Origin: Colwellia polaris
Lineage (GTDB): Bacteria; Pseudomonadota; Gammaproteobacteria; Enterobacterales; Alteromonadaceae
DNA length: 64,000 nucleotides
Direction: 5' to 3'
NCBI RefSeq assembly: GCF_002104515.1
Contig: NZ_NBOE01000001.1
Location: 1 to 64,000 of the forward strand
Shown: one piece after another, positions 1 through 64,000 of the stretch
Layout: each line of letters starts with the position of its first letter
How positions within the stretch are numbered: the first letter of the stretch is position 1
Program-made: the position numbers and the translations under genes
The notes under the pieces: model-generated
What the model saw: the letters and a program-made list of their open reading frames with translations, nothing else
Databases searched by the model: none
What the model was told of the DNA's origin: nothing

Positions 1-34
1 CGACATCACAAAAAATATCTATTAGTTTATCCAC

Positions 35-96
35 TTGCCCACCTTGTTTGCTTTCAAATCGTTTTTAGTCGAAAGATCTGATCGCTAGGTGGGCAA
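35..96. repeat. 10-bp inverted repeat ahead of the OLD remnant
   Basis: TTGCCCACCT at 35-44 is mirrored exactly by AGGTGGGCAA at 87-96, with 42 bases between. The right arm stops where OLD-family protein similarity seems to start (about 99), so positions 1-97 may be the end of another, unidentified inserted element. No element family is recognised. The stretch 1-98 shows no convincing coding frame: the frame that continues into the OLD remnant has a TAG at 66-68. Confidence 0.4.
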
Positions 97-98
97 AT

Positions 99-758
99 AG
101 TTCCATTCTTATCCAGAATTCAGGTTACTTTAAGCACTTTATGCAACTTTATTGCAACATCAAAACTACTGATGATCCCAAAGAAAAAGATGTTGGTCAG
201 AATATTCCAGTAAGGTGTGCAGGATTGACCGATTTAGATCCTCCCAAAAAAATAAAGAAAGAAATTCCTGATCCCGAAAATGCAGGAGAAACAAAAGAAG
301 TCAGTGACGATTTTATTCCTTACGAAGGCAACATGAAAAATGGGACTAATCATGCTCTTAAGCTTGTTGATTCAATTAGTAAATCAACTGATGCTCGATT
401 GTTTGTAAGCAAGTACAAGACATTGGAGTACGACTTAGCGATGGAAGGCAATAATGCTGCATTAATGTCTGGAATAATTGCTTCCCTATGGCCTACGCCT
501 AAAGAAAATGAAAGCCCCGTAATTAAAGAGTTTACCGCAATGTCGAAAATTGATTGGACTGAAAAGTCACCAAAGGAAGTTGCCGAAGCTGCTCATAAAA
601 TTCTTAAGCGAATTGATGATGACAATATAGGCAAAGGAATGTTCGCTCAGGTTATGACCGATAAAATTCAGAGTGAAGGCTTTATTTTTACTGTTCCTGA
701 GTACATTAAAAATGCAATTTTGTGGGCTTCATCGCTAGAAGTTGCAGAGGAAGAGTAA
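99..758 (+). pseudogene. OLD-family ATP-dependent endonuclease, C-terminal Toprim remnant
   Basis: This frame is open from 69; the first ATG is at 141 (205 residues from there). It matches the C-terminal end of OLD-family (GajA-type) nucleases. There is an acidic TDLDP motif, the second Toprim metal-binding motif, after a strand-like segment near the start. KTLEYDLAMEG and the terminal VPEYIKNAI segment are both typical of the family. Similarity appears to reach upstream of the ATG into GYFKHF (about 120-140), so 141 is not the native start. The ATPase domain and the first Toprim acidic residue are absent, which should abolish ATPase and nuclease function. Its stop overlaps the helicase start by one base (TAATG), the tight coupling expected for an OLD/UvrD pair such as Gabija. 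I infer truncation by an insertion or deletion near position 97. Confidence 0.7.
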
Positions 759-2515
759 TGACCGTTGAGTTTACCCAAGAGCAACTTCATTACGTAAACT
801 CAAGTATAGCCGTGCATACATTCTTAGAAGCCTGTCCTGGTAGTGGTAAAACTGAAGTTGTTGCGGCCAAAGTCAGTAAAGAAATCTCAAATTGGAAAGG
901 AAGTCCTGGTGGTTTAGTCACCCTATCTTTTGCTAATAGTGCCACTGACGAGCTTAAAATCAGAATATCAAAGTACCTTCCTCATGGTCGAAGTATGTTC
1001 CCTCACTTCTTAGGCACGTTTGATAGTTTCATCTATAAAAACATTGTCTCCCCAATCTCAATAGAGCTCACGGGGTATATTGGCGAAGACGGTGATTCAT
1101 CAATTCGTATCATCGAACCCAGCTCGCACATAGGCTATAGAACAAAATATAACTATGCAAAGCGAGGACAAGTAAGTGCTCATCATTACTCTTTCGATCT
1201 AATAAATGACAGTGTCATTTTTGAAATAGGGGATCCAGCATTAAATAGAACTTTAAATTCCATTGCACTCGAAGACTGGGGGGTTAACGATTTTATAGAT
1301 ACCAAGAAAAGAATGCTAAAGGGAGGTTTTGCAACTTACAGAGATATCGAATGTTTAGCCCTTGAAGCTCTAACAGACGCAAAATATGATCATTTTGTTA
1401 AGCTACTTGTAAAGCGCTACCCGCTTTTCATCATAGATGAATGCCAAGACTTATCTGTAGAGCAGTTAACTATTCTTAAAGCCCTAGCTGACAAAGGAGT
1501 AAAATTACATTTTGTTGGTGATCTTCATCAAGCTATTTATAGTTTTCGAGATGTTGATCCTGCTAAGGTAAAACAGTTCGTTGTAGATAATAATTTTACT
1601 AGTTTACAGCTAACAAGAAATTTTCGAAGCTGCCAAAATATCGTTGATCTTTGCGCTAAACTAACAGGTCGAGGAAATATTATCGGAAATGTTTCTTGGT
1701 TAGAATCAAGGTGCTTGGTTCTTCAATATACTAGCTGTCCTACGGAGTTAATTAGTACTTTCGAGGAAAAATGTAATGGGTTTGGCAATAATGTTGTTCT
1801 ATCACGTGGGCATTCAATACTTAGAAAATTTCAAACTTCTCTAGCTGAATTAAATAATATCCAAAAATTGGCTCTCGCTGTTAAGAGCTATAACCCTGAT
1901 GATATGGAAGGGTTAAGTCATTCTTTACAATATTTTTCCGAATTTATTCGTCATCACCTTAAAGAAAGTTTTAAACCAAACAGCTTCAATTGCCCCCAAT
2001 CAATAGACTCAAACCTCACGTGGCGTAAGTTCTTGTGTGAGTCGTTAAAGTATTTACATAACAAAGAACTGCATAATATAGGCGTTACTTGGTCAACTTG
2101 GACAAAAAGTGCGAAAACGTTGATTCGAGATCTTCCAAATCAACGGTTTTGTTCCGACGCTGTTGCTAATATATTAGCCCCACTGAACGAGGTAAATTTA
2201 ACATCTCCCTCAGGTTTGGCTAAGCAAGAAGTAGCTAGCTCATTGGGTGCGGTAACTAAATCCACACTATCATTCAAAAAATCAACTATTCATGGAGCTA
2301 AAGGCGAGACTCATGATGTTACTATTTTGATTTCATCAGCACGTGCTGGAAATGACTCTCATTGGTCAAATTGGATAAAAAATCCCAATAGTGAGGATGC
2401 CAGGTTTGCTTATGTTGCATCATCAAGACCAAAAGAGTACCTAATATGGGCAGTAAAAAAATTAAAACCTATCGATAAAATTCAACTTGAAGGAATAGGA
2501 TTTTCTATTATTTAG
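758..2515 (+). CDS. UvrD/PcrA-like superfamily 1 helicase (GajB-like)
   Basis: A 585-residue protein using the ATG at 758. A longer reading from 722 would overlap the upstream gene by 37 bases and adds no recognisable sequence. All SF1A motifs are visible: Walker A CPGSGKT (residues 26-32), motif II IIDECQD, motif III GDLHQAIYSFR, motif IV LTRNFRS, motif V IHGAKGETHDV and motif VI FAYVASSRPKEYL. These helicases unwind DNA 3' to 5' with ATP. Following an OLD nuclease by one base makes it the GajB-type partner of a Gabija-like anti-phage system. It is somewhat longer than the roughly 500 residues of classical GajB. Because the nuclease gene is truncated, the system is probably inactive, though the helicase itself looks intact. 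Confidence 0.8.
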   Translation: MTVEFTQEQLHYVNSSIAVHTFLEACPGSGKTEVVAAKVSKEISNWKGSPGGLVTLSFANSATDELKIRISKYLPHGRSMFPHFLGTFDSFIYKNIVSPISIELTGYIGEDGDSSIRIIEPSSHIGYRTKYNYAKRGQVSAHHYSFDLINDSVIFEIGDPALNRTLNSIALEDWGVNDFIDTKKRMLKGGFATYRDIECLALEALTDAKYDHFVKLLVKRYPLFIIDECQDLSVEQLTILKALADKGVKLHFVGDLHQAIYSFRDVDPAKVKQFVVDNNFTSLQLTRNFRSCQNIVDLCAKLTGRGNIIGNVSWLESRCLVLQYTSCPTELISTFEEKCNGFGNNVVLSRGHSILRKFQTSLAELNNIQKLALAVKSYNPDDMEGLSHSLQYFSEFIRHHLKESFKPNSFNCPQSIDSNLTWRKFLCESLKYLHNKELHNIGVTWSTWTKSAKTLIRDLPNQRFCSDAVANILAPLNEVNLTSPSGLAKQEVASSLGAVTKSTLSFKKSTIHGAKGETHDVTILISSARAGNDSHWSNWIKNPNSEDARFAYVASSRPKEYLIWAVKKLKPIDKIQLEGIGFSII

Positions 2516-2567
2516 TTAAATTTCTATTTTCCATAAAAATTTGTTTTGATCGTAGAGGGATATTAAC

Positions 2568-2804
2568 TTAATCAATATTGATTTTATGTTTAAGTCTTGA
2601 AGGCATTATATCTGTAAATTCACAATTTAACGCATTAGCTAATTTGTATAGTGTTTCTAATTTAATATTAACGGTACCTCTTTCCATTTTGCCGTAATTA
2701 CCTCTTTCTATACCAACATACGCGGCAAAAGCCTCTTGAGAATATCCCTTAGCCTTGCGTTTCAAGCGTAACATTTCACCAAATTCTTTGACTAAATCAC
2801 TCAC
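2568..2804 (-). CDS. Small XRE-family HTH transcriptional regulator
   Basis: A 78-residue protein that is nearly all one Cro/C1-type helix-turn-helix domain (about residues 8-68: LKRKAKGYSQEAFAAYVG, then a recognition helix around IERGNYGKMERG). It is probably a DNA-binding repressor of a mobile island or restriction-type system. It starts at GTG (2804-2802), with an AAAGGA ribosome-binding site at about 2812-2817. The Tn3-family element begins at 2820, immediately beyond the ribosome-binding site. The native promoter has therefore been cut off, and any expression must come from the transposon side. It converges on the UvrD-like helicase, 52 bases from that gene's end. Confidence 0.85.
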   Translation of the reverse strand: MSDLVKEFGEMLRLKRKAKGYSQEAFAAYVGIERGNYGKMERGTVNIKLETLYKLANALNCEFTDIMPSRLKHKINID

Positions 2805-2819
2805 TTATTATTCCTTTAA

Positions 2820-2862
2820 GGGGTTCTAGGGATTTTCCCCTCTAAAGTAACATAAATCGCCA
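2820..2862 (+). repeat. Left terminal inverted repeat of Tn3-family copy A
   Basis: 43 bases starting GGGGTTCTAGGGATTTTCCC and ending AAATCGCCA match the reverse complement of 5987-6029 exactly. Beyond 43 bases the ends diverge, but a short block containing GGGTTAC recurs further in on both sides, so the transposase may contact an extended end. Tn3 itself has 38-bp repeats. Confidence 0.92.
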
Positions 2863-2907
2863 CAACCCTCGCAGTTAATGGCTTGTGGAGCTGGGTTACC
2901 TTTCATT

Positions 2908-4386
2908 TTAGACTTCATTTTCAACAATAGGCCTAGTTATTTCCTGTAAATCAGGTAGTTTGCGGTTACTAGCGAACTGATAAGTGCCGCTCAGATTAAT
3001 GTTCTGCCATGCAACGGGTGATACTTGTCGAGTTATTGCTGCTTTTTCCTCGTCACCAACTTCTTCAAAGTGCAGTAATAGATGACTTAGGATCATCGAG
3101 TTAAAGTAGATAATAGCATTTGCCGTCAAACGGGCACACTCGTTCCAGACGACTATTTCTGATTCGTTTTTTCCACGGAACTGGTCACGATTGACCGATG
3201 CAATAGCTCGCCTGAGGAAATGCCAGGCTTCGCCTCGGTTCAGTGCTCGTTGAACATATTGGCGCAGACTTGCATCATCAATATAATCAAGTAAATATTG
3301 GGCTTTGATGAGCCTATTATATTCCGTTAATGCTTGTAATATAGGGTGTCTAGATGGATAACCAGATAATTTGCGTACTAGCAATGCCTGTGTTGTGCGT
3401 TTTTCTTGAAGGGATAACACAATACGCTGAATATCCTGCCAGCCTTCTTCAATCACATTCATTTTTATCGGCTTTTTCAGCGCCAGATGCGTGTTTCCGT
3501 CGTCGCTTTCAGTTACGTTAAATAGGTCATTGATCACACTGGTGAACTGAGCATACCTAGGCGCAAAACTATAACCGCATAAATCCAATAAGGCATAATT
3601 AACATGATTAACACCATGGGTGTCGGTTGAGAGGACATCTGGCTTAAGATCACTAGTATTAGATTGTAGTAAGTCGTAAATATAATGGGACTCATGCTCA
3701 TTAGATCCTATGATACGGGCATTTAACGCACTATGATTGGCAACTAACGTCATGGCCGTAATACCTTTGTTGGTGCCGAAGTATTTCGAGGAGTAGCGAG
3801 TTTTAAAAGTCTCAAGGTGAGTTTCAAATTTTTGCCCATCGGTACTGGCGTGCAGGACGTCTTCTTGGATGTGATAGTGGCGGAAAATAGGGAGTGCCGC
3901 TACTGCGTTATTGATGATATCACTAGCCTCTTGCAAGGTTTCAGGCCTAATATAATTAGCTTGTATAGTGCTTAGATGCTCATAACTGCGATCAGATATT
4001 TGTGCCATCCCATATACGCCGCGATGTGTCGCATTCGCAATTAGAATAGCCAATAAATCATCCTGATTGGCGCCTACTTGTTTTTGTATTGGCAGCACGT
4101 GTGCGAAGCATTGCATAAAGTTGGTTTCTTGTTCAACATAACGCAACACATCAGCAATACTGACGGGGATCATTTGTTTAAAGAAAGGGTTGTTGACAAG
4201 TGATTGGGAGCCTTTAACTGGCAGTCGCCATCGTGTGCCACTTCGGCTCTTCATGATCACATTGCGGTTATCACCATTATCAATGTGACGAGCAACATCT
4301 TCTAGGGATGTTGTTAAGCGTATTTGTTTTACTTGCAGTAGCTTCTGAATCGGCTGCTTTAGCTTTTCCAATGTTGATGATGCCAA
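2908..4386 (-). CDS. tnpA: Tn3-family transposase, catalytic C-terminal part (copy A)
   Basis: 492 residues from a TTG at 4386; the frame is open back to 4467, just beyond the end of the N-terminal frame. It carries the Tn3 DDE transposase domain. The likely catalytic residues are D183 in STDGQ, D255 in STDTHG and E386 in NRGEAWH, followed by the family's conserved NECARLTANAIIYFNS segment. Read in the upstream frame, KYRALEDDL directly continues the family alignment from the N-terminal ORF. It looks like the second half of one ~995-residue TnpA separated by a -1 (or +2) frameshift near 4452. On its own it lacks the N-terminal DNA-binding region. Copy B encodes an identical protein. Confidence 0.85.
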   Translation of the reverse strand: MASSTLEKLKQPIQKLLQVKQIRLTTSLEDVARHIDNGDNRNVIMKSRSGTRWRLPVKGSQSLVNNPFFKQMIPVSIADVLRYVEQETNFMQCFAHVLPIQKQVGANQDDLLAILIANATHRGVYGMAQISDRSYEHLSTIQANYIRPETLQEASDIINNAVAALPIFRHYHIQEDVLHASTDGQKFETHLETFKTRYSSKYFGTNKGITAMTLVANHSALNARIIGSNEHESHYIYDLLQSNTSDLKPDVLSTDTHGVNHVNYALLDLCGYSFAPRYAQFTSVINDLFNVTESDDGNTHLALKKPIKMNVIEEGWQDIQRIVLSLQEKRTTQALLVRKLSGYPSRHPILQALTEYNRLIKAQYLLDYIDDASLRQYVQRALNRGEAWHFLRRAIASVNRDQFRGKNESEIVVWNECARLTANAIIYFNSMILSHLLLHFEEVGDEEKAAITRQVSPVAWQNINLSGTYQFASNRKLPDLQEITRPIVENEV

Positions 4387-4448
4387 TAGATCAGGCTGTA
4401 TTGACGATGCAATTAAGTCGTCTTCTAGCGCACGATATTTAGTGACTT

Positions 4449-5891
4449 TTATAAGTAAATTCGACCATTAAGCCGAGAAGCCAGTTGACGGTAAAGCAAC
4501 CATTCGTATCGCTGTGGATGAACAACATCCTTGTTAATTAACCATGGACGATGTTTTTGTTGGATAAGTGTACTATCCATTGTTTGCAATGTATTACCTG
4601 CTAATAGTTCTGTTTTTGTGGTTTTGAGCTGGGTCACTAATGCTTCTGAGCCTTTACCTGCTTGGCATTCAAGACATAGAAACACGGGCCTTAATAACTG
4701 CTCAATTAACCCGTTTTGATCATCATAATATTGCCATTGATATTCTTCTACCGTGCGTTTTTGCTTTTTTAAGTACAGGCATAGCGTTTCTATATCTTGG
4801 TTATTCATTACACTTAATGCTTGTTGCCTAACCGTTGCAAATGGTTGATTATCGTCGATACTGTCATCAACAAACAGATGCAGTAATTCTGCGGCTTTGG
4901 TGACATTGTCTGCAGCTGACCTCCATGAGTCAAACACTGCCTGTTGGGCAAACGCATGCGCAGCTTCTTGTTGTTTACGGATATGATGAATAAACCCATC
5001 AGCCAATCGCTCTAGGCTTTGCCGTATGCGTTGAGTCAGAAAACACAGCAACCATAGGTGTTGCTGTGGACGCTTAAAGCGTTTTAGTTTACTGCCATAA
5101 TAATCCACCATTTCACCGAAGTGTTGTTGGTTTTTAGACGATAAGGCTAAGCCCTTAACAGCATTATCAATCTGTCTTGTATAAGGCTGTAACTGATGAT
5201 ACACCGTCAGTTCTTTTTTTAGCTCTGTCACCATAACGCTTTTTGCACCGGCTCGAAGCTGGCTTAAGGAGAGCCCATCTTTGTCATCGATAATAGTATT
5301 TAGAAATCCGTGTAGTTCAGATGAAACATGAATACGAAGCTTATTATTTAACGCCTTCTTGACCTGTTGGATAACACGACTGATAAGCTTTTGTAAGACA
5401 GTATATTTAGGGATGGCAATTCTATGCGTTGCTAGATATTCAGCGGCTGCATCGAATAGATAACGAGGCTCAAGCCAAGCTTTGCCGACCATAACAAGAT
5501 GTTCGTACAGCGGCGCAAAGTGCAGACTTTCGTCCCATTTCTGATAGTTTAATAACCTCAGTATTCTTTGATATATACGGTCACGCTGCATCTTATTAAT
5601 GCTGAAAGGCCTGATCCCTTTGCCTCCTTGAACTTGCGTTGAAATAAACTGCATATCGTCAAAGATGAGGTTAAAGCTAGGTGAAAGAATCACAGGCTTA
5701 GACTTAAAATACCCTAATAACGCAATGAAATAGCATCGGTGGTTCCTTAGGCGAATACTTTTCAACTCTGTTAACTCGATCTCGTTTGGCGTAAAATACA
5801 ATCGTTGTTGTTCAAGTGATAATAGCGGCGGAGAATATAGATCAAGCTGCTCAGCTTTGGTAAGAATTGATAGTTCGTTTTTTATAGCCAT
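4449..5891 (-). CDS. tnpA: Tn3-family transposase, N-terminal part (copy A)
   Basis: 480 residues beginning MAIKNELSILT, with the DUF4158-type N-terminal DNA-binding region of Tn3 transposases (LTKAEQLDLYSPP, then LRNHRCYFIALLGYFKSKP). This is followed by the long helical middle region, ending ...QLASRLNGRIYL. The TAA at 4451-4449 falls exactly where full-length TnpA proteins run on into the S/KYR.LEDDL segment, which here is found in the next frame. The two parts together have the normal Tn3 TnpA length (about 1,000 residues). The product would bind the inverted repeats but has no DDE residues. Its start lies about 138 bases inside the right end of the element, which must hold its promoter. 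Confidence 0.85.
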   Translation of the reverse strand: MAIKNELSILTKAEQLDLYSPPLLSLEQQRLYFTPNEIELTELKSIRLRNHRCYFIALLGYFKSKPVILSPSFNLIFDDMQFISTQVQGGKGIRPFSINKMQRDRIYQRILRLLNYQKWDESLHFAPLYEHLVMVGKAWLEPRYLFDAAAEYLATHRIAIPKYTVLQKLISRVIQQVKKALNNKLRIHVSSELHGFLNTIIDDKDGLSLSQLRAGAKSVMVTELKKELTVYHQLQPYTRQIDNAVKGLALSSKNQQHFGEMVDYYGSKLKRFKRPQQHLWLLCFLTQRIRQSLERLADGFIHHIRKQQEAAHAFAQQAVFDSWRSAADNVTKAAELLHLFVDDSIDDNQPFATVRQQALSVMNNQDIETLCLYLKKQKRTVEEYQWQYYDDQNGLIEQLLRPVFLCLECQAGKGSEALVTQLKTTKTELLAGNTLQTMDSTLIQQKHRPWLINKDVVHPQRYEWLLYRQLASRLNGRIYL

Positions 5892-5986
5892 AGGAATTAA
5901 ATTAAGTTTAAGGGGTTGTTAACCTCATAATTTGCCATACTTTGGAGAAGTAACCCACCTTTGTATGCCTTTAAATATGGTGAGTA

Positions 5987-6029
5987 TGGCGATTTATGTT
6001 ACTTTAGAGGGGAAAATCCCTAGAACCCC
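5987..6029 (-). repeat. Right terminal inverted repeat of Tn3-family copy A
   Basis: Reverse complement of the left end at 2820-2862, 43 of 43 bases. It lies on the transposase-start side and ends CTAGAACCCC. The next bases, AATAT, do not repeat the left flank TTTAA. Confidence 0.92.
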
Positions 6030-6333
6030 AATATTGTTCGTCTTTTTTGAAGAAACTATTTTGTTTGCTGTTGAATTCTAGTTCAGCATTGTTAAAATCA
6101 GCTAGTACTGCGTCTGGTTTTGCGTGCCGCATCGCCATATCATGATGCGAGCCTTGCCAAGCTTGGAATTGTTTTTCATGGCAGCTTTGACATTGCTCAG
6201 AGCCAAGGTAGTTATTTAAACTGCTCATTGACGTTGCATTCGTTGCTGAGATACATACAAGCATGCAAATAATATGAACAGTCCAGAATCCCAAGGTTCG
6301 GTATTTTATTGTATTAAATGGTAATTCAATCAA
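6030..6333 (-). pseudogene. Multihaem cytochrome c-like exported protein, 5' fragment cut by Tn3 copy A
   Basis: The first ~100 codons of an exported protein, from a TTG at 6333 (an in-frame stop lies at 6351-6349). A hydrophobic signal segment (about residues 13-33, LGFWTVHIICMLVCI) is followed by LGSEQCQSCHEKQ, a CxxCH haem-binding site, then AWQGSHHDMAMRHA. This arrangement starts large periplasmic cytochrome/TPR proteins that often accompany sulfatase loci. After FFKKDEQY the frame runs into the transposon end and stops. The 3' part of the gene is not found elsewhere in the window, so the insertion was accompanied by a deletion. It shares the strand of the catabolic operon and may originally have been its last gene. 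Confidence 0.7.
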
Positions 6334-6435
6334 ATGTGTACCTTGATTCTAATTGTGAACCCTTTAGTAAAGTATAAACCCAAATCGACAAAACTATTTT
6401 TCGCTCAATTAGGAATGAATAAAATAAATTTATTA

Positions 6436-7473
6436 TCAGCATTGAATATTATTTTTTTGGTAAAAATGAATATTATTTGTTCCCTGAATCACTTCTACTT
6501 TACCTTGAGCACATAAATAATTAAGACTTGCCAAAGCTTCTCCATAAGCAAACATCAAATTGCTGTCATTTAACTTACCTTTAAAGAGTATAGGTAAAAC
6601 GTCTGTAACGGTTCTTGGTTGTTGACAAAAATCATATAAGTTATTGATGTTTTTTTCCATCTCTTCAATCAACTTATTCAAGCGAACATTTCCACCGTTA
6701 AAAGGGAGTCCATGAGAAGGCAGCACTAAGGTTTTGTTATTAATTGTTTTATTAAGATAATGACAGGAAGATAAAAAATCAGCCATTGGATTGACATCTG
6801 GCCTTGTTGGCCAAACGCTTACATTTGATGAGATAGTGGGAAGTAATTGATCGCCGGAAATAAATAGGTTTAATTTTTCACAGAATAAACAGATATGCTC
6901 TGGAGAATGACCGGTACCTACATGCACTTGCCACAAATATTTTCCCAATGTAACGCAGTCTTCATGCTTCAATTGCTGATAAATACTTGGTACTGGGTAA
7001 ATAAGGTCGCTGAAAATTTTAATATGCTTTAAATAACGTTGAGCTTCTTTATCACCTGCGCCAGCGAGTTGATAAAATTGCTCTATTTGGCTAAACGGTG
7101 CTTGTACCTTTTTGGCAAATAATTGATGATAAAATTCAAATTCACCTTTTGACATCAGTAATTGCGCGCTTTGCTGCTTAGATATCCAGCCGACAAGACC
7201 GATATGATCGGGGTGAGCATGGGTGCAAATAACCCGACCAATAGGTTTGTTCTTTAGTTGGCTCGAAATTATTTCCAACCAACTGTTTTTTGATGATGGA
7301 GTGTTTGGTCCTGTATCAATTAATGTCCAATCGCTATCTTCTTCGATAAGCCATAAATTGATGTGATCTAAACTGAAGGGCATTGCCAGACGCAGCCAAT
7401 AAATACGAGGTGATATTTCCTGTATCACATTGAATTCAGGCTGTTTAGAAAAAGGGTAAGTGATATCTGTCAT
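6436..7473 (-). CDS. MBL-fold metallo-hydrolase
   Basis: 345 residues with the metallo-beta-lactamase dinuclear zinc motif THAHPDH (H85, H87, D89, H90). A further zinc-ligand histidine lies in GTGHSPEHICLF, an aspartate in FISGDQL, and a last histidine in VLPSHGLPF. The C-terminal third (from about 265) has the helical/winged form seen in LACTB2-like and related hydrolases, so it probably hydrolyses an ester, thioester or lactone in the cytoplasm. There is no signal peptide. It is the last gene of the catabolic operon on this strand, 139 bases after the sulfatase. The substrate cannot be told from sequence; hydrolysis of a CoA ester or lactone formed in the pathway is one possibility. Confidence 0.75.
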   Translation of the reverse strand: MTDITYPFSKQPEFNVIQEISPRIYWLRLAMPFSLDHINLWLIEEDSDWTLIDTGPNTPSSKNSWLEIISSQLKNKPIGRVICTHAHPDHIGLVGWISKQQSAQLLMSKGEFEFYHQLFAKKVQAPFSQIEQFYQLAGAGDKEAQRYLKHIKIFSDLIYPVPSIYQQLKHEDCVTLGKYLWQVHVGTGHSPEHICLFCEKLNLFISGDQLLPTISSNVSVWPTRPDVNPMADFLSSCHYLNKTINNKTLVLPSHGLPFNGGNVRLNKLIEEMEKNINNLYDFCQQPRTVTDVLPILFKGKLNDSNLMFAYGEALASLNYLCAQGKVEVIQGTNNIHFYQKNNIQC

Positions 7474-7543
7474 CTTATGATCCTGCCATAAAGGGCTTTG
7501 TTATTCGTTTCAATATAAATGCTATACCGTCGCGTTTAGCGTT

Positions 7544-7588
7544 GGCGCATTGGACTGCGCCCACTATTGATTTAGAATACTCAATAGT
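7544..7588. other. Two adjacent hairpins between sulfatase and MBL genes
   Basis: GGCGCA (7544-7549) pairs with TGCGCC (7556-7561), and ACTATTGA (7563-7570) pairs exactly with TCAATAGT (7581-7588). The pair sits in the 139-base gap of the operon. It has no T-run on the minus strand, so it is more likely an RNA-processing or stability structure than a strong terminator. Function unknown. Confidence 0.35.
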
Positions 7589-7612
7589 AGGTTTATTTTG
7601 TAATTTTACATT

Positions 7613-9175
7613 TTAGTCATATTGACGAGGTTTTAATTTCATTACCTTTTCAGTTATAGCCTCAACATTAAAACTGGCTGGATCTTGTCGGGGAGGGTAC
7701 TTAATAAACGTTTTTAAGAATTGCTGAGAGACCAATATTGATTGATACAGATAAGGTAAACGCTCAAACATCCATCGACTATAGGCACCTGCTTCAAGTT
7801 GTGCACGTTCGAAAGGATCTTGACGCAAATTAAAAATAAGTGGTAATCGGAGTTGAGTATATGGTTTATGCCATACGTCGACGCCAGTGGCTTCTTGTAT
7901 TGAGTACATGACTTTCCAATCACCCATGCGTATCGCTGAATATTCTCCGTCATCAGTAAAGTAGAAAAAGTTCTCTCTAGGTGAGGTAACTGATTTTCCA
8001 GACAGGTAATCAGTTAAGTCAAAACCATCTAAATGAACATTAAATTTGGTACCGTTAATCTGATGGCCATCTAGCAACTTATTTTTAATGTTAGGCTCGC
8101 CGGCAGCAGCAAGCAATGTAGGAAGCCAATCGTTGTGAGCGGCTAATTCATTAAATATAGAGCCTGGCTTAACCGTACTAGGCCAACGAACCATTGAAGG
8201 AACTCGAAAGCCTCCTTCCCATGTGGTGTTTTTCTCACCACGAAAGGGGATCATACCACCGTCAGGCCAAGTAAACATTTCTGCGCCATTATCAGTTGAG
8301 TATAAAACAATGGTATTACCAGCTATTTTTTTCTCATCTAAGAAGTCAAGTAATTGACCAACGTGACCATCGTGCTCTAACAAACCATCGCCATATAGCC
8401 CACCTCGTTTTGATAACCCCTGACTTTCTTCTTTCAAGTGAGTCCAAACATGCATACGGGTTGCCGTCCACCAGACAAAAAAGGGTTTGTCTTGTTTAAC
8501 GGCTTTGTCCATAAACTTAATCGCAGCTGCCGTTATTTCGTCGTCAACTGTTTCCATACGTTTTTTAGTTAGAGGGCCTGTATCTTCAATTTTTCCATCG
8601 GCATATGAATGGATAACACCTCGGGGGCCAAATAACTTCTTAACTTGTGGGTTTTTGGGATAATCAGCAAGTTCTGGTTCTTCCTCTGCATTTAAATGAT
8701 AAAGATTACCGAAAAATTCGTCGAAGCCATGCTCTGTTGGCAAAAACTCATCTTTATCGCCTAAATGATTTTTACCAAATTGACCCGTCATATAGCCCAG
8801 TGGTTTAAGGAGCTCGGCAATGGTAGGATCCTCTTTTCGAAGACCTTTATCTACACCTGGTAAGCCAACTTTGGTCAAGCCTGTACGCACGGGATGTTGA
8901 CCGGTAATAAAAGCTGAGCGCCCAGCAGTACATGAATTTTCACCATAATAGTCGGTGAACATGCCGCCTTCTTTTGCTATTCGGTCAATGTTAGGTGTTT
9001 TATAACCCATCATGCCGTGACTATAGGCACTGACATTAGACATGCCGATATCATCACCCCATAGTACCAATATATTTGGTTTGTCGGCGCCATAAACAGA
9101 TGAGGTTATAAGGAAGGTAAGTATTATTGCTGTTGATAAGCAGCATTTAAATACGCTTTTAGGTAAAATGTCCAT
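7613..9175 (-). CDS. Periplasmic sulfatase (arylsulfatase family)
   Basis: 520 residues with an N-terminal signal peptide (about 1-30, ending SSVYGA). The alkaline-phosphatase-fold start KPNILVLWGDDIG carries the metal aspartates D41/D42. The sulfatase signature is CTAGR, with Cys82 as the residue converted to formylglycine (motif C-x-A/P-x-R). TGQFGKNHLGD and YSTDNGAE are further family motifs. It should remove sulfate from an organic ester in the periplasm. No formylglycine-generating enzyme is encoded in the window, so maturation must rely on a gene elsewhere. Position in an operon with alcohol and aldehyde dehydrogenases suggests an alkyl- or sterol-type sulfate ester, giving a free alcohol, rather than a carbohydrate sulfate. 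Confidence 0.9.
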   Translation of the reverse strand: MDILPKSVFKCCLSTAIILTFLITSSVYGADKPNILVLWGDDIGMSNVSAYSHGMMGYKTPNIDRIAKEGGMFTDYYGENSCTAGRSAFITGQHPVRTGLTKVGLPGVDKGLRKEDPTIAELLKPLGYMTGQFGKNHLGDKDEFLPTEHGFDEFFGNLYHLNAEEEPELADYPKNPQVKKLFGPRGVIHSYADGKIEDTGPLTKKRMETVDDEITAAAIKFMDKAVKQDKPFFVWWTATRMHVWTHLKEESQGLSKRGGLYGDGLLEHDGHVGQLLDFLDEKKIAGNTIVLYSTDNGAEMFTWPDGGMIPFRGEKNTTWEGGFRVPSMVRWPSTVKPGSIFNELAAHNDWLPTLLAAAGEPNIKNKLLDGHQINGTKFNVHLDGFDLTDYLSGKSVTSPRENFFYFTDDGEYSAIRMGDWKVMYSIQEATGVDVWHKPYTQLRLPLIFNLRQDPFERAQLEAGAYSRWMFERLPYLYQSILVSQQFLKTFIKYPPRQDPASFNVEAITEKVMKLKPRQYD

Positions 9176-9262
9176 AGCGTCTCCATATTTAGGGTAAAAA
9201 GCTCAGCAAATTAATTGTACTGAGCTACAGGCATATTAAATTATGCGTTTATTTTAATTGGA

Positions 9263-10816
9263 TTAAACCTGACGATCCTGATCCTTCCAAAATGTTTCAC
9301 GCACTTCTCTTTTAAGCACTTTTCCAACGGGAGATAAGGGTATTTTATCCCAGAATATCACTTCTTTAGGTGCTTTTATGCTCCCTAAAGTTTCTTTACA
9401 TAGCACTCTTATTTTTTCCGGTTCAATGGTTTTGCCAGGTTTTAATTCAATGACTGCAGTAATTTGCTCACCCCATTTTTCATGTGGAGTACCAATTACC
9501 GTTGACACCATCACTTCGTCAATACCATTGATTAAATTTTCAATTTCGACCGGATAAACATTAAAACCACCTGATATAATCATGTCTTTTAGTCTATCAA
9601 CGATAGTGATAAAACCACGTTCGTCTTTAATTCCAACGTCAGTAGTATGGTGCCAGCCAAATTTAGAAACTTCTGCAGTAGCTTCTGGGTTATTGTAATA
9701 GCAGTTCATTACTGAACCACAGCGAACAACAATTTCACCTTTTTCACCAGAAGGTAAAATATTTCCTTGTGGATCCATTATCTCTATATGGGCATGCTTA
9801 GTTGCACGGCCTGCTGAACGCAATACATCCATGTTTAAACTGCCGTCTTCGTTAATGTAGTCTTTTGGACTTTTAACAATAACAGGGAAAAGATTTTCTG
9901 TTTGGCCATATACTTCGTACATTACAGGCCCAAACACTGCTGTTGCTTCTGAATAACGCTCAGGTGAGACAGGGGATGCGCCTATGACTATTGCCTTTAA
10001 AGAAGAAGTATCAATGTCTTTAATACGAGGGTGAGCTAACAGCCCATAAAGTGCCGCTGGCGGTAAAAATATGGATTGTATTTTATGAATATCAATCGCT
10101 TCTATTACACTGTCTGGAATAAAGCCTGGTAACATGCGTAAACAACCGCCGGCTGCAATACAGCCCAAACCAAACATGCCTGCCGCGTGTGTCATGGGAG
10201 CAACAACTAAGTTTGTGTCATTTTCATCAACGGGTAACGACAGCATAATGTTTGATATGAAACATTCAAAGTTTTTATGGTTATGTACAACCCCTTTAGA
10301 AGGGCCGGTAGTTCCACCTGTAGCCATAACAATAGCCATCGCCATAGGGTCAACTTTTTCTGAAACGTACTCATCTGCAGCATCTACAACTAAGTCGTCC
10401 ATAAAAGCTGATTCTTCAGTGCTCCTATCAAGGCATATAAAGTGTTTGATTGTCGGGCATTGTTGACGAACTTTAGCCACATTTTCATCTAAGCTGCTAT
10501 CAAATATTAAGCAGTCAATTTCAAAAAAATTAAATAGTTCGATGTTGGTTTCTATGGCATTACCGGCGTTTACTGGAAACCAAACTAAGTCAGCCCTGTT
10601 TGTGCCTAATACTGATAAAAAAGCTTTTGCTTTATTAGGGCTATACACTGCAACTTTTTGCCCAGCTAGTAAACCACATTTTGTTCGTAGTGTGTTTGCA
10701 ATTTTATGGACATAAGGCTTAGCCTCTTTATAGGTATAGCTGTCGTTGTCATCAATTAAGACAAGGTTATTAGGACAACGTGATGCTGCAGCATCAAAAT
10801 AGTCTGAAAATCTCAT
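9263..10816 (-). CDS. AMP-dependent acyl-CoA ligase (FadD-like)
   Basis: 517 residues of the ANL adenylate-forming family. The AMP-binding loop MATGGTTGPSKG is at about 165. YGQTEN is motif A5, and TTDVGIKDERGF plus IVDRLKDMIISGGFNVYP form the hinge and A8 region. SPVGKVLKRE near the end holds the catalytic lysine. It activates a carboxylic acid to its CoA thioester via an acyl-AMP. In the operon it follows the alcohol and aldehyde dehydrogenases, which would supply the acid, and precedes the sulfatase. It is 24 bases from the alcohol dehydrogenase gene. Chain specificity cannot be read from sequence; a medium-chain or isoprenoid/steroid side-chain acid is inferred from context. Confidence 0.88.
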   Translation of the reverse strand: MRFSDYFDAAASRCPNNLVLIDDNDSYTYKEAKPYVHKIANTLRTKCGLLAGQKVAVYSPNKAKAFLSVLGTNRADLVWFPVNAGNAIETNIELFNFFEIDCLIFDSSLDENVAKVRQQCPTIKHFICLDRSTEESAFMDDLVVDAADEYVSEKVDPMAMAIVMATGGTTGPSKGVVHNHKNFECFISNIMLSLPVDENDTNLVVAPMTHAAGMFGLGCIAAGGCLRMLPGFIPDSVIEAIDIHKIQSIFLPPAALYGLLAHPRIKDIDTSSLKAIVIGASPVSPERYSEATAVFGPVMYEVYGQTENLFPVIVKSPKDYINEDGSLNMDVLRSAGRATKHAHIEIMDPQGNILPSGEKGEIVVRCGSVMNCYYNNPEATAEVSKFGWHHTTDVGIKDERGFITIVDRLKDMIISGGFNVYPVEIENLINGIDEVMVSTVIGTPHEKWGEQITAVIELKPGKTIEPEKIRVLCKETLGSIKAPKEVIFWDKIPLSPVGKVLKREVRETFWKDQDRQV

Positions 10817-10840
10817 GGTAATTACTCCTCCACTTCTAGT

Positions 10841-12034
10841 TTATAGGGCTTTTCGTAGGATCATTTCTATTACAGGCTCAGGTACTGGATATAAAATATA
10901 GAGTACGTCGTGTTTTACACTGGCAATAGCTTCCTTTAGATTAATTTCGGTTACACCAAATCGTTTTAAAGAGCCATCGAAGTCACAGGCTCGTTGAATC
11001 CCTCTTATATGGGCTACTACTTTAGCGAGTGTTTGCTCTGCATTTAGTCCTTTGCTATCAAGTGACAGAGCATCTGCCATTCGCTGTGCATTAGGTAGGT
11101 AAAAATCCGCCAGCGTTTCAATTACAACGGGTAGCATTATTCCGTTAGCATCACCGTGTGGTATATGAAAAGTGGCACCTAAGGCATGAGAAAAGTTGTG
11201 TACAGGAAATGCGGAGAAAGCGTTAACCACTGCGTTACAAGCCATAGTACTTGCTTGTAGTAACTTTGACCGACAATCGACATTTGTTGGTTCTTTTGCC
11301 ACCTTGGGCATATTTTCATTTATGACTTTTGCTGCTGTTATGGCATGAGCATCTGAAAATAGGTTCGCTTTTGGTGATGCAATGCTTTCTATTGCATGAG
11401 TTAAAGCATCAAACGCAGTGGCAACGGTAATTGACTTAGGTAAGCCAAGGGTCAACTTAGCATCTAGTACTGCCATGTCAGCATCTAAATAGGGGGCTAG
11501 TACTAATGACTTTATATTAAGTACTTGGTTGTGGATTACCGCTCCGTTTGTTACTTCAGCACCTGTACCTGCAGTGGTTGGGATGGCAATGTGCGGGATC
11601 ATGCTCGGCTTTGCCTCTGGCCAAGTTTCCAATTTTAGGCCTAATTTTAAAATATCACAAATGTCAGTTAAGTGATGGTGTAAGCAATATTTTAACCCTT
11701 TAGCAGCATCTAAAACACTACCCCCACCTAATGCTAAAATACTATCGGCGGCTACAGAGCGAGCATAGGCAACTAAGTCGTTGATTGATTCTGAGCCAGC
11801 GTCGGGAGTGACTTTGGCATATACTCCCACTAATTGCATATCTGGCCCATTATTTAAAGTAAAGACGTCTTTCACTCGATTAACTAATCCAGCTTTTTCC
11901 AAGCCTTCATCGCTAACAAGTAATACTCTTTTTCCGCCTAACCCGCGAAATAGACTTGGCACTTTGATGATACTGTCTGCACCGCTATGAACAACGGTAC
12001 GCATGTTATAAGTAAAATATCCTGAAGTTGACAT
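10841..12034 (-). CDS. Iron-containing alcohol dehydrogenase (group III)
   Basis: 397 residues of the Fe-ADH family. The nucleotide-binding GGGSVLDAAKG and IPTTAGTGAEVTNGAVI are followed by metal-ligand segments around D186, ALTHAIES, HNFSHALG and HIPHGDANG (the last three give histidine ligands). It oxidises a primary alcohol to the aldehyde with NAD(P)+ in the cytoplasm. It lies 23 bases after the aldehyde dehydrogenase gene, so the two form an alcohol-to-acid module. This matches the need to process an alcohol released by the sulfatase. The reverse direction (aldehyde reduction) is possible for this family, but the oxidative neighbours argue against it. Confidence 0.88.
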   Translation of the reverse strand: MSTSGYFTYNMRTVVHSGADSIIKVPSLFRGLGGKRVLLVSDEGLEKAGLVNRVKDVFTLNNGPDMQLVGVYAKVTPDAGSESINDLVAYARSVAADSILALGGGSVLDAAKGLKYCLHHHLTDICDILKLGLKLETWPEAKPSMIPHIAIPTTAGTGAEVTNGAVIHNQVLNIKSLVLAPYLDADMAVLDAKLTLGLPKSITVATAFDALTHAIESIASPKANLFSDAHAITAAKVINENMPKVAKEPTNVDCRSKLLQASTMACNAVVNAFSAFPVHNFSHALGATFHIPHGDANGIMLPVVIETLADFYLPNAQRMADALSLDSKGLNAEQTLAKVVAHIRGIQRACDFDGSLKRFGVTEINLKEAIASVKHDVLYILYPVPEPVIEMILRKAL

Positions 12035-12057
12035 GATGAGTCTCTCTTATTTTATGA

Positions 12058-13593
12058 TTACTGTTGCGGTGAAGTATGTAGTAAAGACCACATCATTTTA
12101 TTACGTGGATCACGTTCAAGTGATACGCCAATCGTCTTGGTTTGCATAAAAGCTTGTAAGCCAGCGATACCAAATTCACGACCTATACCACTATTCTTGT
12201 AACCACCAAAAGGTGCATCTGAGCGCAGCATGTGCCAGTCGTTTATCCAGATTGATCCTGCTTGTAATTGCTTGGCAATTTTTTGAGCATGAACTAAATC
12301 ATCACTCCATACTCCTGCCGATAAGCCATATGAGGTTTCATTGGCAATTTCAATCGCCTGTTGTTCATCACTAAATTTAATTACACTAAGCACTGGGCCA
12401 AATATTTCTTGCTGAGCAATGTCCATATCATTTTTAACATCTGTGATTATGGTTGGTTGAACATAATACCCCCCCTCAAATCCCTTGGGCTTAATCGGCT
12501 CACCACCACAAACAAAAGTTAAACCTTGTTGCTTGGCTCCGTCAATATACCCCATGATGCGGTCGTATTGATTTTTATTGGCAATCGGGCCATAAGATGT
12601 TGCTGGATCTAACGGGTTACCTACCACTAAGGTGTCACATACTGCTGCAAGTTTTTCCATTAATTGATCATGAATGGCTTCGTGAACTAAAATGCGTGTA
12701 CCAGATTCACACGCTTGGCCTGAATTAAATAAGCCGCCAAAGGTTATACCATATGCTGCAAGGTCGAGATCTGCATCTTTCATAACTATTGCTGGGCCTT
12801 TGCCACCCAACTCCAAACCCACAAGTTTGCAACTTTCAGTAGCCATTTTTTGAATATGTTTGCCAACACAGGTAGAGCCAGTAAAAGATACTTTTCCAAC
12901 GTCTGGGTGAGTAGTAAGCGCTTCACCTACACTAGCACCGTCACCATTTACTACATTTAGAACACCTTTAGGTAAAACGTCTGACAGTAGTTGCACCAAA
13001 TGAGTTGTGCTTGCTGGTGTATATTCAGAAGGTTTAATTACAACGGTGTTTCCTGCGGCAAGGGCTGGTATTATTTTTGCTACAGCAATAAAAATAGGAA
13101 AGTTCCAAGGCGTAATTAATGCACAGACACCGATGGGTTCTTGCCAAACTTGTGCGTGGCCCGCTTCAGGTAGAGGCTTAGTGGGTAAATCAACTATATT
13201 ATTAGTCGTTTTTATTAAATCAGCATAGTAGCCGATTAAATCGATTACAATAGGGATGTCCATACCAGCTGCACGGCGGATGGTACCGCCAGAATCTCGT
13301 GATTCGATAAACATTAACTCTTCAGCATGAGCCCCAATCACCTGACCACATTTGAATAACAAGTCTCCACGGTCATTGTTACTCATTTCACGCCATGAAG
13401 GTTGATTAAATGCCCGCTTTGCTGCAGCTACTGCAGCATCGACATCACCCTTGTCCCCCATAGACATGGTTGCATAAACTTCACCATTTGCTGGGTTGAT
13501 TACGTCAATTGATTCAGGCGTATGCCCTAAATAATCTTGCCCATCGATAAAATGGCCATAATGGAGTTCTTGTTGTAAAGACATAGCTTCCAC
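12058..13593 (-). CDS. NAD(P)-dependent aldehyde dehydrogenase
   Basis: 511 residues of the ALDH superfamily. The visible motifs are TPWNFPIF, IKPSEYTP, the cofactor site SFTGSTCVGK, the general-base glutamate in LELGGKGP, and the catalytic cysteine in FNSGQACESGTR. The C-terminal segment includes EIFGPVLSVI and PFGGYKNSGIGREFG. It converts an aldehyde to the carboxylate. Adjacent to the Fe-ADH and acyl-CoA ligase, it supplies the middle step from alcohol to acid to CoA ester. It is similar in overall form to betaine- or phenylacetaldehyde-type ALDHs, but the operon implies a lipophilic aldehyde. A second ALDH, unrelated to this operon, occurs at 45531. Confidence 0.9.
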   Translation of the reverse strand: MEAMSLQQELHYGHFIDGQDYLGHTPESIDVINPANGEVYATMSMGDKGDVDAAVAAAKRAFNQPSWREMSNNDRGDLLFKCGQVIGAHAEELMFIESRDSGGTIRRAAGMDIPIVIDLIGYYADLIKTTNNIVDLPTKPLPEAGHAQVWQEPIGVCALITPWNFPIFIAVAKIIPALAAGNTVVIKPSEYTPASTTHLVQLLSDVLPKGVLNVVNGDGASVGEALTTHPDVGKVSFTGSTCVGKHIQKMATESCKLVGLELGGKGPAIVMKDADLDLAAYGITFGGLFNSGQACESGTRILVHEAIHDQLMEKLAAVCDTLVVGNPLDPATSYGPIANKNQYDRIMGYIDGAKQQGLTFVCGGEPIKPKGFEGGYYVQPTIITDVKNDMDIAQQEIFGPVLSVIKFSDEQQAIEIANETSYGLSAGVWSDDLVHAQKIAKQLQAGSIWINDWHMLRSDAPFGGYKNSGIGREFGIAGLQAFMQTKTIGVSLERDPRNKMMWSLLHTSPQQ

Positions 13594-13625
13594 CTCTGTT
13601 TTAGTAATTAATATTTGTATGTAAT

Positions 13626-14771
13626 TTAAACAACCGCCATAGCCTTAAGTTTAGCGTATTGTTCATCAGATAAGTTCAACTGAGCTAAAATCTGCTCTGT
13701 ATGTTCACCAAATTTTGGTATTTTCCCTACTTGTGATGGCGTCTTATTCAATTTCGGTGCTGGTGCAGGTTGAATTAAATCATTCTCGACGACAAAATTA
13801 TGTCGAGCCACATTATGTGGATGTTCAACCGCTTCTTTGAGCGACATTACTGGGGCATAACATGCATCAGTACCTTCAAAAATATTATTCCAATGCACTT
13901 GTGGTTGAGATTTAAAGTATTTCGTTAATTTGGTTATTGCTAAAGGCCATAATGATTTATCGTATTGCATTGAAAAATTAAGATCATCAGCAAATCCAGC
14001 AAGCGTAATAAATTCTTTGTAAAAATTAGGCTCTAGAGCCTGAACCGTTATATATTTATCATCAGCACATTGGTAGGTATTAGCCCAAGGAGAGGCACCA
14101 GTTAAAAAATCACCGCCACGTTGTTCTCCGACTAAGCCATTGGCATACAAACTGGTTAGTAAAGTCTGCATGTACACATTGCCATCGCAAATTGCAGCGT
14201 CTATCACTTGTCCTTCACCGGTGCTAAGTACATGAATATAGGCAGCTAGCATGCCCATGACTAAATGCAACGAACCGCCGCCAACATCACCAATAATAGT
14301 GGCAGGAGGGAATGGTTTATCGTTAGCAAAACCGCTGTAAGCTAATACACCAGAAATGGAGGCATAATTTATGTCGTGGCCTGCGGCTTGAGCTAAGGGG
14401 CCATGCTGTCCCCAACCAGTCATTCGACCATAGATCATTTTTTTATTACGTGCTAAACACACTTCTGGTCCCAAACCTAAGCGCTCTATTACGCCAGGAC
14501 GAAAACCTTCAATAAACATATCGGCTTGTTCAACGAGTGATAACACTAGTTGGATTGCTTCTGGTTGTTTTAAATCAAGAGCAATTGATTGTTTTCCTCG
14601 TTTAAAAAACTCTGTTTTGTTTGAGTTAAAAAGGCCAGCAGCATTTGGGTTATCGGTTTTACGTTCAATTAAAATCACTTCAGCACCCAAGTCTGCTAGC
14701 ATCATGCTAGCGATAGGTCCTGGACCTATGCCGGCTATTTCTATTACTTTAATACCTTGCAATGCACTCAT
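13626..14771 (-). CDS. CaiB/BaiF family protein, probable alpha-methylacyl-CoA racemase
   Basis: 381 residues of the class III CoA-transferase family. The sequence follows the alpha-methylacyl-CoA racemase subgroup closely: IAGIGPGPIASMMLADLGAE at the start, the RPGVIERLGLGPE and YGRMTGWGQHGPLA segments, AGHDINY with the catalytic histidine, and GDVGGGSLHL with the catalytic aspartate. Such racemases exchange 2R- and 2S-methylacyl-CoA so that the acyl-CoA dehydrogenase, specific for the S form, can act. This is known for pristanoyl-CoA and C27 bile-acid intermediates. Its presence is the main reason to infer a methyl-branched substrate. CoA transfer rather than racemisation remains possible for this fold. 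Confidence 0.82.
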   Translation of the reverse strand: MSALQGIKVIEIAGIGPGPIASMMLADLGAEVILIERKTDNPNAAGLFNSNKTEFFKRGKQSIALDLKQPEAIQLVLSLVEQADMFIEGFRPGVIERLGLGPEVCLARNKKMIYGRMTGWGQHGPLAQAAGHDINYASISGVLAYSGFANDKPFPPATIIGDVGGGSLHLVMGMLAAYIHVLSTGEGQVIDAAICDGNVYMQTLLTSLYANGLVGEQRGGDFLTGASPWANTYQCADDKYITVQALEPNFYKEFITLAGFADDLNFSMQYDKSLWPLAITKLTKYFKSQPQVHWNNIFEGTDACYAPVMSLKEAVEHPHNVARHNFVVENDLIQPAPAPKLNKTPSQVGKIPKFGEHTEQILAQLNLSDEQYAKLKAMAVV

Positions 14772-14840
14772 AATCTTTAACCTATTATTTTTTTAAAAGT
14801 CTGAAATTTACTTTTTTTAAATTCAGCTTAAACATTGCTA

Positions 14841-15617
14841 CTAATTACCAATAAATACAGGTTTGCGTTTTTCTGAAAATGCCGCTAACCCTTCTTGAAT
14901 GTCAGCAGATAAGAAATGTTCACGTAATTCGAGGAGTTCAGAATCTAGCGCTGATTGTCGAGTTTGATCCTGCGCTTGATTCGCTATTTTTTTCATACGT
15001 TGCAGCACTAATGGGCTTTTTTCTGCTAGGTCGTCACAAAGTTCTTGAACACGAGAGTACAGTTGCTCATGCTCTACAATTTCGTTAACCAGTCCGTATT
15101 GCTTCATGTCGCTTGCAGGTAATGATTTTCCGGTAAATAATAAATATTTAGCGACGTTGACAGGTACTAATTTAGGCAATATTGCCGCGCCACCAGCACC
15201 GGGGAATACACCAAAATTTGAGTGGGCGTCACCCAATGTTGCCTTGTTTGATGCAATGACAATGTCACAACACATAGTAAGTTCTAAACCGCCAGCCATG
15301 GTCATGCCGTTTATTGCGGCTATTACGGGTTTCGAGCAGTTGCGTAGGGCCCCAAAACTAGTACGGCATTGCATTAAAAAATCTTTTTCACCTGGCTCTG
15401 CTTTTTCAAGTACTTGCTTTAAATCAGCTCCTGCACAAAAAGCAGGGCAGTCGGTAGCTGCGAGTACTACAACGCGAATGTTATCGTCTTGTTCAAAATC
15501 GGTTAAAGCGATTGCTAATTCTTCCAAAATAGTGCGTGTGAGTGAGTTAAACGCCTTTGGTCGATTAAGTATTAACCAGCCTGCTTGACCTTTCTTTTCT
15601 ACTAATAATTCTGACAT
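14841..15617 (-). CDS. Enoyl-CoA hydratase/isomerase
   Basis: 258 residues of the crotonase family. NRPKAFNSLT, the oxyanion-hole segment AFCAGADLKQV, and IAAINGMTMAGGLELTMCCD lead into the catalytic region GDAHSNFGVFPGAGG. The second active-site position is in FGVFPGAG; the first glutamate lies in GGLELT. It would hydrate a 2-enoyl-CoA to a 3-hydroxyacyl-CoA in the beta-oxidation sequence of this operon. The SDR gene that would take the next step lies 12 bases away. Its start overlaps no other gene and has a purine-rich ribosome-binding site. Isomerase activity cannot be excluded. Confidence 0.87.
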   Translation of the reverse strand: MSELLVEKKGQAGWLILNRPKAFNSLTRTILEELAIALTDFEQDDNIRVVVLAATDCPAFCAGADLKQVLEKAEPGEKDFLMQCRTSFGALRNCSKPVIAAINGMTMAGGLELTMCCDIVIASNKATLGDAHSNFGVFPGAGGAAILPKLVPVNVAKYLLFTGKSLPASDMKQYGLVNEIVEHEQLYSRVQELCDDLAEKSPLVLQRMKKIANQAQDQTRQSALDSELLELREHFLSADIQEGLAAFSEKRKPVFIGN

Positions 15618-15629
15618 GTTGTTCTCCTC

Positions 15630-16406
15630 TTAGCGTGCCTGCATGACTGTTGCAGCATCAAGACGTAAACAACGACCATTTACATAGGCATTTTCCGCAA
15701 GATAAGCACATGTGTGGGCAAATTCTGCCATGTCACCCATACGTTGTGGGGCTTGGCACATAGCAGTGAGTGCGACTTGTACTTTCTCGTCTAGTGATTT
15801 AATCATAGGTGTGCCAAATAGGCCTGGAGCGATAGAATTGACGCGAATACCATACTTACCTAATTCACGAGCAGCGGGTATATTCATGCCATTTACTCCT
15901 GCTTTAGAACTAGAATAAGCTGATTGGCCAATTTGACCTTCAAAGGCAGCACCAGAAGAAATGTTGATAACAACACCTCGCTCACCTTTTTCATCGGGTT
16001 CGTTTTTCGCCATTTGCTCGGCACATTTTGCCATGACATTAAATACGCCATTAAGGTTTACGTTAAGTACCATGGCGTATTTTTTAAGGCTGCTTGCTTT
16101 GCCTTCCTTATCCAAAATTTTACATGGCAATGGCACACCTGCGGCGTTAATGTTTACATGGATAGCATCAAATTTAGCCACGATATCGGCAACGGCTGCA
16201 TCGATACTTTTTTCGCTGGTGACATCGGTTTGACAAAATATTGCATTATTTTCACCGAGCAATGTTATAACTTCGGCACCGGCTTCAGCGTTTAAATCTA
16301 ATAAAGCTACTTTCGCACCTTTTTCAGTCACCATATATTCTGCCGTTGCACGGCCTAAACCAGATGCACCACCTGTGATCACGACAACTTTATTTTGTAA
16401 ATTCAT
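15630..16406 (-). CDS. Short-chain dehydrogenase, 3-hydroxyacyl-CoA dehydrogenase type II-like
   Basis: 258-residue classical SDR: the NAD-binding TGGASGLGRAT at the N terminus, NINAAG (NNAG-type) motif, catalytic INISSGAAF...YSSSKAG (Ser, Tyr, Lys) and IAPGLFGTPM. The insert around PCKILDKEGKASSLKKYAMV and the overall pattern resemble HSD17B10 (type II 3-hydroxyacyl-CoA dehydrogenase). HSD17B10 oxidises 2-methyl-3-hydroxyacyl-CoA and some hydroxysteroids. In the operon it sits between the hydratase and the acyl-CoA dehydrogenase genes, so oxidation of the 3-hydroxy intermediate is the natural role. That family's known tolerance for 2-methyl branches agrees with the racemase next door. Confidence 0.87.
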   Translation of the reverse strand: MNLQNKVVVITGGASGLGRATAEYMVTEKGAKVALLDLNAEAGAEVITLLGENNAIFCQTDVTSEKSIDAAVADIVAKFDAIHVNINAAGVPLPCKILDKEGKASSLKKYAMVLNVNLNGVFNVMAKCAEQMAKNEPDEKGERGVVINISSGAAFEGQIGQSAYSSSKAGVNGMNIPAARELGKYGIRVNSIAPGLFGTPMIKSLDEKVQVALTAMCQAPQRMGDMAEFAHTCAYLAENAYVNGRCLRLDAATVMQAR

Positions 16407-16472
16407 TTATATATTCTCTTCGATATTTGTTAAAGTAAGAGTAAAACTCTAGCCTTTTTTAATGTTAATCAA

Positions 16473-17618
16473 TTATCTAAAGGCTTGAACCCCTGTCAGC
16501 ATACGTGCAATCAGTAGCTTCTGAATTTCAGTCGTGCCATCAGGAATAGGGCCAATAATGGCTTCACGAGCTAAACGTTCCACAACAAACTCTTTAGTAA
16601 CACCGTTACCGCCATGTATTTGCACCGCTTGACGTGTGGTGTTAACACCAATTTCCGTGCCGTACCATTTGGCCATTGAACACTCTACGTCACAACGAAT
16701 ACCTTTATCGATCATATCGCCGGCACGCAATGTTAATAGCCTTGCTGCATCGATTTGGGTTGCCATAGTGGCAATTTTTTCAGCAATTAATTGATGTCCA
16801 GCTATTTGTTTACCGTGTTGAGTACGCTCTTGTGAATATTTAATTGACTCTTCTAATGCTCGACGACCCAATGAGTAACCCCACGCTGCCATATGACAAC
16901 GAGCGCGTTCAAAAGTTACCAGTGTGTTTTTTAAACCATCGCCAATACTTCCCACGGTGTTAGCGATAGGCACACGCACATCTGCCAGAAAAATTTGCGA
17001 AGTAGACTGGCTGTTGAGCGCCATTTTAGGAATGCCACGTACCTCCATTCCCGGTGTTCCTGCAGGGATCGCTATATGGGTCAATTCCCCTTCACCTGTT
17101 TTACAGGTACAAACGAATAGATCCATGTGTTCACCATTGGAAATCCAGGTTTTCTCACCATTAAGTACCCAATCATTGCCGTCTCGTACCGCACGTGTTT
17201 TCACAGCTGCAACGTCGGAGCCAACATCTGGCTCAGATATACCAACGGCGATAAATTTTTCGCCACTCAATAATCCAGGAACATATTCATCACGAATATG
17301 TTCGGGAGCGTTATTAATCAACAAATCGGCACCGACTACATTAATGAGGGCTGGCATAGCCAAATCTAAGGAAACGACAGCAACTTCTTCCCATAACAAT
17401 AAATGTGTTACCCAATCCATGCCTAGGCCGCCAAACTCTTCAGGGTGTGGCGCACAAACCAAACCGAATTCGGCTAAACTTTGGTGCCAGCCTTGCAGCT
17501 GTTCTTTGCTGAAATGACCTTCACCATGTGCTTCAAGCTGTGGCTTGATTTCTTTGTTAAGAAATTTACGCAGGCCTTCGGTAGCCATTTTTTGTTCTTC
17601 TGTCATTAAAAAGCTCAC
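16473..17618 (-). CDS. Acyl-CoA dehydrogenase
   Basis: 381 residues, normal length for the FAD-linked homotetrameric family. Visible are AVGISEPDVGSDVAAVKTRA and WVLNGEKTWISNG (FAD and substrate contacts), then the C-terminal helical domain with QIHGGNGVTKEFVVERLARE and GTTEIQKLLIAR. The catalytic-base position is in the REAIIGPIPDGTTE stretch, where E in TEIQ matches the usual residue. It introduces the 2,3 double bond into an acyl-CoA. It is not one of the paired alpha/beta dehydrogenases used by actinobacteria for sterol side chains, since only one gene is present. It is 39 bases from the thiolase gene in the same operon. Confidence 0.9.
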   Translation of the reverse strand: MSFLMTEEQKMATEGLRKFLNKEIKPQLEAHGEGHFSKEQLQGWHQSLAEFGLVCAPHPEEFGGLGMDWVTHLLLWEEVAVVSLDLAMPALINVVGADLLINNAPEHIRDEYVPGLLSGEKFIAVGISEPDVGSDVAAVKTRAVRDGNDWVLNGEKTWISNGEHMDLFVCTCKTGEGELTHIAIPAGTPGMEVRGIPKMALNSQSTSQIFLADVRVPIANTVGSIGDGLKNTLVTFERARCHMAAWGYSLGRRALEESIKYSQERTQHGKQIAGHQLIAEKIATMATQIDAARLLTLRAGDMIDKGIRCDVECSMAKWYGTEIGVNTTRQAVQIHGGNGVTKEFVVERLAREAIIGPIPDGTTEIQKLLIARMLTGVQAFR

Positions 17619-17657
17619 TGTCTTCTCCTCAATTTTATTTTTTATTTAGTTCCGTAC

Positions 17658-18896
17658 TTATTTTGCGAGTATATTGACTGCTACGGCACCTTCTTCTATA
17701 CCAACTAGACCACCACTGTTTTCATGAACAGCGTGTCTTGCTCCTTCAACTTGACGGACACCAGCTTCACCGCGTAATTGAGTGACCAACTCGTGAAGTT
17801 GACCTAAACCGGTAGCACCTAACGGATGTCCCTTAGATTCAAGACCACCAGACGTGTTGATTGGTATACGTCCACCAATGCTAAAGTCACCTCGCTCAGC
17901 TGCTGGACCTGCTTCACCGAAAGGCACTAGTCCAAGATTTTCTGCATGCAGTATTTCACCCATAGCTGTTGCATCGTGTACTTCCGAGACATCCATATCT
18001 TGAGGACCAACGCCTGCTTGCTCATAGGCTTCCATTGCACATAAATGAGCGCAATGTAACTCAGGATTTGAATAAGAGCGATCAGTTGCACTTCGAGTAA
18101 CTGTCGCTAACACTTTGATGGCGCGATTTTTGTCAGAGCCAATGCGTTTAAGCCCATCTTCGTTACAAACGATTACTGCAGCTGCACCATCAGAAATTGG
18201 CGCACACATGGGTAATGTCAGTGGGTAAGTAATAGGTGGCGCATTCAATACTTCTTCAATCGAATAGGCTTGTTGAAATTGAGACAGAGGATTGTGCGTA
18301 GAATGTTGGTGGTTTTTTGCTGAAACAGCCGCTATTTGGCGTTGAGTGGTACCATACTTATGCATATGAGCACGAGCAAATGCGGCATATACAGACATAA
18401 ATACGCTATAAGGACGGTCAGACTCATGACCTTCTGGCACAACAAAATCTTTTGCAGGAGCTAACAACCTTGCTAAATTTGCATCGGGTTCAGATAAATC
18501 CCAAGCGCCGTCAAAAACAGAAAACATTCTTGCTTTATCAGTAATGTTCATTTTTTCAGCGCCAATGGCTAATGCCACATCACAGCTTCCCGCTTTTAAC
18601 ATTTGAACAGCGAGATGAAAACCAGAAGAGCCAGCGGTACAGCCATTCTCAACATTAAATACAGGAATGCCTTGTATACCAATTTTGCTTAGATAGACTT
18701 GACCAGGGATAAAGGTTTGTCCTTGAAGATGACCTTGAGTGGTTCCTGAATAAAAAGCGGTACCGATATCTGATTTTTCACAACCAGCATCTTTTATCGC
18801 TGCGTCTAATGCTTCATCACATAGACTTTCCATACTGCGTTCGATATGACGACCAAATGGTGTCATTCCGACACCGACTATATATATATTTGACAT
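17658..18896 (-). CDS. Thiolase of the SCP2/lipid-transfer type
   Basis: 412 residues. The N-terminal IVGVGMTPFGRH, the nucleophile cysteine in VENGCTAGSSGFH and the C-terminal GGLESKGHPLGATG (catalytic histidine) define the SCP2-thiolase family, which includes the thiolase of mammalian SCPx used on branched and sterol side chains. The reaction would be thiolytic cleavage of a 3-oxoacyl-CoA. As the first gene of the operon (start 18896), it lies next to the 559-base divergent promoter region. Some family members are non-thiolytic lipid-transfer or aldolase partners. The intact cysteine and histidine favour a real thiolase. Confidence 0.87.
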   Translation of the reverse strand: MSNIYIVGVGMTPFGRHIERSMESLCDEALDAAIKDAGCEKSDIGTAFYSGTTQGHLQGQTFIPGQVYLSKIGIQGIPVFNVENGCTAGSSGFHLAVQMLKAGSCDVALAIGAEKMNITDKARMFSVFDGAWDLSEPDANLARLLAPAKDFVVPEGHESDRPYSVFMSVYAAFARAHMHKYGTTQRQIAAVSAKNHQHSTHNPLSQFQQAYSIEEVLNAPPITYPLTLPMCAPISDGAAAVIVCNEDGLKRIGSDKNRAIKVLATVTRSATDRSYSNPELHCAHLCAMEAYEQAGVGPQDMDVSEVHDATAMGEILHAENLGLVPFGEAGPAAERGDFSIGGRIPINTSGGLESKGHPLGATGLGQLHELVTQLRGEAGVRQVEGARHAVHENSGGLVGIEEGAVAVNILAK

Positions 18897-19455
18897 TCCA
18901 AGTGACCCTTAATTTTGACTTGCTAAAAGGCTAGCATCTCAATTTAAATAATCTCATGGGGTAATGTGTCAATGGATTCGATAGTTTGGCTTAAAATTAC
19001 AACTATAAAGTGTCAATTTTACGGTCTGAAGTTTATAAACTAATGAACTGAGCATATTTAAATAATCACTCGTTGTTTTAAATTAGGAGTGCTTATTGGT
19101 TATCACAGTTCTATTTTGTAGATTATTTTGAGATAAATAAAAGAAGTACAAGATGATTGCTGCTAATTTAAGAAATTTCTTGAAGCTGGAATAATTACCA
19201 ATTTTTCTTATAGTAAACAAACCGTGAACACTCGAAACTGCTCGTGCTATTAGACTATTTAGCTTTAGATCAGTTGATGTCTTTGTGAAAAACCATTCAA
19301 AATCCTACATGTAAAATTGGGCCTTAATTGTTCACATGATGGCCTATATTAACACTATTGTATTTATCAATATTTGCTAACTTGTAATGACAATAATTAT
19401 AAATTGTAACTAATTTTTTAGTCCAATATAACGAATTTAAAGTAGGTAATACATT
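18897..19455. promoter_or_regulatory. Divergent control region between catabolic operon and TonB receptor
   Basis: 559 AT-rich bases with no gene. They must contain promoters for the minus-strand catabolic operon and the plus-strand receptor. An imperfect dyad (ACAAT...ATTGT, 19390-19407) lies about 50 bases upstream of the receptor start and could be an operator. The AraC-type regulator at 23198 is the likely controller. No promoter elements were assigned with confidence. Confidence 0.5.
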
Positions 19456-21852
19456 ATGAACATTAAAGATTTTCCAAAAACACCAATCGCCAAGGTATTG
19501 TGCATAGTGTTGGGATCGACTTCATTTGCCAGTTTAGCTCAAGAAGAAGCAAAGGATGTTAAGGCAAAAGGTTCTGCACTTGAAGTTATTGAAGTCACAG
19601 CACGTAAGCGTATTGAATCTGTCCAGACAGTGCCAAGTAGCATAAATGCTGTTACCGGTGAGAACATTCAAGCTATGGGGGTGCACACTGTTGAAGACTT
19701 ATCTAAATACGTACCTGGTTTGGAACAGCCGCAACTGGCTAACCACAGTCGACTCTCACTGCGTGGTGTATCGTCAGGCGATAACCAGTCATTTGAGCAA
19801 TCTGTTGGTACTTATGTCGATGGTGTGTATCGTGGCCGAATGAACCAGCAGCGTTCAGGTATCTTTGATATGCAACGTGTTGAGGTACTAAAAGGACCGC
19901 AGGTAACGTTATATGGTAACAGTTCGGTTGGTGGCGCAATCAGTATGATTACTAATCGACCTGATGTTGGTGATGATTTAAATGGTGAGTTTACGGTTAA
20001 ATATGAGTCTGAATATGAAGAAGCTCAGATCTTGGGTGGTATTAATATCCCGGTAACGGATGAGTTTGCTCTGCGTATTGCTGGTAAGTGGCGTGATCAG
20101 AACAAAGGTGCGGCGTTCAACAACTACACAGACCAATATGAACCCTACTTCAAAGATTATGCTTTTCGCATCGGCGCAGTGTGGCAGCCACGGGATGATC
20201 TGAGCCTATACTTACGTCATGAGCAAGGAACATTTGAGAAGTTTGGTGAGACACTGGCCATTTATCGTCATGTTAATCCGGATTTCACTGAATTTGAAAA
20301 CTCGCCATTGGCGCCATTTGGAATTGGCACTGGCGAAATGAATACGGGTAATGACGATGCTATTTTTAATAATGGTCCTTCTGGTAATAAAAACGAAAAC
20401 GAAGAAACCATGTTAGAAATAGTATGGAATATCAGTGAGAATACGTCTATTACCTCTATTACAGCTCAAAGTAATTATGACTACTTCCATACACTTGATG
20501 TTGATATGACGCCCTCTGATTTAATATCAACAAGTGTACCTGAAGATTATGAACAATTTTCTCAAGAACTGCGCATTGATATTGTTGTCAATGACCAAAT
20601 TAATTTGATGGCGGGATTCTATTATCAAGATGCTGATTTTAATACCGGCTTCGATTCTGATTTTCATTTAACTCAACTAGGTGTGCCAAACTTTACTCGT
20701 TCAAATTATCTTGAACAAAAAACAGAACAAAGCGCGATTTTTGCTCAAGTAGACTATCAGGCAACAGACAAACTTTCATTGACCTTAGGTGTGCGGTATA
20801 GCGATATCGAAAAAACCGCTACACAAGGGTTAACTCTTCTTAATATCGATGGAACGGTAGATACTCGTCCTGCTTTCCCTGATGGTCACCCTTATGCGGG
20901 CTTGACTCCAGCTTTGCTGAGTTATTGGGGCGCTTTGAAATCGGTAGGTGCGCCGCATGAGTTTGAGAACATGAAGCGCGAAGAAAGTCACACTATGGTA
21001 CAAGCCAGCGCAAGTTACTTCTTCACAGATACCTTTATGGGCTATGTTAATTTTGCTGACGGTGCCAAGGCTGGTGGTTTCGATACTCTGTATGAAGGTC
21101 CTTCATCTGCATCACCGCTGGGTACTTCGCCTGGTCCAAGTGCCGGGACACCGGAAGATACCCAATTTGAAGATGAACAGGTTACCGCGTACGAAATCGG
21201 CTTTAAGTCTGACTGGGATGATATGCGTTTGAATGTTGGCGTGTTCTATGGCACTTATGATGACTTGCAGACCTCCATTTTCAATGGTTCTATCGGATTC
21301 AACGTTGGTAATGCGGGTAAGGCTATACAAAAAGGTATTGATGTAGAGTTTATTTGGCAAGCTACCGATGACCTAAGCATTACAGCCAATGCTGAGTATT
21401 TAGATTTTTACTATGACAAGTTTGAGGGCGCTGCCTGTAGTTTAACTGAAGTATACAAAGGTGAAGCGAACGAAGATGGCTTGTGTGACTGGTCTGGAGA
21501 CAATCTACCTTGGATACCAAAATTTTCGGTTTTTATGGCAGCAGAGCATCTGACTGAAATTATGGGTAACTATGAAATGTCTAACACGTTAATTGTGAAT
21601 TACAAGTCTGAACATACAATAGACTCTAGTAACGAACAGGGTTTTCTTCAAGATGGTTATGCCCTAGTTGATTACCGTTTAAAACTGACACCAGAAGACA
21701 GTGACTGGCATGTAGCACTAACGGTCACTAACCTCCTTGATAAAGATTATGAAATATACATCACTAAGATCCCGCTGAACACAGGGGCCTATGCCAATGG
21801 TATGCATCAAAAGGCTCGTAGGATTAACCTTGAGTTTGGTTACAGTTTTTAA
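19456..21852 (+). CDS. TonB-dependent outer-membrane receptor
   Basis: 798 residues with a signal peptide (about 1-28, ending SFASLAQ). A TonB-box-like segment, LEVIEVTARKR, is followed by the plug domain (SVQTVPSSINAVTGENIQ...GPQVTLYGNSSVGGAI). The C-terminal beta barrel ends in an aromatic residue (FGYSF), as outer-membrane barrels do. It takes up a scarce or large ligand using TonB energy. It is divergent from a sulfatase/beta-oxidation operon and resembles receptors of the kind marine and sphingomonad bacteria use for hydrophobic substrates, so import of the sulfated substrate is the likely role rather than iron. It is followed by a clear terminator. Confidence 0.92.
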   Translation: MNIKDFPKTPIAKVLCIVLGSTSFASLAQEEAKDVKAKGSALEVIEVTARKRIESVQTVPSSINAVTGENIQAMGVHTVEDLSKYVPGLEQPQLANHSRLSLRGVSSGDNQSFEQSVGTYVDGVYRGRMNQQRSGIFDMQRVEVLKGPQVTLYGNSSVGGAISMITNRPDVGDDLNGEFTVKYESEYEEAQILGGINIPVTDEFALRIAGKWRDQNKGAAFNNYTDQYEPYFKDYAFRIGAVWQPRDDLSLYLRHEQGTFEKFGETLAIYRHVNPDFTEFENSPLAPFGIGTGEMNTGNDDAIFNNGPSGNKNENEETMLEIVWNISENTSITSITAQSNYDYFHTLDVDMTPSDLISTSVPEDYEQFSQELRIDIVVNDQINLMAGFYYQDADFNTGFDSDFHLTQLGVPNFTRSNYLEQKTEQSAIFAQVDYQATDKLSLTLGVRYSDIEKTATQGLTLLNIDGTVDTRPAFPDGHPYAGLTPALLSYWGALKSVGAPHEFENMKREESHTMVQASASYFFTDTFMGYVNFADGAKAGGFDTLYEGPSSASPLGTSPGPSAGTPEDTQFEDEQVTAYEIGFKSDWDDMRLNVGVFYGTYDDLQTSIFNGSIGFNVGNAGKAIQKGIDVEFIWQATDDLSITANAEYLDFYYDKFEGAACSLTEVYKGEANEDGLCDWSGDNLPWIPKFSVFMAAEHLTEIMGNYEMSNTLIVNYKSEHTIDSSNEQGFLQDGYALVDYRLKLTPEDSDWHVALTVTNLLDKDYEIYITKIPLNTGAYANGMHQKARRINLEFGYSF

Positions 21853-21857
21853 CTCAC

Positions 21858-21892
21858 AAAAGCCTGCTTGTGTAAACAAGCAGGCTTTTTTT
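21858..21892 (+). terminator. Rho-independent terminator after the TonB receptor
   Basis: AAAGCCTGCTTG pairs with CAAGCAGGCTTT over 12 bases around a six-base loop (21871-21876), ending in seven Ts. It starts six bases after the receptor stop. The A-run on the left side could let it work in both directions. Confidence 0.92.
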
Positions 21893-22024
21893 AATCTTAT
21901 GTTTTTTACCCAGCGAAGCTGGAAAACCCAAGATGATTATCAGCATTTCGTTTGATAGTTTAAAGGATTGAGAAATTAAGTTCAGTGTATTAAAGACAAA
22001 ATAGAATAATAGAAGGAAAAAGTT

Positions 22025-23029
22025 ATGACCTTTAAACGAATGCAGTTATTTGTACTCAGCCTAACATTTACCGTGGCGCTTGGTGGGCTAGCAGTGGCTC
22101 AAAGCATCCTTCCTCTTTCTTCTTGGAAAGAAGGTAAAACTAAGCAATCCATCATCGAATTTGTGGCAGACGTAACGAAGAATGGCTCGCCCAGTTTTGT
22201 GCCACCTGCTGAGCGCATCGCTGTGTTCGACAACGACGGTACGCTATGGCCAGAGCAACCGATGTATTTTCAACTTTTTTTCGCAATAGACCGTTTAATT
22301 AAGCTTGCTCCGCAGCATCCTGAGTGGAAAAACAAAGAACCGTTTGCTTCTGTTCTCAAAGGTGATCTAAAAGCCGCACTTGCTGGCGGAAAAAAGTCAA
22401 TGTTCGAGATACTAAAAGCAACTCATGCAGGTATGACCGAGGCAGAGTTTGAAGTGCTAGTAAAAAGCTGGATCACTACCGCAAAACATCCGACGACCAA
22501 GCGTCTTTACAAGGACATGATTTATCAACCAATGCTTGAATTGCTTACCTATCTTCGAGCTAACAACTTTAAGACCTTCATAGTTTCTGGCGGAGGAGTC
22601 GAATTTATGCGTGCATGGGCAGAAGAAGTCTATGGCATCCCACCCGAGCAAGTTGTGGGTAGTAGTATCAAAACAGAGTTTGAAATAATAAACGAAAAGC
22701 CCGTACTGATGAGGCTGCCTGAGCCCAATTTTATCACCGATAAAAAAGGTAAAGTCATCAGCATCAACTTACATATCGGCCGCCGTCCCATCGCAGCATT
22801 CGGTAATTCAGACGGAGATCTTCAGATGTTGCAATGGACCACTGCAGGAACGGGACGACGATTTGCGCTCTACGTACACCATACCGATAACGAACGCGAA
22901 TGGGCATACGATCGCATGTCAAGTGTCGGCCATCTAGATAAAGGATTAGACGAAGCACAAGCGAAAGGTTGGACAATTGCCGATATGAAGAAAGATTGGA
23001 AGATCATCTATCCGCATGAGCTTAAATAG
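22025..23029 (+). CDS. Exported HAD-superfamily phosphatase
   Basis: 334 residues with a signal peptide (about 1-26, LGGLAVAQS). HAD motif I is FDNDGTLW (D69 nucleophile, D71 acid/base), motif II the serine in IVSGGG, and motif IV GNSDGDLQM. These make a metal-dependent periplasmic phosphohydrolase of the phosphoserine-phosphatase-like type. It lies 170 bases after the receptor and behind a terminator, so it has its own promoter in the 21893-22024 gap. A role in removing phosphate from the imported compound, or simple phosphate scavenging, cannot be separated by sequence. Such genes are frequently found with sulfatases, which fits its place on this island. Confidence 0.8.
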   Translation: MTFKRMQLFVLSLTFTVALGGLAVAQSILPLSSWKEGKTKQSIIEFVADVTKNGSPSFVPPAERIAVFDNDGTLWPEQPMYFQLFFAIDRLIKLAPQHPEWKNKEPFASVLKGDLKAALAGGKKSMFEILKATHAGMTEAEFEVLVKSWITTAKHPTTKRLYKDMIYQPMLELLTYLRANNFKTFIVSGGGVEFMRAWAEEVYGIPPEQVVGSSIKTEFEIINEKPVLMRLPEPNFITDKKGKVISINLHIGRRPIAAFGNSDGDLQMLQWTTAGTGRRFALYVHHTDNEREWAYDRMSSVGHLDKGLDEAQAKGWTIADMKKDWKIIYPHELK

Positions 23030-23197
23030 AAGTTCGGTGTAGTGGAAAGAACTTTGCTAACAATCAGTACCAGCGAATGGACTAAAGCAGACCACCGTAC
23101 TTCTAATGAGACAAGTAGATTCTTGAACAATCGTTATTTTTAAAACCTAGATTGCTCCTGTTATTTTATCAACATAACTACAAATAAATGTGCCACA

Positions 23198-24241
23198 ATG
23201 AATATTAAATTAACCAATAATTCTGATTTGTTTATGCAAAAAGAAATTACTATGCCTTTTCAAACTCTGGTGGAGTTTGAAAAAATAGCGGCTTATCACG
23301 ACATATCCGTGCAAACATTGCATAGTCATATTGGTTTGCCTAATAAAAAACGAGAGCAGAGCTCAAGGGTGGCCTTGAAGTACCTTGAGGATGCCTTTTC
23401 TTTTTTGTATGAATCCACTAATGACGAATTACTGCATACTGCATTAACCCCTTTGGCTAAGGGCACAACATTATTTGCCTGCAAGTTGGGTTGTCAGGCG
23501 AAAAATTTGCTGAGCGCACTCTGTACTATTGAAGAGTTCTATGATTTAACACTTGGACCATTAAAAATTCGTTTAAAACGAAAAGCGAACAAGGTACAGC
23601 TCTGTATTTATATCGACTTTAACCCCGCGATAAAGCAAGTGATTATCGCAGAAGTTTATCTTATGGTGTTTTATCGACTGATCTGTATGTTAATCAATAA
23701 ACGTATCCATATTTACAAAATGTTTGTCCCCCATGCCAAACCTTCCTATGGCGAGGAATACAAACTGCTTTATAACAACAAGTTAGTCTTTAATTCTGAT
23801 TTTATAGGCTTTGAATTTGATGAACTTCATCTACACGCATCGATAAAAGCTAAATATGATCAGGTTGCACAATATTTTCAAAATCCATTGCAACTTATCA
23901 AACTCCATTTAGCTGACAGCGTCACTTATGCAGGAAAAGTGCAATATCTGTTTATGTCAATGTCAATGAATGAGTTGCCAAGTAAAGAGGAAGTAGCGAA
24001 AAAACTTAACCTTTCAATACGTACACTACATAGAAAACTGATTTTGGAAGGTACGTGTTTTCAACAGCTTAAAGATGATTATCGTTATAAGTTAGCCGCT
24101 CATTATTTAACGACAACAGATTTAATGGTTGAAGAAATCGCCTATAAACTAAATTTGTGTGATGCGTCATCTTTTATTCATAGTTTTAATAAATGGTCAG
24201 GTAAAAATCCACAGTGTTACCGTCAGGAAAATAGTAAGTAA
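23198..24241 (+). CDS. AraC-family transcriptional regulator
   Basis: 347 residues. The N-terminal ~200 residues are of the arabinose-binding-like (PF12625) type found in OruR/ArgR-like AraC activators. The last ~95 residues form the double helix-turn-helix: SKEEVAKKLNLSIRTLHRKL then VEEIAYKLNLCDASSFIHSF, ending in the conserved KWSGKNPQCYR. It is the only regulator on the island, so it probably activates the catabolic operon and receptor in response to a pathway compound. An internal methionine (residue 13 or 19) could be the true start, since the first dozen residues look non-conserved. Confidence 0.85.
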   Translation: MNIKLTNNSDLFMQKEITMPFQTLVEFEKIAAYHDISVQTLHSHIGLPNKKREQSSRVALKYLEDAFSFLYESTNDELLHTALTPLAKGTTLFACKLGCQAKNLLSALCTIEEFYDLTLGPLKIRLKRKANKVQLCIYIDFNPAIKQVIIAEVYLMVFYRLICMLINKRIHIYKMFVPHAKPSYGEEYKLLYNNKLVFNSDFIGFEFDELHLHASIKAKYDQVAQYFQNPLQLIKLHLADSVTYAGKVQYLFMSMSMNELPSKEEVAKKLNLSIRTLHRKLILEGTCFQQLKDDYRYKLAAHYLTTTDLMVEEIAYKLNLCDASSFIHSFNKWSGKNPQCYRQENSK

Positions 24242-24511
24242 CTCCCAGTATTGGGATTAGAAAATACTGATAGTTACAAAAGTTGCCACCTTCATGTGTG
24301 CAACATTAGGTTGTATTCGTAAATCAACAGTTGACTAAAGAAAAACAGTTTTAATTTGTATATCTCGTTTTGGGGGCGATATTCGTACAAAATGAGTGCA
24401 TGTCTACAGTTGTAGTATTGACTATTATGTAGACAATTGAAGTTATATCGGGGCACAAACCGAGATAGGATTTCTGGCTTAGTTCTTGACTGCTCGGCTT
24501 ATGAGGTCGCT

Positions 24512-24631
24512 ATCATCAGTGAAGTCATACCTTTAGGTGGCGTTAAAGAGTCAGGCCTCAGCAGAGAAGGTTCTCAATATGGAGTTGATGATTATCTTGA
24601 ACTAAAATGTATTTATATTGAGGATTTATAA
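24512..24631 (+). pseudogene. Succinate-semialdehyde-type aldehyde dehydrogenase, C-terminal remnant
   Basis: The last ~39 codons match the extreme C terminus of GabD-type dehydrogenases: [20 protein letters not shown] followed by DYLELK. The upstream sequence in the open frame (from 24437) is unrelated, so only the tail of a former gene is left. It ends 48 bases before the right-hand Tn3 copy. It marks a deletion junction at the edge of the catabolic island and cannot be functional. Confidence 0.75.
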
Positions 24632-24679
24632 TTAACTTCTGGGCTGTTTAAGCGCTGACTAGGGTATTTCTTTCTACTT

Positions 24680-24722
24680 GGGGTTCTAGGGATTTTCCCC
24701 TCTAAAGTAACATAAATCGCCA
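24680..24722 (+). repeat. Left terminal inverted repeat of Tn3-family copy B
   Basis: The same 43-base end as in copy A (2820-2862), starting with four Gs. It abuts a short stretch that follows the GabD-type remnant. Confidence 0.92.
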
Positions 24723-24767
24723 CAACCCTCGCAGTTAATGGCTTGTGGAGCTGGGTTACCTTTCATT

Positions 24768-26246
24768 TTAGACTTCATTTTCAACAATAGGCCTAGTTAT
24801 TTCCTGTAAATCAGGTAGTTTGCGGTTACTAGCGAACTGATAAGTGCCGCTCAGATTAATGTTCTGCCATGCAACGGGTGATACTTGTCGAGTTATTGCT
24901 GCTTTTTCCTCGTCACCAACTTCTTCAAAGTGCAGTAATAGATGACTTAGGATCATCGAGTTAAAGTAGATAATAGCATTTGCCGTCAAACGGGCACACT
25001 CGTTCCAGACGACTATTTCTGATTCGTTTTTTCCACGGAACTGGTCACGATTGACCGATGCAATAGCTCGCCTGAGGAAATGCCAGGCTTCGCCTCGGTT
25101 CAGTGCTCGTTGAACATATTGGCGCAGACTTGCATCATCAATATAATCAAGTAAATATTGGGCTTTGATGAGCCTATTATATTCCGTTAATGCTTGTAAT
25201 ATAGGGTGTCTAGATGGATAACCAGATAATTTGCGTACTAGCAATGCCTGTGTTGTGCGTTTTTCTTGAAGGGATAACACAATACGCTGAATATCCTGCC
25301 AGCCTTCTTCAATCACATTCATTTTTATCGGCTTTTTCAGCGCCAGATGCGTGTTTCCGTCGTCGCTTTCAGTTACGTTAAATAGGTCATTGATCACACT
25401 GGTGAACTGAGCATACCTAGGCGCAAAACTATAACCGCATAAATCCAATAAGGCATAATTAACATGATTAACACCATGGGTGTCGGTTGAGAGGACATCT
25501 GGCTTAAGATCACTAGTATTAGATTGTAGTAAGTCGTAAATATAATGGGACTCATGCTCATTAGATCCTATGATACGGGCATTTAACGCACTATGATTGG
25601 CAACTAACGTCATGGCCGTAATACCTTTGTTGGTGCCGAAGTATTTCGAGGAGTAGCGAGTTTTAAAAGTCTCAAGGTGAGTTTCAAATTTTTGCCCATC
25701 GGTACTGGCGTGCAGGACGTCTTCTTGGATGTGATAGTGGCGGAAAATAGGGAGTGCCGCTACTGCGTTATTGATGATATCACTAGCCTCTTGCAAGGTT
25801 TCAGGCCTAATATAATTAGCTTGTATAGTGCTTAGATGCTCATAACTGCGATCAGATATTTGTGCCATCCCATATACGCCGCGATGTGTCGCATTCGCAA
25901 TTAGAATAGCCAATAAATCATCCTGATTGGCGCCTACTTGTTTTTGTATTGGCAGCACGTGTGCGAAGCATTGCATAAAGTTGGTTTCTTGTTCAACATA
26001 ACGCAACACATCAGCAATACTGACGGGGATCATTTGTTTAAAGAAAGGGTTGTTGACAAGTGATTGGGAGCCTTTAACTGGCAGTCGCCATCGTGTGCCA
26101 CTTCGGCTCTTCATGATCACATTGCGGTTATCACCATTATCAATGTGACGAGCAACATCTTCTAGGGATGTTGTTAAGCGTATTTGTTTTACTTGCAGTA
26201 GCTTCTGAATCGGCTGCTTTAGCTTTTCCAATGTTGATGATGCCAA
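24768..26246 (-). CDS. tnpA: Tn3-family transposase, catalytic C-terminal part (copy B)
   Basis: 492 residues, identical to the protein of copy A at 2908-4386, from a TTG at 26246. The DDE residues D183, D255 and E386 are all present. The same frame break separates it from the N-terminal part. Because the break is shared, it existed before the element was duplicated, or was spread by recombination. It was therefore compatible with movement, either through ribosomal frameshifting, through two complementing polypeptides, or by transposase supplied from elsewhere. Confidence 0.85.
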   Translation of the reverse strand: MASSTLEKLKQPIQKLLQVKQIRLTTSLEDVARHIDNGDNRNVIMKSRSGTRWRLPVKGSQSLVNNPFFKQMIPVSIADVLRYVEQETNFMQCFAHVLPIQKQVGANQDDLLAILIANATHRGVYGMAQISDRSYEHLSTIQANYIRPETLQEASDIINNAVAALPIFRHYHIQEDVLHASTDGQKFETHLETFKTRYSSKYFGTNKGITAMTLVANHSALNARIIGSNEHESHYIYDLLQSNTSDLKPDVLSTDTHGVNHVNYALLDLCGYSFAPRYAQFTSVINDLFNVTESDDGNTHLALKKPIKMNVIEEGWQDIQRIVLSLQEKRTTQALLVRKLSGYPSRHPILQALTEYNRLIKAQYLLDYIDDASLRQYVQRALNRGEAWHFLRRAIASVNRDQFRGKNESEIVVWNECARLTANAIIYFNSMILSHLLLHFEEVGDEEKAAITRQVSPVAWQNINLSGTYQFASNRKLPDLQEITRPIVENEV

Positions 26247-26308
26247 TAGATCAGGCTGTATTGACGATGCAATTAAGTCGTCTTCTAGCGCACGATATTT
26301 AGTGACTT

Positions 26309-27751
26309 TTATAAGTAAATTCGACCATTAAGCCGAGAAGCCAGTTGACGGTAAAGCAACCATTCGTATCGCTGTGGATGAACAACATCCTTGTTAATTA
26401 ACCATGGACGATGTTTTTGTTGGATAAGTGTACTATCCATTGTTTGCAATGTATTACCTGCTAATAGTTCTGTTTTTGTGGTTTTGAGCTGGGTCACTAA
26501 TGCTTCTGAGCCTTTACCTGCTTGGCATTCAAGACATAGAAACACGGGCCTTAATAACTGCTCAATTAACCCGTTTTGATCATCATAATATTGCCATTGA
26601 TATTCTTCTACCGTGCGTTTTTGCTTTTTTAAGTACAGGCATAGCGTTTCTATATCTTGGTTATTCATTACACTTAATGCTTGTTGCCTAACCGTTGCAA
26701 ATGGTTGATTATCGTCGATACTGTCATCAACAAACAGATGCAGTAATTCTGCGGCTTTGGTGACATTGTCTGCAGCTGACCTCCATGAGTCAAACACTGC
26801 CTGTTGGGCAAACGCATGCGCAGCTTCTTGTTGTTTACGGATATGATGAATAAACCCATCAGCCAATCGCTCTAGGCTTTGCCGTATGCGTTGAGTCAGA
26901 AAACACAGCAACCATAGGTGTTGCTGTGGACGCTTAAAGCGTTTTAGTTTACTGCCATAATAATCCACCATTTCACCGAAGTGTTGTTGGTTTTTAGACG
27001 ATAAGGCTAAGCCCTTAACAGCATTATCAATCTGTCTTGTATAAGGCTGTAACTGATGATACACCGTCAGTTCTTTTTTTAGCTCTGTCACCATAACGCT
27101 TTTTGCACCGGCTCGAAGCTGGCTTAAGGAGAGCCCATCTTTGTCATCGATAATAGTATTTAGAAATCCGTGTAGTTCAGATGAAACATGAATACGAAGC
27201 TTATTATTTAACGCCTTCTTGACCTGTTGGATAACACGACTGATAAGCTTTTGTAAGACAGTATATTTAGGGATGGCAATTCTATGCGTTGCTAGATATT
27301 CAGCGGCTGCATCGAATAGATAACGAGGCTCAAGCCAAGCTTTGCCGACCATAACAAGATGTTCGTACAGCGGCGCAAAGTGCAGACTTTCGTCCCATTT
27401 CTGATAGTTTAATAACCTCAGTATTCTTTGATATATACGGTCACGCTGCATCTTATTAATGCTGAAAGGCCTGATCCCTTTGCCTCCTTGAACTTGCGTT
27501 GAAATAAACTGCATATCGTCAAAGATGAGGTTAAAGCTAGGTGAAAGAATCACAGGCTTAGACTTAAAATACCCTAATAACGCAATGAAATAGCATCGGT
27601 GGTTCCTTAGGCGAATACTTTTCAACTCTGTTAACTCGATCTCGTTTGGCGTAAAATACAATCGTTGTTGTTCAAGTGATAATAGCGGCGGAGAATATAG
27701 ATCAAGCTGCTCAGCTTTGGTAAGAATTGATAGTTCGTTTTTTATAGCCAT
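26309..27751 (-). CDS. tnpA: Tn3-family transposase, N-terminal part (copy B)
   Basis: 480 residues, identical to the protein at 4449-5891. It holds the DNA-binding N-terminal and central regions of TnpA and ends at the same TAA after GRIYL. The start ATG at 27751 has an AGGAAT-like ribosome-binding site overlapping it only weakly (TAATTCCTATGG read on the minus strand). The ~138-base space to the right end must hold the promoter. Confidence 0.85.
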   Translation of the reverse strand: MAIKNELSILTKAEQLDLYSPPLLSLEQQRLYFTPNEIELTELKSIRLRNHRCYFIALLGYFKSKPVILSPSFNLIFDDMQFISTQVQGGKGIRPFSINKMQRDRIYQRILRLLNYQKWDESLHFAPLYEHLVMVGKAWLEPRYLFDAAAEYLATHRIAIPKYTVLQKLISRVIQQVKKALNNKLRIHVSSELHGFLNTIIDDKDGLSLSQLRAGAKSVMVTELKKELTVYHQLQPYTRQIDNAVKGLALSSKNQQHFGEMVDYYGSKLKRFKRPQQHLWLLCFLTQRIRQSLERLADGFIHHIRKQQEAAHAFAQQAVFDSWRSAADNVTKAAELLHLFVDDSIDDNQPFATVRQQALSVMNNQDIETLCLYLKKQKRTVEEYQWQYYDDQNGLIEQLLRPVFLCLECQAGKGSEALVTQLKTTKTELLAGNTLQTMDSTLIQQKHRPWLINKDVVHPQRYEWLLYRQLASRLNGRIYL

Positions 27752-27846
27752 AGGAATTAAATTAAGTTTAAGGGGTTGTTAACCTCATAATTTGCCATAC
27801 TTTGGAGAAGTAACCCACCTTTGTATGCCTTTAAATATGGTGAGTA

Positions 27847-27889
27847 TGGCGATTTATGTTACTTTAGAGGGGAAAATCCCTAGAACCCC
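27847..27889 (-). repeat. Right terminal inverted repeat of Tn3-family copy B
   Basis: 43-base right end identical to 5987-6029. The adjoining base is a further C, so five Cs are read, but by comparison with copy A the element ends at 27889. Confidence 0.9.
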
Positions 27890-27982
27890 CAATACAATAA
27901 AGCTAGAGACAATACAACGAAAATCTTAGGGAAGATCAGAGCCATTGAAGGCTTGCTTAATCAAGGTAAACCAACAGAGTAA
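27890..27982 (+). pseudogene. C-terminal tail of an unidentified gene cut by Tn3 copy B
   Basis: Thirty codons in frame (starting QYNKARDN and ending GLLNQGKPTE, then TAA) run from the transposon end to a stop two bases before the next gene's ATG. The tight spacing and helical composition suggest this was the 3' end of the gene preceding the helicase in the same operon. The rest is missing, and the tail is too short to identify. Since the promoter was presumably upstream of it, the helicase cluster may now depend on readthrough from the element. Confidence 0.55.
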
Positions 27983-27984
27983 AT

Positions 27985-29418
27985 ATGAAATTAAGAAAAT
28001 GGCAAGCTAGTTGTATAAATAAAGCCTTAAAACAATACTCAAGTGGTAATAACCATTTTTTAGCTTTAGCAACACCAGGTGCAGGTAAAACCTTAATGGC
28101 ATCTGAATTGGCAGATCAATTATTAAAAAATAATTTGATCGATTTAATCATTTGTTTTTCACCCTCTTCGATTGTTTCTCAAGATTTTAGCCAAAGTTTG
28201 CAGTTAAGAATTAATGAACGATTCGATGGATTACTGGGGGCTAAAGGACATTCTGTGACCTATCAAAGTTTGCAGTATCTCGATGATAATTTTTGGCAAT
28301 TATTTGAACGGTTTCGAGTGTTCGTAATATTCGATGAGATCCACCATTGTGCAGGGTCGAATATTGACAATGCTAATGCATGGGGTGAACAAATAATACT
28401 GAACATTCAAGATAAGGCGAAATTTACATTAGCTTTAACGGGAACGCCTTGGCGCTCAGATGCTGCTCCAATTGTTCTTTCAAATTATATGCATCCTAGC
28501 AACAAAATAGTATGTGATTATGTTTATGGTCTTGCCGAGTCTATTACAGACGATGTTTGCCGTGTACCTCAAATAATTGCTGTAGATAACAATTATATTT
28601 CTGTTGTTGAAGATGATGAAACGAAAACATTTACTAGCTTTAAATGTTTATTATCGCAATCAATCATTCCGTATCAGGAAATTATTGAAAATGAAAAGGT
28701 CATTAAATACGTAATTTCTTCTGCACAGAAAAAGCTTAATTCAATTAGAGATAAAAACGCTGACGCCGCGGGGTTAATTGTTGCATCTTCTGTCGAGCAT
28801 GCAAGACAGATCTCAACGTTAATGAAAGCCTGCTTTAACGAGGATGCCGCTGTTGTTACTTACAGAGCAAGTGAGCCAACAAGTATTATTCAACAGTTTA
28901 GACATGCACAAACTAAATGGATCATTTCCGTAGGGATGATAAGTGAGGGAACTAATATCCCTCGTTTACAGGTTTGTTGCCATCTCACCAATATAAAAAC
29001 GGAAATGCATTTTAGGCAGGTTTTAGGGCGAATACTTAGAATGACAGCTTCAAAGAATCAAGAGGCTATTATGTACATGCCTGCTGAGCCTAAGTTGTTG
29101 GAATATGCTTATCGAGTTAAGCAAGACGTACCTTTTGAGGCTGATGTTGTTAAGTTTGAAAAGATGAAAACTAGTGTTAAAGAGGGTGTAGATTGTGAGA
29201 CTTCAGATACTGTTTTATTCGACAAGGCATCAAACATTAGCAATAAAGAAAAATTGAAACTTGGTGGATTTGATACTGTTATTGGTCATAAAGCCTTTGA
29301 AGAAACTAGTGACATTGTTGATGAGCATTTTTTAACAAGTTCATATGAAAAAGTAGTCAATATTTTTGGGCGGTTTCAGCAAGAATCTATCGCCTTAGGA
29401 CTGAGTGAGTTGAGGTAG
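27985..29418 (+). CDS. DEAH-type superfamily 2 helicase
   Basis: 477 residues. Motifs: Q-like start LRKWQASCINKAL, Walker A ATPGAGKT (about 29-36), motif II FDEIHH, motif III LTGTPWRSDA, and in the second RecA domain SVGMISEGTNIP (motif V) and FRQVLGRILRM (motif VI). This is the compact ComFA/UvrB/RAD25-like layout, with no recognisable nuclease or specificity domain. The ~75 C-terminal residues are unrelated to the helicase core. It starts two bases after the stop of a truncated gene, so it was an internal member of an operon. Such stand-alone SF2 helicases are frequent in defence and integrative-element clusters. The precise role is unknown. Confidence 0.82.
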   Translation: MKLRKWQASCINKALKQYSSGNNHFLALATPGAGKTLMASELADQLLKNNLIDLIICFSPSSIVSQDFSQSLQLRINERFDGLLGAKGHSVTYQSLQYLDDNFWQLFERFRVFVIFDEIHHCAGSNIDNANAWGEQIILNIQDKAKFTLALTGTPWRSDAAPIVLSNYMHPSNKIVCDYVYGLAESITDDVCRVPQIIAVDNNYISVVEDDETKTFTSFKCLLSQSIIPYQEIIENEKVIKYVISSAQKKLNSIRDKNADAAGLIVASSVEHARQISTLMKACFNEDAAVVTYRASEPTSIIQQFRHAQTKWIISVGMISEGTNIPRLQVCCHLTNIKTEMHFRQVLGRILRMTASKNQEAIMYMPAEPKLLEYAYRVKQDVPFEADVVKFEKMKTSVKEGVDCETSDTVLFDKASNISNKEKLKLGGFDTVIGHKAFEETSDIVDEHFLTSSYEKVVNIFGRFQQESIALGLSELR

Positions 29419-29449
29419 TTATGCTGTATGTTAAGAATTAGAGGTTTGA

Positions 29450-29662
29450 ATGAAGCTATATGAAGTAATTATATTAACGATACCGGTTAAAATTTTTAAT
29501 TTGATCATTTCCGTTATTCCTGCCTATTTCCTTTGGAATTGGATTGTTCCTGATATCTTTGCACTCCCAGAAATAGAGCTGTTACAAATGACAGGGTTAA
29601 TTATTTTAATTCAATGCATTATCAGTCGAGGCTTTATTTCTGTAAACACTGAAGGTGTTTGA
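29450..29662 (+). CDS. Small hydrophobic membrane protein
   Basis: 70 residues with two strongly hydrophobic stretches (about 8-31, including IPVKIFNLIISVIPAYFLW, and about 44-60, LQMTGLIILIQCIIS), giving a two-helix inner-membrane protein. No family is recognised. It lies 31 bases after the helicase gene and is probably co-transcribed with it. Small two-helix membrane proteins also occur as effectors beside nucleic-acid-sensing proteins in abortive defence modules, but nothing in this sequence proves that. Confidence 0.6.
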   Translation: MKLYEVIILTIPVKIFNLIISVIPAYFLWNWIVPDIFALPEIELLQMTGLIILIQCIISRGFISVNTEGV

Positions 29663-29714
29663 AACTAAGTAGGCTGCTTAATAAAAGTTAAAAAGTAATT
29701 TAATTGAGGTAATT

Positions 29715-30008
29715 ATGCTTACTGTTGAGAATTTCAAGGAACGGTTAGAGCGGTCTAATCGTTCGGATTGGCTACATGTAGCAGTTGAAGTTAACAATGC
29801 AAACCAATTATATATTGTTGGCAATGGCGGTATGGGAAATACGATTAGTATGCCTATTGAAAGGTATTTACCTGAAATTAAGGAATGGGTAATTAGGCAG
29901 ATTAACTCTGGTGAATTAATTAAAGATGAAAAGAAAAGTCTTCTGCTAGATAGAAATATCTTGGTTTATTATGTATCTCTACCGCAATTTGCCAAGGAGT
30001 ATATATGA
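29715..30008 (+). CDS. Hypothetical protein, 97 residues
   Basis: A small soluble protein of unknown family beginning MLTVENFKERLERSNRSDWL. A GGMGNT stretch lies mid-protein, a predicted amphipathic helix follows (YLPEIKEWVIRQI), and it has an acidic-to-basic tail. It has a good ribosome-binding site (TTGAGGTAATT before the ATG). Its TGA overlaps the ATG of the next gene by four bases (ATGA), so translation of the two is probably coupled and their products may interact. Confidence 0.6.
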   Translation: MLTVENFKERLERSNRSDWLHVAVEVNNANQLYIVGNGGMGNTISMPIERYLPEIKEWVIRQINSGELIKDEKKSLLLDRNILVYYVSLPQFAKEYI

Positions 30009-30877
30009 AAAAATATAAAACCGTTATACAACAAGATGTAACTGAATTAGTTTGTGATGGTTGTGGTCTTGAGGCGCATGTTCATAAGGGTTATGAATTC
30101 AGCGAGTTTATCTCGATTGAACATAAGTGCGGTTATGGAACTATTCATGGTGATGGCAAGAAACTATCAATAGACTTGTGTCAGCACTGCTTTGCCGACA
30201 TGTGCAGTGATTCGCTAACAATAGTTGACCCTTTAGATGAGAAAATTTCTAGCTCCAATGTAGATAAGTTAGAGTATCAAAATATTTTTCAGGCCATTAC
30301 AAGATCAAAACATGAAGTTAATGAGCTAAAGCAAGGTAGTGATATTAGAATTACTGCTCGCGATATATTATCAGCCAATCAAATATCTAGCCCAAATGAG
30401 CTTCAAGCAGCCATGAAACGTGTAGAACAACTTTGGGATGCGCAATATCAATCGGCTGAGGGTAATGAGCTTCATCAACTTGCAGATTTAATTTGCGCCT
30501 ATGAGAAAAAAGATTGGGACAGTTTTTTTGAAGAAGACCCATTAGCTGATGATGATTTTATGCCCGGCAGATTAAACTTTAAACCTAAGTGCACTTTTGA
30601 TGAAGATAAAACTGCCAGTGGTATGTTATCAAGCATACTTATAAATACCGAGGTTGATGATGAGTCATCAAGAGATTCTGTATTGGTTGATAACGCCCTA
30701 GATGAAACTAAACAATATTTGCTGGAAAGTATTGCTAATGCAATGCATAAACATCCTGAATTACGATTGGGGCAGTTATTAATGAATGCGTTGAGCTTTC
30801 AGCAGTCCTCCCCTGAACTATTTTATATTGAAGATGACGTATTGACAGAAAAAATTAGTCAGTTCTCATGGCGATGA
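30005..30877 (+). CDS. Three-part protein: zinc-ribbon, HigA-like helical module, GQLL domain
   Basis: 290 residues that read as three small modules. Residues 1-75 hold a cysteine cluster, CDGCG...C...LCQHC, a probable zinc ribbon with a GYGTIHGDG turn. Residues about 125-180 (AMKRVEQLWDAQ...EGNELHQLADLICAYEK) resemble the N-terminal helical module of HigA-type antitoxins. The last ~50 residues (LRLGQLLMNAL...LFYIEDDVLTEKI) match a short domain known from small mobile-element proteins. The linker in between is acidic. Such a fusion would be a regulator or adaptor rather than an enzyme. It is coupled by ATGA overlap to the preceding gene. Confidence 0.6.
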   Translation: MKKYKTVIQQDVTELVCDGCGLEAHVHKGYEFSEFISIEHKCGYGTIHGDGKKLSIDLCQHCFADMCSDSLTIVDPLDEKISSSNVDKLEYQNIFQAITRSKHEVNELKQGSDIRITARDILSANQISSPNELQAAMKRVEQLWDAQYQSAEGNELHQLADLICAYEKKDWDSFFEEDPLADDDFMPGRLNFKPKCTFDEDKTASGMLSSILINTEVDDESSRDSVLVDNALDETKQYLLESIANAMHKHPELRLGQLLMNALSFQQSSPELFYIEDDVLTEKISQFSWR

Positions 30878-30921
30878 ATAGTTAACTATTACTAAATGAA
30901 TAAAACAAAAAATTAAAGAAT

Positions 30922-31233
30922 ATGAAAAAAACACTTAGGAAAAATAAAGCTTATTACACTCGGATTGACCGCCTTGCAAAGGTCTGTGATGTAAGTTTTG
31001 ATTTGGCTTTACAAATGATAAAACTAAGAGCGGATGATAAACGATTAACGAGAAAGAAGAAGTCCCATGGCACTTTTATGAATTGGAAAACAGCTTCAAT
31101 GGATACTTTAGGTCTTATGGTTTGTGAATGCTCGAAAAAAGATGGTGAAACTATTAAAATACGAGTATTCATGACTAAAGAAGAATTACCTGCGGATAAA
31201 CAAAGTTTGTGGCAAGAGGTTAGCTCACATTAA
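30922..31233 (+). CDS. Hypothetical basic protein, 103 residues
   Basis: A basic N-terminal half (MKKTLRKNKAYYTRIDRLAK, then RADDKRLTRKKK) is followed by a short mixed region with two cysteines in VCEC. No family is recognised; the charge suggests nucleic-acid contact. It is the last gene of the helicase cluster, 44 bases after its neighbour and on the same strand. No clear terminator follows. Confidence 0.5.
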   Translation: MKKTLRKNKAYYTRIDRLAKVCDVSFDLALQMIKLRADDKRLTRKKKSHGTFMNWKTASMDTLGLMVCECSKKDGETIKIRVFMTKEELPADKQSLWQEVSSH

Positions 31234-31708
31234 ATTGGCTAAATAATGAAATAGATAATCGTCCATGAAAAATTAAATAAACTTGGAAAATCAATACCCA
31301 CCTGAAATACCCAGATATGACATTTGATTTACATGTTTTTTTGAAATACAAATGTAAGTTTCTATGGCGGTTTGGGGCACTTAACGAGTTACAAGTTTTG
31401 ACAATTTTTGGACCGTTTGGTGCGCTAAGAAGAAGTAATGTTTTGAAATTGTGATTGTTTGTCGAGGTCAACTGTACACCCGTTAGTTGTCCTAAACAGG
31501 TCGACAGCTAACTTGATAATTCTCGGCTTAGCGGACGTTCCTAAAATCGGTATTGAGACTCATTTCATTATCAAAAAATCAATGAGAGGTTATATATCAA
31601 TGTCGCCTGAAAGCTGCCATTGACCTTCCAGCATTTGATGTTAACTTTGTGAGCCTATTGCGGACACCAATTCGGTCTTTCTAGTTAAGAATAATAATTA
31701 CCTAAGCT
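31234..31708. other. Non-coding stretch of 475 bases after the helicase cluster
   Basis: No open frame with family resemblance was found; a minus-strand frame at 31220-31471 looks like chance. The segment has mixed composition with GC-richer patches around 31480-31560 and 31600-31670. It may be the junction between mobile DNA and the older chromosome. No repeat or tRNA end was seen. Confidence 0.4.
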
Positions 31709-32263
31709 TCAATGGGGGACGAATAATACAATCCTTATCCGTGATACCAGCTCAAAACCACATGAGTTGCCCATAATTGAGCCTAATACCCATGCCGTTG
31801 TACTAAGCAGCAATATTTCAGCGCCCAAGGTAAAAAATATTAAAGATGCAATAAGCGAATAGAGCACGTAGTATATATATTTACTTCTTTTAATCGAACG
31901 AATTTCATCATAACTGAGCAATAACCCACTCAATGCCGCCCCCAAAAATACAAAAAAGAAACCACAAGTTATGTAAAATAAGAAAGGCGTTAGCGCTTCA
32001 TGAAGAGCGTGAATAAGCGTGTTATGTTCGCCGAACCCAAAACCAAATTGTGGGCAGACAAACAATGTAGCACCACCTGCAAAGGATTCTATAAAGAATA
32101 ATTTTATAAAAACAAGCCATTGCGAAGGGTAGAGATCATGCTCGACCATTTGCATGATTTTGGGTTCAACGCTAGCCGATGGTGCTACCTGTTTAGCATC
32201 AACAAAATTACAAAATTCTTTTAGTAACTGATTTTCAGTTTCAGGTTGATTGGAATTCATCAT
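31709..32263 (-). CDS. Membrane anti-sigma factor, partner of the ECF sigma
   Basis: 184 residues. A soluble acidic N-terminal part of about 45 residues is followed by four hydrophobic segments (about 48-70, 88-116, 125-148 and 149-170), so the protein sits in the inner membrane with its N terminus in the cytoplasm. Its start overlaps the stop of the ECF sigma gene by four bases (ATGA), the usual arrangement for an anti-sigma factor. No zinc-binding HxxxCxxC motif is visible, so this is not a ZAS-type anti-sigma. Function is inferred from position and topology. Confidence 0.65.
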   Translation of the reverse strand: MMNSNQPETENQLLKEFCNFVDAKQVAPSASVEPKIMQMVEHDLYPSQWLVFIKLFFIESFAGGATLFVCPQFGFGFGEHNTLIHALHEALTPFLFYITCGFFFVFLGAALSGLLLSYDEIRSIKRSKYIYYVLYSLIASLIFFTLGAEILLLSTTAWVLGSIMGNSCGFELVSRIRIVLFVPH

Positions 32264-32790
32264 TTTATCTCCTTATCTGACATCAATCCACGTAACAGCC
32301 TTGTCGCACGACTTATTACTTGCCTTATATTGGATGGGGAAGTATCCATACGTGCTGCAATATCGGAAAAAGAGAGGTCGTCATTAAATCTAAGTTCCAG
32401 TGCTTGGCGCTGTTTTTCATTAAGGGTTGATAACTCTGAGAAAGCTTCTGCAATAGATAGACTGTTAACTTTCGCGTCAGGCGCATTAGCTGCTTTTTCA
32501 TGATCTAACTGGAAATACTTGTTCTGCGTTGTCTGTTTTCTAACGTGGTCAATTAAAGTGTTTTTTGCAATGGTAAAAAGCCATGCAATAAAAGGGATAC
32601 TGACTTTGTATTTTAATCGATAAGTATGCAGCTTACTGAAAACCTCCTGAAAAACGTCTTCAGCTTCATCCTGTGATTTTAGTCGTGCGATAAGGTAACT
32701 CATAACTCTACCCTTATGCCGTTGATAAAGCATTCGAAAAGCCTCCATGTCACCTTGGATGTATGCTTGCATCAGTTCCTCATCTGTCAT
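32260..32790 (-). CDS. ECF-type RNA polymerase sigma factor
   Basis: 176 residues. Region 2 covers about residues 10-80 (DMEAFRMLYQRHKGRVM, DEAEDVFQEVFSKL, and FIAWLFTIAKNTLIDH). Region 4 covers about 115-168 (LNEKQRQALELRFNDDLSFS, IAARMDTSPSNIRQVISRA). It directs RNA polymerase to stress-type promoters and is held by the membrane protein encoded directly behind it. A periplasmic protein gene is divergent at 33034 and is a likely target. The sigma gene probably autoregulates from the 243-base divergent region; no promoter was assigned. Confidence 0.87.
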   Translation of the reverse strand: MTDEELMQAYIQGDMEAFRMLYQRHKGRVMSYLIARLKSQDEAEDVFQEVFSKLHTYRLKYKVSIPFIAWLFTIAKNTLIDHVRKQTTQNKYFQLDHEKAANAPDAKVNSLSIAEAFSELSTLNEKQRQALELRFNDDLSFSDIAARMDTSPSNIRQVISRATRLLRGLMSDKEIK

Positions 32791-33033
32791 TCAGTTAACC
32801 TCTTACTACTAATACGGTTTAACAAGGTTTTTTGTGACATAAAAATTCAATATTGATTGGTTAAGATTAAATATCCAAGATACCTGGACATTTCCCATAA
32901 GAAAAAAAGATTATAGCATTTGTCACAAAATAGTTCGCTGCCACGTTGTTATACTCAAACGCAGCAAAAATTTGCTTTGTTTAAATTAATCTATTTCAAT
33001 TAACCGAACAAATAACGATCAGGAATACAAATC

Positions 33034-33486
33034 ATGAAAAAATTATCTTTATTCATTCTAGCCTCATCTTTCATCTTTGGTGGCTCTCAGCAGCTATATG
33101 CAGCTCAGCAAGAGCATAACCACCAACACAGCGCAAATAGCGAGGAAAAAGCAATTGATGGGCTTAGCCTAAACCATGGAAAACGATGGGAAATGGATAA
33201 ACATACGAGAATAATGTCAGTAAAAATGAATGATACGTTTTTTAATTCTGACCATTCAACTCTAGCTAGCTTAAACTTTTTAGGTATCAAGCTAGAAAAA
33301 CAACTTAACGAGCTGATTGCTGGGTGTACAATGGACGGCGAAGCGCATAACCAGCTGCATTTATTTTTGACTGACTATATTCCAACCGTGCAGGATCTTG
33401 CCAAAGCAAAAAATTTGGATATGGCAAGAAGATCTGCAATTAAGCTAAAAGGCTATCTTGAAGGCTATAAAAAACATTTCAAATAA
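33034..33486 (+). CDS. Small exported histidine-containing protein
   Basis: 150 residues with a clear signal peptide (about 1-23, ending QLYAAQ). A short EHNHQHS patch that could bind metal is followed by a helical body (DGLSLNHGKRWEMDKHTRIM, later LHLFLTDYIPTVQDLAK) with one cysteine. Similar small periplasmic proteins occur next to metal-stress genes and ECF sigma factors, but I do not recognise a named family. It is divergent from the ECF sigma gene, suggesting it belongs to that regulon. A 36-bp perfect palindrome follows it at 33546-33581. Confidence 0.6.
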   Translation: MKKLSLFILASSFIFGGSQQLYAAQQEHNHQHSANSEEKAIDGLSLNHGKRWEMDKHTRIMSVKMNDTFFNSDHSTLASLNFLGIKLEKQLNELIAGCTMDGEAHNQLHLFLTDYIPTVQDLAKAKNLDMARRSAIKLKGYLEGYKKHFK

Positions 33487-33897
33487 ACTGGAACGGTGGC
33501 TACTTTAGGTTTAATTGAGTCAGAGAGTATTTTATTAATGTTATCGGCAGTTAGTTAGTAGTGCACTACTAACTAACTGCCTGTGAGAAAGAGTGTTCTA
33601 ATGTCTGCTTATCGTACATTTGATAAATAAACTTCACAGTTAAATTGACGTCAATTGCTAACGTTTTGGGACAGTAAGGGACCCTAATTAGGAAAAACTG
33701 AATCTACAGGCTAAAGCGGTCATAAGTAGGGTTTCCATATATGGTCACTCGATACGAAAGTGTGCATTAATAAAACTCTATTTTAATAATTAATTTGTTC
33801 TTGATAGCATAAATAATTAGATGCAACGAGGGCTGTTGTGATCATACAGCGGACATTTACTTCATCCTTCTATGGCTGCATGGAGTATAATCCAGGT
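33487..33897. other. Non-coding stretch of 411 bases with a large palindrome
   Basis: No gene seen. The main structure is a perfect 36-bp palindrome at 33546-33581, reported separately. The rest is AT-rich, with no terminator that ends in a T-run for the plus-strand gene before it or for the minus-strand kinase gene that ends at 33898. Confidence 0.5.
33546..33581. repeat. Perfect 36-bp palindrome
   Basis: The left arm GGCAGTTAGTTAGTAGTG is followed at once by its exact reverse complement, with a central GTGCAC and no spacer. It contains a repeated GTTAGTTAGTA unit. It lies 60 bases after a plus-strand gene and lacks a following T-run. It may be a cruciform-forming or protein-binding site, or a decayed terminator. 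Confidence 0.75.
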
Positions 33898-35250
33898 TCA
33901 ATCTTTAATTGTCGAAAAATCTACGCTCACTTCAAATCCATCCTTTTGTCCAGTCGCTGGGGAGTTAAACGTCATAGTAGCACCTACGCCTGACACTATT
34001 GCATCGGCAATTGCTAATCCAAGTCCCATGCCTTGAACAGAAATATTTGACCGAACAAAACGTCGCCGTAATTGCAAGAGTGTCTCGGTTGGTATAACAC
34101 TCGCGGCATTGACAATATTCAATATACCTTTGGAAGAAAAGCTGATCTCAACCGGTTGAGCGTAAACTCCATGTTTGATGGCATTATCTAATAAGTTTCG
34201 AATCAAAATAGCAAAAGCGTCTGGGTCTATGGCAGACATATATTCTCGGTTATTTGGCAGTGTAAGCGTAATTATTTTTGCAGGGTGTGACCGTTGTGAA
34301 TCATCGACAATTAGTTGCAATAGGCTAATAAGGTTGTGTGGTTCAGCAGACAAAAGCCCTCCACCTTCAGCTTTAGCGAGTTGCATAAGTTTTTCTGATA
34401 AGCTCGATAAACCTCGTAAAGTAGTTTCAATTTTGCCCATGTCATCTTGAATAGAACCCGCAGAAACCTTTTGCTGTAAACGCTGTATTTGAGCTAAAGC
34501 TGTTGCAATAGGTGTTCGTAATTCATGGGCACTGTTCGCCGTGAATGACCTTTCTGATTCAAGTGCGCGTTGCAAGCGATCCAATAAACTATTAACCGAT
34601 TCGGCGATAGGAATAATTTCAGTTGGCAGGCCCTCCACTTTGACTGTGGTAAGGTCACCACCGCCGCGGGATTCAATTTCATTTCTGTAAGCCAAAATAT
34701 GACGCAAACTATACCGAACAAATACCCAGCTACCAATAAAACAAAGCGGGATAAGTAATATTAATGGCCACAATAGCGAGATAGCCATTTCAGTGATTGC
34801 TGCTCGCCTTTGCGTAAGAGGCTCTGCAATCTCTATGTGCAATGTATTTTGTACTGCTGATATGCCATAAAATCGATGTGTCGTTGACGAATTAAACCCT
34901 ATAAGCAGCGTTTGATTAAAGATGGCAGGATCAGCATTATGAGACTGTAATAAAATCTGGCCTAGGTTATTACGAACAAGATAAACAAGGTGCTCATCAT
35001 GCGCTTTAAATGACATTATTTGTTGCGCTTGTCCTGGATCTTCTCTGTTAATTATTTCAACAACGGCAAGTGGCATAATACGTTGAGCCGTTTCTGCCAG
35101 TGAGCTATCGAATAGTTCATTAAGTTTGTTTTTCGACACATACACAGCACCTGACAGTGCAAATATCCACAGTAAAGTCACAGCAAGAGTTAAGCCAATG
35201 CCTAGCGTTTTTTGAAGGCTTTGTGGTTTCTTTGTTTGTGTTAAAGTCAT
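33898..35250 (-). CDS. Sensor histidine kinase, QseC-like
   Basis: 450 residues. TM1 is at about 17-37. A periplasmic sensor region of ~120 residues follows, then TM2 at about 155-180 and a HAMP-type linker. The HisKA box is NSAHELRTPIATAL (phospho-accepting histidine), followed by HATPase motifs LLDNAIKHG (N box) and GMGLGLAIADAIVSG (G box). It is inner-membrane bound and phosphorylates the response regulator encoded just before it; the genes overlap by four bases (ATGA). The signal is unknown; electron-transfer and metal-reductase genes opposite suggest metal or redox sensing. Confidence 0.88.
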   Translation of the reverse strand: MTLTQTKKPQSLQKTLGIGLTLAVTLLWIFALSGAVYVSKNKLNELFDSSLAETAQRIMPLAVVEIINREDPGQAQQIMSFKAHDEHLVYLVRNNLGQILLQSHNADPAIFNQTLLIGFNSSTTHRFYGISAVQNTLHIEIAEPLTQRRAAITEMAISLLWPLILLIPLCFIGSWVFVRYSLRHILAYRNEIESRGGGDLTTVKVEGLPTEIIPIAESVNSLLDRLQRALESERSFTANSAHELRTPIATALAQIQRLQQKVSAGSIQDDMGKIETTLRGLSSLSEKLMQLAKAEGGGLLSAEPHNLISLLQLIVDDSQRSHPAKIITLTLPNNREYMSAIDPDAFAILIRNLLDNAIKHGVYAQPVEISFSSKGILNIVNAASVIPTETLLQLRRRFVRSNISVQGMGLGLAIADAIVSGVGATMTFNSPATGQKDGFEVSVDFSTIKD

Positions 35251-35921
35251 GTGCTGCCCGGTCCTGATAATCCCATGCGATAGCCCATACCGCGGACTGT
35301 TTCTAACTGATCTTTACCCAGTTTTTTACGCAAACGACTGATATAAACTTCAATGGTATTACTTTCTATTTCTGAGCCAAAAGCATACAAGTGATCCTCT
35401 AATTGTGATTTCGAGAGCAAGGTGCCTGGTCTTTGGATAAACGCTTCAAGCAATGCCCATTCCCGAGCAGTTAAATTGACCACAACACCATCGCGAGAAA
35501 TGATATGTTTAGTCAGATCAATCTCCAATGTTCCTATGTAAACTTTTGGATTTGGATTGCCGGCATAACGTCTGGAAACGGCGGCTATGCGAGCGGATAG
35601 TTCAGATAGATCAAAGGGCTTTACAAGGTAGTCATCCGCGCCAGCATTTAATCCATTTATACGGTCAGAAATTTGATCTCTTGCCGTTAATATAATCACA
35701 GGTGTTGCTTCGCCTGCTTTACGAATTTTCTTTAATAAATCGATGCCACTGCCATCGGGCAGCATTAAATCAAGAAGCAGCAAATCATAATGGGTTGTAC
35801 TGAGGCTGGCTTCGGCATTGGAAATACATTTTACCCAATCAACTGCATGACCTTCATCAGCAATTTGATCCTGTATCACTTCACCTAACCCTTCGGTATC
35901 TTCTACCAATAATATACGCAT
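35247..35921 (-). CDS. OmpR-family response regulator, QseB/PmrA-like
   Basis: 224 residues. The receiver domain (MRILLVEDTEGLGE, phospho-accepting aspartate in LLLLDLMLPDGSG, lysine in LVKPFDLSE) is followed by the winged-helix DNA-binding domain (LTAREWALLEAFIQRPG, then VYISRLRKKLG and VRGMGYRM). It is the first gene of the two-component operon. It probably binds the 20-bp sites TTTCAGCTTATTGTCAGGAA and relatives found in its own promoter, in the divergent reductase promoter, and before the PepSY gene (see the regulatory entries). Confidence 0.92.
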   Translation of the reverse strand: MRILLVEDTEGLGEVIQDQIADEGHAVDWVKCISNAEASLSTTHYDLLLLDLMLPDGSGIDLLKKIRKAGEATPVIILTARDQISDRINGLNAGADDYLVKPFDLSELSARIAAVSRRYAGNPNPKVYIGTLEIDLTKHIISRDGVVVNLTAREWALLEAFIQRPGTLLSKSQLEDHLYAFGSEIESNTIEVYISRLRKKLGKDQLETVRGMGYRMGLSGPGST

Positions 35922-35951
35922 TTTTTACCTCAAGACCTTATCAGTACGTTG

Positions 35952-35984
35952 ATAATAACCCAGGTTCCTGACAATAAGCTGAAA
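35952..35984 (-). promoter_or_regulatory. Promoter and operator of the two-component operon
   Basis: On the minus strand, TTTCAGCTTATTGTCAGGAA (35984-35965) is followed, eight bases after TCAGGA, by the -10 hexamer TATTAT (35957-35952). The 20-base site recurs in two other promoters here with the same spacing. It sits where the -35 box would be, as expected for activation by a PmrA/QseB-type regulator. It would give positive autoregulation of the two-component genes. Confidence 0.75.
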
Positions 35985-36045
35985 ATATAATTTAATATCA
36001 ATCACCTTATGCATTACCCCTCATAAATTAAACCTCATTTCTCGT

Positions 36046-36078
36046 TTTAAGCTTATTGTCAGGATCGAAGAGTACAGT
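36046..36078 (+). promoter_or_regulatory. Promoter and operator of the ferric-reductase gene
   Basis: TTTAAGCTTATTGTCAGGAT (36046-36065) differs from the site of the divergent operon at two bases. Eight bases after TCAGGA lies TACAGT (36073-36078), a fair -10. The start codon is 68 bases further on. It faces away from the sister site at 35965-35984, with about 60 bases between. Confidence 0.7.
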
Positions 36079-36145
36079 GAGTATTCAATAAATACTCGTT
36101 CCATTTGAAGATGCATGATTCAGCGGGAATATCAATGAGGTTAAG

Positions 36146-37480
36146 ATGAAACAACATAAACTAAGTATAACTCTCACGCTAATAACTGTTTGCATTTTCA
36201 TTATCTGGGGGTGGAGCTTTACGATGAATACCGCAGCAATGTCTTCGTTACCGTGGGAAATTTATGATAATAGCCTGTATCTTAGTGGTTTTATGGCCAT
36301 TGCTTTAATGTCTGTGACCATGATGTTGGCTACGCGCCCTGCTTGGTTAGAAACACCATTCAATGGTCTTGATAAAATATATCGCCTTCATAAATGGATG
36401 GGGATTTTAGCGGTAGTATTTGCAGCCCTGCATTGGCTGATAGAAATGGGCGATGACGTAATTAAGTCTCTCTTTGGACGAAGCGGGCGTGCTCCTGAAC
36501 TAGATTTTTCAGGGTTTATTGAGATGATGAGAGACGCTGCTGAAGACGTTGGCGAGTGGGCTGTATATCTTGTTTTTGCCATGCTTGTGCTAACGCTTTG
36601 GAAACGCTTCCCTTACAACCTATGGCGCTATGTGCACCGTGTAATGCCGATACTTTATTTATTACTAGTTTTTCACTCTGTATTGTTAGCTCCACTGGTC
36701 TGGTGGCAGCAACCCGTAGGTTTGTTAATGGTGTTGTTGCTAACAGGGGGAAGCGTAGCCAGCATCGTCTCACTAAGGGGAACAATAGGACAGTCACGAA
36801 AAGCGCAGGGAGCCATCCATGCCATTTCAACGACGTCAGCGGGTATTATTGAAGTTGAGTGTCAGCTAGAGAATAAGTGGCAAGGGCATAGTGCAGGACA
36901 GTTTGCTTTCGTTACGTTTAATCAAACTGAAGGTGCTCATCCTTTTACCATAGCGAGTTCGGATCGCGGAGACGGCCAAGTTACTTTTCAGATTAAGGCG
37001 CTAGGCGATTATACCAAACGTTTAGATCATAAACTGAAAATTGGTCAATCAGTCACAGTAGAAGGTCCTTATGGTCGATTTAATTTCAAACCTAAAAACG
37101 CCACTACTGAACAAATATGGATCGCTGGCGGTATTGGTGTAACACCCTTTTTAGCAAGGCTTGAAGAGCTGAAAAATAAGTCAGAACAATCACCATTAGC
37201 TCAACTGCATTACTCCAGTAGTGATAGCGCAACAGATCCTTTTGTTAAGCGTTTACAAGAGGCTTGTATCGACTTACCCCTTATTCAACTGCACATACAT
37301 GACAGCAGTGAAGGTAAAAAACTGACAACAGACCAACTGCTAACTCACTATTCAAAAAAAGCAATGATGGAGGTATGGTTTTGTGGGCCTACAGGCTGGG
37401 CCAGAATATTAGAAAATGAATTACGAGAAAAATTACAGGGTTCATTACTTTTTCATAGGGAAGCATTTGAACTGAGATAA
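36146..37480 (+). CDS. Ferric-reductase-like transmembrane flavocytochrome
   Basis: 444 residues. The N-terminal ~210 residues form about six membrane helices of the ferric-reductase type, with histidines for two haems (for example in YRLHKWMGILAVVFAALHWL and YVHRVMPILYLLLVFHSVLL). The C-terminal half is a ferredoxin-reductase module: HPFTIASSD binds FAD, and IWIAGGIGVTPFLARL and VWFCGPTGW bind NAD(P)H. It passes electrons from cytoplasmic NAD(P)H across the inner membrane, in the same family as Fre and NOX-type reductases. It is divergent from the two-component genes and carries a predicted operator for that regulator. Confidence 0.87.
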   Translation: MKQHKLSITLTLITVCIFIIWGWSFTMNTAAMSSLPWEIYDNSLYLSGFMAIALMSVTMMLATRPAWLETPFNGLDKIYRLHKWMGILAVVFAALHWLIEMGDDVIKSLFGRSGRAPELDFSGFIEMMRDAAEDVGEWAVYLVFAMLVLTLWKRFPYNLWRYVHRVMPILYLLLVFHSVLLAPLVWWQQPVGLLMVLLLTGGSVASIVSLRGTIGQSRKAQGAIHAISTTSAGIIEVECQLENKWQGHSAGQFAFVTFNQTEGAHPFTIASSDRGDGQVTFQIKALGDYTKRLDHKLKIGQSVTVEGPYGRFNFKPKNATTEQIWIAGGIGVTPFLARLEELKNKSEQSPLAQLHYSSSDSATDPFVKRLQEACIDLPLIQLHIHDSSEGKKLTTDQLLTHYSKKAMMEVWFCGPTGWARILENELREKLQGSLLFHREAFELR

Positions 37481-37521
37481 AGCGAAAACTAAAACCTAAC
37501 TTAAAACGATAACGGTATTGC

Positions 37522-37554
37522 TTTCAGCTTAATGTCAGGAACGCCGTTTATAAT
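37522..37554 (+). promoter_or_regulatory. Promoter and operator before the PepSY gene
   Basis: TTTCAGCTTAATGTCAGGAA (37522-37541) differs at one base from the site at 35965-35984. Eight bases after TCAGGA stands a consensus -10, TATAAT (37549-37554). This should drive a second transcript for the PepSY, DUF2271 and flavodoxin-reductase genes. Confidence 0.78.
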
Positions 37555-37580
37555 AATCGTAAATCAACAGGAGACTCACC

Positions 37581-38006
37581 ATGAAAAATGCAATAAATAA
37601 AACAGAAGCAAAAATCACGAAAAATAAACTCGCTATGCTTTTAATAAGCTCTTTCTTTATCAGTGGCGCAGCATTGGCCGATGATGATGATTGCACTGAT
37701 CCGGTATCAGAGTGGCAACCTCGAGAGCAACTGAGACAGATAATGGAAGATCAGGGTTGGAAGGTTAATCGTATCAAAGTGGATGATGGTTGTTACGAAG
37801 TTAAAGGGGTCGATCGAAAGGGAAACCGAATCAAAGCGACATTTTCACCCGCGTCATTGAAAATTAGAGAGCTTAAAATTAAGTTTGATATGTCAGGTGA
37901 TGCCAGCGATTACTTAGATTTAGGTACACCGATGACGTCAATGCAATCAGAAAGTAATCCTTCACAAAATAAACAAAAAAACAAACCTAAAGTCACCATC
38001 GATTGA
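37581..38006 (+). CDS. Exported PepSY-domain protein
   Basis: 141 residues with an N-terminal signal peptide (about 1-34, LISSFFISGAALA). A short acidic patch, DDDDC, leads into a single PepSY-like domain (about 45-110: REQLRQIMEDQGWKVNRIKV, then YEVKGVDRKGNRIKATFSP). The C-terminal tail is lysine- and asparagine-rich. PepSY domains bind or inhibit partner proteins, and single-domain exported forms accompany reductases of the PepSY-TM family, as here. It has its own predicted promoter with an operator for the adjacent response regulator and is 20 bases ahead of the DUF2271 gene. Confidence 0.8.
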   Translation: MKNAINKTEAKITKNKLAMLLISSFFISGAALADDDDCTDPVSEWQPREQLRQIMEDQGWKVNRIKVDDGCYEVKGVDRKGNRIKATFSPASLKIRELKIKFDMSGDASDYLDLGTPMTSMQSESNPSQNKQKNKPKVTID

Positions 38007-38025
38007 GTAAAAAGGAGAAAAGACA

Positions 38026-38496
38026 ATGAAATATTTAACCATGACACTGTGCTTTTTTTGCTTCTTTGTAATGAGCAACCAGACTTCAGCACGCAAAATA
38101 ACCCTTACCACCGAGCTACAAAACTACAGTGGTGACGGCGCTTATCTGGCTATTTATTTAACCAATGCAAAAGGTCAATATCAGGAAACACTGTGGATTG
38201 CGGGACAGAAGTCAAAATATTATAAACATTTGACTGGTTGGGCGCGTGGAAGTCGAATGCGCACCAGTGAATACGATGGGCTGACTGGCGCTAGCGTTAC
38301 CCGCGGCAAGACATTAACGGTAACACTTGATCTGGCTGATAGTTATATTGACTCAGGTTTTCAGCTCAAAATAGATACCTCTGTTGAAGACCAACGTGAC
38401 AATCGCAATGATGTTGTTGTGCCATTAACCACCGCAGGTGCCGGTAAACCTTCCGCTGGACGAGGCTACATAAAAGCCTTCACTTACGTACTATAA
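38026..38496 (+). CDS. DUF2271 family periplasmic protein
   Basis: 156 residues with a signal peptide (about 1-22, ending QTSARK). The body follows the DUF2271 pattern, with LTTELQNYSGDGAYLAIYLT, LWIAGQKSKYYKHLTGW and TSEYDGLTGAS conserved-looking stretches, and ends in GRGYIKAFTYVL. Its biochemical role is not known. Genes of this family regularly sit between a PepSY protein and a PepSY-TM reductase, so it probably belongs to the periplasmic side of that electron-transfer assembly. It lies 21 bases before the reductase. Confidence 0.82.
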   Translation: MKYLTMTLCFFCFFVMSNQTSARKITLTTELQNYSGDGAYLAIYLTNAKGQYQETLWIAGQKSKYYKHLTGWARGSRMRTSEYDGLTGASVTRGKTLTVTLDLADSYIDSGFQLKIDTSVEDQRDNRNDVVVPLTTAGAGKPSAGRGYIKAFTYVL

Positions 38497-38517
38497 ACGG
38501 GTTACTTAGGAGTTAGT

Positions 38518-40722
38518 ATGTTACGTAAATTTCACTCTTGGTCTGGATTAATGGCAACGTTGTTGGTTGTGATGCTCTCTGTCACCGGAGCGGTTCTATC
38601 AATCAATCCCGTTATGGAATTTGCACAAGCCAAGGTAGCAGGCACGTCTTCAATTAGCGTAGCCGAGTTAGCGGGCAAGCTAGCTTCTAGCCACCCAGGT
38701 GCGGAGCAAATACAGCGTAGCCCCTCAGGCAGTATTATCGTCTATTACACCAAAGATGGACAAACTGGGGCTGATTTAATCAACCCAATAACCGGTGAAA
38801 CTATCGGGGCTTATTCAAACTCACCCGTTATGGTTTGGGTGAAAAATTTGCATCGGTCTTACTTACTTGACACACCCGGACGTGTTGGCGCAGGCATTGC
38901 AACTTTTCTTATGCTGATATTAACCATTTCAGGTGCCATCATGCTGGCAAAACGCCTTGGTGGTTGGCGTCAAATTTTACGACCTATTCAAGGCACTTTT
39001 AGACAGCGTTTACACTGTCAGGTAGGTCGAGTAGCCGTTATTGCGTTGATGCTATCGGCCACAACCGGGCTGTATATGTCTGCAGTAACCTTTGAATTAC
39101 TTCCTGATTATCAATCATCAGAACCCGCTTTTCCAGAAAACGTAAAAGGTGACTTTCCTGCATCAATAGATACGCTTACCGCCTTAAAATCGATCCCTTT
39201 GAGCGAACTTAGAGAAATAGTTTATCCCTATAAGGATGATCACAATGATGTTTATTCAATCACTACGCATCAAGGCAGCGGGTTTATCGACCAATCAACA
39301 GGACAATTACTGTCATTTCAAGCGTTCAACAACAAGCAAAAGTTGCATGAATTTATCTATATGCTTCATACGGGCGAAGGACTTTGGTGGCTAGGACTAC
39401 TATTAGGTTTAGGTGCACTCACAGTGCCACTAATGTCGTGGACAGGCATTCAAATTTGGTGGCGTCGTAAACGCTCTACCGCGACAATCAATAACAATGC
39501 AGCCCCTAAGAGTGCTGATACCTTAATATTGGTTGGCAGCGAAGGAAATAGTACTTGGGGCTTTGCCAAAACCTTTCATGATGCACTTAACTTAGCTGGC
39601 CATCAGGTTCACACAATATCAATGAACAGCTTTGCGAATAATTCTGAGAGTCACTATCCGAATACGAAGCGGCTATTTATCCTGACTGCGACCTATGGTG
39701 ATGGCGATACACCTGCTTCGGCCAGTCATTTCCTCACTCAGTTAGATAAAATGACCAAAATACCAGAGTTTCCCGTTGCAGTACTGGGCTTTGGCGATCG
39801 ACAATTTCCTGATTTTTGTCAGTACGCAAAAGATGTCGAAGCGGCACTGACTGCCAAAGGTTGGTCACAATTACTGCCACTCGATACCATCAACAGGCAG
39901 TCGCCACAGGAGTTCTCCCGTTGGGGCAACACTGTGGGTAGGGTTATCAATACCAAGTTGTCGCTAGTTCACACTCCGAGTCATCCTCGCTGTACGACAC
40001 TATCGCTCATCGAGCGAGTCGATTACGGCGTTGAAGTGCAAGCCCCAACTGCGGTATTACGTTTCAAACAACCTGATGTTAACGATAAAGGCCTACCCCA
40101 TTTTGAGGCAGGTGACTTAGTAGGTGTTTTAGCGCCAGGCACTAAGGTGGCTCGATTTTACTCCCTCGCATCGGCATCGAAGGATGGCATGTTGGAGATC
40201 TGCATACGTCATCATTCCGGCGGGCTGTGTTCGAGTTTTCTCCATTCGTTATCGGTAGGCGACAGTATCGAGGCTTTTATTAGGCCCAATCCGAGTTTCC
40301 GACCCGCTTCAGGTAAAGCACCGATAGTGCTGATTGGCGCAGGTACGGGGATTGGACCCTTGGTCGGTTTTATCCGCAATAATAAATCACATCACCCCAT
40401 ACATCTCTATTGGGGAGGACGTAATCCACAGTCAGACTTCCTCTACGAACCTGAGCTCAAAACTTATCTTAAGGATAAGCGGCTGACAGAACTGAACGCC
40501 GTATTCTCCCGTACCAACGAGTGCTCTTATGTGCAAGAAAAAATCGGTGTTGATAGCTTAGAGTTACGCGAATTAATAGAGAAGGGAGCACAGATTTTGG
40601 TCTGTGGAGGACGAGACATGGCAAACAGCGTTATGGTGGCATTGAACGAAGTAATCGCACCTCTGGGCATGGACGTACTAACGCTCAAAGCCCAAGGACG
40701 CTATCGTGAAGATGTTTATTAG
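38518..40722 (+). CDS. PepSY-TM / flavodoxin / FAD-NAD(P)H reductase fusion
   Basis: 734 residues. The N-terminal ~320 residues are a PepSY-associated membrane domain: TM at about 7-28 (FHSWSGLMATLLVVMLSVTG), TM pairs near 120-145 and 165-190, and a last one near 285-310. A flavodoxin domain follows at about 335-475 (LILVGSEGNSTWGFAKT, TATYGDGDTPAS). A sulfite-reductase-type FAD/NADPH domain completes the protein (RFYSLASAS, GGLCSSFLH, IGAGTGIGPLVGFI). It moves electrons from NADPH through FAD and FMN into the membrane part, probably to a metal or haem acceptor in the periplasm. With the ferric reductase upstream, the locus encodes two electron exits. Confidence 0.85.
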   Translation: MLRKFHSWSGLMATLLVVMLSVTGAVLSINPVMEFAQAKVAGTSSISVAELAGKLASSHPGAEQIQRSPSGSIIVYYTKDGQTGADLINPITGETIGAYSNSPVMVWVKNLHRSYLLDTPGRVGAGIATFLMLILTISGAIMLAKRLGGWRQILRPIQGTFRQRLHCQVGRVAVIALMLSATTGLYMSAVTFELLPDYQSSEPAFPENVKGDFPASIDTLTALKSIPLSELREIVYPYKDDHNDVYSITTHQGSGFIDQSTGQLLSFQAFNNKQKLHEFIYMLHTGEGLWWLGLLLGLGALTVPLMSWTGIQIWWRRKRSTATINNNAAPKSADTLILVGSEGNSTWGFAKTFHDALNLAGHQVHTISMNSFANNSESHYPNTKRLFILTATYGDGDTPASASHFLTQLDKMTKIPEFPVAVLGFGDRQFPDFCQYAKDVEAALTAKGWSQLLPLDTINRQSPQEFSRWGNTVGRVINTKLSLVHTPSHPRCTTLSLIERVDYGVEVQAPTAVLRFKQPDVNDKGLPHFEAGDLVGVLAPGTKVARFYSLASASKDGMLEICIRHHSGGLCSSFLHSLSVGDSIEAFIRPNPSFRPASGKAPIVLIGAGTGIGPLVGFIRNNKSHHPIHLYWGGRNPQSDFLYEPELKTYLKDKRLTELNAVFSRTNECSYVQEKIGVDSLELRELIEKGAQILVCGGRDMANSVMVALNEVIAPLGMDVLTLKAQGRYREDVY

Positions 40723-40808
40723 TTTGTTGACTGATTGAAGAGGGTTATATTTTTGTACTTTCTAAATTTATCCTTTGTAAGGCTTAAGTATTTATAGGGT
40801 GCACTGAC

Positions 40809-41201
40809 ATGGTGTTAGAAATATTTGGACGAGTATGGAAATGGGTCATTATTGGTGTAGGTCTAGGAGCTGCTCTACATGGCTTTGTACCAGAGGGTTG
40901 GATACAAGAAAACTTGGGTAATGATCAATGGTGGTCAGTTCCTTCTGCCGTGTTACTTGGAATACCTTTATATTCAAATGCTACAGGGGTAATTCCTGTG
41001 ATGGAAAGTTTAATTAAACAAGGGCTCCCTATTGGTACAACACTCGCCTTTTGTATGAGTACTGTAGCTGCGAGTTTCCCTGAATTTATTTTGTTAAAGC
41101 AAGTGATGCAATGGCGATTATTGGCGGTGCTCTTTGTACTCCTACTCGTCGCATTTACATTAATTGGTTGGATTTTTAATTATTTAACCCCATTTATTTA
41201 A
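40809..41201 (+). pseudogene. Permease of the DUF318/ArsP type, C-terminal half
   Basis: 130 residues with about three membrane helices (about 12-28, 68-95 and 104-126). WKWVIIGVGLGAALHGFVPE and GIPLYSNATGVIPVMESL are typical of the second half of YraQ/DUF318 permeases, which are normally about 300 residues. The frame is closed by a TAA at 40785-40787 just before the ATG, and the sequence upstream does not encode the missing half. It may be a remnant or one half of a split permease whose other part is elsewhere. It is followed by a thioredoxin-fold gene, as in intact arsenic/metalloid permease operons. Confidence 0.65.
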
Positions 41202-41221
41202 AGAAATAATTTAAGGACATT

Positions 41222-41461
41222 ATGATGAAAGAAATAAAAGTACTAGGTACTGGTTGTGTTAAATGTAAAAAAACCGTTGAAGCTATTTCAAAAATAGCGA
41301 ATGAATTAAATATAGACGTACAAGTAATTAAAGAAACAGAACCTGAGATAATTATGGGGTACGGTGTAATGAATACACCTGCGGTAATTGTTGATGAAAT
41401 AAATGTGCATAGTGGTTCAATTCCACACAGAGAAGCAATTGAAGCCTGGTTAAGAGGTTAA
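41222..41461 (+). CDS. Thioredoxin-fold redox-active disulfide protein
   Basis: 79 residues, one thioredoxin-like domain with the redox pair CVKC (about residues 13-16) and the cis-proline segment MNTPAVIVDE. This is the small TM0996/redox-active disulfide protein family commonly encoded next to DUF318/ArsP permeases and ArsR regulators. It has a ribosome-binding site AAGGA just upstream and lies 20 bases behind the half permease. With the permease truncated, its original transport-related role is probably lost. Confidence 0.82.
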   Translation: MMKEIKVLGTGCVKCKKTVEAISKIANELNIDVQVIKETEPEIIMGYGVMNTPAVIVDEINVHSGSIPHREAIEAWLRG

Positions 41462-42170
41462 CTATGCAAGTTGTTTTGGCCATTAATTTATAGCTTCTAA
41501 CTCACAATGGGGGCGAAAGCGAGTTAGGGTATACACTCTAATGTTAGCTGTTATTTAAGGTGTTGGGCATAGGTATGACCACAGCTAGAATTAATTTCTA
41601 ACAAATATTTAGCAATTATATTTAAGTCAGTTTATAGCGAATTATTGTCATTTTCACATGGAAAAGTGAATGTAATTTACTGGCAAAGTTGCATATGATT
41701 TTAGATGTTTAATTAAATGTACTCATAATGTTAAAATCTATGGGTGGTCTTCAATTTAATTGGGTTAACTAATAGTTTATTTTGCTAGATAAACTCAACT
41801 TCATCTTGATGATTATGTGTGAGGGGGGTTGCTAGGGATAAATGAATGCTAAAGTTGACTCAACAAATAGCATAAGTAGATAGTGTGATACTTTATTGTT
41901 TGTTGTTTGCAGCTCCGCTACAAATTTAATTTTTAAAGTATGATACTTTAATAAACATACTTATCTTTTAACGTCCTATAATAGGGAGTCTTATAGACAC
42001 AAAAGTATGATACTTTATTGTTAGTTTACAGCCGCTTTAATAGTTAATTAATTTGGTACCAAATACCTCATTTTGGTACCAAATTAAAACGATAAACCCC
42101 AAAGTTTATAAAGCTAAAATTCATGACAAGCTATGGCTTTATCAACAGCTTAAAATAGTTTAAACCCTTC
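41462..42170. promoter_or_regulatory. 709-base non-coding region with repeated palindromes
   Basis: No gene was found. The second half holds three copies of a motif: TGATACTTTATTGTT near 41886-41900, and the dyad AAAGTATGATACTTT at 41935-41949 and at 42002-42016. Two copies of the palindrome TTTGGTACCAAA follow at 42052-42063 and 42072-42083. These look like clustered operators. They lie about 90-290 bases beyond the 3' end of the S1/P1 nuclease gene rather than before a start codon, which is unusual. The first half contains nothing notable. Confidence 0.55.
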
Positions 42171-42953
42171 TTACACTTTAAAAATTTTATTTAACATTCC
42201 AGCAAGACGTACACCTGCTTTAGACATTTGTTGATTTAACAATGGTGTATTTTTAAATACGTATTGATAGCTTAATTCTTTATCTTCAGGAAAGTTATAT
42301 ACGTTGGCTCTTATAGCTTTGGAGTCTTTTGCCCAATCAAGATATTTAGCGCTTTGCCATAATTTAATGGTATCTGCAGAGTAATTATTTAAAAAATTAG
42401 CATACTCTGTGTAAGACAGCTTTTGATTTTCGATAATAGCAGAATCCCATACTGCATGAAGATTTTTGGACTTTCCAAACCATGTTACTTTTATATCATT
42501 GCCGCCACGATCATCTCTGCGGCCAACATGTAATGGTTGGTGTATATCTCCAACAAAATGTATGTAAAAGGCTAATGCTTGCCACTTCTCTTCCTTACTT
42601 ATGGTGTTATCGCGAAGCTGTTTTTCAAAATCAGACAAGGCTTTTAGTACATCACCTGATTCACTTCTACTAAGTCCGGTAAATGACTCATCATCATCTA
42701 CTGAGATATAGTGCCAAGGCTTGGCATGGTCCCAATGTTTATCTGAACGAATAGTGTCGGGCCAGTTTGCTAATTTTGCTAATGGATCACCATTAGTTAT
42801 TTCCATCAGTACCTTTTTAACGTCAGGGTCTAAGTTATCTTCAGCGATTTTTGCCACTATACGATGGCCATTAGGCCCTAATGCTGAAGCTGATTTCATC
42901 GGTAAGTTAGCTAATATGGTTATCATGACAACCATAAACATTTTGTTAATCAT
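42171..42953 (-). CDS. S1/P1-type nuclease
   Basis: 260 residues, secreted, with a signal peptide of about 25 residues ending SASA before LGPNGH. The zinc-binding residues are visible: histidine in LGPNGHRIV, aspartate in ANWPD, histidine in PWHYIS, then FYIHFVGDIHQPLHVG and GNDIKVTW..NLHAVWDS. The family cleaves single-stranded DNA and RNA at a three-zinc site outside the cytoplasm. In characterised members the mature N-terminal residue is tryptophan, whose backbone binds zinc. Here the predicted first residue is leucine. It is a single gene with no neighbours on its strand. Confidence 0.87.
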   Translation of the reverse strand: MINKMFMVVMITILANLPMKSASALGPNGHRIVAKIAEDNLDPDVKKVLMEITNGDPLAKLANWPDTIRSDKHWDHAKPWHYISVDDDESFTGLSRSESGDVLKALSDFEKQLRDNTISKEEKWQALAFYIHFVGDIHQPLHVGRRDDRGGNDIKVTWFGKSKNLHAVWDSAIIENQKLSYTEYANFLNNYSADTIKLWQSAKYLDWAKDSKAIRANVYNFPEDKELSYQYVFKNTPLLNQQMSKAGVRLAGMLNKIFKV

Positions 42954-43287
42954 TTATCGTCCTTTTCCTGTAGTTTGCTAAATTTTATAAATTGGTACAA
43001 TTTTATCGCTATATTGCTTATCTAGGGAGAAATATACAACTAGTTGTCGTTGTTTATTGTATAACACCACTGTTTTATAAATTTACTAAATTCTCTTCAT
43101 TGCTCTGCAACTTATACAAACCTGTCTGTAAAAATTTCAATTAATTAATATGAAATTTGTAAAGTAATTTAGGTGTGACTAATTTAAATCGTTACATAAC
43201 AAGTTCTTATGTTTTATTTTCTATCTGGCACGATTAAAGCATTAAGTTACTCGTAGTTCGAAACTAAATTAATTAAAGGGGAATACT
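42954..43287. other. Non-coding stretch of 334 bases between nuclease and DUF1328 gene
   Basis: AT-rich spacer holding divergent promoters. No operator or RNA structure could be assigned beyond a small TTGGTACAATTT stretch near 42991. Confidence 0.4.
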
Positions 43288-43464
43288 ATGTTGAACTGGG
43301 CACTTACATTTTTAGTTGTTGCTATCGTTGCGGCAATATTTGGCTTTGGTGGTATTGCAGGCGCAGCAGCTGGTATTGCTAAAATTATATTTTTCATCTT
43401 CGTTGTATTATTGGTTATTTCATTAATCGCTAATGCCATTCGTGGTAAATCACCAAAACTTTAA
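43288..43464 (+). CDS. DUF1328 small membrane protein (YtjA-like)
   Basis: 58 residues: [20 protein letters not shown], then [18 protein letters not shown], a second hydrophobic helix and IRGKSPKL. This is the DUF1328 pattern of a glycine/alanine-rich two-helix inner-membrane protein, often stress-induced. A strong ribosome-binding site (AAAGGGG) precedes it. It is ten bases upstream of a small lipoprotein gene and probably co-transcribed with it. A decayed copy of the same gene stands in the same position before the second lipoprotein at 47593. Confidence 0.88.
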
Positions 43465-43474
43465 GGAAAAAATT

Positions 43475-43723
43475 ATGACTTTTATTAAAAAATTATCAAC
43501 AACAATGATCACACTTGTAGCAGTATTAGGTTTAGCGGCATGTAGTGGCGATAAAGCAGAAACCGCTGGTGAGAAAGTAGATGACATGGTACATGATGCC
43601 GGAAATGCTATGGAAGATGCCGGTGATAAAGTAAGTGACATGGCAACTGATGCTGGTAATGCTGTTGAAGACGCTTGTGAAAATGTAAAAGAAGGTGTAA
43701 AAGCTGACGATACAGACTGTTAA
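43475..43723 (+). CDS. Small repeat lipoprotein
   Basis: 82 residues using the ATG at 43475 (AAGGAAAAA ribosome-binding site). A reading from 43433 would overlap the DUF1328 gene. The lipobox is LAAC (cysteine about 22). The mature part is an acidic helical repeat of units like AGxAxEDAGDKVSDMATD, ending in VKADDTDC with a C-terminal cysteine. It resembles entericidin/YtxH-like envelope-stress lipoproteins. Together with the DUF1328 gene it forms a cassette that is duplicated, and partly decayed, 4 kb downstream. A terminator follows at 43741. Confidence 0.8.
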   Translation: MTFIKKLSTTMITLVAVLGLAACSGDKAETAGEKVDDMVHDAGNAMEDAGDKVSDMATDAGNAVEDACENVKEGVKADDTDC

Positions 43724-43740
43724 TCTACAGTTAAGAAATA

Positions 43741-43765
43741 AAAAGGCCTTTCTAGGCCTTTTTTT
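43741..43765 (+). terminator. Rho-independent terminator after the first lipoprotein
   Basis: AAAAGGCCT and AGGCCTTTT pair around TTCT, ending in a run of seven Ts. The same hairpin follows the decayed third copy at 47162. Confidence 0.92.
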
Positions 43766-44061
43766 GTGACTGTTTTTCATCGAATTTATAAAGTTAGCGA
43801 TAAAAACATTGGCAATATCTTTCAACTTTTACTACCGACTAACATTCAGGTAATAAGCATCAATTACAGATCCGCACTTAACTTGAAGCGTTATCTTCAT
43901 TGAATGAAAATTCAACCTTGGCATAAGTAACCTTTACAATAGCCTTTGTACTTTCTATACACCATTGATATTTTTTAAAGTTAAATGGCTAAATATCAAC
44001 AACTTAAATTAGGCTCGATACTTGCTACTTAATGCTCACAATAGATAAAAAGGAAGTAATA

Positions 44062-44484
44062 ATGATTACAGTAAGCAACTCAGCCTATTTGGGATTTTAC
44101 TTATACTTATTGATGGTACTTGTTCAGTGGGCAGTAGCAACTTTTAGTAAAGCTAAGCAACCCAATGCTATTCCTGGCAAAATTGACGAAAATTTATCCC
44201 ACGATAGTTTTGTATTTAGATCACACCGCACTTTTGAAAACACGCTAGAAAACAGTGCGCTATATGTAGGCACGGTTCTTTTTGCTTTTGCTCTTAACCT
44301 TCAAAGCCCTATTTTTGCTGTTTGCGTATGGGTTTATCTTGCCGCGAGAATTATCCATATGGCGTTGTACTATGCTATTGCAACCGAGAAAAACCCAAGC
44401 CCACGTACTTATTTCTTTTTAATTGGTGTAGTTGCCAATATCACCATGTTGGTAATGATTGGACTAAGGTTAATTGCATTTTAA
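44062..44484 (+). CDS. MAPEG-family membrane protein
   Basis: 140 residues from the ATG at 44062, chosen because AAAAAGGAAG lies just before it; a reading from 44032 adds ten charged residues. There are four hydrophobic helices, and the family stretch is visible: FVFRSHRTFENTLENSALYV with the R-x-x-x-x-N-x-x-E pattern, then YLAARIIHMALYYA. MAPEG proteins conjugate glutathione or reduce lipid peroxides in the membrane. The bacterial substrate is unknown. It is followed 60 bases later by an atypical SDR gene. Confidence 0.85.
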   Translation: MITVSNSAYLGFYLYLLMVLVQWAVATFSKAKQPNAIPGKIDENLSHDSFVFRSHRTFENTLENSALYVGTVLFAFALNLQSPIFAVCVWVYLAARIIHMALYYAIATEKNPSPRTYFFLIGVVANITMLVMIGLRLIAF

Positions 44485-44544
44485 ATTTTTTATTCATTTA
44501 CATAATCGAATAGAAATCTTAAATACTATAAGGAAACAGATAAT

Positions 44545-45180
44545 ATGAAAAAAACATTAATTATTGGTGCCAGTGGCCAAATTGGTAAAAAATTTACCCA
44601 ACTTATGCTTGATGATGGTAATCATGTTGTTGCGCTTGTTCGTGATAAAAGTAAATTATCAGCTATTAATAATGAAAATTTAACGATTGTTGAAGCCGAT
44701 CTCACTAAAGATTTTGGTAAGGCATTTAAGCAATGTACCAATGTGGTTTTTGTCGCTGGATCTGGTGGTAATACAGGAGCAGATAAAACCATGTTAATTG
44801 ATTTATGGGCCGCATGCCGAGCGGCTGATTATGCAAAAGCTAATGCGATTGAGCACTTTATATTAGTCAGTTCAATCGGTGCTGATGCACCGTCAGAAGG
44901 CTCAGAAAGTATGCAACCTTACTTAATTGCCAAACACATGGCTGACGAACATTTAATGCGTAGCGGGTTGCACTACTCTATTGTTCGTCCTGGCACATTA
45001 ACCAATGATGCTGCTAAAGGAAAGTTTACAATAACAAGGCCCGCGCAAAAAGAAGATGCAATTATTACACGAGATGACGTTGCTAAGGCACTGTTATTTA
45101 TTGTTAATAATTCACCTAAAGCAAACACAGTAACAGAACTATTTAATGGTAGTAAAAGCATTGATGAAGTAATGAAATAG
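44545..45180 (+). CDS. Atypical short-chain dehydrogenase (NAD(P)-binding, NmrA/YwnB-like)
   Basis: 211 residues. GASGQIGKKF at the N terminus is the glycine-rich NAD(P) loop, LTIVEADLTKDFGKAF marks the adenine-side acidic residue, and HFILVSSIGADAP the middle segment. YLIAKHMADEHLMRSGLHY carries the Y-x-x-x-K pair, and YSIVRPGTLTN follows. It lacks the full catalytic layout of classical SDRs, so it may be a redox sensor or a flavin/NAD(P)-dependent reductase. It probably shares a transcript with the MAPEG gene. Confidence 0.82.
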   Translation: MKKTLIIGASGQIGKKFTQLMLDDGNHVVALVRDKSKLSAINNENLTIVEADLTKDFGKAFKQCTNVVFVAGSGGNTGADKTMLIDLWAACRAADYAKANAIEHFILVSSIGADAPSEGSESMQPYLIAKHMADEHLMRSGLHYSIVRPGTLTNDAAKGKFTITRPAQKEDAIITRDDVAKALLFIVNNSPKANTVTELFNGSKSIDEVMK

Positions 45181-45254
45181 ACATTTAATATTTTTGAGCC
45201 CTGCTCAATTTATATAAATGACTATGATGCTATATTGATTGAGATCAGCATTAA

Positions 45255-45286
45255 GCAATAACGCGACTAAAAAGTCGCGTTATTGC
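45255..45286 (+). terminator. Strong hairpin after the SDR gene
   Basis: GCAATAACGCGACT pairs perfectly (14 bases) with AGTCGCGTTATTGC around AAAA. There is no long T-run, so it may stop transcription poorly, or mainly protect the 3' end of the message. Confidence 0.7.
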
Positions 45287-45530
45287 TATTTAGGGCTTAG
45301 GTTATGGGGACTCATTAGCCCTATTGGCAATTTTAGTGCAATCCCAACCTGTAAATCTCACACTTCATCGTGAATATTTTTCATGCTCATTGGTTTACTT
45401 ATTAATAAGCCAAAATAAACCATATTTATTTATCATTAAATCAAGGGTTTACCTGTATTTTTTAATGTTAAATGTGGCTTTAGCCTTGCAATGCTCTGTA
45501 TATCTAACGCGAAAAGAGGTCAAAAAACTA

Positions 45531-46916
45531 ATGAGTAATTCAATAGAGACGATCAACCCCTTTACCGAGGAAAAGATTAAAGAGTATAACTTGCTGACAC
45601 ATGGCGAGGCTAAGCTTGCCTTAGAAAATGCCGATCAGAGTTTCAATAAATGGAAGCTTGTTGACGTTGCAGAGCGAGCAAAGTTAGCGCTATCGCTAGC
45701 GCGAGTGATAGAAGACAATCAGCACGAGTTAGTGCAACTCATGGTTGACGAAATGGGTAAAGTTAAATCCCAAGGTGAGCAAGAGGTAGCGCTGTGCGTT
45801 GAAATCTGTAAATACACGGCTAGCATTGCTGAACAGGCACTGGCTAACGAAGAGCGCGATTACGAACAAGGTAAAGCACTGATCACTTATCAACCTATTG
45901 GTGTTATTTTAGGAATTCAGCCATGGAACTTCCCTTTATATCAGGTGATGAGATATAGCATTACTAATGTAGTTGCCGGTAACACTACCGTGATGAAACA
46001 TGCCTCTAACGTATTTGGTATGGCAGAAAAAATTCAATCATTATATGAGCAAGCTGGATTTCCCAAGTATGTTTACCAGTCGTTACTTATTGATGGTGAA
46101 ACTGCCAGTAAGTTAATTAGTCATGATGCTATTCAAGGGGTTACTTTCACCGGTAGCGATGAAGTTGGAAAGTTGGTAGCAGAAGAAGCAGCTAAACATA
46201 GTAAAAAGACAGTATTAGAACTCGGTAGCAATGACGCCTATATGGTTTTAGATGATGCAGATATTGCGCTAGCGATAGCAACCTGTGTAAAAGGGCGAGT
46301 TATTAATAATGGTGAAACCTGTGTTTCTGCAAAACGTTTTATTGTCACCGAAAAAAACTATGATGAGTTTAAACAAGGCTTTAAAAAAGCGATGATGCAG
46401 CTAAGATTAGGCGATCCTTGGGCAGATGAAACTGATTTAGGCCCAATGGCGAGAAAAGACTTACGTGAAAAATTACACCAACAAGTTACTGAATCTATTA
46501 AGCGTGGTGCAACGGTAGTTTGTGGTTGTGATATTCCTGAGGGAGAAGGTTTCTTTTACCCTGCATCTATTTTGGAAAACGTAAAACCTAATATGCCGGC
46601 ATATGATGATGAGTTATTTGGTCCTGTTGCTGCGCTTATAAAGGCGAGTGATGATGAAGAGGCAATGCGAATTGCTAATGACTCTCGCTATGGCTTAGGC
46701 GGTGGTATTTTCTCTAAAAACGAAGAACGAGCTGTTGAGCTTGCTCAGAAACACTTTAACACGGGTATGGTTAACATAAATGGCTATGGTTTATCGCAAC
46801 CAAACCTACCTTTTGGAGGAGTGAAAAACAGTGGTTATGGTCGAGAGCATGGTGGTTTTGGTTTAAAAGAATTCGTTAATATTAAATCAATAATGATTAA
46901 TAGACCAACATCATAA
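45531..46916 (+). CDS. NAD(P)-dependent aldehyde dehydrogenase (succinate-semialdehyde type)
   Basis: 461 residues from the ATG at 45531, supported by GAAAAGAGGT just before it. An upstream extension to 45324 encodes a hydrophobic, unrelated stretch and is rejected. Motifs: GIQPWNFPLYQVMRY, MKHASNV, FTGSDEVGK, LELGSNDAYMV with the catalytic glutamate, and NNGETCVSAKRF with the catalytic cysteine. PFGGVKNSGYGREHGGFGLK closes the protein. The pattern matches YneI/GabD-like succinate-semialdehyde dehydrogenases, including a GSNDA variant of the usual GGKxP. It stands alone between two hairpins. Confidence 0.88.
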   Translation: MSNSIETINPFTEEKIKEYNLLTHGEAKLALENADQSFNKWKLVDVAERAKLALSLARVIEDNQHELVQLMVDEMGKVKSQGEQEVALCVEICKYTASIAEQALANEERDYEQGKALITYQPIGVILGIQPWNFPLYQVMRYSITNVVAGNTTVMKHASNVFGMAEKIQSLYEQAGFPKYVYQSLLIDGETASKLISHDAIQGVTFTGSDEVGKLVAEEAAKHSKKTVLELGSNDAYMVLDDADIALAIATCVKGRVINNGETCVSAKRFIVTEKNYDEFKQGFKKAMMQLRLGDPWADETDLGPMARKDLREKLHQQVTESIKRGATVVCGCDIPEGEGFFYPASILENVKPNMPAYDDELFGPVAALIKASDDEEAMRIANDSRYGLGGGIFSKNEERAVELAQKHFNTGMVNINGYGLSQPNLPFGGVKNSGYGREHGGFGLKEFVNIKSIMINRPTS

Positions 46917-46950
46917 CGAAGCACGAGATTGTTTTATTTATAATCAAGAT

Positions 46951-46974
46951 GCTCAATGTAAGTTGGGCGTTTTT
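46951..46974 (+). terminator. Terminator after the aldehyde dehydrogenase
   Basis: GCTCAA pairs with TTGGGC (one wobble pair) around TGTAAG, followed by GTTTTT. It is short but well placed, 34 bases after the stop. Confidence 0.7.
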
Positions 46975-47087
46975 AAAGTCAAATTATAGTAGGTTTTCTT
47001 AAAATTTAAGCCGTATTAACGGTTAAATCATTCACTTAAAAACTACGTGTTAAAACCTGCAGATAACAAGCTGCGCATAGACACCCT

Positions 47088-47140
47088 GATTAGGGTTGTC
47101 GGCATTAAATGGTGATAAAGCGAAAGATACAGACTTTTAA
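47088..47140 (+). pseudogene. Remnant of a third lipoprotein gene copy
   Basis: Aligns with the first lipoprotein gene: TGATTAGGGTTGTCGGCATT corresponds to the region encoding its lipobox, and GGTGATAAAGC and GATACAGACTTTTAA to its GDKA and DDTDC ends. The central repeat region has been deleted and the lipobox cysteine codon lost. The same terminator hairpin follows at 47162, which supports descent from a full copy. Confidence 0.7.
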
Positions 47141-47161
47141 GTGCTCACTTGGTAGTTACAC

Positions 47162-47186
47162 AAAAAGGCCTTTCTAGGCCTTTTTT
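47162..47186 (+). terminator. Terminator of the decayed lipoprotein copy
   Basis: AAAAAGGCCT pairs with AGGCCTTTTT around TTCT with six Ts, the same hairpin as at 43741-43765. It is evidence of duplication together with the remnant before it. Confidence 0.88.
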
Positions 47187-47424
47187 ATTGCCTGAAAAGC
47201 AAGCGTATTGATATTAGTGAACCTTTAGTTTATTTAAATGAATGCTATTCTTGTATAGTCGGTAAATATTTTACTTGCTTTGGCTGTTATTGATATATAA
47301 TAAAACTTATAAACGCTCGTTAATTAATAATTTTCAGTAGGTTATGAGTGATTTTTAGATGAAATAAGTAATAAACTATGTTTATAGATATCTAAAAAAT
47401 TAACCTGAGAAAATCATTCATTAA

Positions 47425-47571
47425 ATGAAGAGGGTTTATTTTTAAGTTATTGCAGCAATATTTAGTTTTAGTGATATAGCTGATTCAGTTATTGGTATTA
47501 TAAAAATATATTTTATTTTCTTAGGGTTGCCGATTATGTCTTTAATCGGGCATGCAATTCGTGGAAAATAA
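47425..47571 (+). pseudogene. Decayed DUF1328 gene
   Basis: In frame after a TAA (47443-47445) the sequence encodes VIAAIFSFSDIADSVIGIIK, a middle part, and LIGHAIRGK, matching the intact DUF1328 protein at 43288 along its length. The in-frame stop after six codons and the loss of most glycines make it a pseudogene. It stands 21 bases before the second lipoprotein gene, just as the intact copy stands before the first. Confidence 0.78.
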
Positions 47572-47592
47572 CTAAAAATCTAGGGAATAAAA

Positions 47593-48048
47593 ATGACATT
47601 TATTAAAAAATTATCAACCACACTTATTTTATCTGTTGCTATGTTTGGTTTAACAGCATGTAGCGAAAAAGAAGCAGAAAAAGCGGGTGACAAAGTTGAG
47701 TCTGTTGCACAAGATGCCAGCAGCACTATGGATAAAATGAAAGACAGTGCCGGTAATGCACTTGAAGCCGCTGGCGAAAAAGTTAACGAAATGAAAGACA
47801 GTGCTGGCGATGCCCTTGAAAGTGCTGGCGAAAAAGTTAGTGACATGAAAGACAGCGCAGGCGAAAAAGTATCGGCATTAAAAGATGATGCAGGCGAAGC
47901 AATGGAAAAAGCCGGCGATAAAATTGGCGATATGAAAGATAGTATCAGCAACAAATTTGGTGATATGAAAACTGATGCAGGTAATGCTATTGAAGATGCT
48001 TGTGAAAAAGCAAAAGAAAGTGCAGATGCTGAAGACGAAGATTGTTAA
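47593..48048 (+). CDS. Expanded repeat lipoprotein, paralogue of 43475
   Basis: 151 residues. The signal sequence MTFIKKLSTTLILSVAMFG with lipobox LTAC is nearly the same as in the first copy. The mature part is a run of about eight degenerate 11-14-residue units, MKDSAGxALExAGEKVxx, which predict a long amphipathic helix. It ends, as in the first copy, with acidic residues and a final cysteine (DAEDEDC). It is almost twice as long as the paralogue, owing to repeat expansion. Its DUF1328 partner is decayed. A hairpin terminator follows at 48066. Confidence 0.8.
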   Translation: MTFIKKLSTTLILSVAMFGLTACSEKEAEKAGDKVESVAQDASSTMDKMKDSAGNALEAAGEKVNEMKDSAGDALESAGEKVSDMKDSAGEKVSALKDDAGEAMEKAGDKIGDMKDSISNKFGDMKTDAGNAIEDACEKAKESADAEDEDC

Positions 48049-48065
48049 TTCTTTAACAATGTTAT

Positions 48066-48091
48066 AAAAAAAGGCCTTTAAGGCCTTTTTT
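48066..48091 (+). terminator. Terminator after the second lipoprotein
   Basis: An A-run and GGCCT (48066-48077) pair with AGGCC and a T-run (48081-48091) around a three-base loop. It is the shortened relative of the hairpins at 43741 and 47162. Confidence 0.88.
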
Positions 48092-48169
48092 ATAGGCAAT
48101 TTATGACGATGATACTAACTGCGCTCCCCCACACTTCGCTAATTTAATGTGGGGAAATGCAGGCGTTAA

Positions 48170-50383
<2,214 letters not shown>

Positions 50384-50504
50384 TTAGTTGATGTGAAGAC
50401 ATGAGTTCACGCGAGCACATAGCTTACTAAACGTTTTAAATCTTAAGGTATAGACCGATATAAGTAGCAAAAAGTTTCAGATAAATTGTTGTTAAATAAT
50501 TTAA

Positions 50505-50537
50505 AAATATTAAAAGCGCCAGTTGTTAAGTGGCGCT
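50505..50537 (-). terminator. Terminator of the entericidin gene
   Basis: Read on the minus strand, AGCGCCA pairs with TGGCGCT around a nine-base loop, followed by TTTTAATATTTTT. It lies 32 bases beyond the entericidin stop. Confidence 0.8.
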
Positions 50538-50568
50538 CTGTATTGTGTAATACTGTTTTAATCAGCGG

Positions 50569-50718
50569 TTAACCGTTAGCGGCATCTTGCACCGCTTCAC
50601 CTGCGCTTTCTATGTCTTTACCGGCGCCTTCGATTGTTGCACAGGCACCTAAAGCACAGCTAAGTAACAATACCGTTAATATAGATTTGATATTTGAAAC
50701 GTATGTTTTAACTTTCAT
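50569..50718 (-). CDS. Entericidin-type small lipoprotein
   Basis: 49 residues: a short N-terminal signal sequence, a lipobox ending LGAC (cysteine 26), then ATIEGAGKDIESAGEAVQDA, the entericidin A/B signature. AAGGAAAGCAAA before the ATG is the ribosome-binding site. Entericidins are stress-related outer-membrane lipoproteins, EcnB being linked to stationary-phase lysis and EcnA its antidote. Only one is present here. It has its own terminator and lies between katG and the MscS channel gene. Confidence 0.88.
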   Translation of the reverse strand: MKVKTYVSNIKSILTVLLLSCALGACATIEGAGKDIESAGEAVQDAANG

Positions 50719-50839
50719 TTTGCTTTCCTTCTAGGTTGTTAACTTTTTATGATCATAAATATTAAGCTGCGTATTTATTCTCGTTATTTGAGTATGGCGT
50801 AATTAAATATTTTCGCTGTTATTTTATCTAGTAACTGAG

Positions 50840-51781
50840 CTATGCACTGCTTTCATTAGATTCCGCTTTATTTGCACTTTTTTCAGTCGCTTTTGGGCTC
50901 AACATGGTATTTAGTTTTTCACCACCTTTAGCACCAAAATCTAGCGTTCGAATTGGAAACGGTATTAATATGTCAGCTTGTTCAAGCGATGACTTTATTT
51001 TTACTATCGCTTCATGCCTTGCTTGCATAAATCCAGTTTCGCCTGGGTAATCTATCCAAAACCAAACTAATAAATTGATACTGCTATCAGCAAAACTTTC
51101 AGCAAAAACTGCGGTTTCATCTTGTTTGATAACAAAGTCACATTTATTCAATGTTTCTACAATAACCTCTGCAGCCACTTCAGGATCGTCTGCATAAGAT
51201 ATACCTACAGGAACCTCTATGCGCCTAATACCATTAATACTGTAGTTGGTCAGTACGTTTCTAAACATGATCTTGTTTGGCACTACTTCTAATTGACCGA
51301 AAAAGGTTTCAACCAAGGTATTACGTAAATTAATGGTTTTAACGGTACCAAAAATTTCTTCTGTTTCTACAATGTCACCGATTTGAAATGGTTTTCTAAT
51401 GCCCATGGCAATACCTGCAATCAGGTTTTCTGTCATGTCTTGGAATGCAAAGCCTATGGCTAAGCCAATAATACCTGCACCGGCTAATAAAGACGTTACA
51501 GTGCCTTGTAGACCCAGAAAGTCTAATGCGACAAAAATACCTGAAAGTAACACCACAACTTTTATAATTGATGATAGTAGGTCGGCAATTTGTATAGAGT
51601 CGAGTGCTTTTCTGAGCACTTTGCGGGTAACTTTCCCGACAATTCTGGCGATAATAGAAAATATAATGGCGATGAAAATTGCCACAACCAGGTTGGGCAG
51701 GTGTTGAATGCCTGTTTCTAACCAAAGTTGCAGCTTTTCGTTGATAAGTGGCCAGAATTTATCTAACTCAATTAATTTCAT
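50840..51781 (-). CDS. MscS-family mechanosensitive channel
   Basis: 313 residues with three N-terminal membrane helices (about 25-45, 65-85 and 90-118). The pore-lining TM3 is glycine/alanine-rich: LAGAGIIGLAIGFAFQDMTE, then NLIAGIAMGIRKPFQIGD. The beta and alpha-beta C-terminal domains of MscS follow (VETEEIFGTVKTINLRNT, VPVGISYADDPEVA), with an extra 25-residue charged tail. It opens under membrane tension and releases solutes. It is a single gene whose neighbours also act on membranes. Confidence 0.92.
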   Translation of the reverse strand: MKLIELDKFWPLINEKLQLWLETGIQHLPNLVVAIFIAIIFSIIARIVGKVTRKVLRKALDSIQIADLLSSIIKVVVLLSGIFVALDFLGLQGTVTSLLAGAGIIGLAIGFAFQDMTENLIAGIAMGIRKPFQIGDIVETEEIFGTVKTINLRNTLVETFFGQLEVVPNKIMFRNVLTNYSINGIRRIEVPVGISYADDPEVAAEVIVETLNKCDFVIKQDETAVFAESFADSSINLLVWFWIDYPGETGFMQARHEAIVKIKSSLEQADILIPFPIRTLDFGAKGGEKLNTMLSPKATEKSANKAESNESSA

Positions 51782-52115
51782 TGTTTTCCTTAATGTTGAT
51801 GTTGTTTGCTTTAGTGCTCATTATTTATTGTTACTTGACCGTGTTATTGAATGTCGTCGTCATCAGAGTCAAACGGAATCGTTATATTGTTCATCTTCAA
51901 CCTCATTGTATGCTGTACGCTTTAAAATTTAATTAACAATGGCTTTTTATAATCAAGAGTTATGCCACTACATAACTACTTGATAATATTGTTTTATATT
52001 TTATTGTTGGCAGATGGTTGCAAGTAACTGTGTAATTTTTACAGGGTAAATTGTTAAGCATGCAAGTGCAGAGGTAGCAGCATAAAAACAGAGTTTATTT
52101 CTCGTAATATTGTGT
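51782..52115. other. Non-coding stretch of 334 bases between channel and lipid-kinase genes
   Basis: AT-rich and without a supported gene: the short plus-strand frames at 51708-51936 look like chance. It presumably carries the promoter of the channel gene and the 3' end of the lipid-kinase message. No terminator was recognised. Confidence 0.4.
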
Positions 52116-53735
52116 TTATTCTTCGCTACTAAATATATTTAATGATTTTTGCATCACTTCTATAGTTAAACATTGGCTTGAAAACACCTCGCCATCGATG
52201 ACATATTTAAGTTCATGATTTGCATTTATCACGATTTTTTTAGCGTAAGCATGCTTACTTTGAATTGGCTGTGTTTGTTGAGTTAGCCCTGATAAAGCCA
52301 ATTCAGCTAAGCTGAGCACATTGTTTGTTATATCTTGTTGAGGGTGTATCCAGGTAACATCAAGTAAACCATCTTTAATATTGGGTGCTCCTTTTCCCTG
52401 CGCTAATATGGTTGTAAATGGTGCGGCATTAGCGATAACTAAGCTGGTTGTTTTAATGGTTTGTTCAGGCGCTTCATCTAGCTTTACTTTCAAGTGTAAT
52501 GTTTCGTTACTGCTTACGGCTTGCCAAAAAGCGTGCAAGTATGCGAATTGACCACCAGCATTCTTCTCTTCTCGGTTAGCGCTAGTAATCATTTTGTTTT
52601 CAAAACCTAAACCTGCTAACAGTAGCATTAGGTTGTCGTTACACTTTGCACTGTCAATTTTGGTTTTTTTACCGGCAATAATCACGTCACAGGCTGTACT
52701 TAGTGGAATAAATTTTGAGCTAATACCGTAAAGAACATGCGCAAGGGCGTTTGCTGTGCCCATGGGTAAAATTCCCATCGTAATATCTGTGTTGACGAGT
52801 TCTGTGGCAACTTCAGTTAATGTACCATCGCCCCCACAGGCAATAATTGTTTTTGCACCGTTTTTTATGGCTTGCTGGGTTAAGCTTCTAGCTGACGTTG
52901 TTTGAGTTGTTTCTAAAATATGGCAAACAAAATAAGGTGATAGTCGTTCAATAGTTTCTGCTTTATTTTCTAACCATTTGCCACCACCAGATACCGGATT
53001 TGCAATGATCCATATATGCTTTTGTTGCGAGCTAAGGCTATCTTTATTAAATTGCACTAATGCGCGTAGTTGGGCTTTATTGAGTCCTGCGGTAGTGCGT
53101 ATACCGGTTATTTTGTCTAAAGCTTGAGCTACGGTTAAGTTTTTATTTTTACTTAATAAATATGCTGCCATCACCAAAACTGATCTGCCGCGCCCCAAAG
53201 CACAATGGATAACGACACCATGAGTATTTGAAAGTTGGTTTTCAATCCAATGAACCGCTTTTTGTAACTCTTCTGCTTTAGGGCTTTTATGATCTAATAC
53301 CGGTAGATTGTAATAATCTAATGCTTCGCTCTGTGCTGTCCAATCTAAGCCGTCAAATTCAGCAGTAACGTCTAATATTGCACTAACGCCTTGTTGTCTT
53401 AAGTAAGGAATATCAGACGGAAAAAGTCGGCAGGCCAAAAACAAATTATGTTCAATTTTTTGAATAGCAGGTACCTTGTCATACTTTCTCGCCCATGCGT
53501 TATATAGCTGAGAGCCTAATAAAAAAGGAATAAAAAGCCACCTAATATAAAAAGGTATGCTGCCATTACTTTTTTTTCTGAAAATCCAAGGTAAATCAAA
53601 AATATAGGCTACACTCACAAGTGTTAAAGACAAGCCAATCCAAGCGAAAATAACCTTAATAAACAAACTGCTACTCAATAGAAATACTGCAACAGCTAAA
53701 ATAGCGGCTATAAGGTAATATTTAACGATAAACAT
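52116..53735 (-). CDS. Dual-specificity phosphatase fused to diacylglycerol-kinase-type lipid kinase
   Basis: 539 residues. N-terminal membrane helices lie at about 7-50 and 63-76. A dual-specificity phosphatase domain covers about 90-225, with the signature HCALGRGRS (Cys178, Arg184, the C-x5-R loop) and a likely general acid in the LDHKSPKAEE segment. A DAGK/sphingosine-kinase-type catalytic domain follows (about 238-539): IIANPVSGGGKW, ACGGDGTLTEVA, and GILPMGTANALAHVL. The enzyme may dephosphorylate one lipid or protein and phosphorylate another, at the inner membrane. It is next to phospholipase A, so a role in phospholipid turnover is reasonable. Confidence 0.87.
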   Translation of the reverse strand: MFIVKYYLIAAILAVAVFLLSSSLFIKVIFAWIGLSLTLVSVAYIFDLPWIFRKKSNGSIPFYIRWLFIPFLLGSQLYNAWARKYDKVPAIQKIEHNLFLACRLFPSDIPYLRQQGVSAILDVTAEFDGLDWTAQSEALDYYNLPVLDHKSPKAEELQKAVHWIENQLSNTHGVVIHCALGRGRSVLVMAAYLLSKNKNLTVAQALDKITGIRTTAGLNKAQLRALVQFNKDSLSSQQKHIWIIANPVSGGGKWLENKAETIERLSPYFVCHILETTQTTSARSLTQQAIKNGAKTIIACGGDGTLTEVATELVNTDITMGILPMGTANALAHVLYGISSKFIPLSTACDVIIAGKKTKIDSAKCNDNLMLLLAGLGFENKMITSANREEKNAGGQFAYLHAFWQAVSSNETLHLKVKLDEAPEQTIKTTSLVIANAAPFTTILAQGKGAPNIKDGLLDVTWIHPQQDITNNVLSLAELALSGLTQQTQPIQSKHAYAKKIVINANHELKYVIDGEVFSSQCLTIEVMQKSLNIFSSEE

Positions 53736-53796
53736 GAGTTTTCTCCTATTTTAGATCGTTAGTTCAGTTGAGCAACGTCAGTTAAAGTAGGGTTGC

Positions 53797-54705
53797 TTAA
53801 ATAAATTTTAATTGAATACCAAAACCAATTCGTTGTTGATGATGGTTATAATCAACTAAAGAGTCGCCATAGCCATTAAAGTATTGCATTAGTAACTCGT
53901 ATCTCTCACTTATTGGATATGAAAGGTTGAGTTCAACACTGCCTTTATTTTCACTGGTTTTTAGGTTGTTTCTTATTAAGGTAATGAGATTGAAACTTCC
54001 AAGTTTAGTACCATAGCCAAATTCTGTATGGCCTAAAAATGTGGTGATATCAGGATTATCGTCGCCAGTAGAATCAAAAGGATCATCTTTTGGGTCTTCC
54101 TTTATTCGATACCAGGCTTTTAGGTAATAAAATGAGTCTTCATCACTAAACATGGCAGAAGCAAAAATTCTGTTCCAGCTTCGTGAGCGTAAACCACTTT
54201 GACCATTTGACTGATGGCTTACGCCAAGACGAATTTGGTTAAATTTGAAACCAGCAAAAGTGAGTTCATTCCTCCAAGAGTAAAACAATTCAGGTTCATA
54301 ATTGGTTTCTCTAAATGGCTTCGAAGCTTCACCATTGTATACTTGCCAATATGAAACAGCTGTAAAACCCATGTATAAGCCAGATGTGCTGTTTTCCATT
54401 TGGTATAACGGTAATTTAACGCTAATTTGGTATTTTGCTTCTATGTTATCAACATTTTCAGTATTTAAACCGGTAGCGCTGAGTGTGTTTGGATTACTCG
54501 CATAGGAAAATGGCAAAATATAATTTAGTCTATGCTGTGAAAATGCAAAAGGGTTAGCAATAGCTTTGTTAACAGCCTTCGATCTTTGGTCTAAAATTGA
54601 AGGCTGAGCTAAGTCATTAGAAACTTCTTCTGCACTCATGCTAAAGCTTATAATTAAAATAGCGCTTGTTAGTAAAGGTTTAATACTTTTTAAAATTTTA
54701 ATCAA
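53797..54705 (-). CDS. pldA: Outer-membrane phospholipase A
   Basis: 302 residues with a signal peptide (about 1-24). The barrel shows the OMPLA motifs: SYWQVYNGEASKPFRETNYE and GVSHQSNGQSG...SRSWNR. The catalytic triad H164, S166, N178 has the same spacing as His142, Ser144, Asn156 in E. coli PldA. It is a calcium-dependent outer-membrane enzyme that removes fatty acids from phospholipids appearing in the outer leaflet. The start overlaps the hemerythrin stop by four bases, so translation is coupled. Confidence 0.94.
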   Translation of the reverse strand: MIKILKSIKPLLTSAILIISFSMSAEEVSNDLAQPSILDQRSKAVNKAIANPFAFSQHRLNYILPFSYASNPNTLSATGLNTENVDNIEAKYQISVKLPLYQMENSTSGLYMGFTAVSYWQVYNGEASKPFRETNYEPELFYSWRNELTFAGFKFNQIRLGVSHQSNGQSGLRSRSWNRIFASAMFSDEDSFYYLKAWYRIKEDPKDDPFDSTGDDNPDITTFLGHTEFGYGTKLGSFNLITLIRNNLKTSENKGSVELNLSYPISERYELLMQYFNGYGDSLVDYNHHQQRIGFGIQLKFI

Positions 54706-55130
54706 TTTGACATCTCTGCTTGATATTGAGTTGCTAAGGCTATTTTTTGGCTAGCGCTTAGTTTTTTACCCGCTTGTTGAAAAAATTCTCTTTCTTCTTC
54801 AGCTAAGTGATGGGTAACTTTATGTTGTAATGCTTTCATGGTTTTTAACCAAACAGGCGAATCCATATCGGTTGTTTCTAGCTTGGCAATAAACTCATCT
54901 ATCTCATGGTGTTCAGCAATAGCATGTCGAGCAAGCTCTATGGTTGTATCAAGCTCCATTAGCGGCATGTAAAAGTGACGTTCTTCGGCAGCAGAATGAC
55001 GTTTTAATTGGTGTTTTAGGTCGATAAAAAAATCTCTTCGGCTTGCGGAGTTACCCGATGTCTCTACTAATGCTTTCATTAATAAACGTTGTTTTTCATG
55101 ATCACTACTTAGTGCGGCAAAAATATCCAT
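54702..55130 (-). CDS. Hemerythrin-domain protein
   Basis: 142 residues, a four-helix bundle with the di-iron ligands in order: SSDHEKQ, LKRHSAAEERHFY (two histidines and an acidic residue), AEHHEIDEF, and VTHHLAEEEREFF. The family binds oxygen or nitric oxide, or stores iron, in the cytoplasm. It overlaps pldA by four bases (ATGA), suggesting a shared stress cue for iron/oxygen handling and membrane lipid repair. It is first in a two- or three-gene operon with pldA and the lipid kinase. Confidence 0.9.
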   Translation of the reverse strand: MDIFAALSSDHEKQRLLMKALVETSGNSASRRDFFIDLKHQLKRHSAAEERHFYMPLMELDTTIELARHAIAEHHEIDEFIAKLETTDMDSPVWLKTMKALQHKVTHHLAEEEREFFQQAGKKLSASQKIALATQYQAEMSN

Positions 55131-55468
55131 GGTGTCCCTCTTTTATCATCATTATTTTAAGTACTATTAATACTCAAAAAACTATTAAATAGATCACTTA
55201 ACAAGGCTTTGCTAACGCGGTGATTAACTTAGCTTTTTGTGTAAAGTGATCTAACAGGCCTACTGTACTTTTACAGTAGGGAGAAATTAATGATTTGATA
55301 TAAGCGAGATATATACCAGAATGTAAATATTGTTAAGTTGTTGTTTTTAGGGTGAATTTTTGGTGTATTTATCGTAGGCTATTTTATTTGTTTTAAATAA
55401 GAAGCAATATTTACACGCCGGTGAGTAATTATTTTATGATTGTGAGAATGAGCCTAACAAGCCGTTTG
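55131..55468. other. Non-coding stretch of 338 bases with a hairpin
   Basis: Promoter side of the hemerythrin gene. CCTACTGTA (55259-55267) pairs perfectly with TACAGTAGG (55272-55280) around CTTT. It might be an operator or an RNA hairpin; there is no following T-run in either direction. Nothing else was seen. Confidence 0.5.
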
Positions 55469-57415
55469 CTATATCAGGCTCTTTAAGATTTCTAGATTAA
55501 TAGGTTTAAGTATCGCTTTATTAATGCCAGCTTGTTTCAAGGAAGGTTCAGCCACCGTGGCGCCACTGACTAATATTATCCTAATATTTGGGTGGGACTG
55601 TTTTATCGAATGGGCTAAATCTAAGCCACTTGCATCTGGTAGGTGCAGATCAAGTAATATTGTCGTCCAATTATTCTCTTTGATAAGTAGATCTTGGCAT
55701 ATTTGAGCCGTTTGGGCTTTTACAGCTTCAATACCCAGAGATTCAAGTAATAGCACGGTTACATCTGCGGCATCTTCATCGTCTTCAACCACTAAAAATC
55801 GCTGAACACTATTTTGTAATGCACTTGACTGGTTTTCTATGCTTAGGTAATTAGCTAAGCCTTGGTAAAGTTCGTTTTTGTCGATTGGTTTAGCAACAAT
55901 ATGGTTAAAGCCAAGAGCTAATAACTCTTGCTTTACACCTTTCATGGTTGCAGCGGTAACGGCAATAATAGCGTTATCTAATTTTAACGCTCTTATTTCT
56001 TTAATTGCACGTTTACCATCAAGCGTTGGCATATGAATATCCATCAAGATCAGATCAAAACAATGATTGTTTTCTTTGGCTGATTTACATTGCTCTATTG
56101 CTTGTAAGCCGTTAGATGCATAGCTAACCTTAAGGCCAAATGATTGACAAATTTGACCAATTAATTGCCTAATATCATCCATATCATCAACGACTAACAC
56201 ATGCCCTTGTAGTGGCGTAAGTGCGATAATCTCATGGCTTGTATGCTCTTGTTCAAAAGCCAGTAGAACACGTTCTTGATCAGCAATATCGCCAGGATCA
56301 ATAGAAAAAATAAATTCGCTACCTTGATTAACCACAGAGTTAACTGTTATCGAGCCGCCCATATGTTGAATTAGCTCAGTACAAATGGATAATCCTAAAC
56401 CAGCACCCTGCTCTTTTCTTGATATAAAGTCTTCAACTTGCTCAAAGGGTTTAAATATATTGCCTAACATTTGCTCTGGAATACCTTGGCCCGTATCTGC
56501 AACTGAAAACTTTATTAGCTCTTGCTCATTGATAAACTCAGTCCAGATAGTTAATGTTATTTGACCTGTTTCGGTAAATTTGATGCCGTTATGAATTAAA
56601 TTGATTAGCACTTGGCGCAGGCGCACAGGATCGGAATATATTTGCAAAGGTAAGGCATTTTTTGCATGCATTTTTAATATCAAGCCTTTGTCGGCGGCAT
56701 GCACTTGCATTAAACAAAAAATATCGGCGATAAAGCTGTCGACATTGATAGTAGAAAAATTATATTCGAGTTTACCCACGGCAATTTTTGATAAGTCGAG
56801 CACATTATTTAATAGGCCGAGCAAGTGTTGGCCGTTATTTAAAATAATGTTAAGTTCAGATTCTGCATGTGGCGCTTTGTTACTGTTTAGTAATATTTCG
56901 GTATAGCCCAGAATCGAGGTTAATGGTGTTCGAAGTTCATGACTTAAATGTGCAAGAAACCGGTCTTTTGACTGGTTTTGTGTTTCTGCGTTTATGCGTT
57001 CTAGTCGCTCGTTTTCTATTTCTTGTCGTGCCAAAGCATATCTTATAGCCCGAGCGAACCTCGCTGTGGTCATTTCGCTTTTTACAAGATAGTCAACAGC
57101 GCCAGCAGCTAAAGCAGATTGATCAAGCGCTTCGTCTGATTGTCCAGTTAGCATAATAATGGGTATTGAACAGCCGTCTTCTGAGGCCTTTTCTAATACG
57201 GTTAAGCCATTGTAAGCACCTAGTTGATAATCTAGTAGGCAAATATCATGCTTACCTAAATTTAGTTGTTCAAGTGCTTCTGTGGGGTTAGTCACCCAAT
57301 CAATTTCAAAACTATGGGACGTTAACTGATTAAGGTATTCACTCGTAAGAATGAAGTCATCTTCGTCATCTTCAACAAGTAAAACACGAGCAATTGCTTT
57401 AGGATTTTTGTTCAT
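55469..57415 (-). CDS. Hybrid histidine kinase with three receiver domains
   Basis: 648 residues, no membrane segment. REC1 covers about 10-125 (LLVEDDEDD, phospho-acceptor in CLLDYQLGAYNG). HisKA begins at about 150 (FLAHLSHELRTPLTSILGY), and HATPase runs to about 375 (LINLIHNGIKFTETGQ, GAGLGLSICTELI). REC2 is at about 398-515 (LVVDDMDDI, LILMDIHMPTLDG) and REC3 at about 530-648 (VVEDDEDAA, ILLDLHLPDASG). With an input receiver it is a cytoplasmic phosphorelay hub, driven by another kinase rather than by a ligand. It lies 18 bases after the Rcp-type regulator gene and is last in the signalling operon. Confidence 0.92.
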   Translation of the reverse strand: MNKNPKAIARVLLVEDDEDDFILTSEYLNQLTSHSFEIDWVTNPTEALEQLNLGKHDICLLDYQLGAYNGLTVLEKASEDGCSIPIIMLTGQSDEALDQSALAAGAVDYLVKSEMTTARFARAIRYALARQEIENERLERINAETQNQSKDRFLAHLSHELRTPLTSILGYTEILLNSNKAPHAESELNIILNNGQHLLGLLNNVLDLSKIAVGKLEYNFSTINVDSFIADIFCLMQVHAADKGLILKMHAKNALPLQIYSDPVRLRQVLINLIHNGIKFTETGQITLTIWTEFINEQELIKFSVADTGQGIPEQMLGNIFKPFEQVEDFISRKEQGAGLGLSICTELIQHMGGSITVNSVVNQGSEFIFSIDPGDIADQERVLLAFEQEHTSHEIIALTPLQGHVLVVDDMDDIRQLIGQICQSFGLKVSYASNGLQAIEQCKSAKENNHCFDLILMDIHMPTLDGKRAIKEIRALKLDNAIIAVTAATMKGVKQELLALGFNHIVAKPIDKNELYQGLANYLSIENQSSALQNSVQRFLVVEDDEDAADVTVLLLESLGIEAVKAQTAQICQDLLIKENNWTTILLDLHLPDASGLDLAHSIKQSHPNIRIILVSGATVAEPSLKQAGINKAILKPINLEILKSLI

Positions 57416-57433
57416 ATTTATTGGCTTTATAAT

Positions 57434-57886
57434 TTACTCATTCGGTAATTCAACAAACTCTATCCAGTATTTTCCTAATGCTTTCATGAGTTCAACTAAG
57501 CCTTCAAAATTAACGGGTTTAGTAATGTACGAAGCAGCCCCTAAGTTATAACCTTTAACTTTGTCTTCTTCTTGCCCTGAAGTAGTGAGTATAACAACGG
57601 GAATATTTCGCAATTCTTCATCTGCTTTAATCTCTTTTAGCGCTTCTCTGCCATCTTTTCTTGGCATGTTTAAATCAAGGAGAATCAGTCCTGGTCTGGG
57701 TGATTTTTCAGGATCTGCATATTTACCTTCTCTTTTGAGGTATTCAAGCAACTCAACACCGTCTTCTACGCAATATAAGTTATTTCTAACTCGGCTTTCT
57801 TGCAAAGCGTCTTGGGTGAGAAGACGATCATCTTCATCGTCATCGGCCATTAATATAGTGAAAGGCTTGCCTGTACTATTAAGCAT
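57434..57886 (-). CDS. Single-domain response regulator, Rcp1-like
   Basis: 150 residues, receiver only: LMADDDEDDRLLTQDAL, the phospho-acceptor aspartate in LILLDLNMPRKDG, and ITKPVNFEGL near the end. The RKDG and extended loop features are those of regulators paired with phytochrome-type kinases. It overlaps the CHASE3 kinase gene by eight bases and precedes the hybrid kinase. It probably shuttles phosphate between them. Confidence 0.9.
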   Translation of the reverse strand: MLNSTGKPFTILMADDDEDDRLLTQDALQESRVRNNLYCVEDGVELLEYLKREGKYADPEKSPRPGLILLDLNMPRKDGREALKEIKADEELRNIPVVILTTSGQEEDKVKGYNLGAASYITKPVNFEGLVELMKALGKYWIEFVELPNE

Positions 57887-59354
57887 TAATATTTTCTCCG
57901 CTTAAATCAATTAAAGTATTATTAAAAGGTATTTCGATTTTGAAATTTGTTCCTTCACCTAAAACGCTTGTTGCTGAAATGTTACCTCCATGGCGTTCAA
58001 CAATTCTTCTGCAAATTGCTAAACCAATTCCGGTGCCTTTATATTCAGTTCTGGCGTGTAGGCGCTGAAATGGTACAAATATTTTATCAGAAAACTCCTG
58101 CTCAAACCCTATACCATTGTCTTTTACAGTAATAACATGCCATTGTTCTTGGTTTGTTGTTTCTTGGCTATATTGTATTTTAATAACAGGTTTAACATCA
58201 TTTTTTCTAAACTTAATAGCGTTAGAAATTAAATTAAGAAAAAGGTGGTGCATTTGGCTTGCATCAGCATTAATTTCGGGCATTTTATCTAGTGTAATTG
58301 TTGCGCCGCTTTCTTCGATACTAATTTCTATATCACCAATGGTATTTTTTATGAGTTGTTGTAAAGGAACATTTTTAAAAGGCTTTCCGCGTGTAGATAT
58401 ACGAGAAAATTCAAGTAGGTCATTGATTAAGTTTGACATTCTCTCTGCTGCATTTTTCATTCTATCAATGTAGTCAGCGCCCTTTTCGTCTAACAATTTG
58501 GCGTAGTTTGTTTGCAACCTGTCACCAAATGCTCTAATTTTTCTTAGCGGTTCTTGTAAATCATGTGATGCAACAAAAGCAAAGTCTTCTAGTTCACGGT
58601 TACTGCGCGATAATTCCTCAGAGTAAAGCGTAAGGTCTTTGGTGCGCACTGCAACTTTATGCGCTAAATCTTCATTTTGCTGTTCAAGCTGTAGACGATA
58701 TTTTAATTCGCTTTTACTACTTAACCGTGCAAAAAAGGCTAACCCTAATAGTAATAGTGTACTGGTAATGCCTGAAATGGCGAAAGTAACTTTTGCTTCA
58801 CGCTCGATTGTTGAAAGAATGGCAAACAGTGTATTTCGATAATTTATTTCCCGTATTTTTATATACTCTAAGTCTGCTCTAAACTCTTTATATAAGTCGC
58901 GACCTGTACCTGTCATTACTTGTTTTAACGCGCGCTTTTCTTTATCAGCTAATGCTAGTTCAACAGTTTTAATTAATTCATCGGTTTTTTGCTCTACTAA
59001 AATAAGTAAAGCTGCAATTCTTTCTGTTTGTCCTGGTACTTCAGAACGTAATTCTCTGGTATTAGTCAGTTGTTCATTTAGACTATTTAAGGCATCTTCA
59101 TAAGGGGTTAAGTATTCTGGTATTTCAGTTAATAAATATCCTCGTTGGCCTGTTTCAGCCATTAATACTAAGCTATGTAGATTGTCTATCTCTCCAATAA
59201 TATCGCCGGTATTGTATAAACTACTTTGCGTATTAGATAAATCTTCAATGGTTTTTATCGCTAAATAACCGTTGGTAATTATCATCATAACAACGATGCT
59301 TGAGATCAGTGCCCAATTAAATAATGTATTGTCGAAAAGTGTTTTAATTTTCAT
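57879..59354 (-). CDS. CHASE3-domain sensor histidine kinase
   Basis: 491 residues. TM1 is at about 15-33 and a CHASE3 periplasmic domain at about 38-180 (LVLMAETGQRGYLLT is its typical helix). TM2 at about 186-207 and a coiled coil (LQLEQQNEDLAHKVAVRTKDL) lead into HisKA FVASHDLQEPLRKIRAFGDR. HATPase carries LFLNLISNAIKFRKND and GTGIGLAICRRIVERHGG. It is the membrane input of the signalling cluster. The HisKA/HATPase pair is of the phytochrome/CikA type, matching its Rcp-like partner. Confidence 0.92.
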   Translation of the reverse strand: MKIKTLFDNTLFNWALISSIVVMMIITNGYLAIKTIEDLSNTQSSLYNTGDIIGEIDNLHSLVLMAETGQRGYLLTEIPEYLTPYEDALNSLNEQLTNTRELRSEVPGQTERIAALLILVEQKTDELIKTVELALADKEKRALKQVMTGTGRDLYKEFRADLEYIKIREINYRNTLFAILSTIEREAKVTFAISGITSTLLLLGLAFFARLSSKSELKYRLQLEQQNEDLAHKVAVRTKDLTLYSEELSRSNRELEDFAFVASHDLQEPLRKIRAFGDRLQTNYAKLLDEKGADYIDRMKNAAERMSNLINDLLEFSRISTRGKPFKNVPLQQLIKNTIGDIEISIEESGATITLDKMPEINADASQMHHLFLNLISNAIKFRKNDVKPVIKIQYSQETTNQEQWHVITVKDNGIGFEQEFSDKIFVPFQRLHARTEYKGTGIGLAICRRIVERHGGNISATSVLGEGTNFKIEIPFNNTLIDLSGENINA

Positions 59355-59418
59355 TTTTACTCATTTGCTGGTCAGTTAAGAAACCTGAAGTTTTCTGTTT
59401 GATTTTTACGGAAAATAA

Positions 59419-59631
59419 TTAATCATCATGAGAGAATTCAGCAATATCTTGTAAATACTTGCTACAATCTTGGCAAGCATCAATTATTTTATTTACCGCG
59501 GCGATTGCTTTGTCTTTAGGCATATCGTTGTCGAGCACCATTTTTATCAACTCAGCTTGCATCGAAATTCTATTTAAAGGCGCACGAGTATCATGTATTA
59601 ATTGATTAATATCGTTTTTTTCTTGATTCAT
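59419..59631 (-). CDS. Stand-alone H-box (DHp-like) mini-protein
   Basis: 70 residues with the histidine-kinase H-box pattern LIHDTRAPLNRISMQAELIK, whose H13 is the position phosphorylated in kinases, then a second helix (ACQDCSKYLQDIAEF). This is a dimerisation/phosphotransfer hairpin without ATPase or sensor. It ends 44 bases upstream of the ORF of no other gene in its frame: the region between it and the CHASE3 gene (59355-59418) carries no missing ATPase part, so it is not simply a truncated kinase. It may act as a phosphotransfer intermediate or a decoy dimer partner. The ribosome-binding site is fair (AAAAAGGCAATA). Confidence 0.7.
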   Translation of the reverse strand: MNQEKNDINQLIHDTRAPLNRISMQAELIKMVLDNDMPKDKAIAAVNKIIDACQDCSKYLQDIAEFSHDD

Positions 59632-59674
59632 GTTATTGCCTTTTTTATTGAAATTTTAGCCACTTATTAGGATG

Positions 59675-61003
59675 TTAATCGGTAAAGTCACCGTATGCAT
59701 GTAATCTGTTGTATAAGGTTTTTGTACTAATACCTAGCATTTCAGCTGCTTGGGTTTTATTGCCATCAACTTTATTTAGCGTTACACGAATAAGTTCTTT
59801 TTCAAGTCCTTCAATGGTTTGGCCTGCCGAAATAGCAGATGAATTATTTGTGTTAGACGCGAATGGTGAGATAAAACTACTTGGTAATTGCATTACTTTT
59901 GTTGTCGGGTCACTCATAATAAATGCACGGTGTATTGCGTGTCTAAGTTCTCTAACATTACCTGGCCAAGGATTATTTTTTAATATATCTAACTGCGCGG
60001 TTGTCCAAATAAACTCGGCATCATTTTCATCGTTCAGTTGTTGTAAAAATACTTCGGCAAGTAAAGGAATGTCTTCTTTTCTTTCGCTCAATGATGGAAT
60101 GCTAATTGGAAAAACGGCTAAACGATAATACACATCTTCACGAATAACTTTTCCTTCAGCTAACTCAGCCATTGTTCTGTTTGTAGCAGAAACAACGCGG
60201 CAATTAACCTTGATTTCTTGTGTGCCGCCGACAGGTGTTACGCGTTTGTTTTCTAATGCGCGCAATAAGTTTGGTTGCATGTCGATTGGCATTTCGGTTA
60301 TTTCATCAAGAAATAGTGTACCGTGACCAGCTCGAACAAATACGCCATCTTTGCGGGCAACAGCGCCTGTAAATGCGCCTTTTTCATGACCAAATAACTC
60401 ACTGCTAATGAGATCTTTCGATATCGCACCACAGTTAGTAGCAACGATGGGATCCGTTGCCCCAGTAGAAGCATGAATGGCATTCGCAACAACCTCCTTA
60501 CCAACACCACTTTCCCCCATAAGCATAACGTTAGCAGAGGTTTTAGCTACTCGTTCAATCATGGTATAAAGCTCTTGCATAGGCTTTGACTCACCTACTA
60601 AGCAGCCAAAATGCAAGGTTGGCATTTTACTGTTGGTTTTTTTAGATTGTTTAGTTTTTCTATTGAGTGTTGCTTCAATATCTTCACGTTGCAGCGGTTT
60701 GACTATGTAGTTAACTTTTGGCCCACACAAACCGGCAAGCATACCTTTAACTGAAGGGTGACCAGTTATAAGTGTTATATAAGGGCTGAGGTTATTTTTT
60801 TGCAAAAAGTCTATCAGGTGTAAGCCGCTACCATCTGGTAACATGAAATCAAGCAAAACATGATCAAATTGCTGATTGGTTAGCCATTCCTCTGCTTCTT
60901 TTAAAGTAGATGCAACATAAACATCATGGCCAATAAATTCGATTATTTGACATGCAACTTCTGTAAATTCTGCATCGTCATCCACCAAAAGCACTTGTAG
61001 CAT
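59675..61003 (-). CDS. NtrC-family sigma-54-dependent response regulator
   Basis: 442 residues. The receiver domain (about 1-120) has LLVDDDAEFTEV, the phospho-acceptor in VLLDFMLPDGSG, and VKPLQREDIE. The AAA+ domain (about 140-365) has Walker A GESGVGKE, the sigma-54 contact motif GAFTGA, Walker B GTLFLDEITEMP, and the arginine-finger segment. A Fis-type helix-turn-helix closes the protein (NKTQAAEMLGISTKTLYNRL). It activates sigma-54 promoters when phosphorylated. It is first in the signalling operon and points to the same strand as the two kinases and the H-box mini-protein. Confidence 0.93.
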   Translation of the reverse strand: MLQVLLVDDDAEFTEVACQIIEFIGHDVYVASTLKEAEEWLTNQQFDHVLLDFMLPDGSGLHLIDFLQKNNLSPYITLITGHPSVKGMLAGLCGPKVNYIVKPLQREDIEATLNRKTKQSKKTNSKMPTLHFGCLVGESKPMQELYTMIERVAKTSANVMLMGESGVGKEVVANAIHASTGATDPIVATNCGAISKDLISSELFGHEKGAFTGAVARKDGVFVRAGHGTLFLDEITEMPIDMQPNLLRALENKRVTPVGGTQEIKVNCRVVSATNRTMAELAEGKVIREDVYYRLAVFPISIPSLSERKEDIPLLAEVFLQQLNDENDAEFIWTTAQLDILKNNPWPGNVRELRHAIHRAFIMSDPTTKVMQLPSSFISPFASNTNNSSAISAGQTIEGLEKELIRVTLNKVDGNKTQAAEMLGISTKTLYNRLHAYGDFTD

Positions 61004-61153
61004 ATTAATTTCCTTTGAACGTTACTAGGTAACGCTTTTTATAATCGTAAGATAGTAACAAATAACGTGAAATGTGACTAACAAAGTTAAATTGATAATT
61101 TATATTTTAATGTAGTAATATGCGTAGTTCATAAAATAAAAGGAGTATATCTC

Positions 61154-61831
61154 ATGGAATTCAATAAGATAAAGTTACTTGGCTTGTGTTTTTCGTTTAT
61201 AGCATTAATGTCAGGCTGTGCTACAGAAACCCACCAGGCAGTTGCTATAACGAAAGTCGAAGCAAGTAATACAGTTTACAGTGGCCCTAAATCAACTCTT
61301 GTATTAGGTGAATTTAATAATCGTTCAAATTATATGCAAGGGTTGTTTTCTTCCAATATTGACAAACTAGGGAATCAAGGGAAAACAATTTTAAAAACTC
61401 ACTTGCAACAAACGAATCGTTTTAAGGTTGTTGATAGAGAAAACTTAGTAAACATGCAAAAAGAAGCAGAGTTGCTAGGTATTAAACAAGAAATTAAAGG
61501 CGCTCGTTATGTTATTAGTGGCGGTGTTACTGAATTTGGTCGTAAAGTAACTGGAGACAAACAGTTATTTGGTATTTTAGGTGCTGGGAAAAGCCAAATT
61601 GCTTATGCCAAAGTTTCACTTAACATTATTGATGTTCTTACATCAGAAATTATTTATTCAACTCAAGGTGCAGGCGAATTTCAGTTGAATGAAAGGCAGG
61701 TTGTAGGCTTTGGTTCTAAAGCTGGTTATGATGCGACACTTAATGGCAAGGTGCTAGATTTTGCGATTAAAGAGAGTATCAATAACATAACTAGAGATTT
61801 AGAAAACGGTACATTAAATTTCGTTTTATAA
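61154..61831 (+). CDS. CsgG/HfaB-like lipoprotein
   Basis: 225 residues with a lipoprotein signal (SGCATE, cysteine about 22). The body has the CsgG fold pattern: VLGEFNNRSNYMQGLFS, then KTHLQQTNRFKVVDRENL with KVVDR typical of the family, and ISGGVTEFGRKVTGDK. CsgG forms a secretion pore for curli in the outer membrane. No curli subunit genes are present here. The two following lipoproteins belong to the conserved DUF4810/DUF799 set, so another envelope function is more likely. Confidence 0.87.
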   Translation: MEFNKIKLLGLCFSFIALMSGCATETHQAVAITKVEASNTVYSGPKSTLVLGEFNNRSNYMQGLFSSNIDKLGNQGKTILKTHLQQTNRFKVVDRENLVNMQKEAELLGIKQEIKGARYVISGGVTEFGRKVTGDKQLFGILGAGKSQIAYAKVSLNIIDVLTSEIIYSTQGAGEFQLNERQVVGFGSKAGYDATLNGKVLDFAIKESINNITRDLENGTLNFVL

Positions 61832-61843
61832 TAAGAGAAACGT

Positions 61844-62197
61844 ATGAAAAATAAAATATTAGCTATAGTCGTGACAGTTATATTGTTTTCTGGTTGTGCA
61901 TCCAACAACTCTCAATATTATTGGGGAGAATATGAGGGGTTAGTGTACAAAACACATCATACACCAGGTGAAGTACCACCAAGTATTCAGATAGAATTAT
62001 TGCAAACTGATATTGAGAAAGCTGCAGCAGTTGGTAAGCCCATTCCTCCAGGGGTATATGCTCATTTAGGACTGATGTACGCAGCAAATGGTAATAAAGA
62101 ACTTGCTTTAGCGTCACTTACTAAAGAAAAAGAATTATATCCTGAATCATCAACGTTTATTGATGGTTTAATAAAACGTTCATTAAATAATAGCTAA
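61844..62197 (+). CDS. DUF4810 lipoprotein
   Basis: 117 residues with lipobox SGCASN (cysteine about 19). The mature part starts YYWGEYEGLVYKTHHTPGEV, then IQIELLQTDIEKAAAVGKPI and PPGVYAHLGLMYAANGNKEL, the DUF4810 pattern with a tetratricopeptide-like helical end. It lies 12 bases after the CsgG-like gene and 10 before the DUF799 gene. It is presumably a subunit of the same outer-membrane complex. Confidence 0.88.
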   Translation: MKNKILAIVVTVILFSGCASNNSQYYWGEYEGLVYKTHHTPGEVPPSIQIELLQTDIEKAAAVGKPIPPGVYAHLGLMYAANGNKELALASLTKEKELYPESSTFIDGLIKRSLNNS

Positions 62198-62207
62198 AGA
62201 GTGGAAC

Positions 62208-62852
62208 ATGAATAAAAATATAATAAAAATCACCTTAATAGCAATTGTGTTGTTATCTGGCTGTGCTTCAGTTGAACCATATAACTATGATGCTTTAAAG
62301 CAAGAGGCTCCTAGATCAATTTTAGTATTACCTCCAATGAATAGCTCTGTTGAAGTTAATGCCCCTTATTCATATTTATCAACAATTTCACAACCATTAG
62401 CTGAGAAGGGATATTATGTTTTCCCCGTAACGGTTGTTGATACGTTCTTAAAAGAGAATGGCTTACCTACACCTGCTGAAATGAATGGTATTGCTTTAGA
62501 TAAAATTGATGAAATTATTGGTGCAGATGCCGTACTCTATGTTGATATAAAAGATTGGGGTCAAAAGTTCCAAGTATTATCCTCCGTCACTGTAGTTCAA
62601 GGCCATGTGAAATTAGTATCAGTTAAAACTGGAGAGCTTTTATGGGATTCAATTATTAGTGCGCAATATAATCCAAATAGTAACAATGGTGGGGGCTTAG
62701 TTGGTGCATTGGTAGGTGCTGTGGTTTCACAAATCGCTGGTGAAATATCTGATAATTCACCGCAAGTGGCTAGGCTTGCAAATGCTGCTGCATTTAATCA
62801 AAAAAAACGTGGCCTATTGAATGGCCCGTATAAGATAGAAACAAAAAAATAA
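62208..62852 (+). CDS. DUF799/GNA1162-family lipoprotein
   Basis: 214 residues, lipobox SGCASV (cysteine about 19). The body carries APRSILVLPPMNSSVEVNAP and LSTISQPLAEKGYYVFPVTV, VDTFLKENGLPTPAEM, and IGADAVLYVDIKDWGQ, as in the GNA1162 lipoprotein of Neisseria. A glycine-rich insert near 160 (NNGGGLVGALVGAVVSQIAG) may touch the membrane. It ends the operon and is followed by a hairpin at 62885. Confidence 0.88.
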   Translation: MNKNIIKITLIAIVLLSGCASVEPYNYDALKQEAPRSILVLPPMNSSVEVNAPYSYLSTISQPLAEKGYYVFPVTVVDTFLKENGLPTPAEMNGIALDKIDEIIGADAVLYVDIKDWGQKFQVLSSVTVVQGHVKLVSVKTGELLWDSIISAQYNPNSNNGGGLVGALVGAVVSQIAGEISDNSPQVARLANAAAFNQKKRGLLNGPYKIETKK

Positions 62853-62884
62853 GCTAATTACTTTTGTAAAAAGATAATTTGATT

Positions 62885-62928
62885 GTCATAAAAGGCTCTT
62901 AATTAAATTTATGAGCCTTTTTTATGAC
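62885..62928 (+). terminator. Terminator of the lipoprotein operon
   Basis: GTCATAAAAGGCTC pairs with GAGCCTTTTTTATGAC (with two extra Ts) around a 14-base AT-rich loop. The six-T run lies within the right arm, so the hairpin can stop transcripts at the plus-strand T-run. Confidence 0.8.
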
Positions 62929-63134
62929 GTTAAAAAACAGATCCCTTGGTTGATTGAAGAGATTAACTCTATATCTAGAGGGGGGTGTATTAGGGTGATA
63001 ATTTTTTAACTGCTTAAGAATGTTTGAACGCTTTTTCAGTTATGTTTTTAAGTGAAATTATTCATATTGTTTGCGGATATAATTAGTCGGGTTTTGTTGA
63101 GTATGGCTAGGAGCAATACCTAAAGTTTACATGT

Positions 63135-63434
63135 TTAATAAGCCTGGTAGTTGGGGTGAAGCTCTAAATAATCACACCAAGAACTAAAATTTTGATAATT
63201 AAAACGTTTATCTGTAGCACTTATCCAACGCGATGAAGATTGTCCTTGTAATTTAAATTTTACTTTATGGCCATCAATAGCCACATAGCAGGCTAAAGGT
63301 TCAAAAGTTTCGTTTTTAATTTTTATACGTGCGAAACCATTTGAATCACTATAACTAATGGTTACTTTAGGTAATGCCAAAATAACCGGACTAAAAGTCA
63401 GCATTACAATATAAAAATAAATTTTTATTTTCAT
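63135..63434 (-). CDS. Exported small protein of unknown function
   Basis: 99 residues with a signal peptide (about 1-20, VMLTFSPVILA). The remainder (LPKVTISYSDSNGFARIKIK, FEPLACYVAIDGHKVKF, ...SSWCDYLEL) suggests a small all-beta, extracytoplasmic domain with two cysteines that may form a disulfide. No family is recognised. It stands alone, about 280 bases after the lipoprotein operon, on the opposite strand. Confidence 0.6.
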   Translation of the reverse strand: MKIKIYFYIVMLTFSPVILALPKVTISYSDSNGFARIKIKNETFEPLACYVAIDGHKVKFKLQGQSSSRWISATDKRFNYQNFSSWCDYLELHPNYQAY

Positions 63435-63626
63435 AGTTTAACTCTTTGTTTTTAAATTGTTTTAATCTCTTTTTTTTGACTGCCGTCAGAAAGTAATTAA
63501 AAATAACTGAAGATAATTTAATTATACCATTGAAACCTTCTTCGCGTGTCTCCATAACTATTATCACAACAAAACATGTGTCAAAAATGACAAAGATTAA
63601 AGACGCAGTAAAAAGAGACCCTATTC

Positions 63627-64000
63627 ATGGCTAACATTACCCCGATTAAAAAAGAAACTCATCAGAATATTAAAATCGCTGCAAAACGTGATTTATCAAA
63701 TGTATCAACTCAGCATATTGCGCCGATCACAGCACCTGAGTTTTCTCAAGCAGCCACGAGCTACCCAGTTGTTATTGTAAAAGATCAAGGAAGCGAGCGT
63801 TACCGTAGTGTTGTAATGTTAGGTTTAGAAGCTGGCGAAAACTTATATTACAAAGAAGATTCTTGGCAGGCAGTTTATGTGCCTCAAAGCATTTCAATGT
63901 CGCCGTTCTCTTTAGGTTTAGACCCTGAAAAAGAAAAAACATTAACCGCTTGTATCGATTTAGACAGTAAGTTTGTTGGTGAAGATAAAGAGCATGAGTT
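63627..64000 (+). CDS. SapC-family protein, 5' part
   Basis: 124 codons in the window; the gene runs off the end. It begins MANITPIKKETHQNIKIAAK, and the SapC pattern is seen in YPVVIVKDQGSERYRSVVML, LYYKEDSWQAVYVPQSI and PFSLGLDPE. SapC-type proteins of gammaproteobacteria are often encoded beside TonB receptors and tryptophan halogenases. Their function is unclear: the name derives from a Campylobacter S-layer protein. The start codon ATG at 63627 follows AAAAAGAGACC. Confidence 0.88.
   Translation, partial: MANITPIKKETHQNIKIAAKRDLSNVSTQHIAPITAPEFSQAATSYPVVIVKDQGSERYRSVVMLGLEAGENLYYKEDSWQAVYVPQSISMSPFSLGLDPEKEKTLTACIDLDSKFVGEDKEHE

Follow-up and report, generated by a model that had tools for sequence, protein, structure and literature searches.

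Two direct ISKox2 copies flank a predicted catabolic island for an alpha-branched alcohol sulfate in Colwellia polaris

The window analysed here, a 64,000-nucleotide stretch of Colwellia polaris DNA, probably holds a catabolic island that is bounded by two direct copies of ISKox2 and that would handle an alpha-branched primary alcohol sulfate through two joined modules. In the predicted route a TonB receptor would take up the alcohol sulfate, which a periplasmic S1 sulfatase, an Fe-alcohol dehydrogenase (Fe-ADH) and an aldehyde dehydrogenase (ALDH) would convert to the carboxylic acid. A CoA ligase would then make the CoA ester, an alpha-methylacyl-CoA racemase would racemise the alpha-branched acyl-CoA at C2, and an acyl-CoA dehydrogenase, a hydratase, an HSD10-type dehydrogenase and an SCP2 thiolase would carry out one round of beta-oxidation to give two acyl-CoAs. 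The activities, the reaction order, the regulation and the substrate are inferred, and the sequence gives good support to a predicted route of desulfation, oxidation, racemisation and a single round of beta-oxidation. The substrate most likely belongs to the primary alcohol sulfates with an alpha-methyl or alpha-alkyl branch, because the racemase keeps its catalytic residues and the acyl-CoA dehydrogenase carries a Pro-Asp loop. What is new in this mobile island is how it combines its enzymes, each of a kind already known. The initial annotation had proposed a pathway of this kind for a C27 bile alcohol; its desulfation, oxidation, CoA ester formation, racemisation and single beta-oxidation round on an alpha-branched substrate are retained here, and the C27 bile alcohol specifically is not.

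Thirteen long ORFs lie within 6436-24241, and for each of the ten named activities an ORF has a consistent Pfam family above cut-off, which bears out the earlier claim of a gene for every pathway step. That the steps are supplied in order does not hold: the enzyme genes, all on the minus strand, run from the thiolase (18896) to the metallo-beta-lactamase-fold (MBL) gene (6436), approximately the reverse of the pathway order, and the TonB, HAD and AraC genes are on the opposite, plus strand. The iron-containing alcohol dehydrogenase of a rare subfamily (10841..12034; PF00465), the enoyl-CoA hydratase (14841..15617; PF00378) and the TonB-dependent outer-membrane receptor (19456..21852; PF00593, PF07715) were assigned by Pfam and NCBIfam alone, and the AMP-binding acyl-CoA ligase (9263..10816; PF00501, PDB fatty-acid CoA ligases) and the aldehyde dehydrogenase (12058..13593; PF00171 at 560 bits, PDB ALDHs) were checked at family level. 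PDB sequence comparison was used for the racemase, the SCP2 thiolase, the HSD17B10-like short-chain dehydrogenase (SDR), the acyl-CoA dehydrogenase and the S1 sulfatase. The three ORFs beyond the ten activities encode an MBL-fold hydrolase (6436..7473; PF00753, PF21221), a HAD-family phosphatase-like protein (22025..23029; PF12710) and an AraC-family regulator with a PF12625 sensor domain by Pfam (23198..24241), which probably controls the island. That the MBL-fold protein is a thioesterase or hydrolase is a guess; a distant relative (27-28%) adjoins a thiolase relative at loci L129 and L133, which are two genomes of one genus.

The CaiB-fold protein (13626..14771) is, by similarity and catalytic residues, an alpha-methylacyl-CoA racemase. 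PDB racemases score 315.6 bits against it as compared with 130.2 for the best transferase, no transferase model of NCBIfam gives more than 134.8, well short of the cut-offs, and the positions of the catalytic MCR residues His126, Asp156 and Glu241 are kept in GHDINY at 131, GDVGGG at 161 and EPNF at 247. On scores and residues together, an oxalate, carnitine or benzylsuccinate CoA transferase was rejected; grouping with the oxalate/carnitine transferases had been named as the outcome that would count against the racemase, and this comparison leaves the racemase reading unrefuted. The acyl-CoA dehydrogenase (16473..17618; Pfam) reads PIPDGTTEIQ in the active-site loop where 1ukw has IYEGTNEIQ, so that Pro-Asp replaces the usual Tyr-Glu. 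Dehydrogenases that act on alpha-substituted acyl-CoAs have a smaller residue in place of the Tyr that precedes the catalytic Glu, with Phe, Leu and Val named (PMC11659651); the passages of that paper on the loop rule mention neither Pro nor an Asp base. Here the smaller residue is Pro before Asp, and the loop fits an alpha-branched substrate as judged from the alignment. Dehydrogenases encoded close to related genes were scanned for the Pro-Asp loop: the one next to the L026 thiolase has it, that of L129 has it as VVPDGTSQIQ, and both of L025 are without it. We also rejected a catalytic Glu placed as in isovaleryl-CoA dehydrogenase, since by the 1ukw alignment and that enzyme's numbering the residue there is Ala. 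The SDR (15630..16406) has its best PDB matches in HSD10 (3-hydroxyacyl-CoA dehydrogenase type 2, 235 bits), with YxxxK at 164. The thiolase (17658..18896) is closest to SCP2 thiolases (6hsj is the top PDB match, 237 bits in two stretches) and has the nucleophilic Cys, its motifs being NGCTAG, HDAT (where 6hsj has HDCF) and GHPLGATG. A role as retro-aldolase is not favoured, as the Cys motif is present and a Pfam scan of 20 proteins of the window showed no DUF35 partner.

On the upper side of the pathway, the probably exported S1-family sulfatase (7613..9175; PF00884) has a signal-like N terminus by eye, the formylglycine motif CTAGR at residue 82, GKxH at 134 and DNG at 295, and its active-site residues align with those of the arylsulfatase PDB matches. 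Its substrate is probably a primary alcohol sulfate. Profile searches recognised neither a formylglycine-generating enzyme (FGE) with its Cys pair nor an anSME maturase in this genome or in Colwellia maritima; none of the loci read supplied a positive control for the Cys-pair pattern. The two PF03781 proteins of this genome both lack the Cys pair and TIGR03942 (anSME) has no match, which counts against the predicted desulfation. As a marker of the pathway the sulfatase was rejected since its subfamily is widespread: at E<=1e-100 it was found in 16 of 369 class genomes, its own included, and at E<=1e-60 in 218 plasmid records. The Fe-ADH subfamily occurs in 2 of the 369 (own genome included, E<=1e-75). 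Of the 17 closer (>=40%) Fe-ADH relatives, 12 have a sulfatase in their flank and all 17 an ALDH, as compared with none and 10, respectively, of the 59 more distant ones. Identity to the window's sulfatase is only 26-28% for seven of these 12 neighbours, and Vibrio or Shewanella account for 10 of the 12 loci, which are therefore not independent. Racemase and thiolase relatives were present in none of the 76 Fe-ADH-relative loci, hence the link between the upper and the lower module is drawn from the window and C. maritima alone. In the loci examined, Fe-ADH, ALDH and sulfatase occur together repeatedly, and the window and C. maritima are the only places where a racemase and a thiolase accompany them.

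The two ISKox2 copies (2820..6029 and 24680..27889, both on the minus strand), which the earlier annotation did not report, are 100% identical and flank the island in the same orientation. Copy 1 belongs to the Tn3 family (DDE_Tnp_Tn3, DUF4158), is 3210 bp long with 43-bp perfect terminal inverted repeats, and is 99.9% identical to 3211-bp PLSDB copies annotated as ISKox2. In both copies the transposase is split over two frames (4449-5891 and 2908-4386 in copy 1). No third full copy was found in the 28-contig genome, the full copies being the two flanking ones. Of the features of a composite transposon the island thus has the two flanking copies; an intact transposase and a 5-bp target-site duplication are absent, the outer ends being flanked by TTTAA and CAATA. 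C. maritima carries two to five near-copies of the island, the lower count reflecting shared flanks. From the MBL to the TonB gene the DNA is 97-99% identical to C. maritima, and the other matching window DNA is 71-77% identical, because of which the island appears, from these identities, to have moved recently between different marine Gammaproteobacteria. The AraC region is 86-89% identical, so the island did not move between the two strains as a single unchanged piece. The C. maritima match ends at the left IS border in all three loci that reach it. The HAD gene has no DNA match there (21909-23181 of the window is unmatched) and is missing from the three C. maritima copies extending past TonB, and is therefore not core. 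A search for close copies of the island gave two short weak matches on plasmids and none in E. coli.

As to the substrate itself, we tentatively consider a small branched alkyl sulfate, either the natural product 2,6-dimethylheptyl sulfate, which occurs in ascidians and Daphnia, or the synthetic compound 2-ethylhexyl sulfate, a possible candidate; it fits at least as well as a C27 bile alcohol sulfate. The racemase would make both enantiomers usable, and from the structures the products would be propionyl-CoA and 4-methylpentanoyl-CoA, or two butyryl-CoA. 2,6-Dimethylheptyl sulfate is racemic from Halocynthia roretzi and is also reported from a second tunicate and Daphnia, but as described in the same source the Polycitor compound is optically active and the configuration in Daphnia was studied, so it is not always racemic (PMC6780655). 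Another bacterium is described as degrading 2-ethylhexanol via 2-ethylhexanoic acid and beta-oxidation (PMC10134610). The repeated copies in C. maritima, together with the esterase/PETase-like genes that two ISKox2 copies enclose on contig 8 of that genome, would suit a recently selected substrate, although this esterase block adjoins the island in C. maritima only. A molecule so small needs no TonB receptor, and the receptor argues for a bulkier substrate. Such a substrate would be the cyprinol-type C27 bile alcohol sulfate, with its side chain shortened to a C24 acid and propionyl-CoA, which we regard as quite unlikely. The racemase, the HSD10-type dehydrogenase and the SCP2 thiolase with its Cys motif are of the types acting on sterol side chains, but the one steroid marker searched, KshA_C (PF19298), has no match in this genome, and a single acyl-CoA dehydrogenase is present in place of the paired sterol type. 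The initial annotation had held that cyprinol sulfate fits every enzyme; the alpha carbon of cyprinol bears a hydroxymethyl and not a methyl group, and smaller branched alkyl sulfates suit the same enzymes. The review PMC8399759 names cyprinol sulfate only as a signal, and the words 'sulfatase' and 'racemase' are absent from its main text.

Two other readings concern what the modules do as a whole. In the first, which is unlikely, this host leaves its sulfatase unmatured and without function, and the substrate of the operon is a branched alcohol that carries no sulfate, or an acid. The missing FGE and anSME would agree with this, as would the relatives of at least one lower-module gene that occur without a nearby sulfatase match (L025, L026, L126-L133), but the formylglycine Cys and the aligned active-site residues are kept, the gene is intact both in the window and in the C. 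maritima copy L046 (100% over 1-520), and sulfatases of the Cys type are reportedly matured by E. coli even in the absence of an FGE. Still more improbable is a lower module for an alicyclic carboxylic acid, whose ring thiolysis would open. Cyclohexane-1-carbonyl-CoA dehydrogenase is the second-best NCBIfam match of the acyl-CoA dehydrogenase (219 bits), and dehydrogenases of that type use Asp as the base, as the enzyme here presumably does; however, all 21 NCBIfam scores of the protein are far below cut-offs, and the thiolase is of the SCP2 type with no BadI-type ring opener. Returning to the branched alkyl sulfates, the fullest version of the proposal is rather doubtful: that one mobile island encodes every step of an as yet undescribed route for both enantiomers of alpha-branched alkyl sulfates, directed in nature at 2,6-dimethylheptyl sulfate, a signal of invertebrates and plankton, or at its man-made counterpart 2-ethylhexyl sulfate, and that its alcohol-sulfate and racemase/thiolase modules were joined, spread by ISKox2 and, under recent selection, copied two to five times within a single strain.

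Branched alkyl sulfates and sulfated bile alcohols are signals and surfactants in water, and the island, if the prediction is true, would be a gene marker for their removal. A strict combined-topic search of the literature collection used here found no paper on a steroid side-chain gene cluster with a sulfatase and an alpha-methylacyl-CoA racemase, and titles and abstracts on 2-ethylhexyl sulfate biodegradation and on 2-ethylhexanol plasticizer and racemase gave no such cluster. ISKox2 is described as carried on resistance plasmids of clinical bacteria (PMC9845711), and would then also flank catabolic cargo in marine bacteria.

Among known systems, the Mycobacterium tuberculosis MCR (PDB 1x74/9i2t) matches the racemase over residues 3-354 of 381 with the three catalytic positions kept, except that here the enzyme is within a predicted sulfated-alcohol operon. 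Mammalian and mycobacterial C27 sterol side-chain oxidation has the racemase, HSD10-type dehydrogenase and SCP2 thiolase types in common with the island, which differs in its single acyl-CoA dehydrogenase, its crotonase-type hydratase and the KshA_C not found. The S1 sulfatases 7aj0, arylsulfatase A and steryl-sulfatase share the CTAGR motif and the aligned active-site residues, as opposed to which no maturase is recognisable in this genome. The clusters of Vibrio, Shewanella, Desulfoluna and a Lysobacteraceae MAG have Fe-ADH, ALDH and sulfatase nearby and, unlike the island, no racemase or thiolase relative; in seven Vibrio/Shewanella loci the sulfatase is a distant one only, and in V. fortis an anSME adjoins it. 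The hydratase-thiolase-dehydrogenase cluster on a Pseudosulfitobacter plasmid (L026) resembles the lower module (hydratase 51%, thiolase 59% and dehydrogenase 44%, with the same Pro-Asp motif) but has ABC transporter genes, and no TonB receptor, sulfatase or alcohol dehydrogenase is annotated in the 25 kb read. As for mobility, catabolic composite transposons of the IS1071 type likewise have two direct copies of a Tn3-family IS around catabolic genes, whereas the island here is flanked by ISKox2, without a target-site duplication and with a frameshifted transposase.

The island at 6436-24241 holds 13 long ORFs, and each of the ten activities named in the initial annotation has an ORF of consistent Pfam families above the cut-off. 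The two divergent gene sets share the intergenic region at 18897-19455. Outward from it on one strand lie the genes for the thiolase, acyl-CoA dehydrogenase, SDR, enoyl-CoA hydratase, CaiB protein and aldehyde dehydrogenase, followed by the Fe-alcohol dehydrogenase, CoA ligase, sulfatase and MBL-fold protein; on the opposite strand lie those for the TonB receptor, HAD protein and AraC regulator. It may be noted that relatives of the HAD protein (22025-23029) adjoin sulfatases at L016 324 (50%) and L021 3210 (39%), both in other genomes and amounting to 2 of the 19 sulfatase loci compared outside the window.

PDB bit scores and aligned residues place the CaiB protein on the racemase rather than the CoA transferase side. 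Its residues 3-354 score 315.6 bits against solved alpha-methylacyl-CoA racemases, whereas the top-scoring family III CoA transferase reaches 130.2 bits, and the positions of His126, Asp156 and Glu241 (numbering counted on the alignment), the catalytic residues of the M. tuberculosis racemase MCR, are identical. The refuting condition named in the initial annotation, a grouping of the CaiB protein with oxalate/carnitine CoA transferases, is thereby answered in favour of a racemase. The SDR is nearest to HSD17B10 (235 bits) and the thiolase, with the motifs NGCTAG, HDAT and GHPLGATG, to SCP2 thiolases (237 bits). The sulfatase carries the formylglycine motif CTAGR and residues aligning with those of arylsulfatase A that bind metal and sulfate. 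On these alignments, the proposed enzymatic sequence of desulfation, oxidation and side-chain cleavage is sound.

For maturation of the sulfatase, the FGE Cys pair, looked for with a pattern that had no positive control, is absent from both PF03781 proteins of the own genome, in which a profile search also found no anSME. For Colwellia maritima MSW7, PF03781 gave three matches, the Cys pair being absent from the stretches read, and no anSME was found. The same search gave six anSMEs above cut-off in Vibrio splendidus, and therefore the anSME model works. One of the own-genome PF03781 proteins (L157, C1:750609) is OvoA-like by eye, with a PF03781 domain and a methyltransferase-like part, and has an aminotransferase-like frame nearby. 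In E. coli, Cys-type sulfatases can be matured without FGE; the island sulfatase either uses another maturation route or is idle in its host.

The loop of the island acyl-CoA dehydrogenase reads PIPDGTTEIQ on alignment with IYEGTNEIQ of the reference structure 1ukw, so that Tyr-Glu is replaced by Pro-Asp. The same Pro-Asp loop is found in a Pseudosulfitobacter plasmid dehydrogenase whose neighbouring thiolase is 59% identical to that of the island, and a dehydrogenase 9 kb from another thiolase relative (L129) has VVPDGTSQIQ; both dehydrogenases on an Alteromonas plasmid have Glu or Ala at the loop position. In dehydrogenases of alpha-substituted acyl-CoAs the Tyr preceding the catalytic Glu is changed to smaller residues, of which the relevant passages name Phe, Leu and Val and mention neither Pro nor an Asp base, so that their support for an alpha-substituted substrate is partial (PMC11659651). 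The Pro-Asp loop and the racemase together favour a branch at the alpha carbon of the substrate.

A C27 bile alcohol sulfate, the substrate suggested initially, is possible rather than specifically supported. The own genome has no KshA_C domain, the one steroid marker searched. The alpha carbon of cyprinol bears a hydroxymethyl and not a methyl group. Cyprinol sulfate itself figures only as a signal in the relevant part of a review on bile-acid degradation (PMC8399759). Two smaller compounds, 2,6-dimethylheptyl sulfate and 2-ethylhexyl sulfate, fit the same enzyme chemistry. The former is reported as a racemate from the ascidian Halocynthia roretzi, and also from a second tunicate and Daphnia (PMC6780655). 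2-Ethylhexyl sulfate is named in PMC3675115, and its alcohol is broken down by way of 2-ethylhexanoic acid in a Mycolicibacterium according to a report whose main text does not contain the word racemase (PMC10134610). The TonB receptor counts against such small substrates, and between them and the bile alcohol sulfate the sequence would favour neither.

The island lies between two 3210-bp copies of ISKox2 (2820-6029 and 24680-27889), which share one orientation and are 100% identical to each other. At 99.9% they match 3211-bp Tn3-family elements that are annotated ISKox2 on plasmids of enterobacteria and Aliivibrio. No further full copy was found in the own genome, a 28-contig draft. The transposase is in two frames in both copies, and no target-site duplication is present, the 5-bp outer flanks of the pair being different; the structure is therefore composite-transposon-like rather than a proven transposon. 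Directly left of the first copy, 141-2515 holds Gabija defence genes, namely the C-terminal part of GajA (205 aa) and a complete GajB (best PADLOC matches 228 and 827 bits). Directly right of the second, 27985-31233 holds a RadD/restriction-type helicase and two more ORFs, one of which gave no family when scanned; this is possibly another defence locus.

An alignment scan of genomes with the alcohol dehydrogenase gave 278 relatives, of which the best 80 loci were retained. Four of these belong to C. maritima and carry the whole or part of the island operon. Searching that genome gave five copies, partial or complete, although contig ends with common flanks put the true number at two to five, and their many frameshifts may be sequencing errors. 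DNA identity to the window is 97-99% over the MBL-to-TonB stretch and 86-89% in the AraC part, and no DNA match to the HAD gene was obtained in that genome. The match stops at 6027, 3 bases inside the left IS, in the 3 of 4 loci that reach it, and three copies match up to 24679 (query end, the base before the right IS). By comparison, only about 7.2 kb of the 20 kb at 34000-53999 matched C. maritima, at 71-77%. These matches indicate recent transfer of the island between both lineages, though not as one unchanged piece. ISKox2 is found about 2 kb past the AraC gene on C. maritima contig 8 (99.6%) and also at one end of contig 9. Contig 8 has a second copy (98.6%), and the PETase-like and carboxylesterase fragments located between it and the first belong to a 5-kb stretch of 57.6% GC. 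In the contig 8 locus L146, 8503-13474 has fragments of PET-hydrolase-like and carboxylesterase genes together with an SDR adjoining ISKox2, and GC from 9001 on is 57.6% against 35-51% per kb in loci L147 and L154.

Among the 76 loci outside C. maritima, the alcohol dehydrogenase reaches 40% identity or more to that of the island in 17. A sulfatase is present in the flank in 12 of these 17 and in none of the remaining 59 (Fisher p = 2e-10, treating related genomes as independent and with varying flank lengths), and an aldehyde dehydrogenase is nearby in all 17 and in 10 of the 59, respectively. The 12 sulfatase loci comprise 10 from Vibrio or Shewanella, one Lysobacteraceae MAG and one Desulfoluna spongiiphila, with identities to the island sulfatase of 26-28% in 7 and 45-54% in 5. 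CaiB and thiolase relatives were found in 0 of the 76 loci; 4 have a CoA ligase relative and 2 an acyl-CoA dehydrogenase (E<=1e-5). On dividing by gene over 369 class genomes, own included, relatives were found in 2 for the alcohol dehydrogenase (E<=1e-75), 8 for the thiolase and 16 for the sulfatase (both E<=1e-100). The flank counts thus indicate that the alcohol-sulfate half recurs elsewhere, and that the joined pathway is confined to the window and C. maritima among the loci examined.

A literature search with strict combined terms found no paper on such a sulfatase and racemase degradation cluster. What searches on 2-ethylhexyl sulfate biodegradation and on 2-ethylhexanol yielded dealt, judged by title and abstract, with other matters. 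On a Vibrio fortis plasmid (L024, 9939-16862), genes for a coniferyl aldehyde dehydrogenase, Fe-alcohol dehydrogenase, arylsulfatase and anaerobic sulfatase maturase follow one another, two small ORFs being interspersed, as a second alcohol-sulfate module that is built differently from the island. Mobility, recent exchange, repetition and modularity make the island a novel form among the known catabolic islands.
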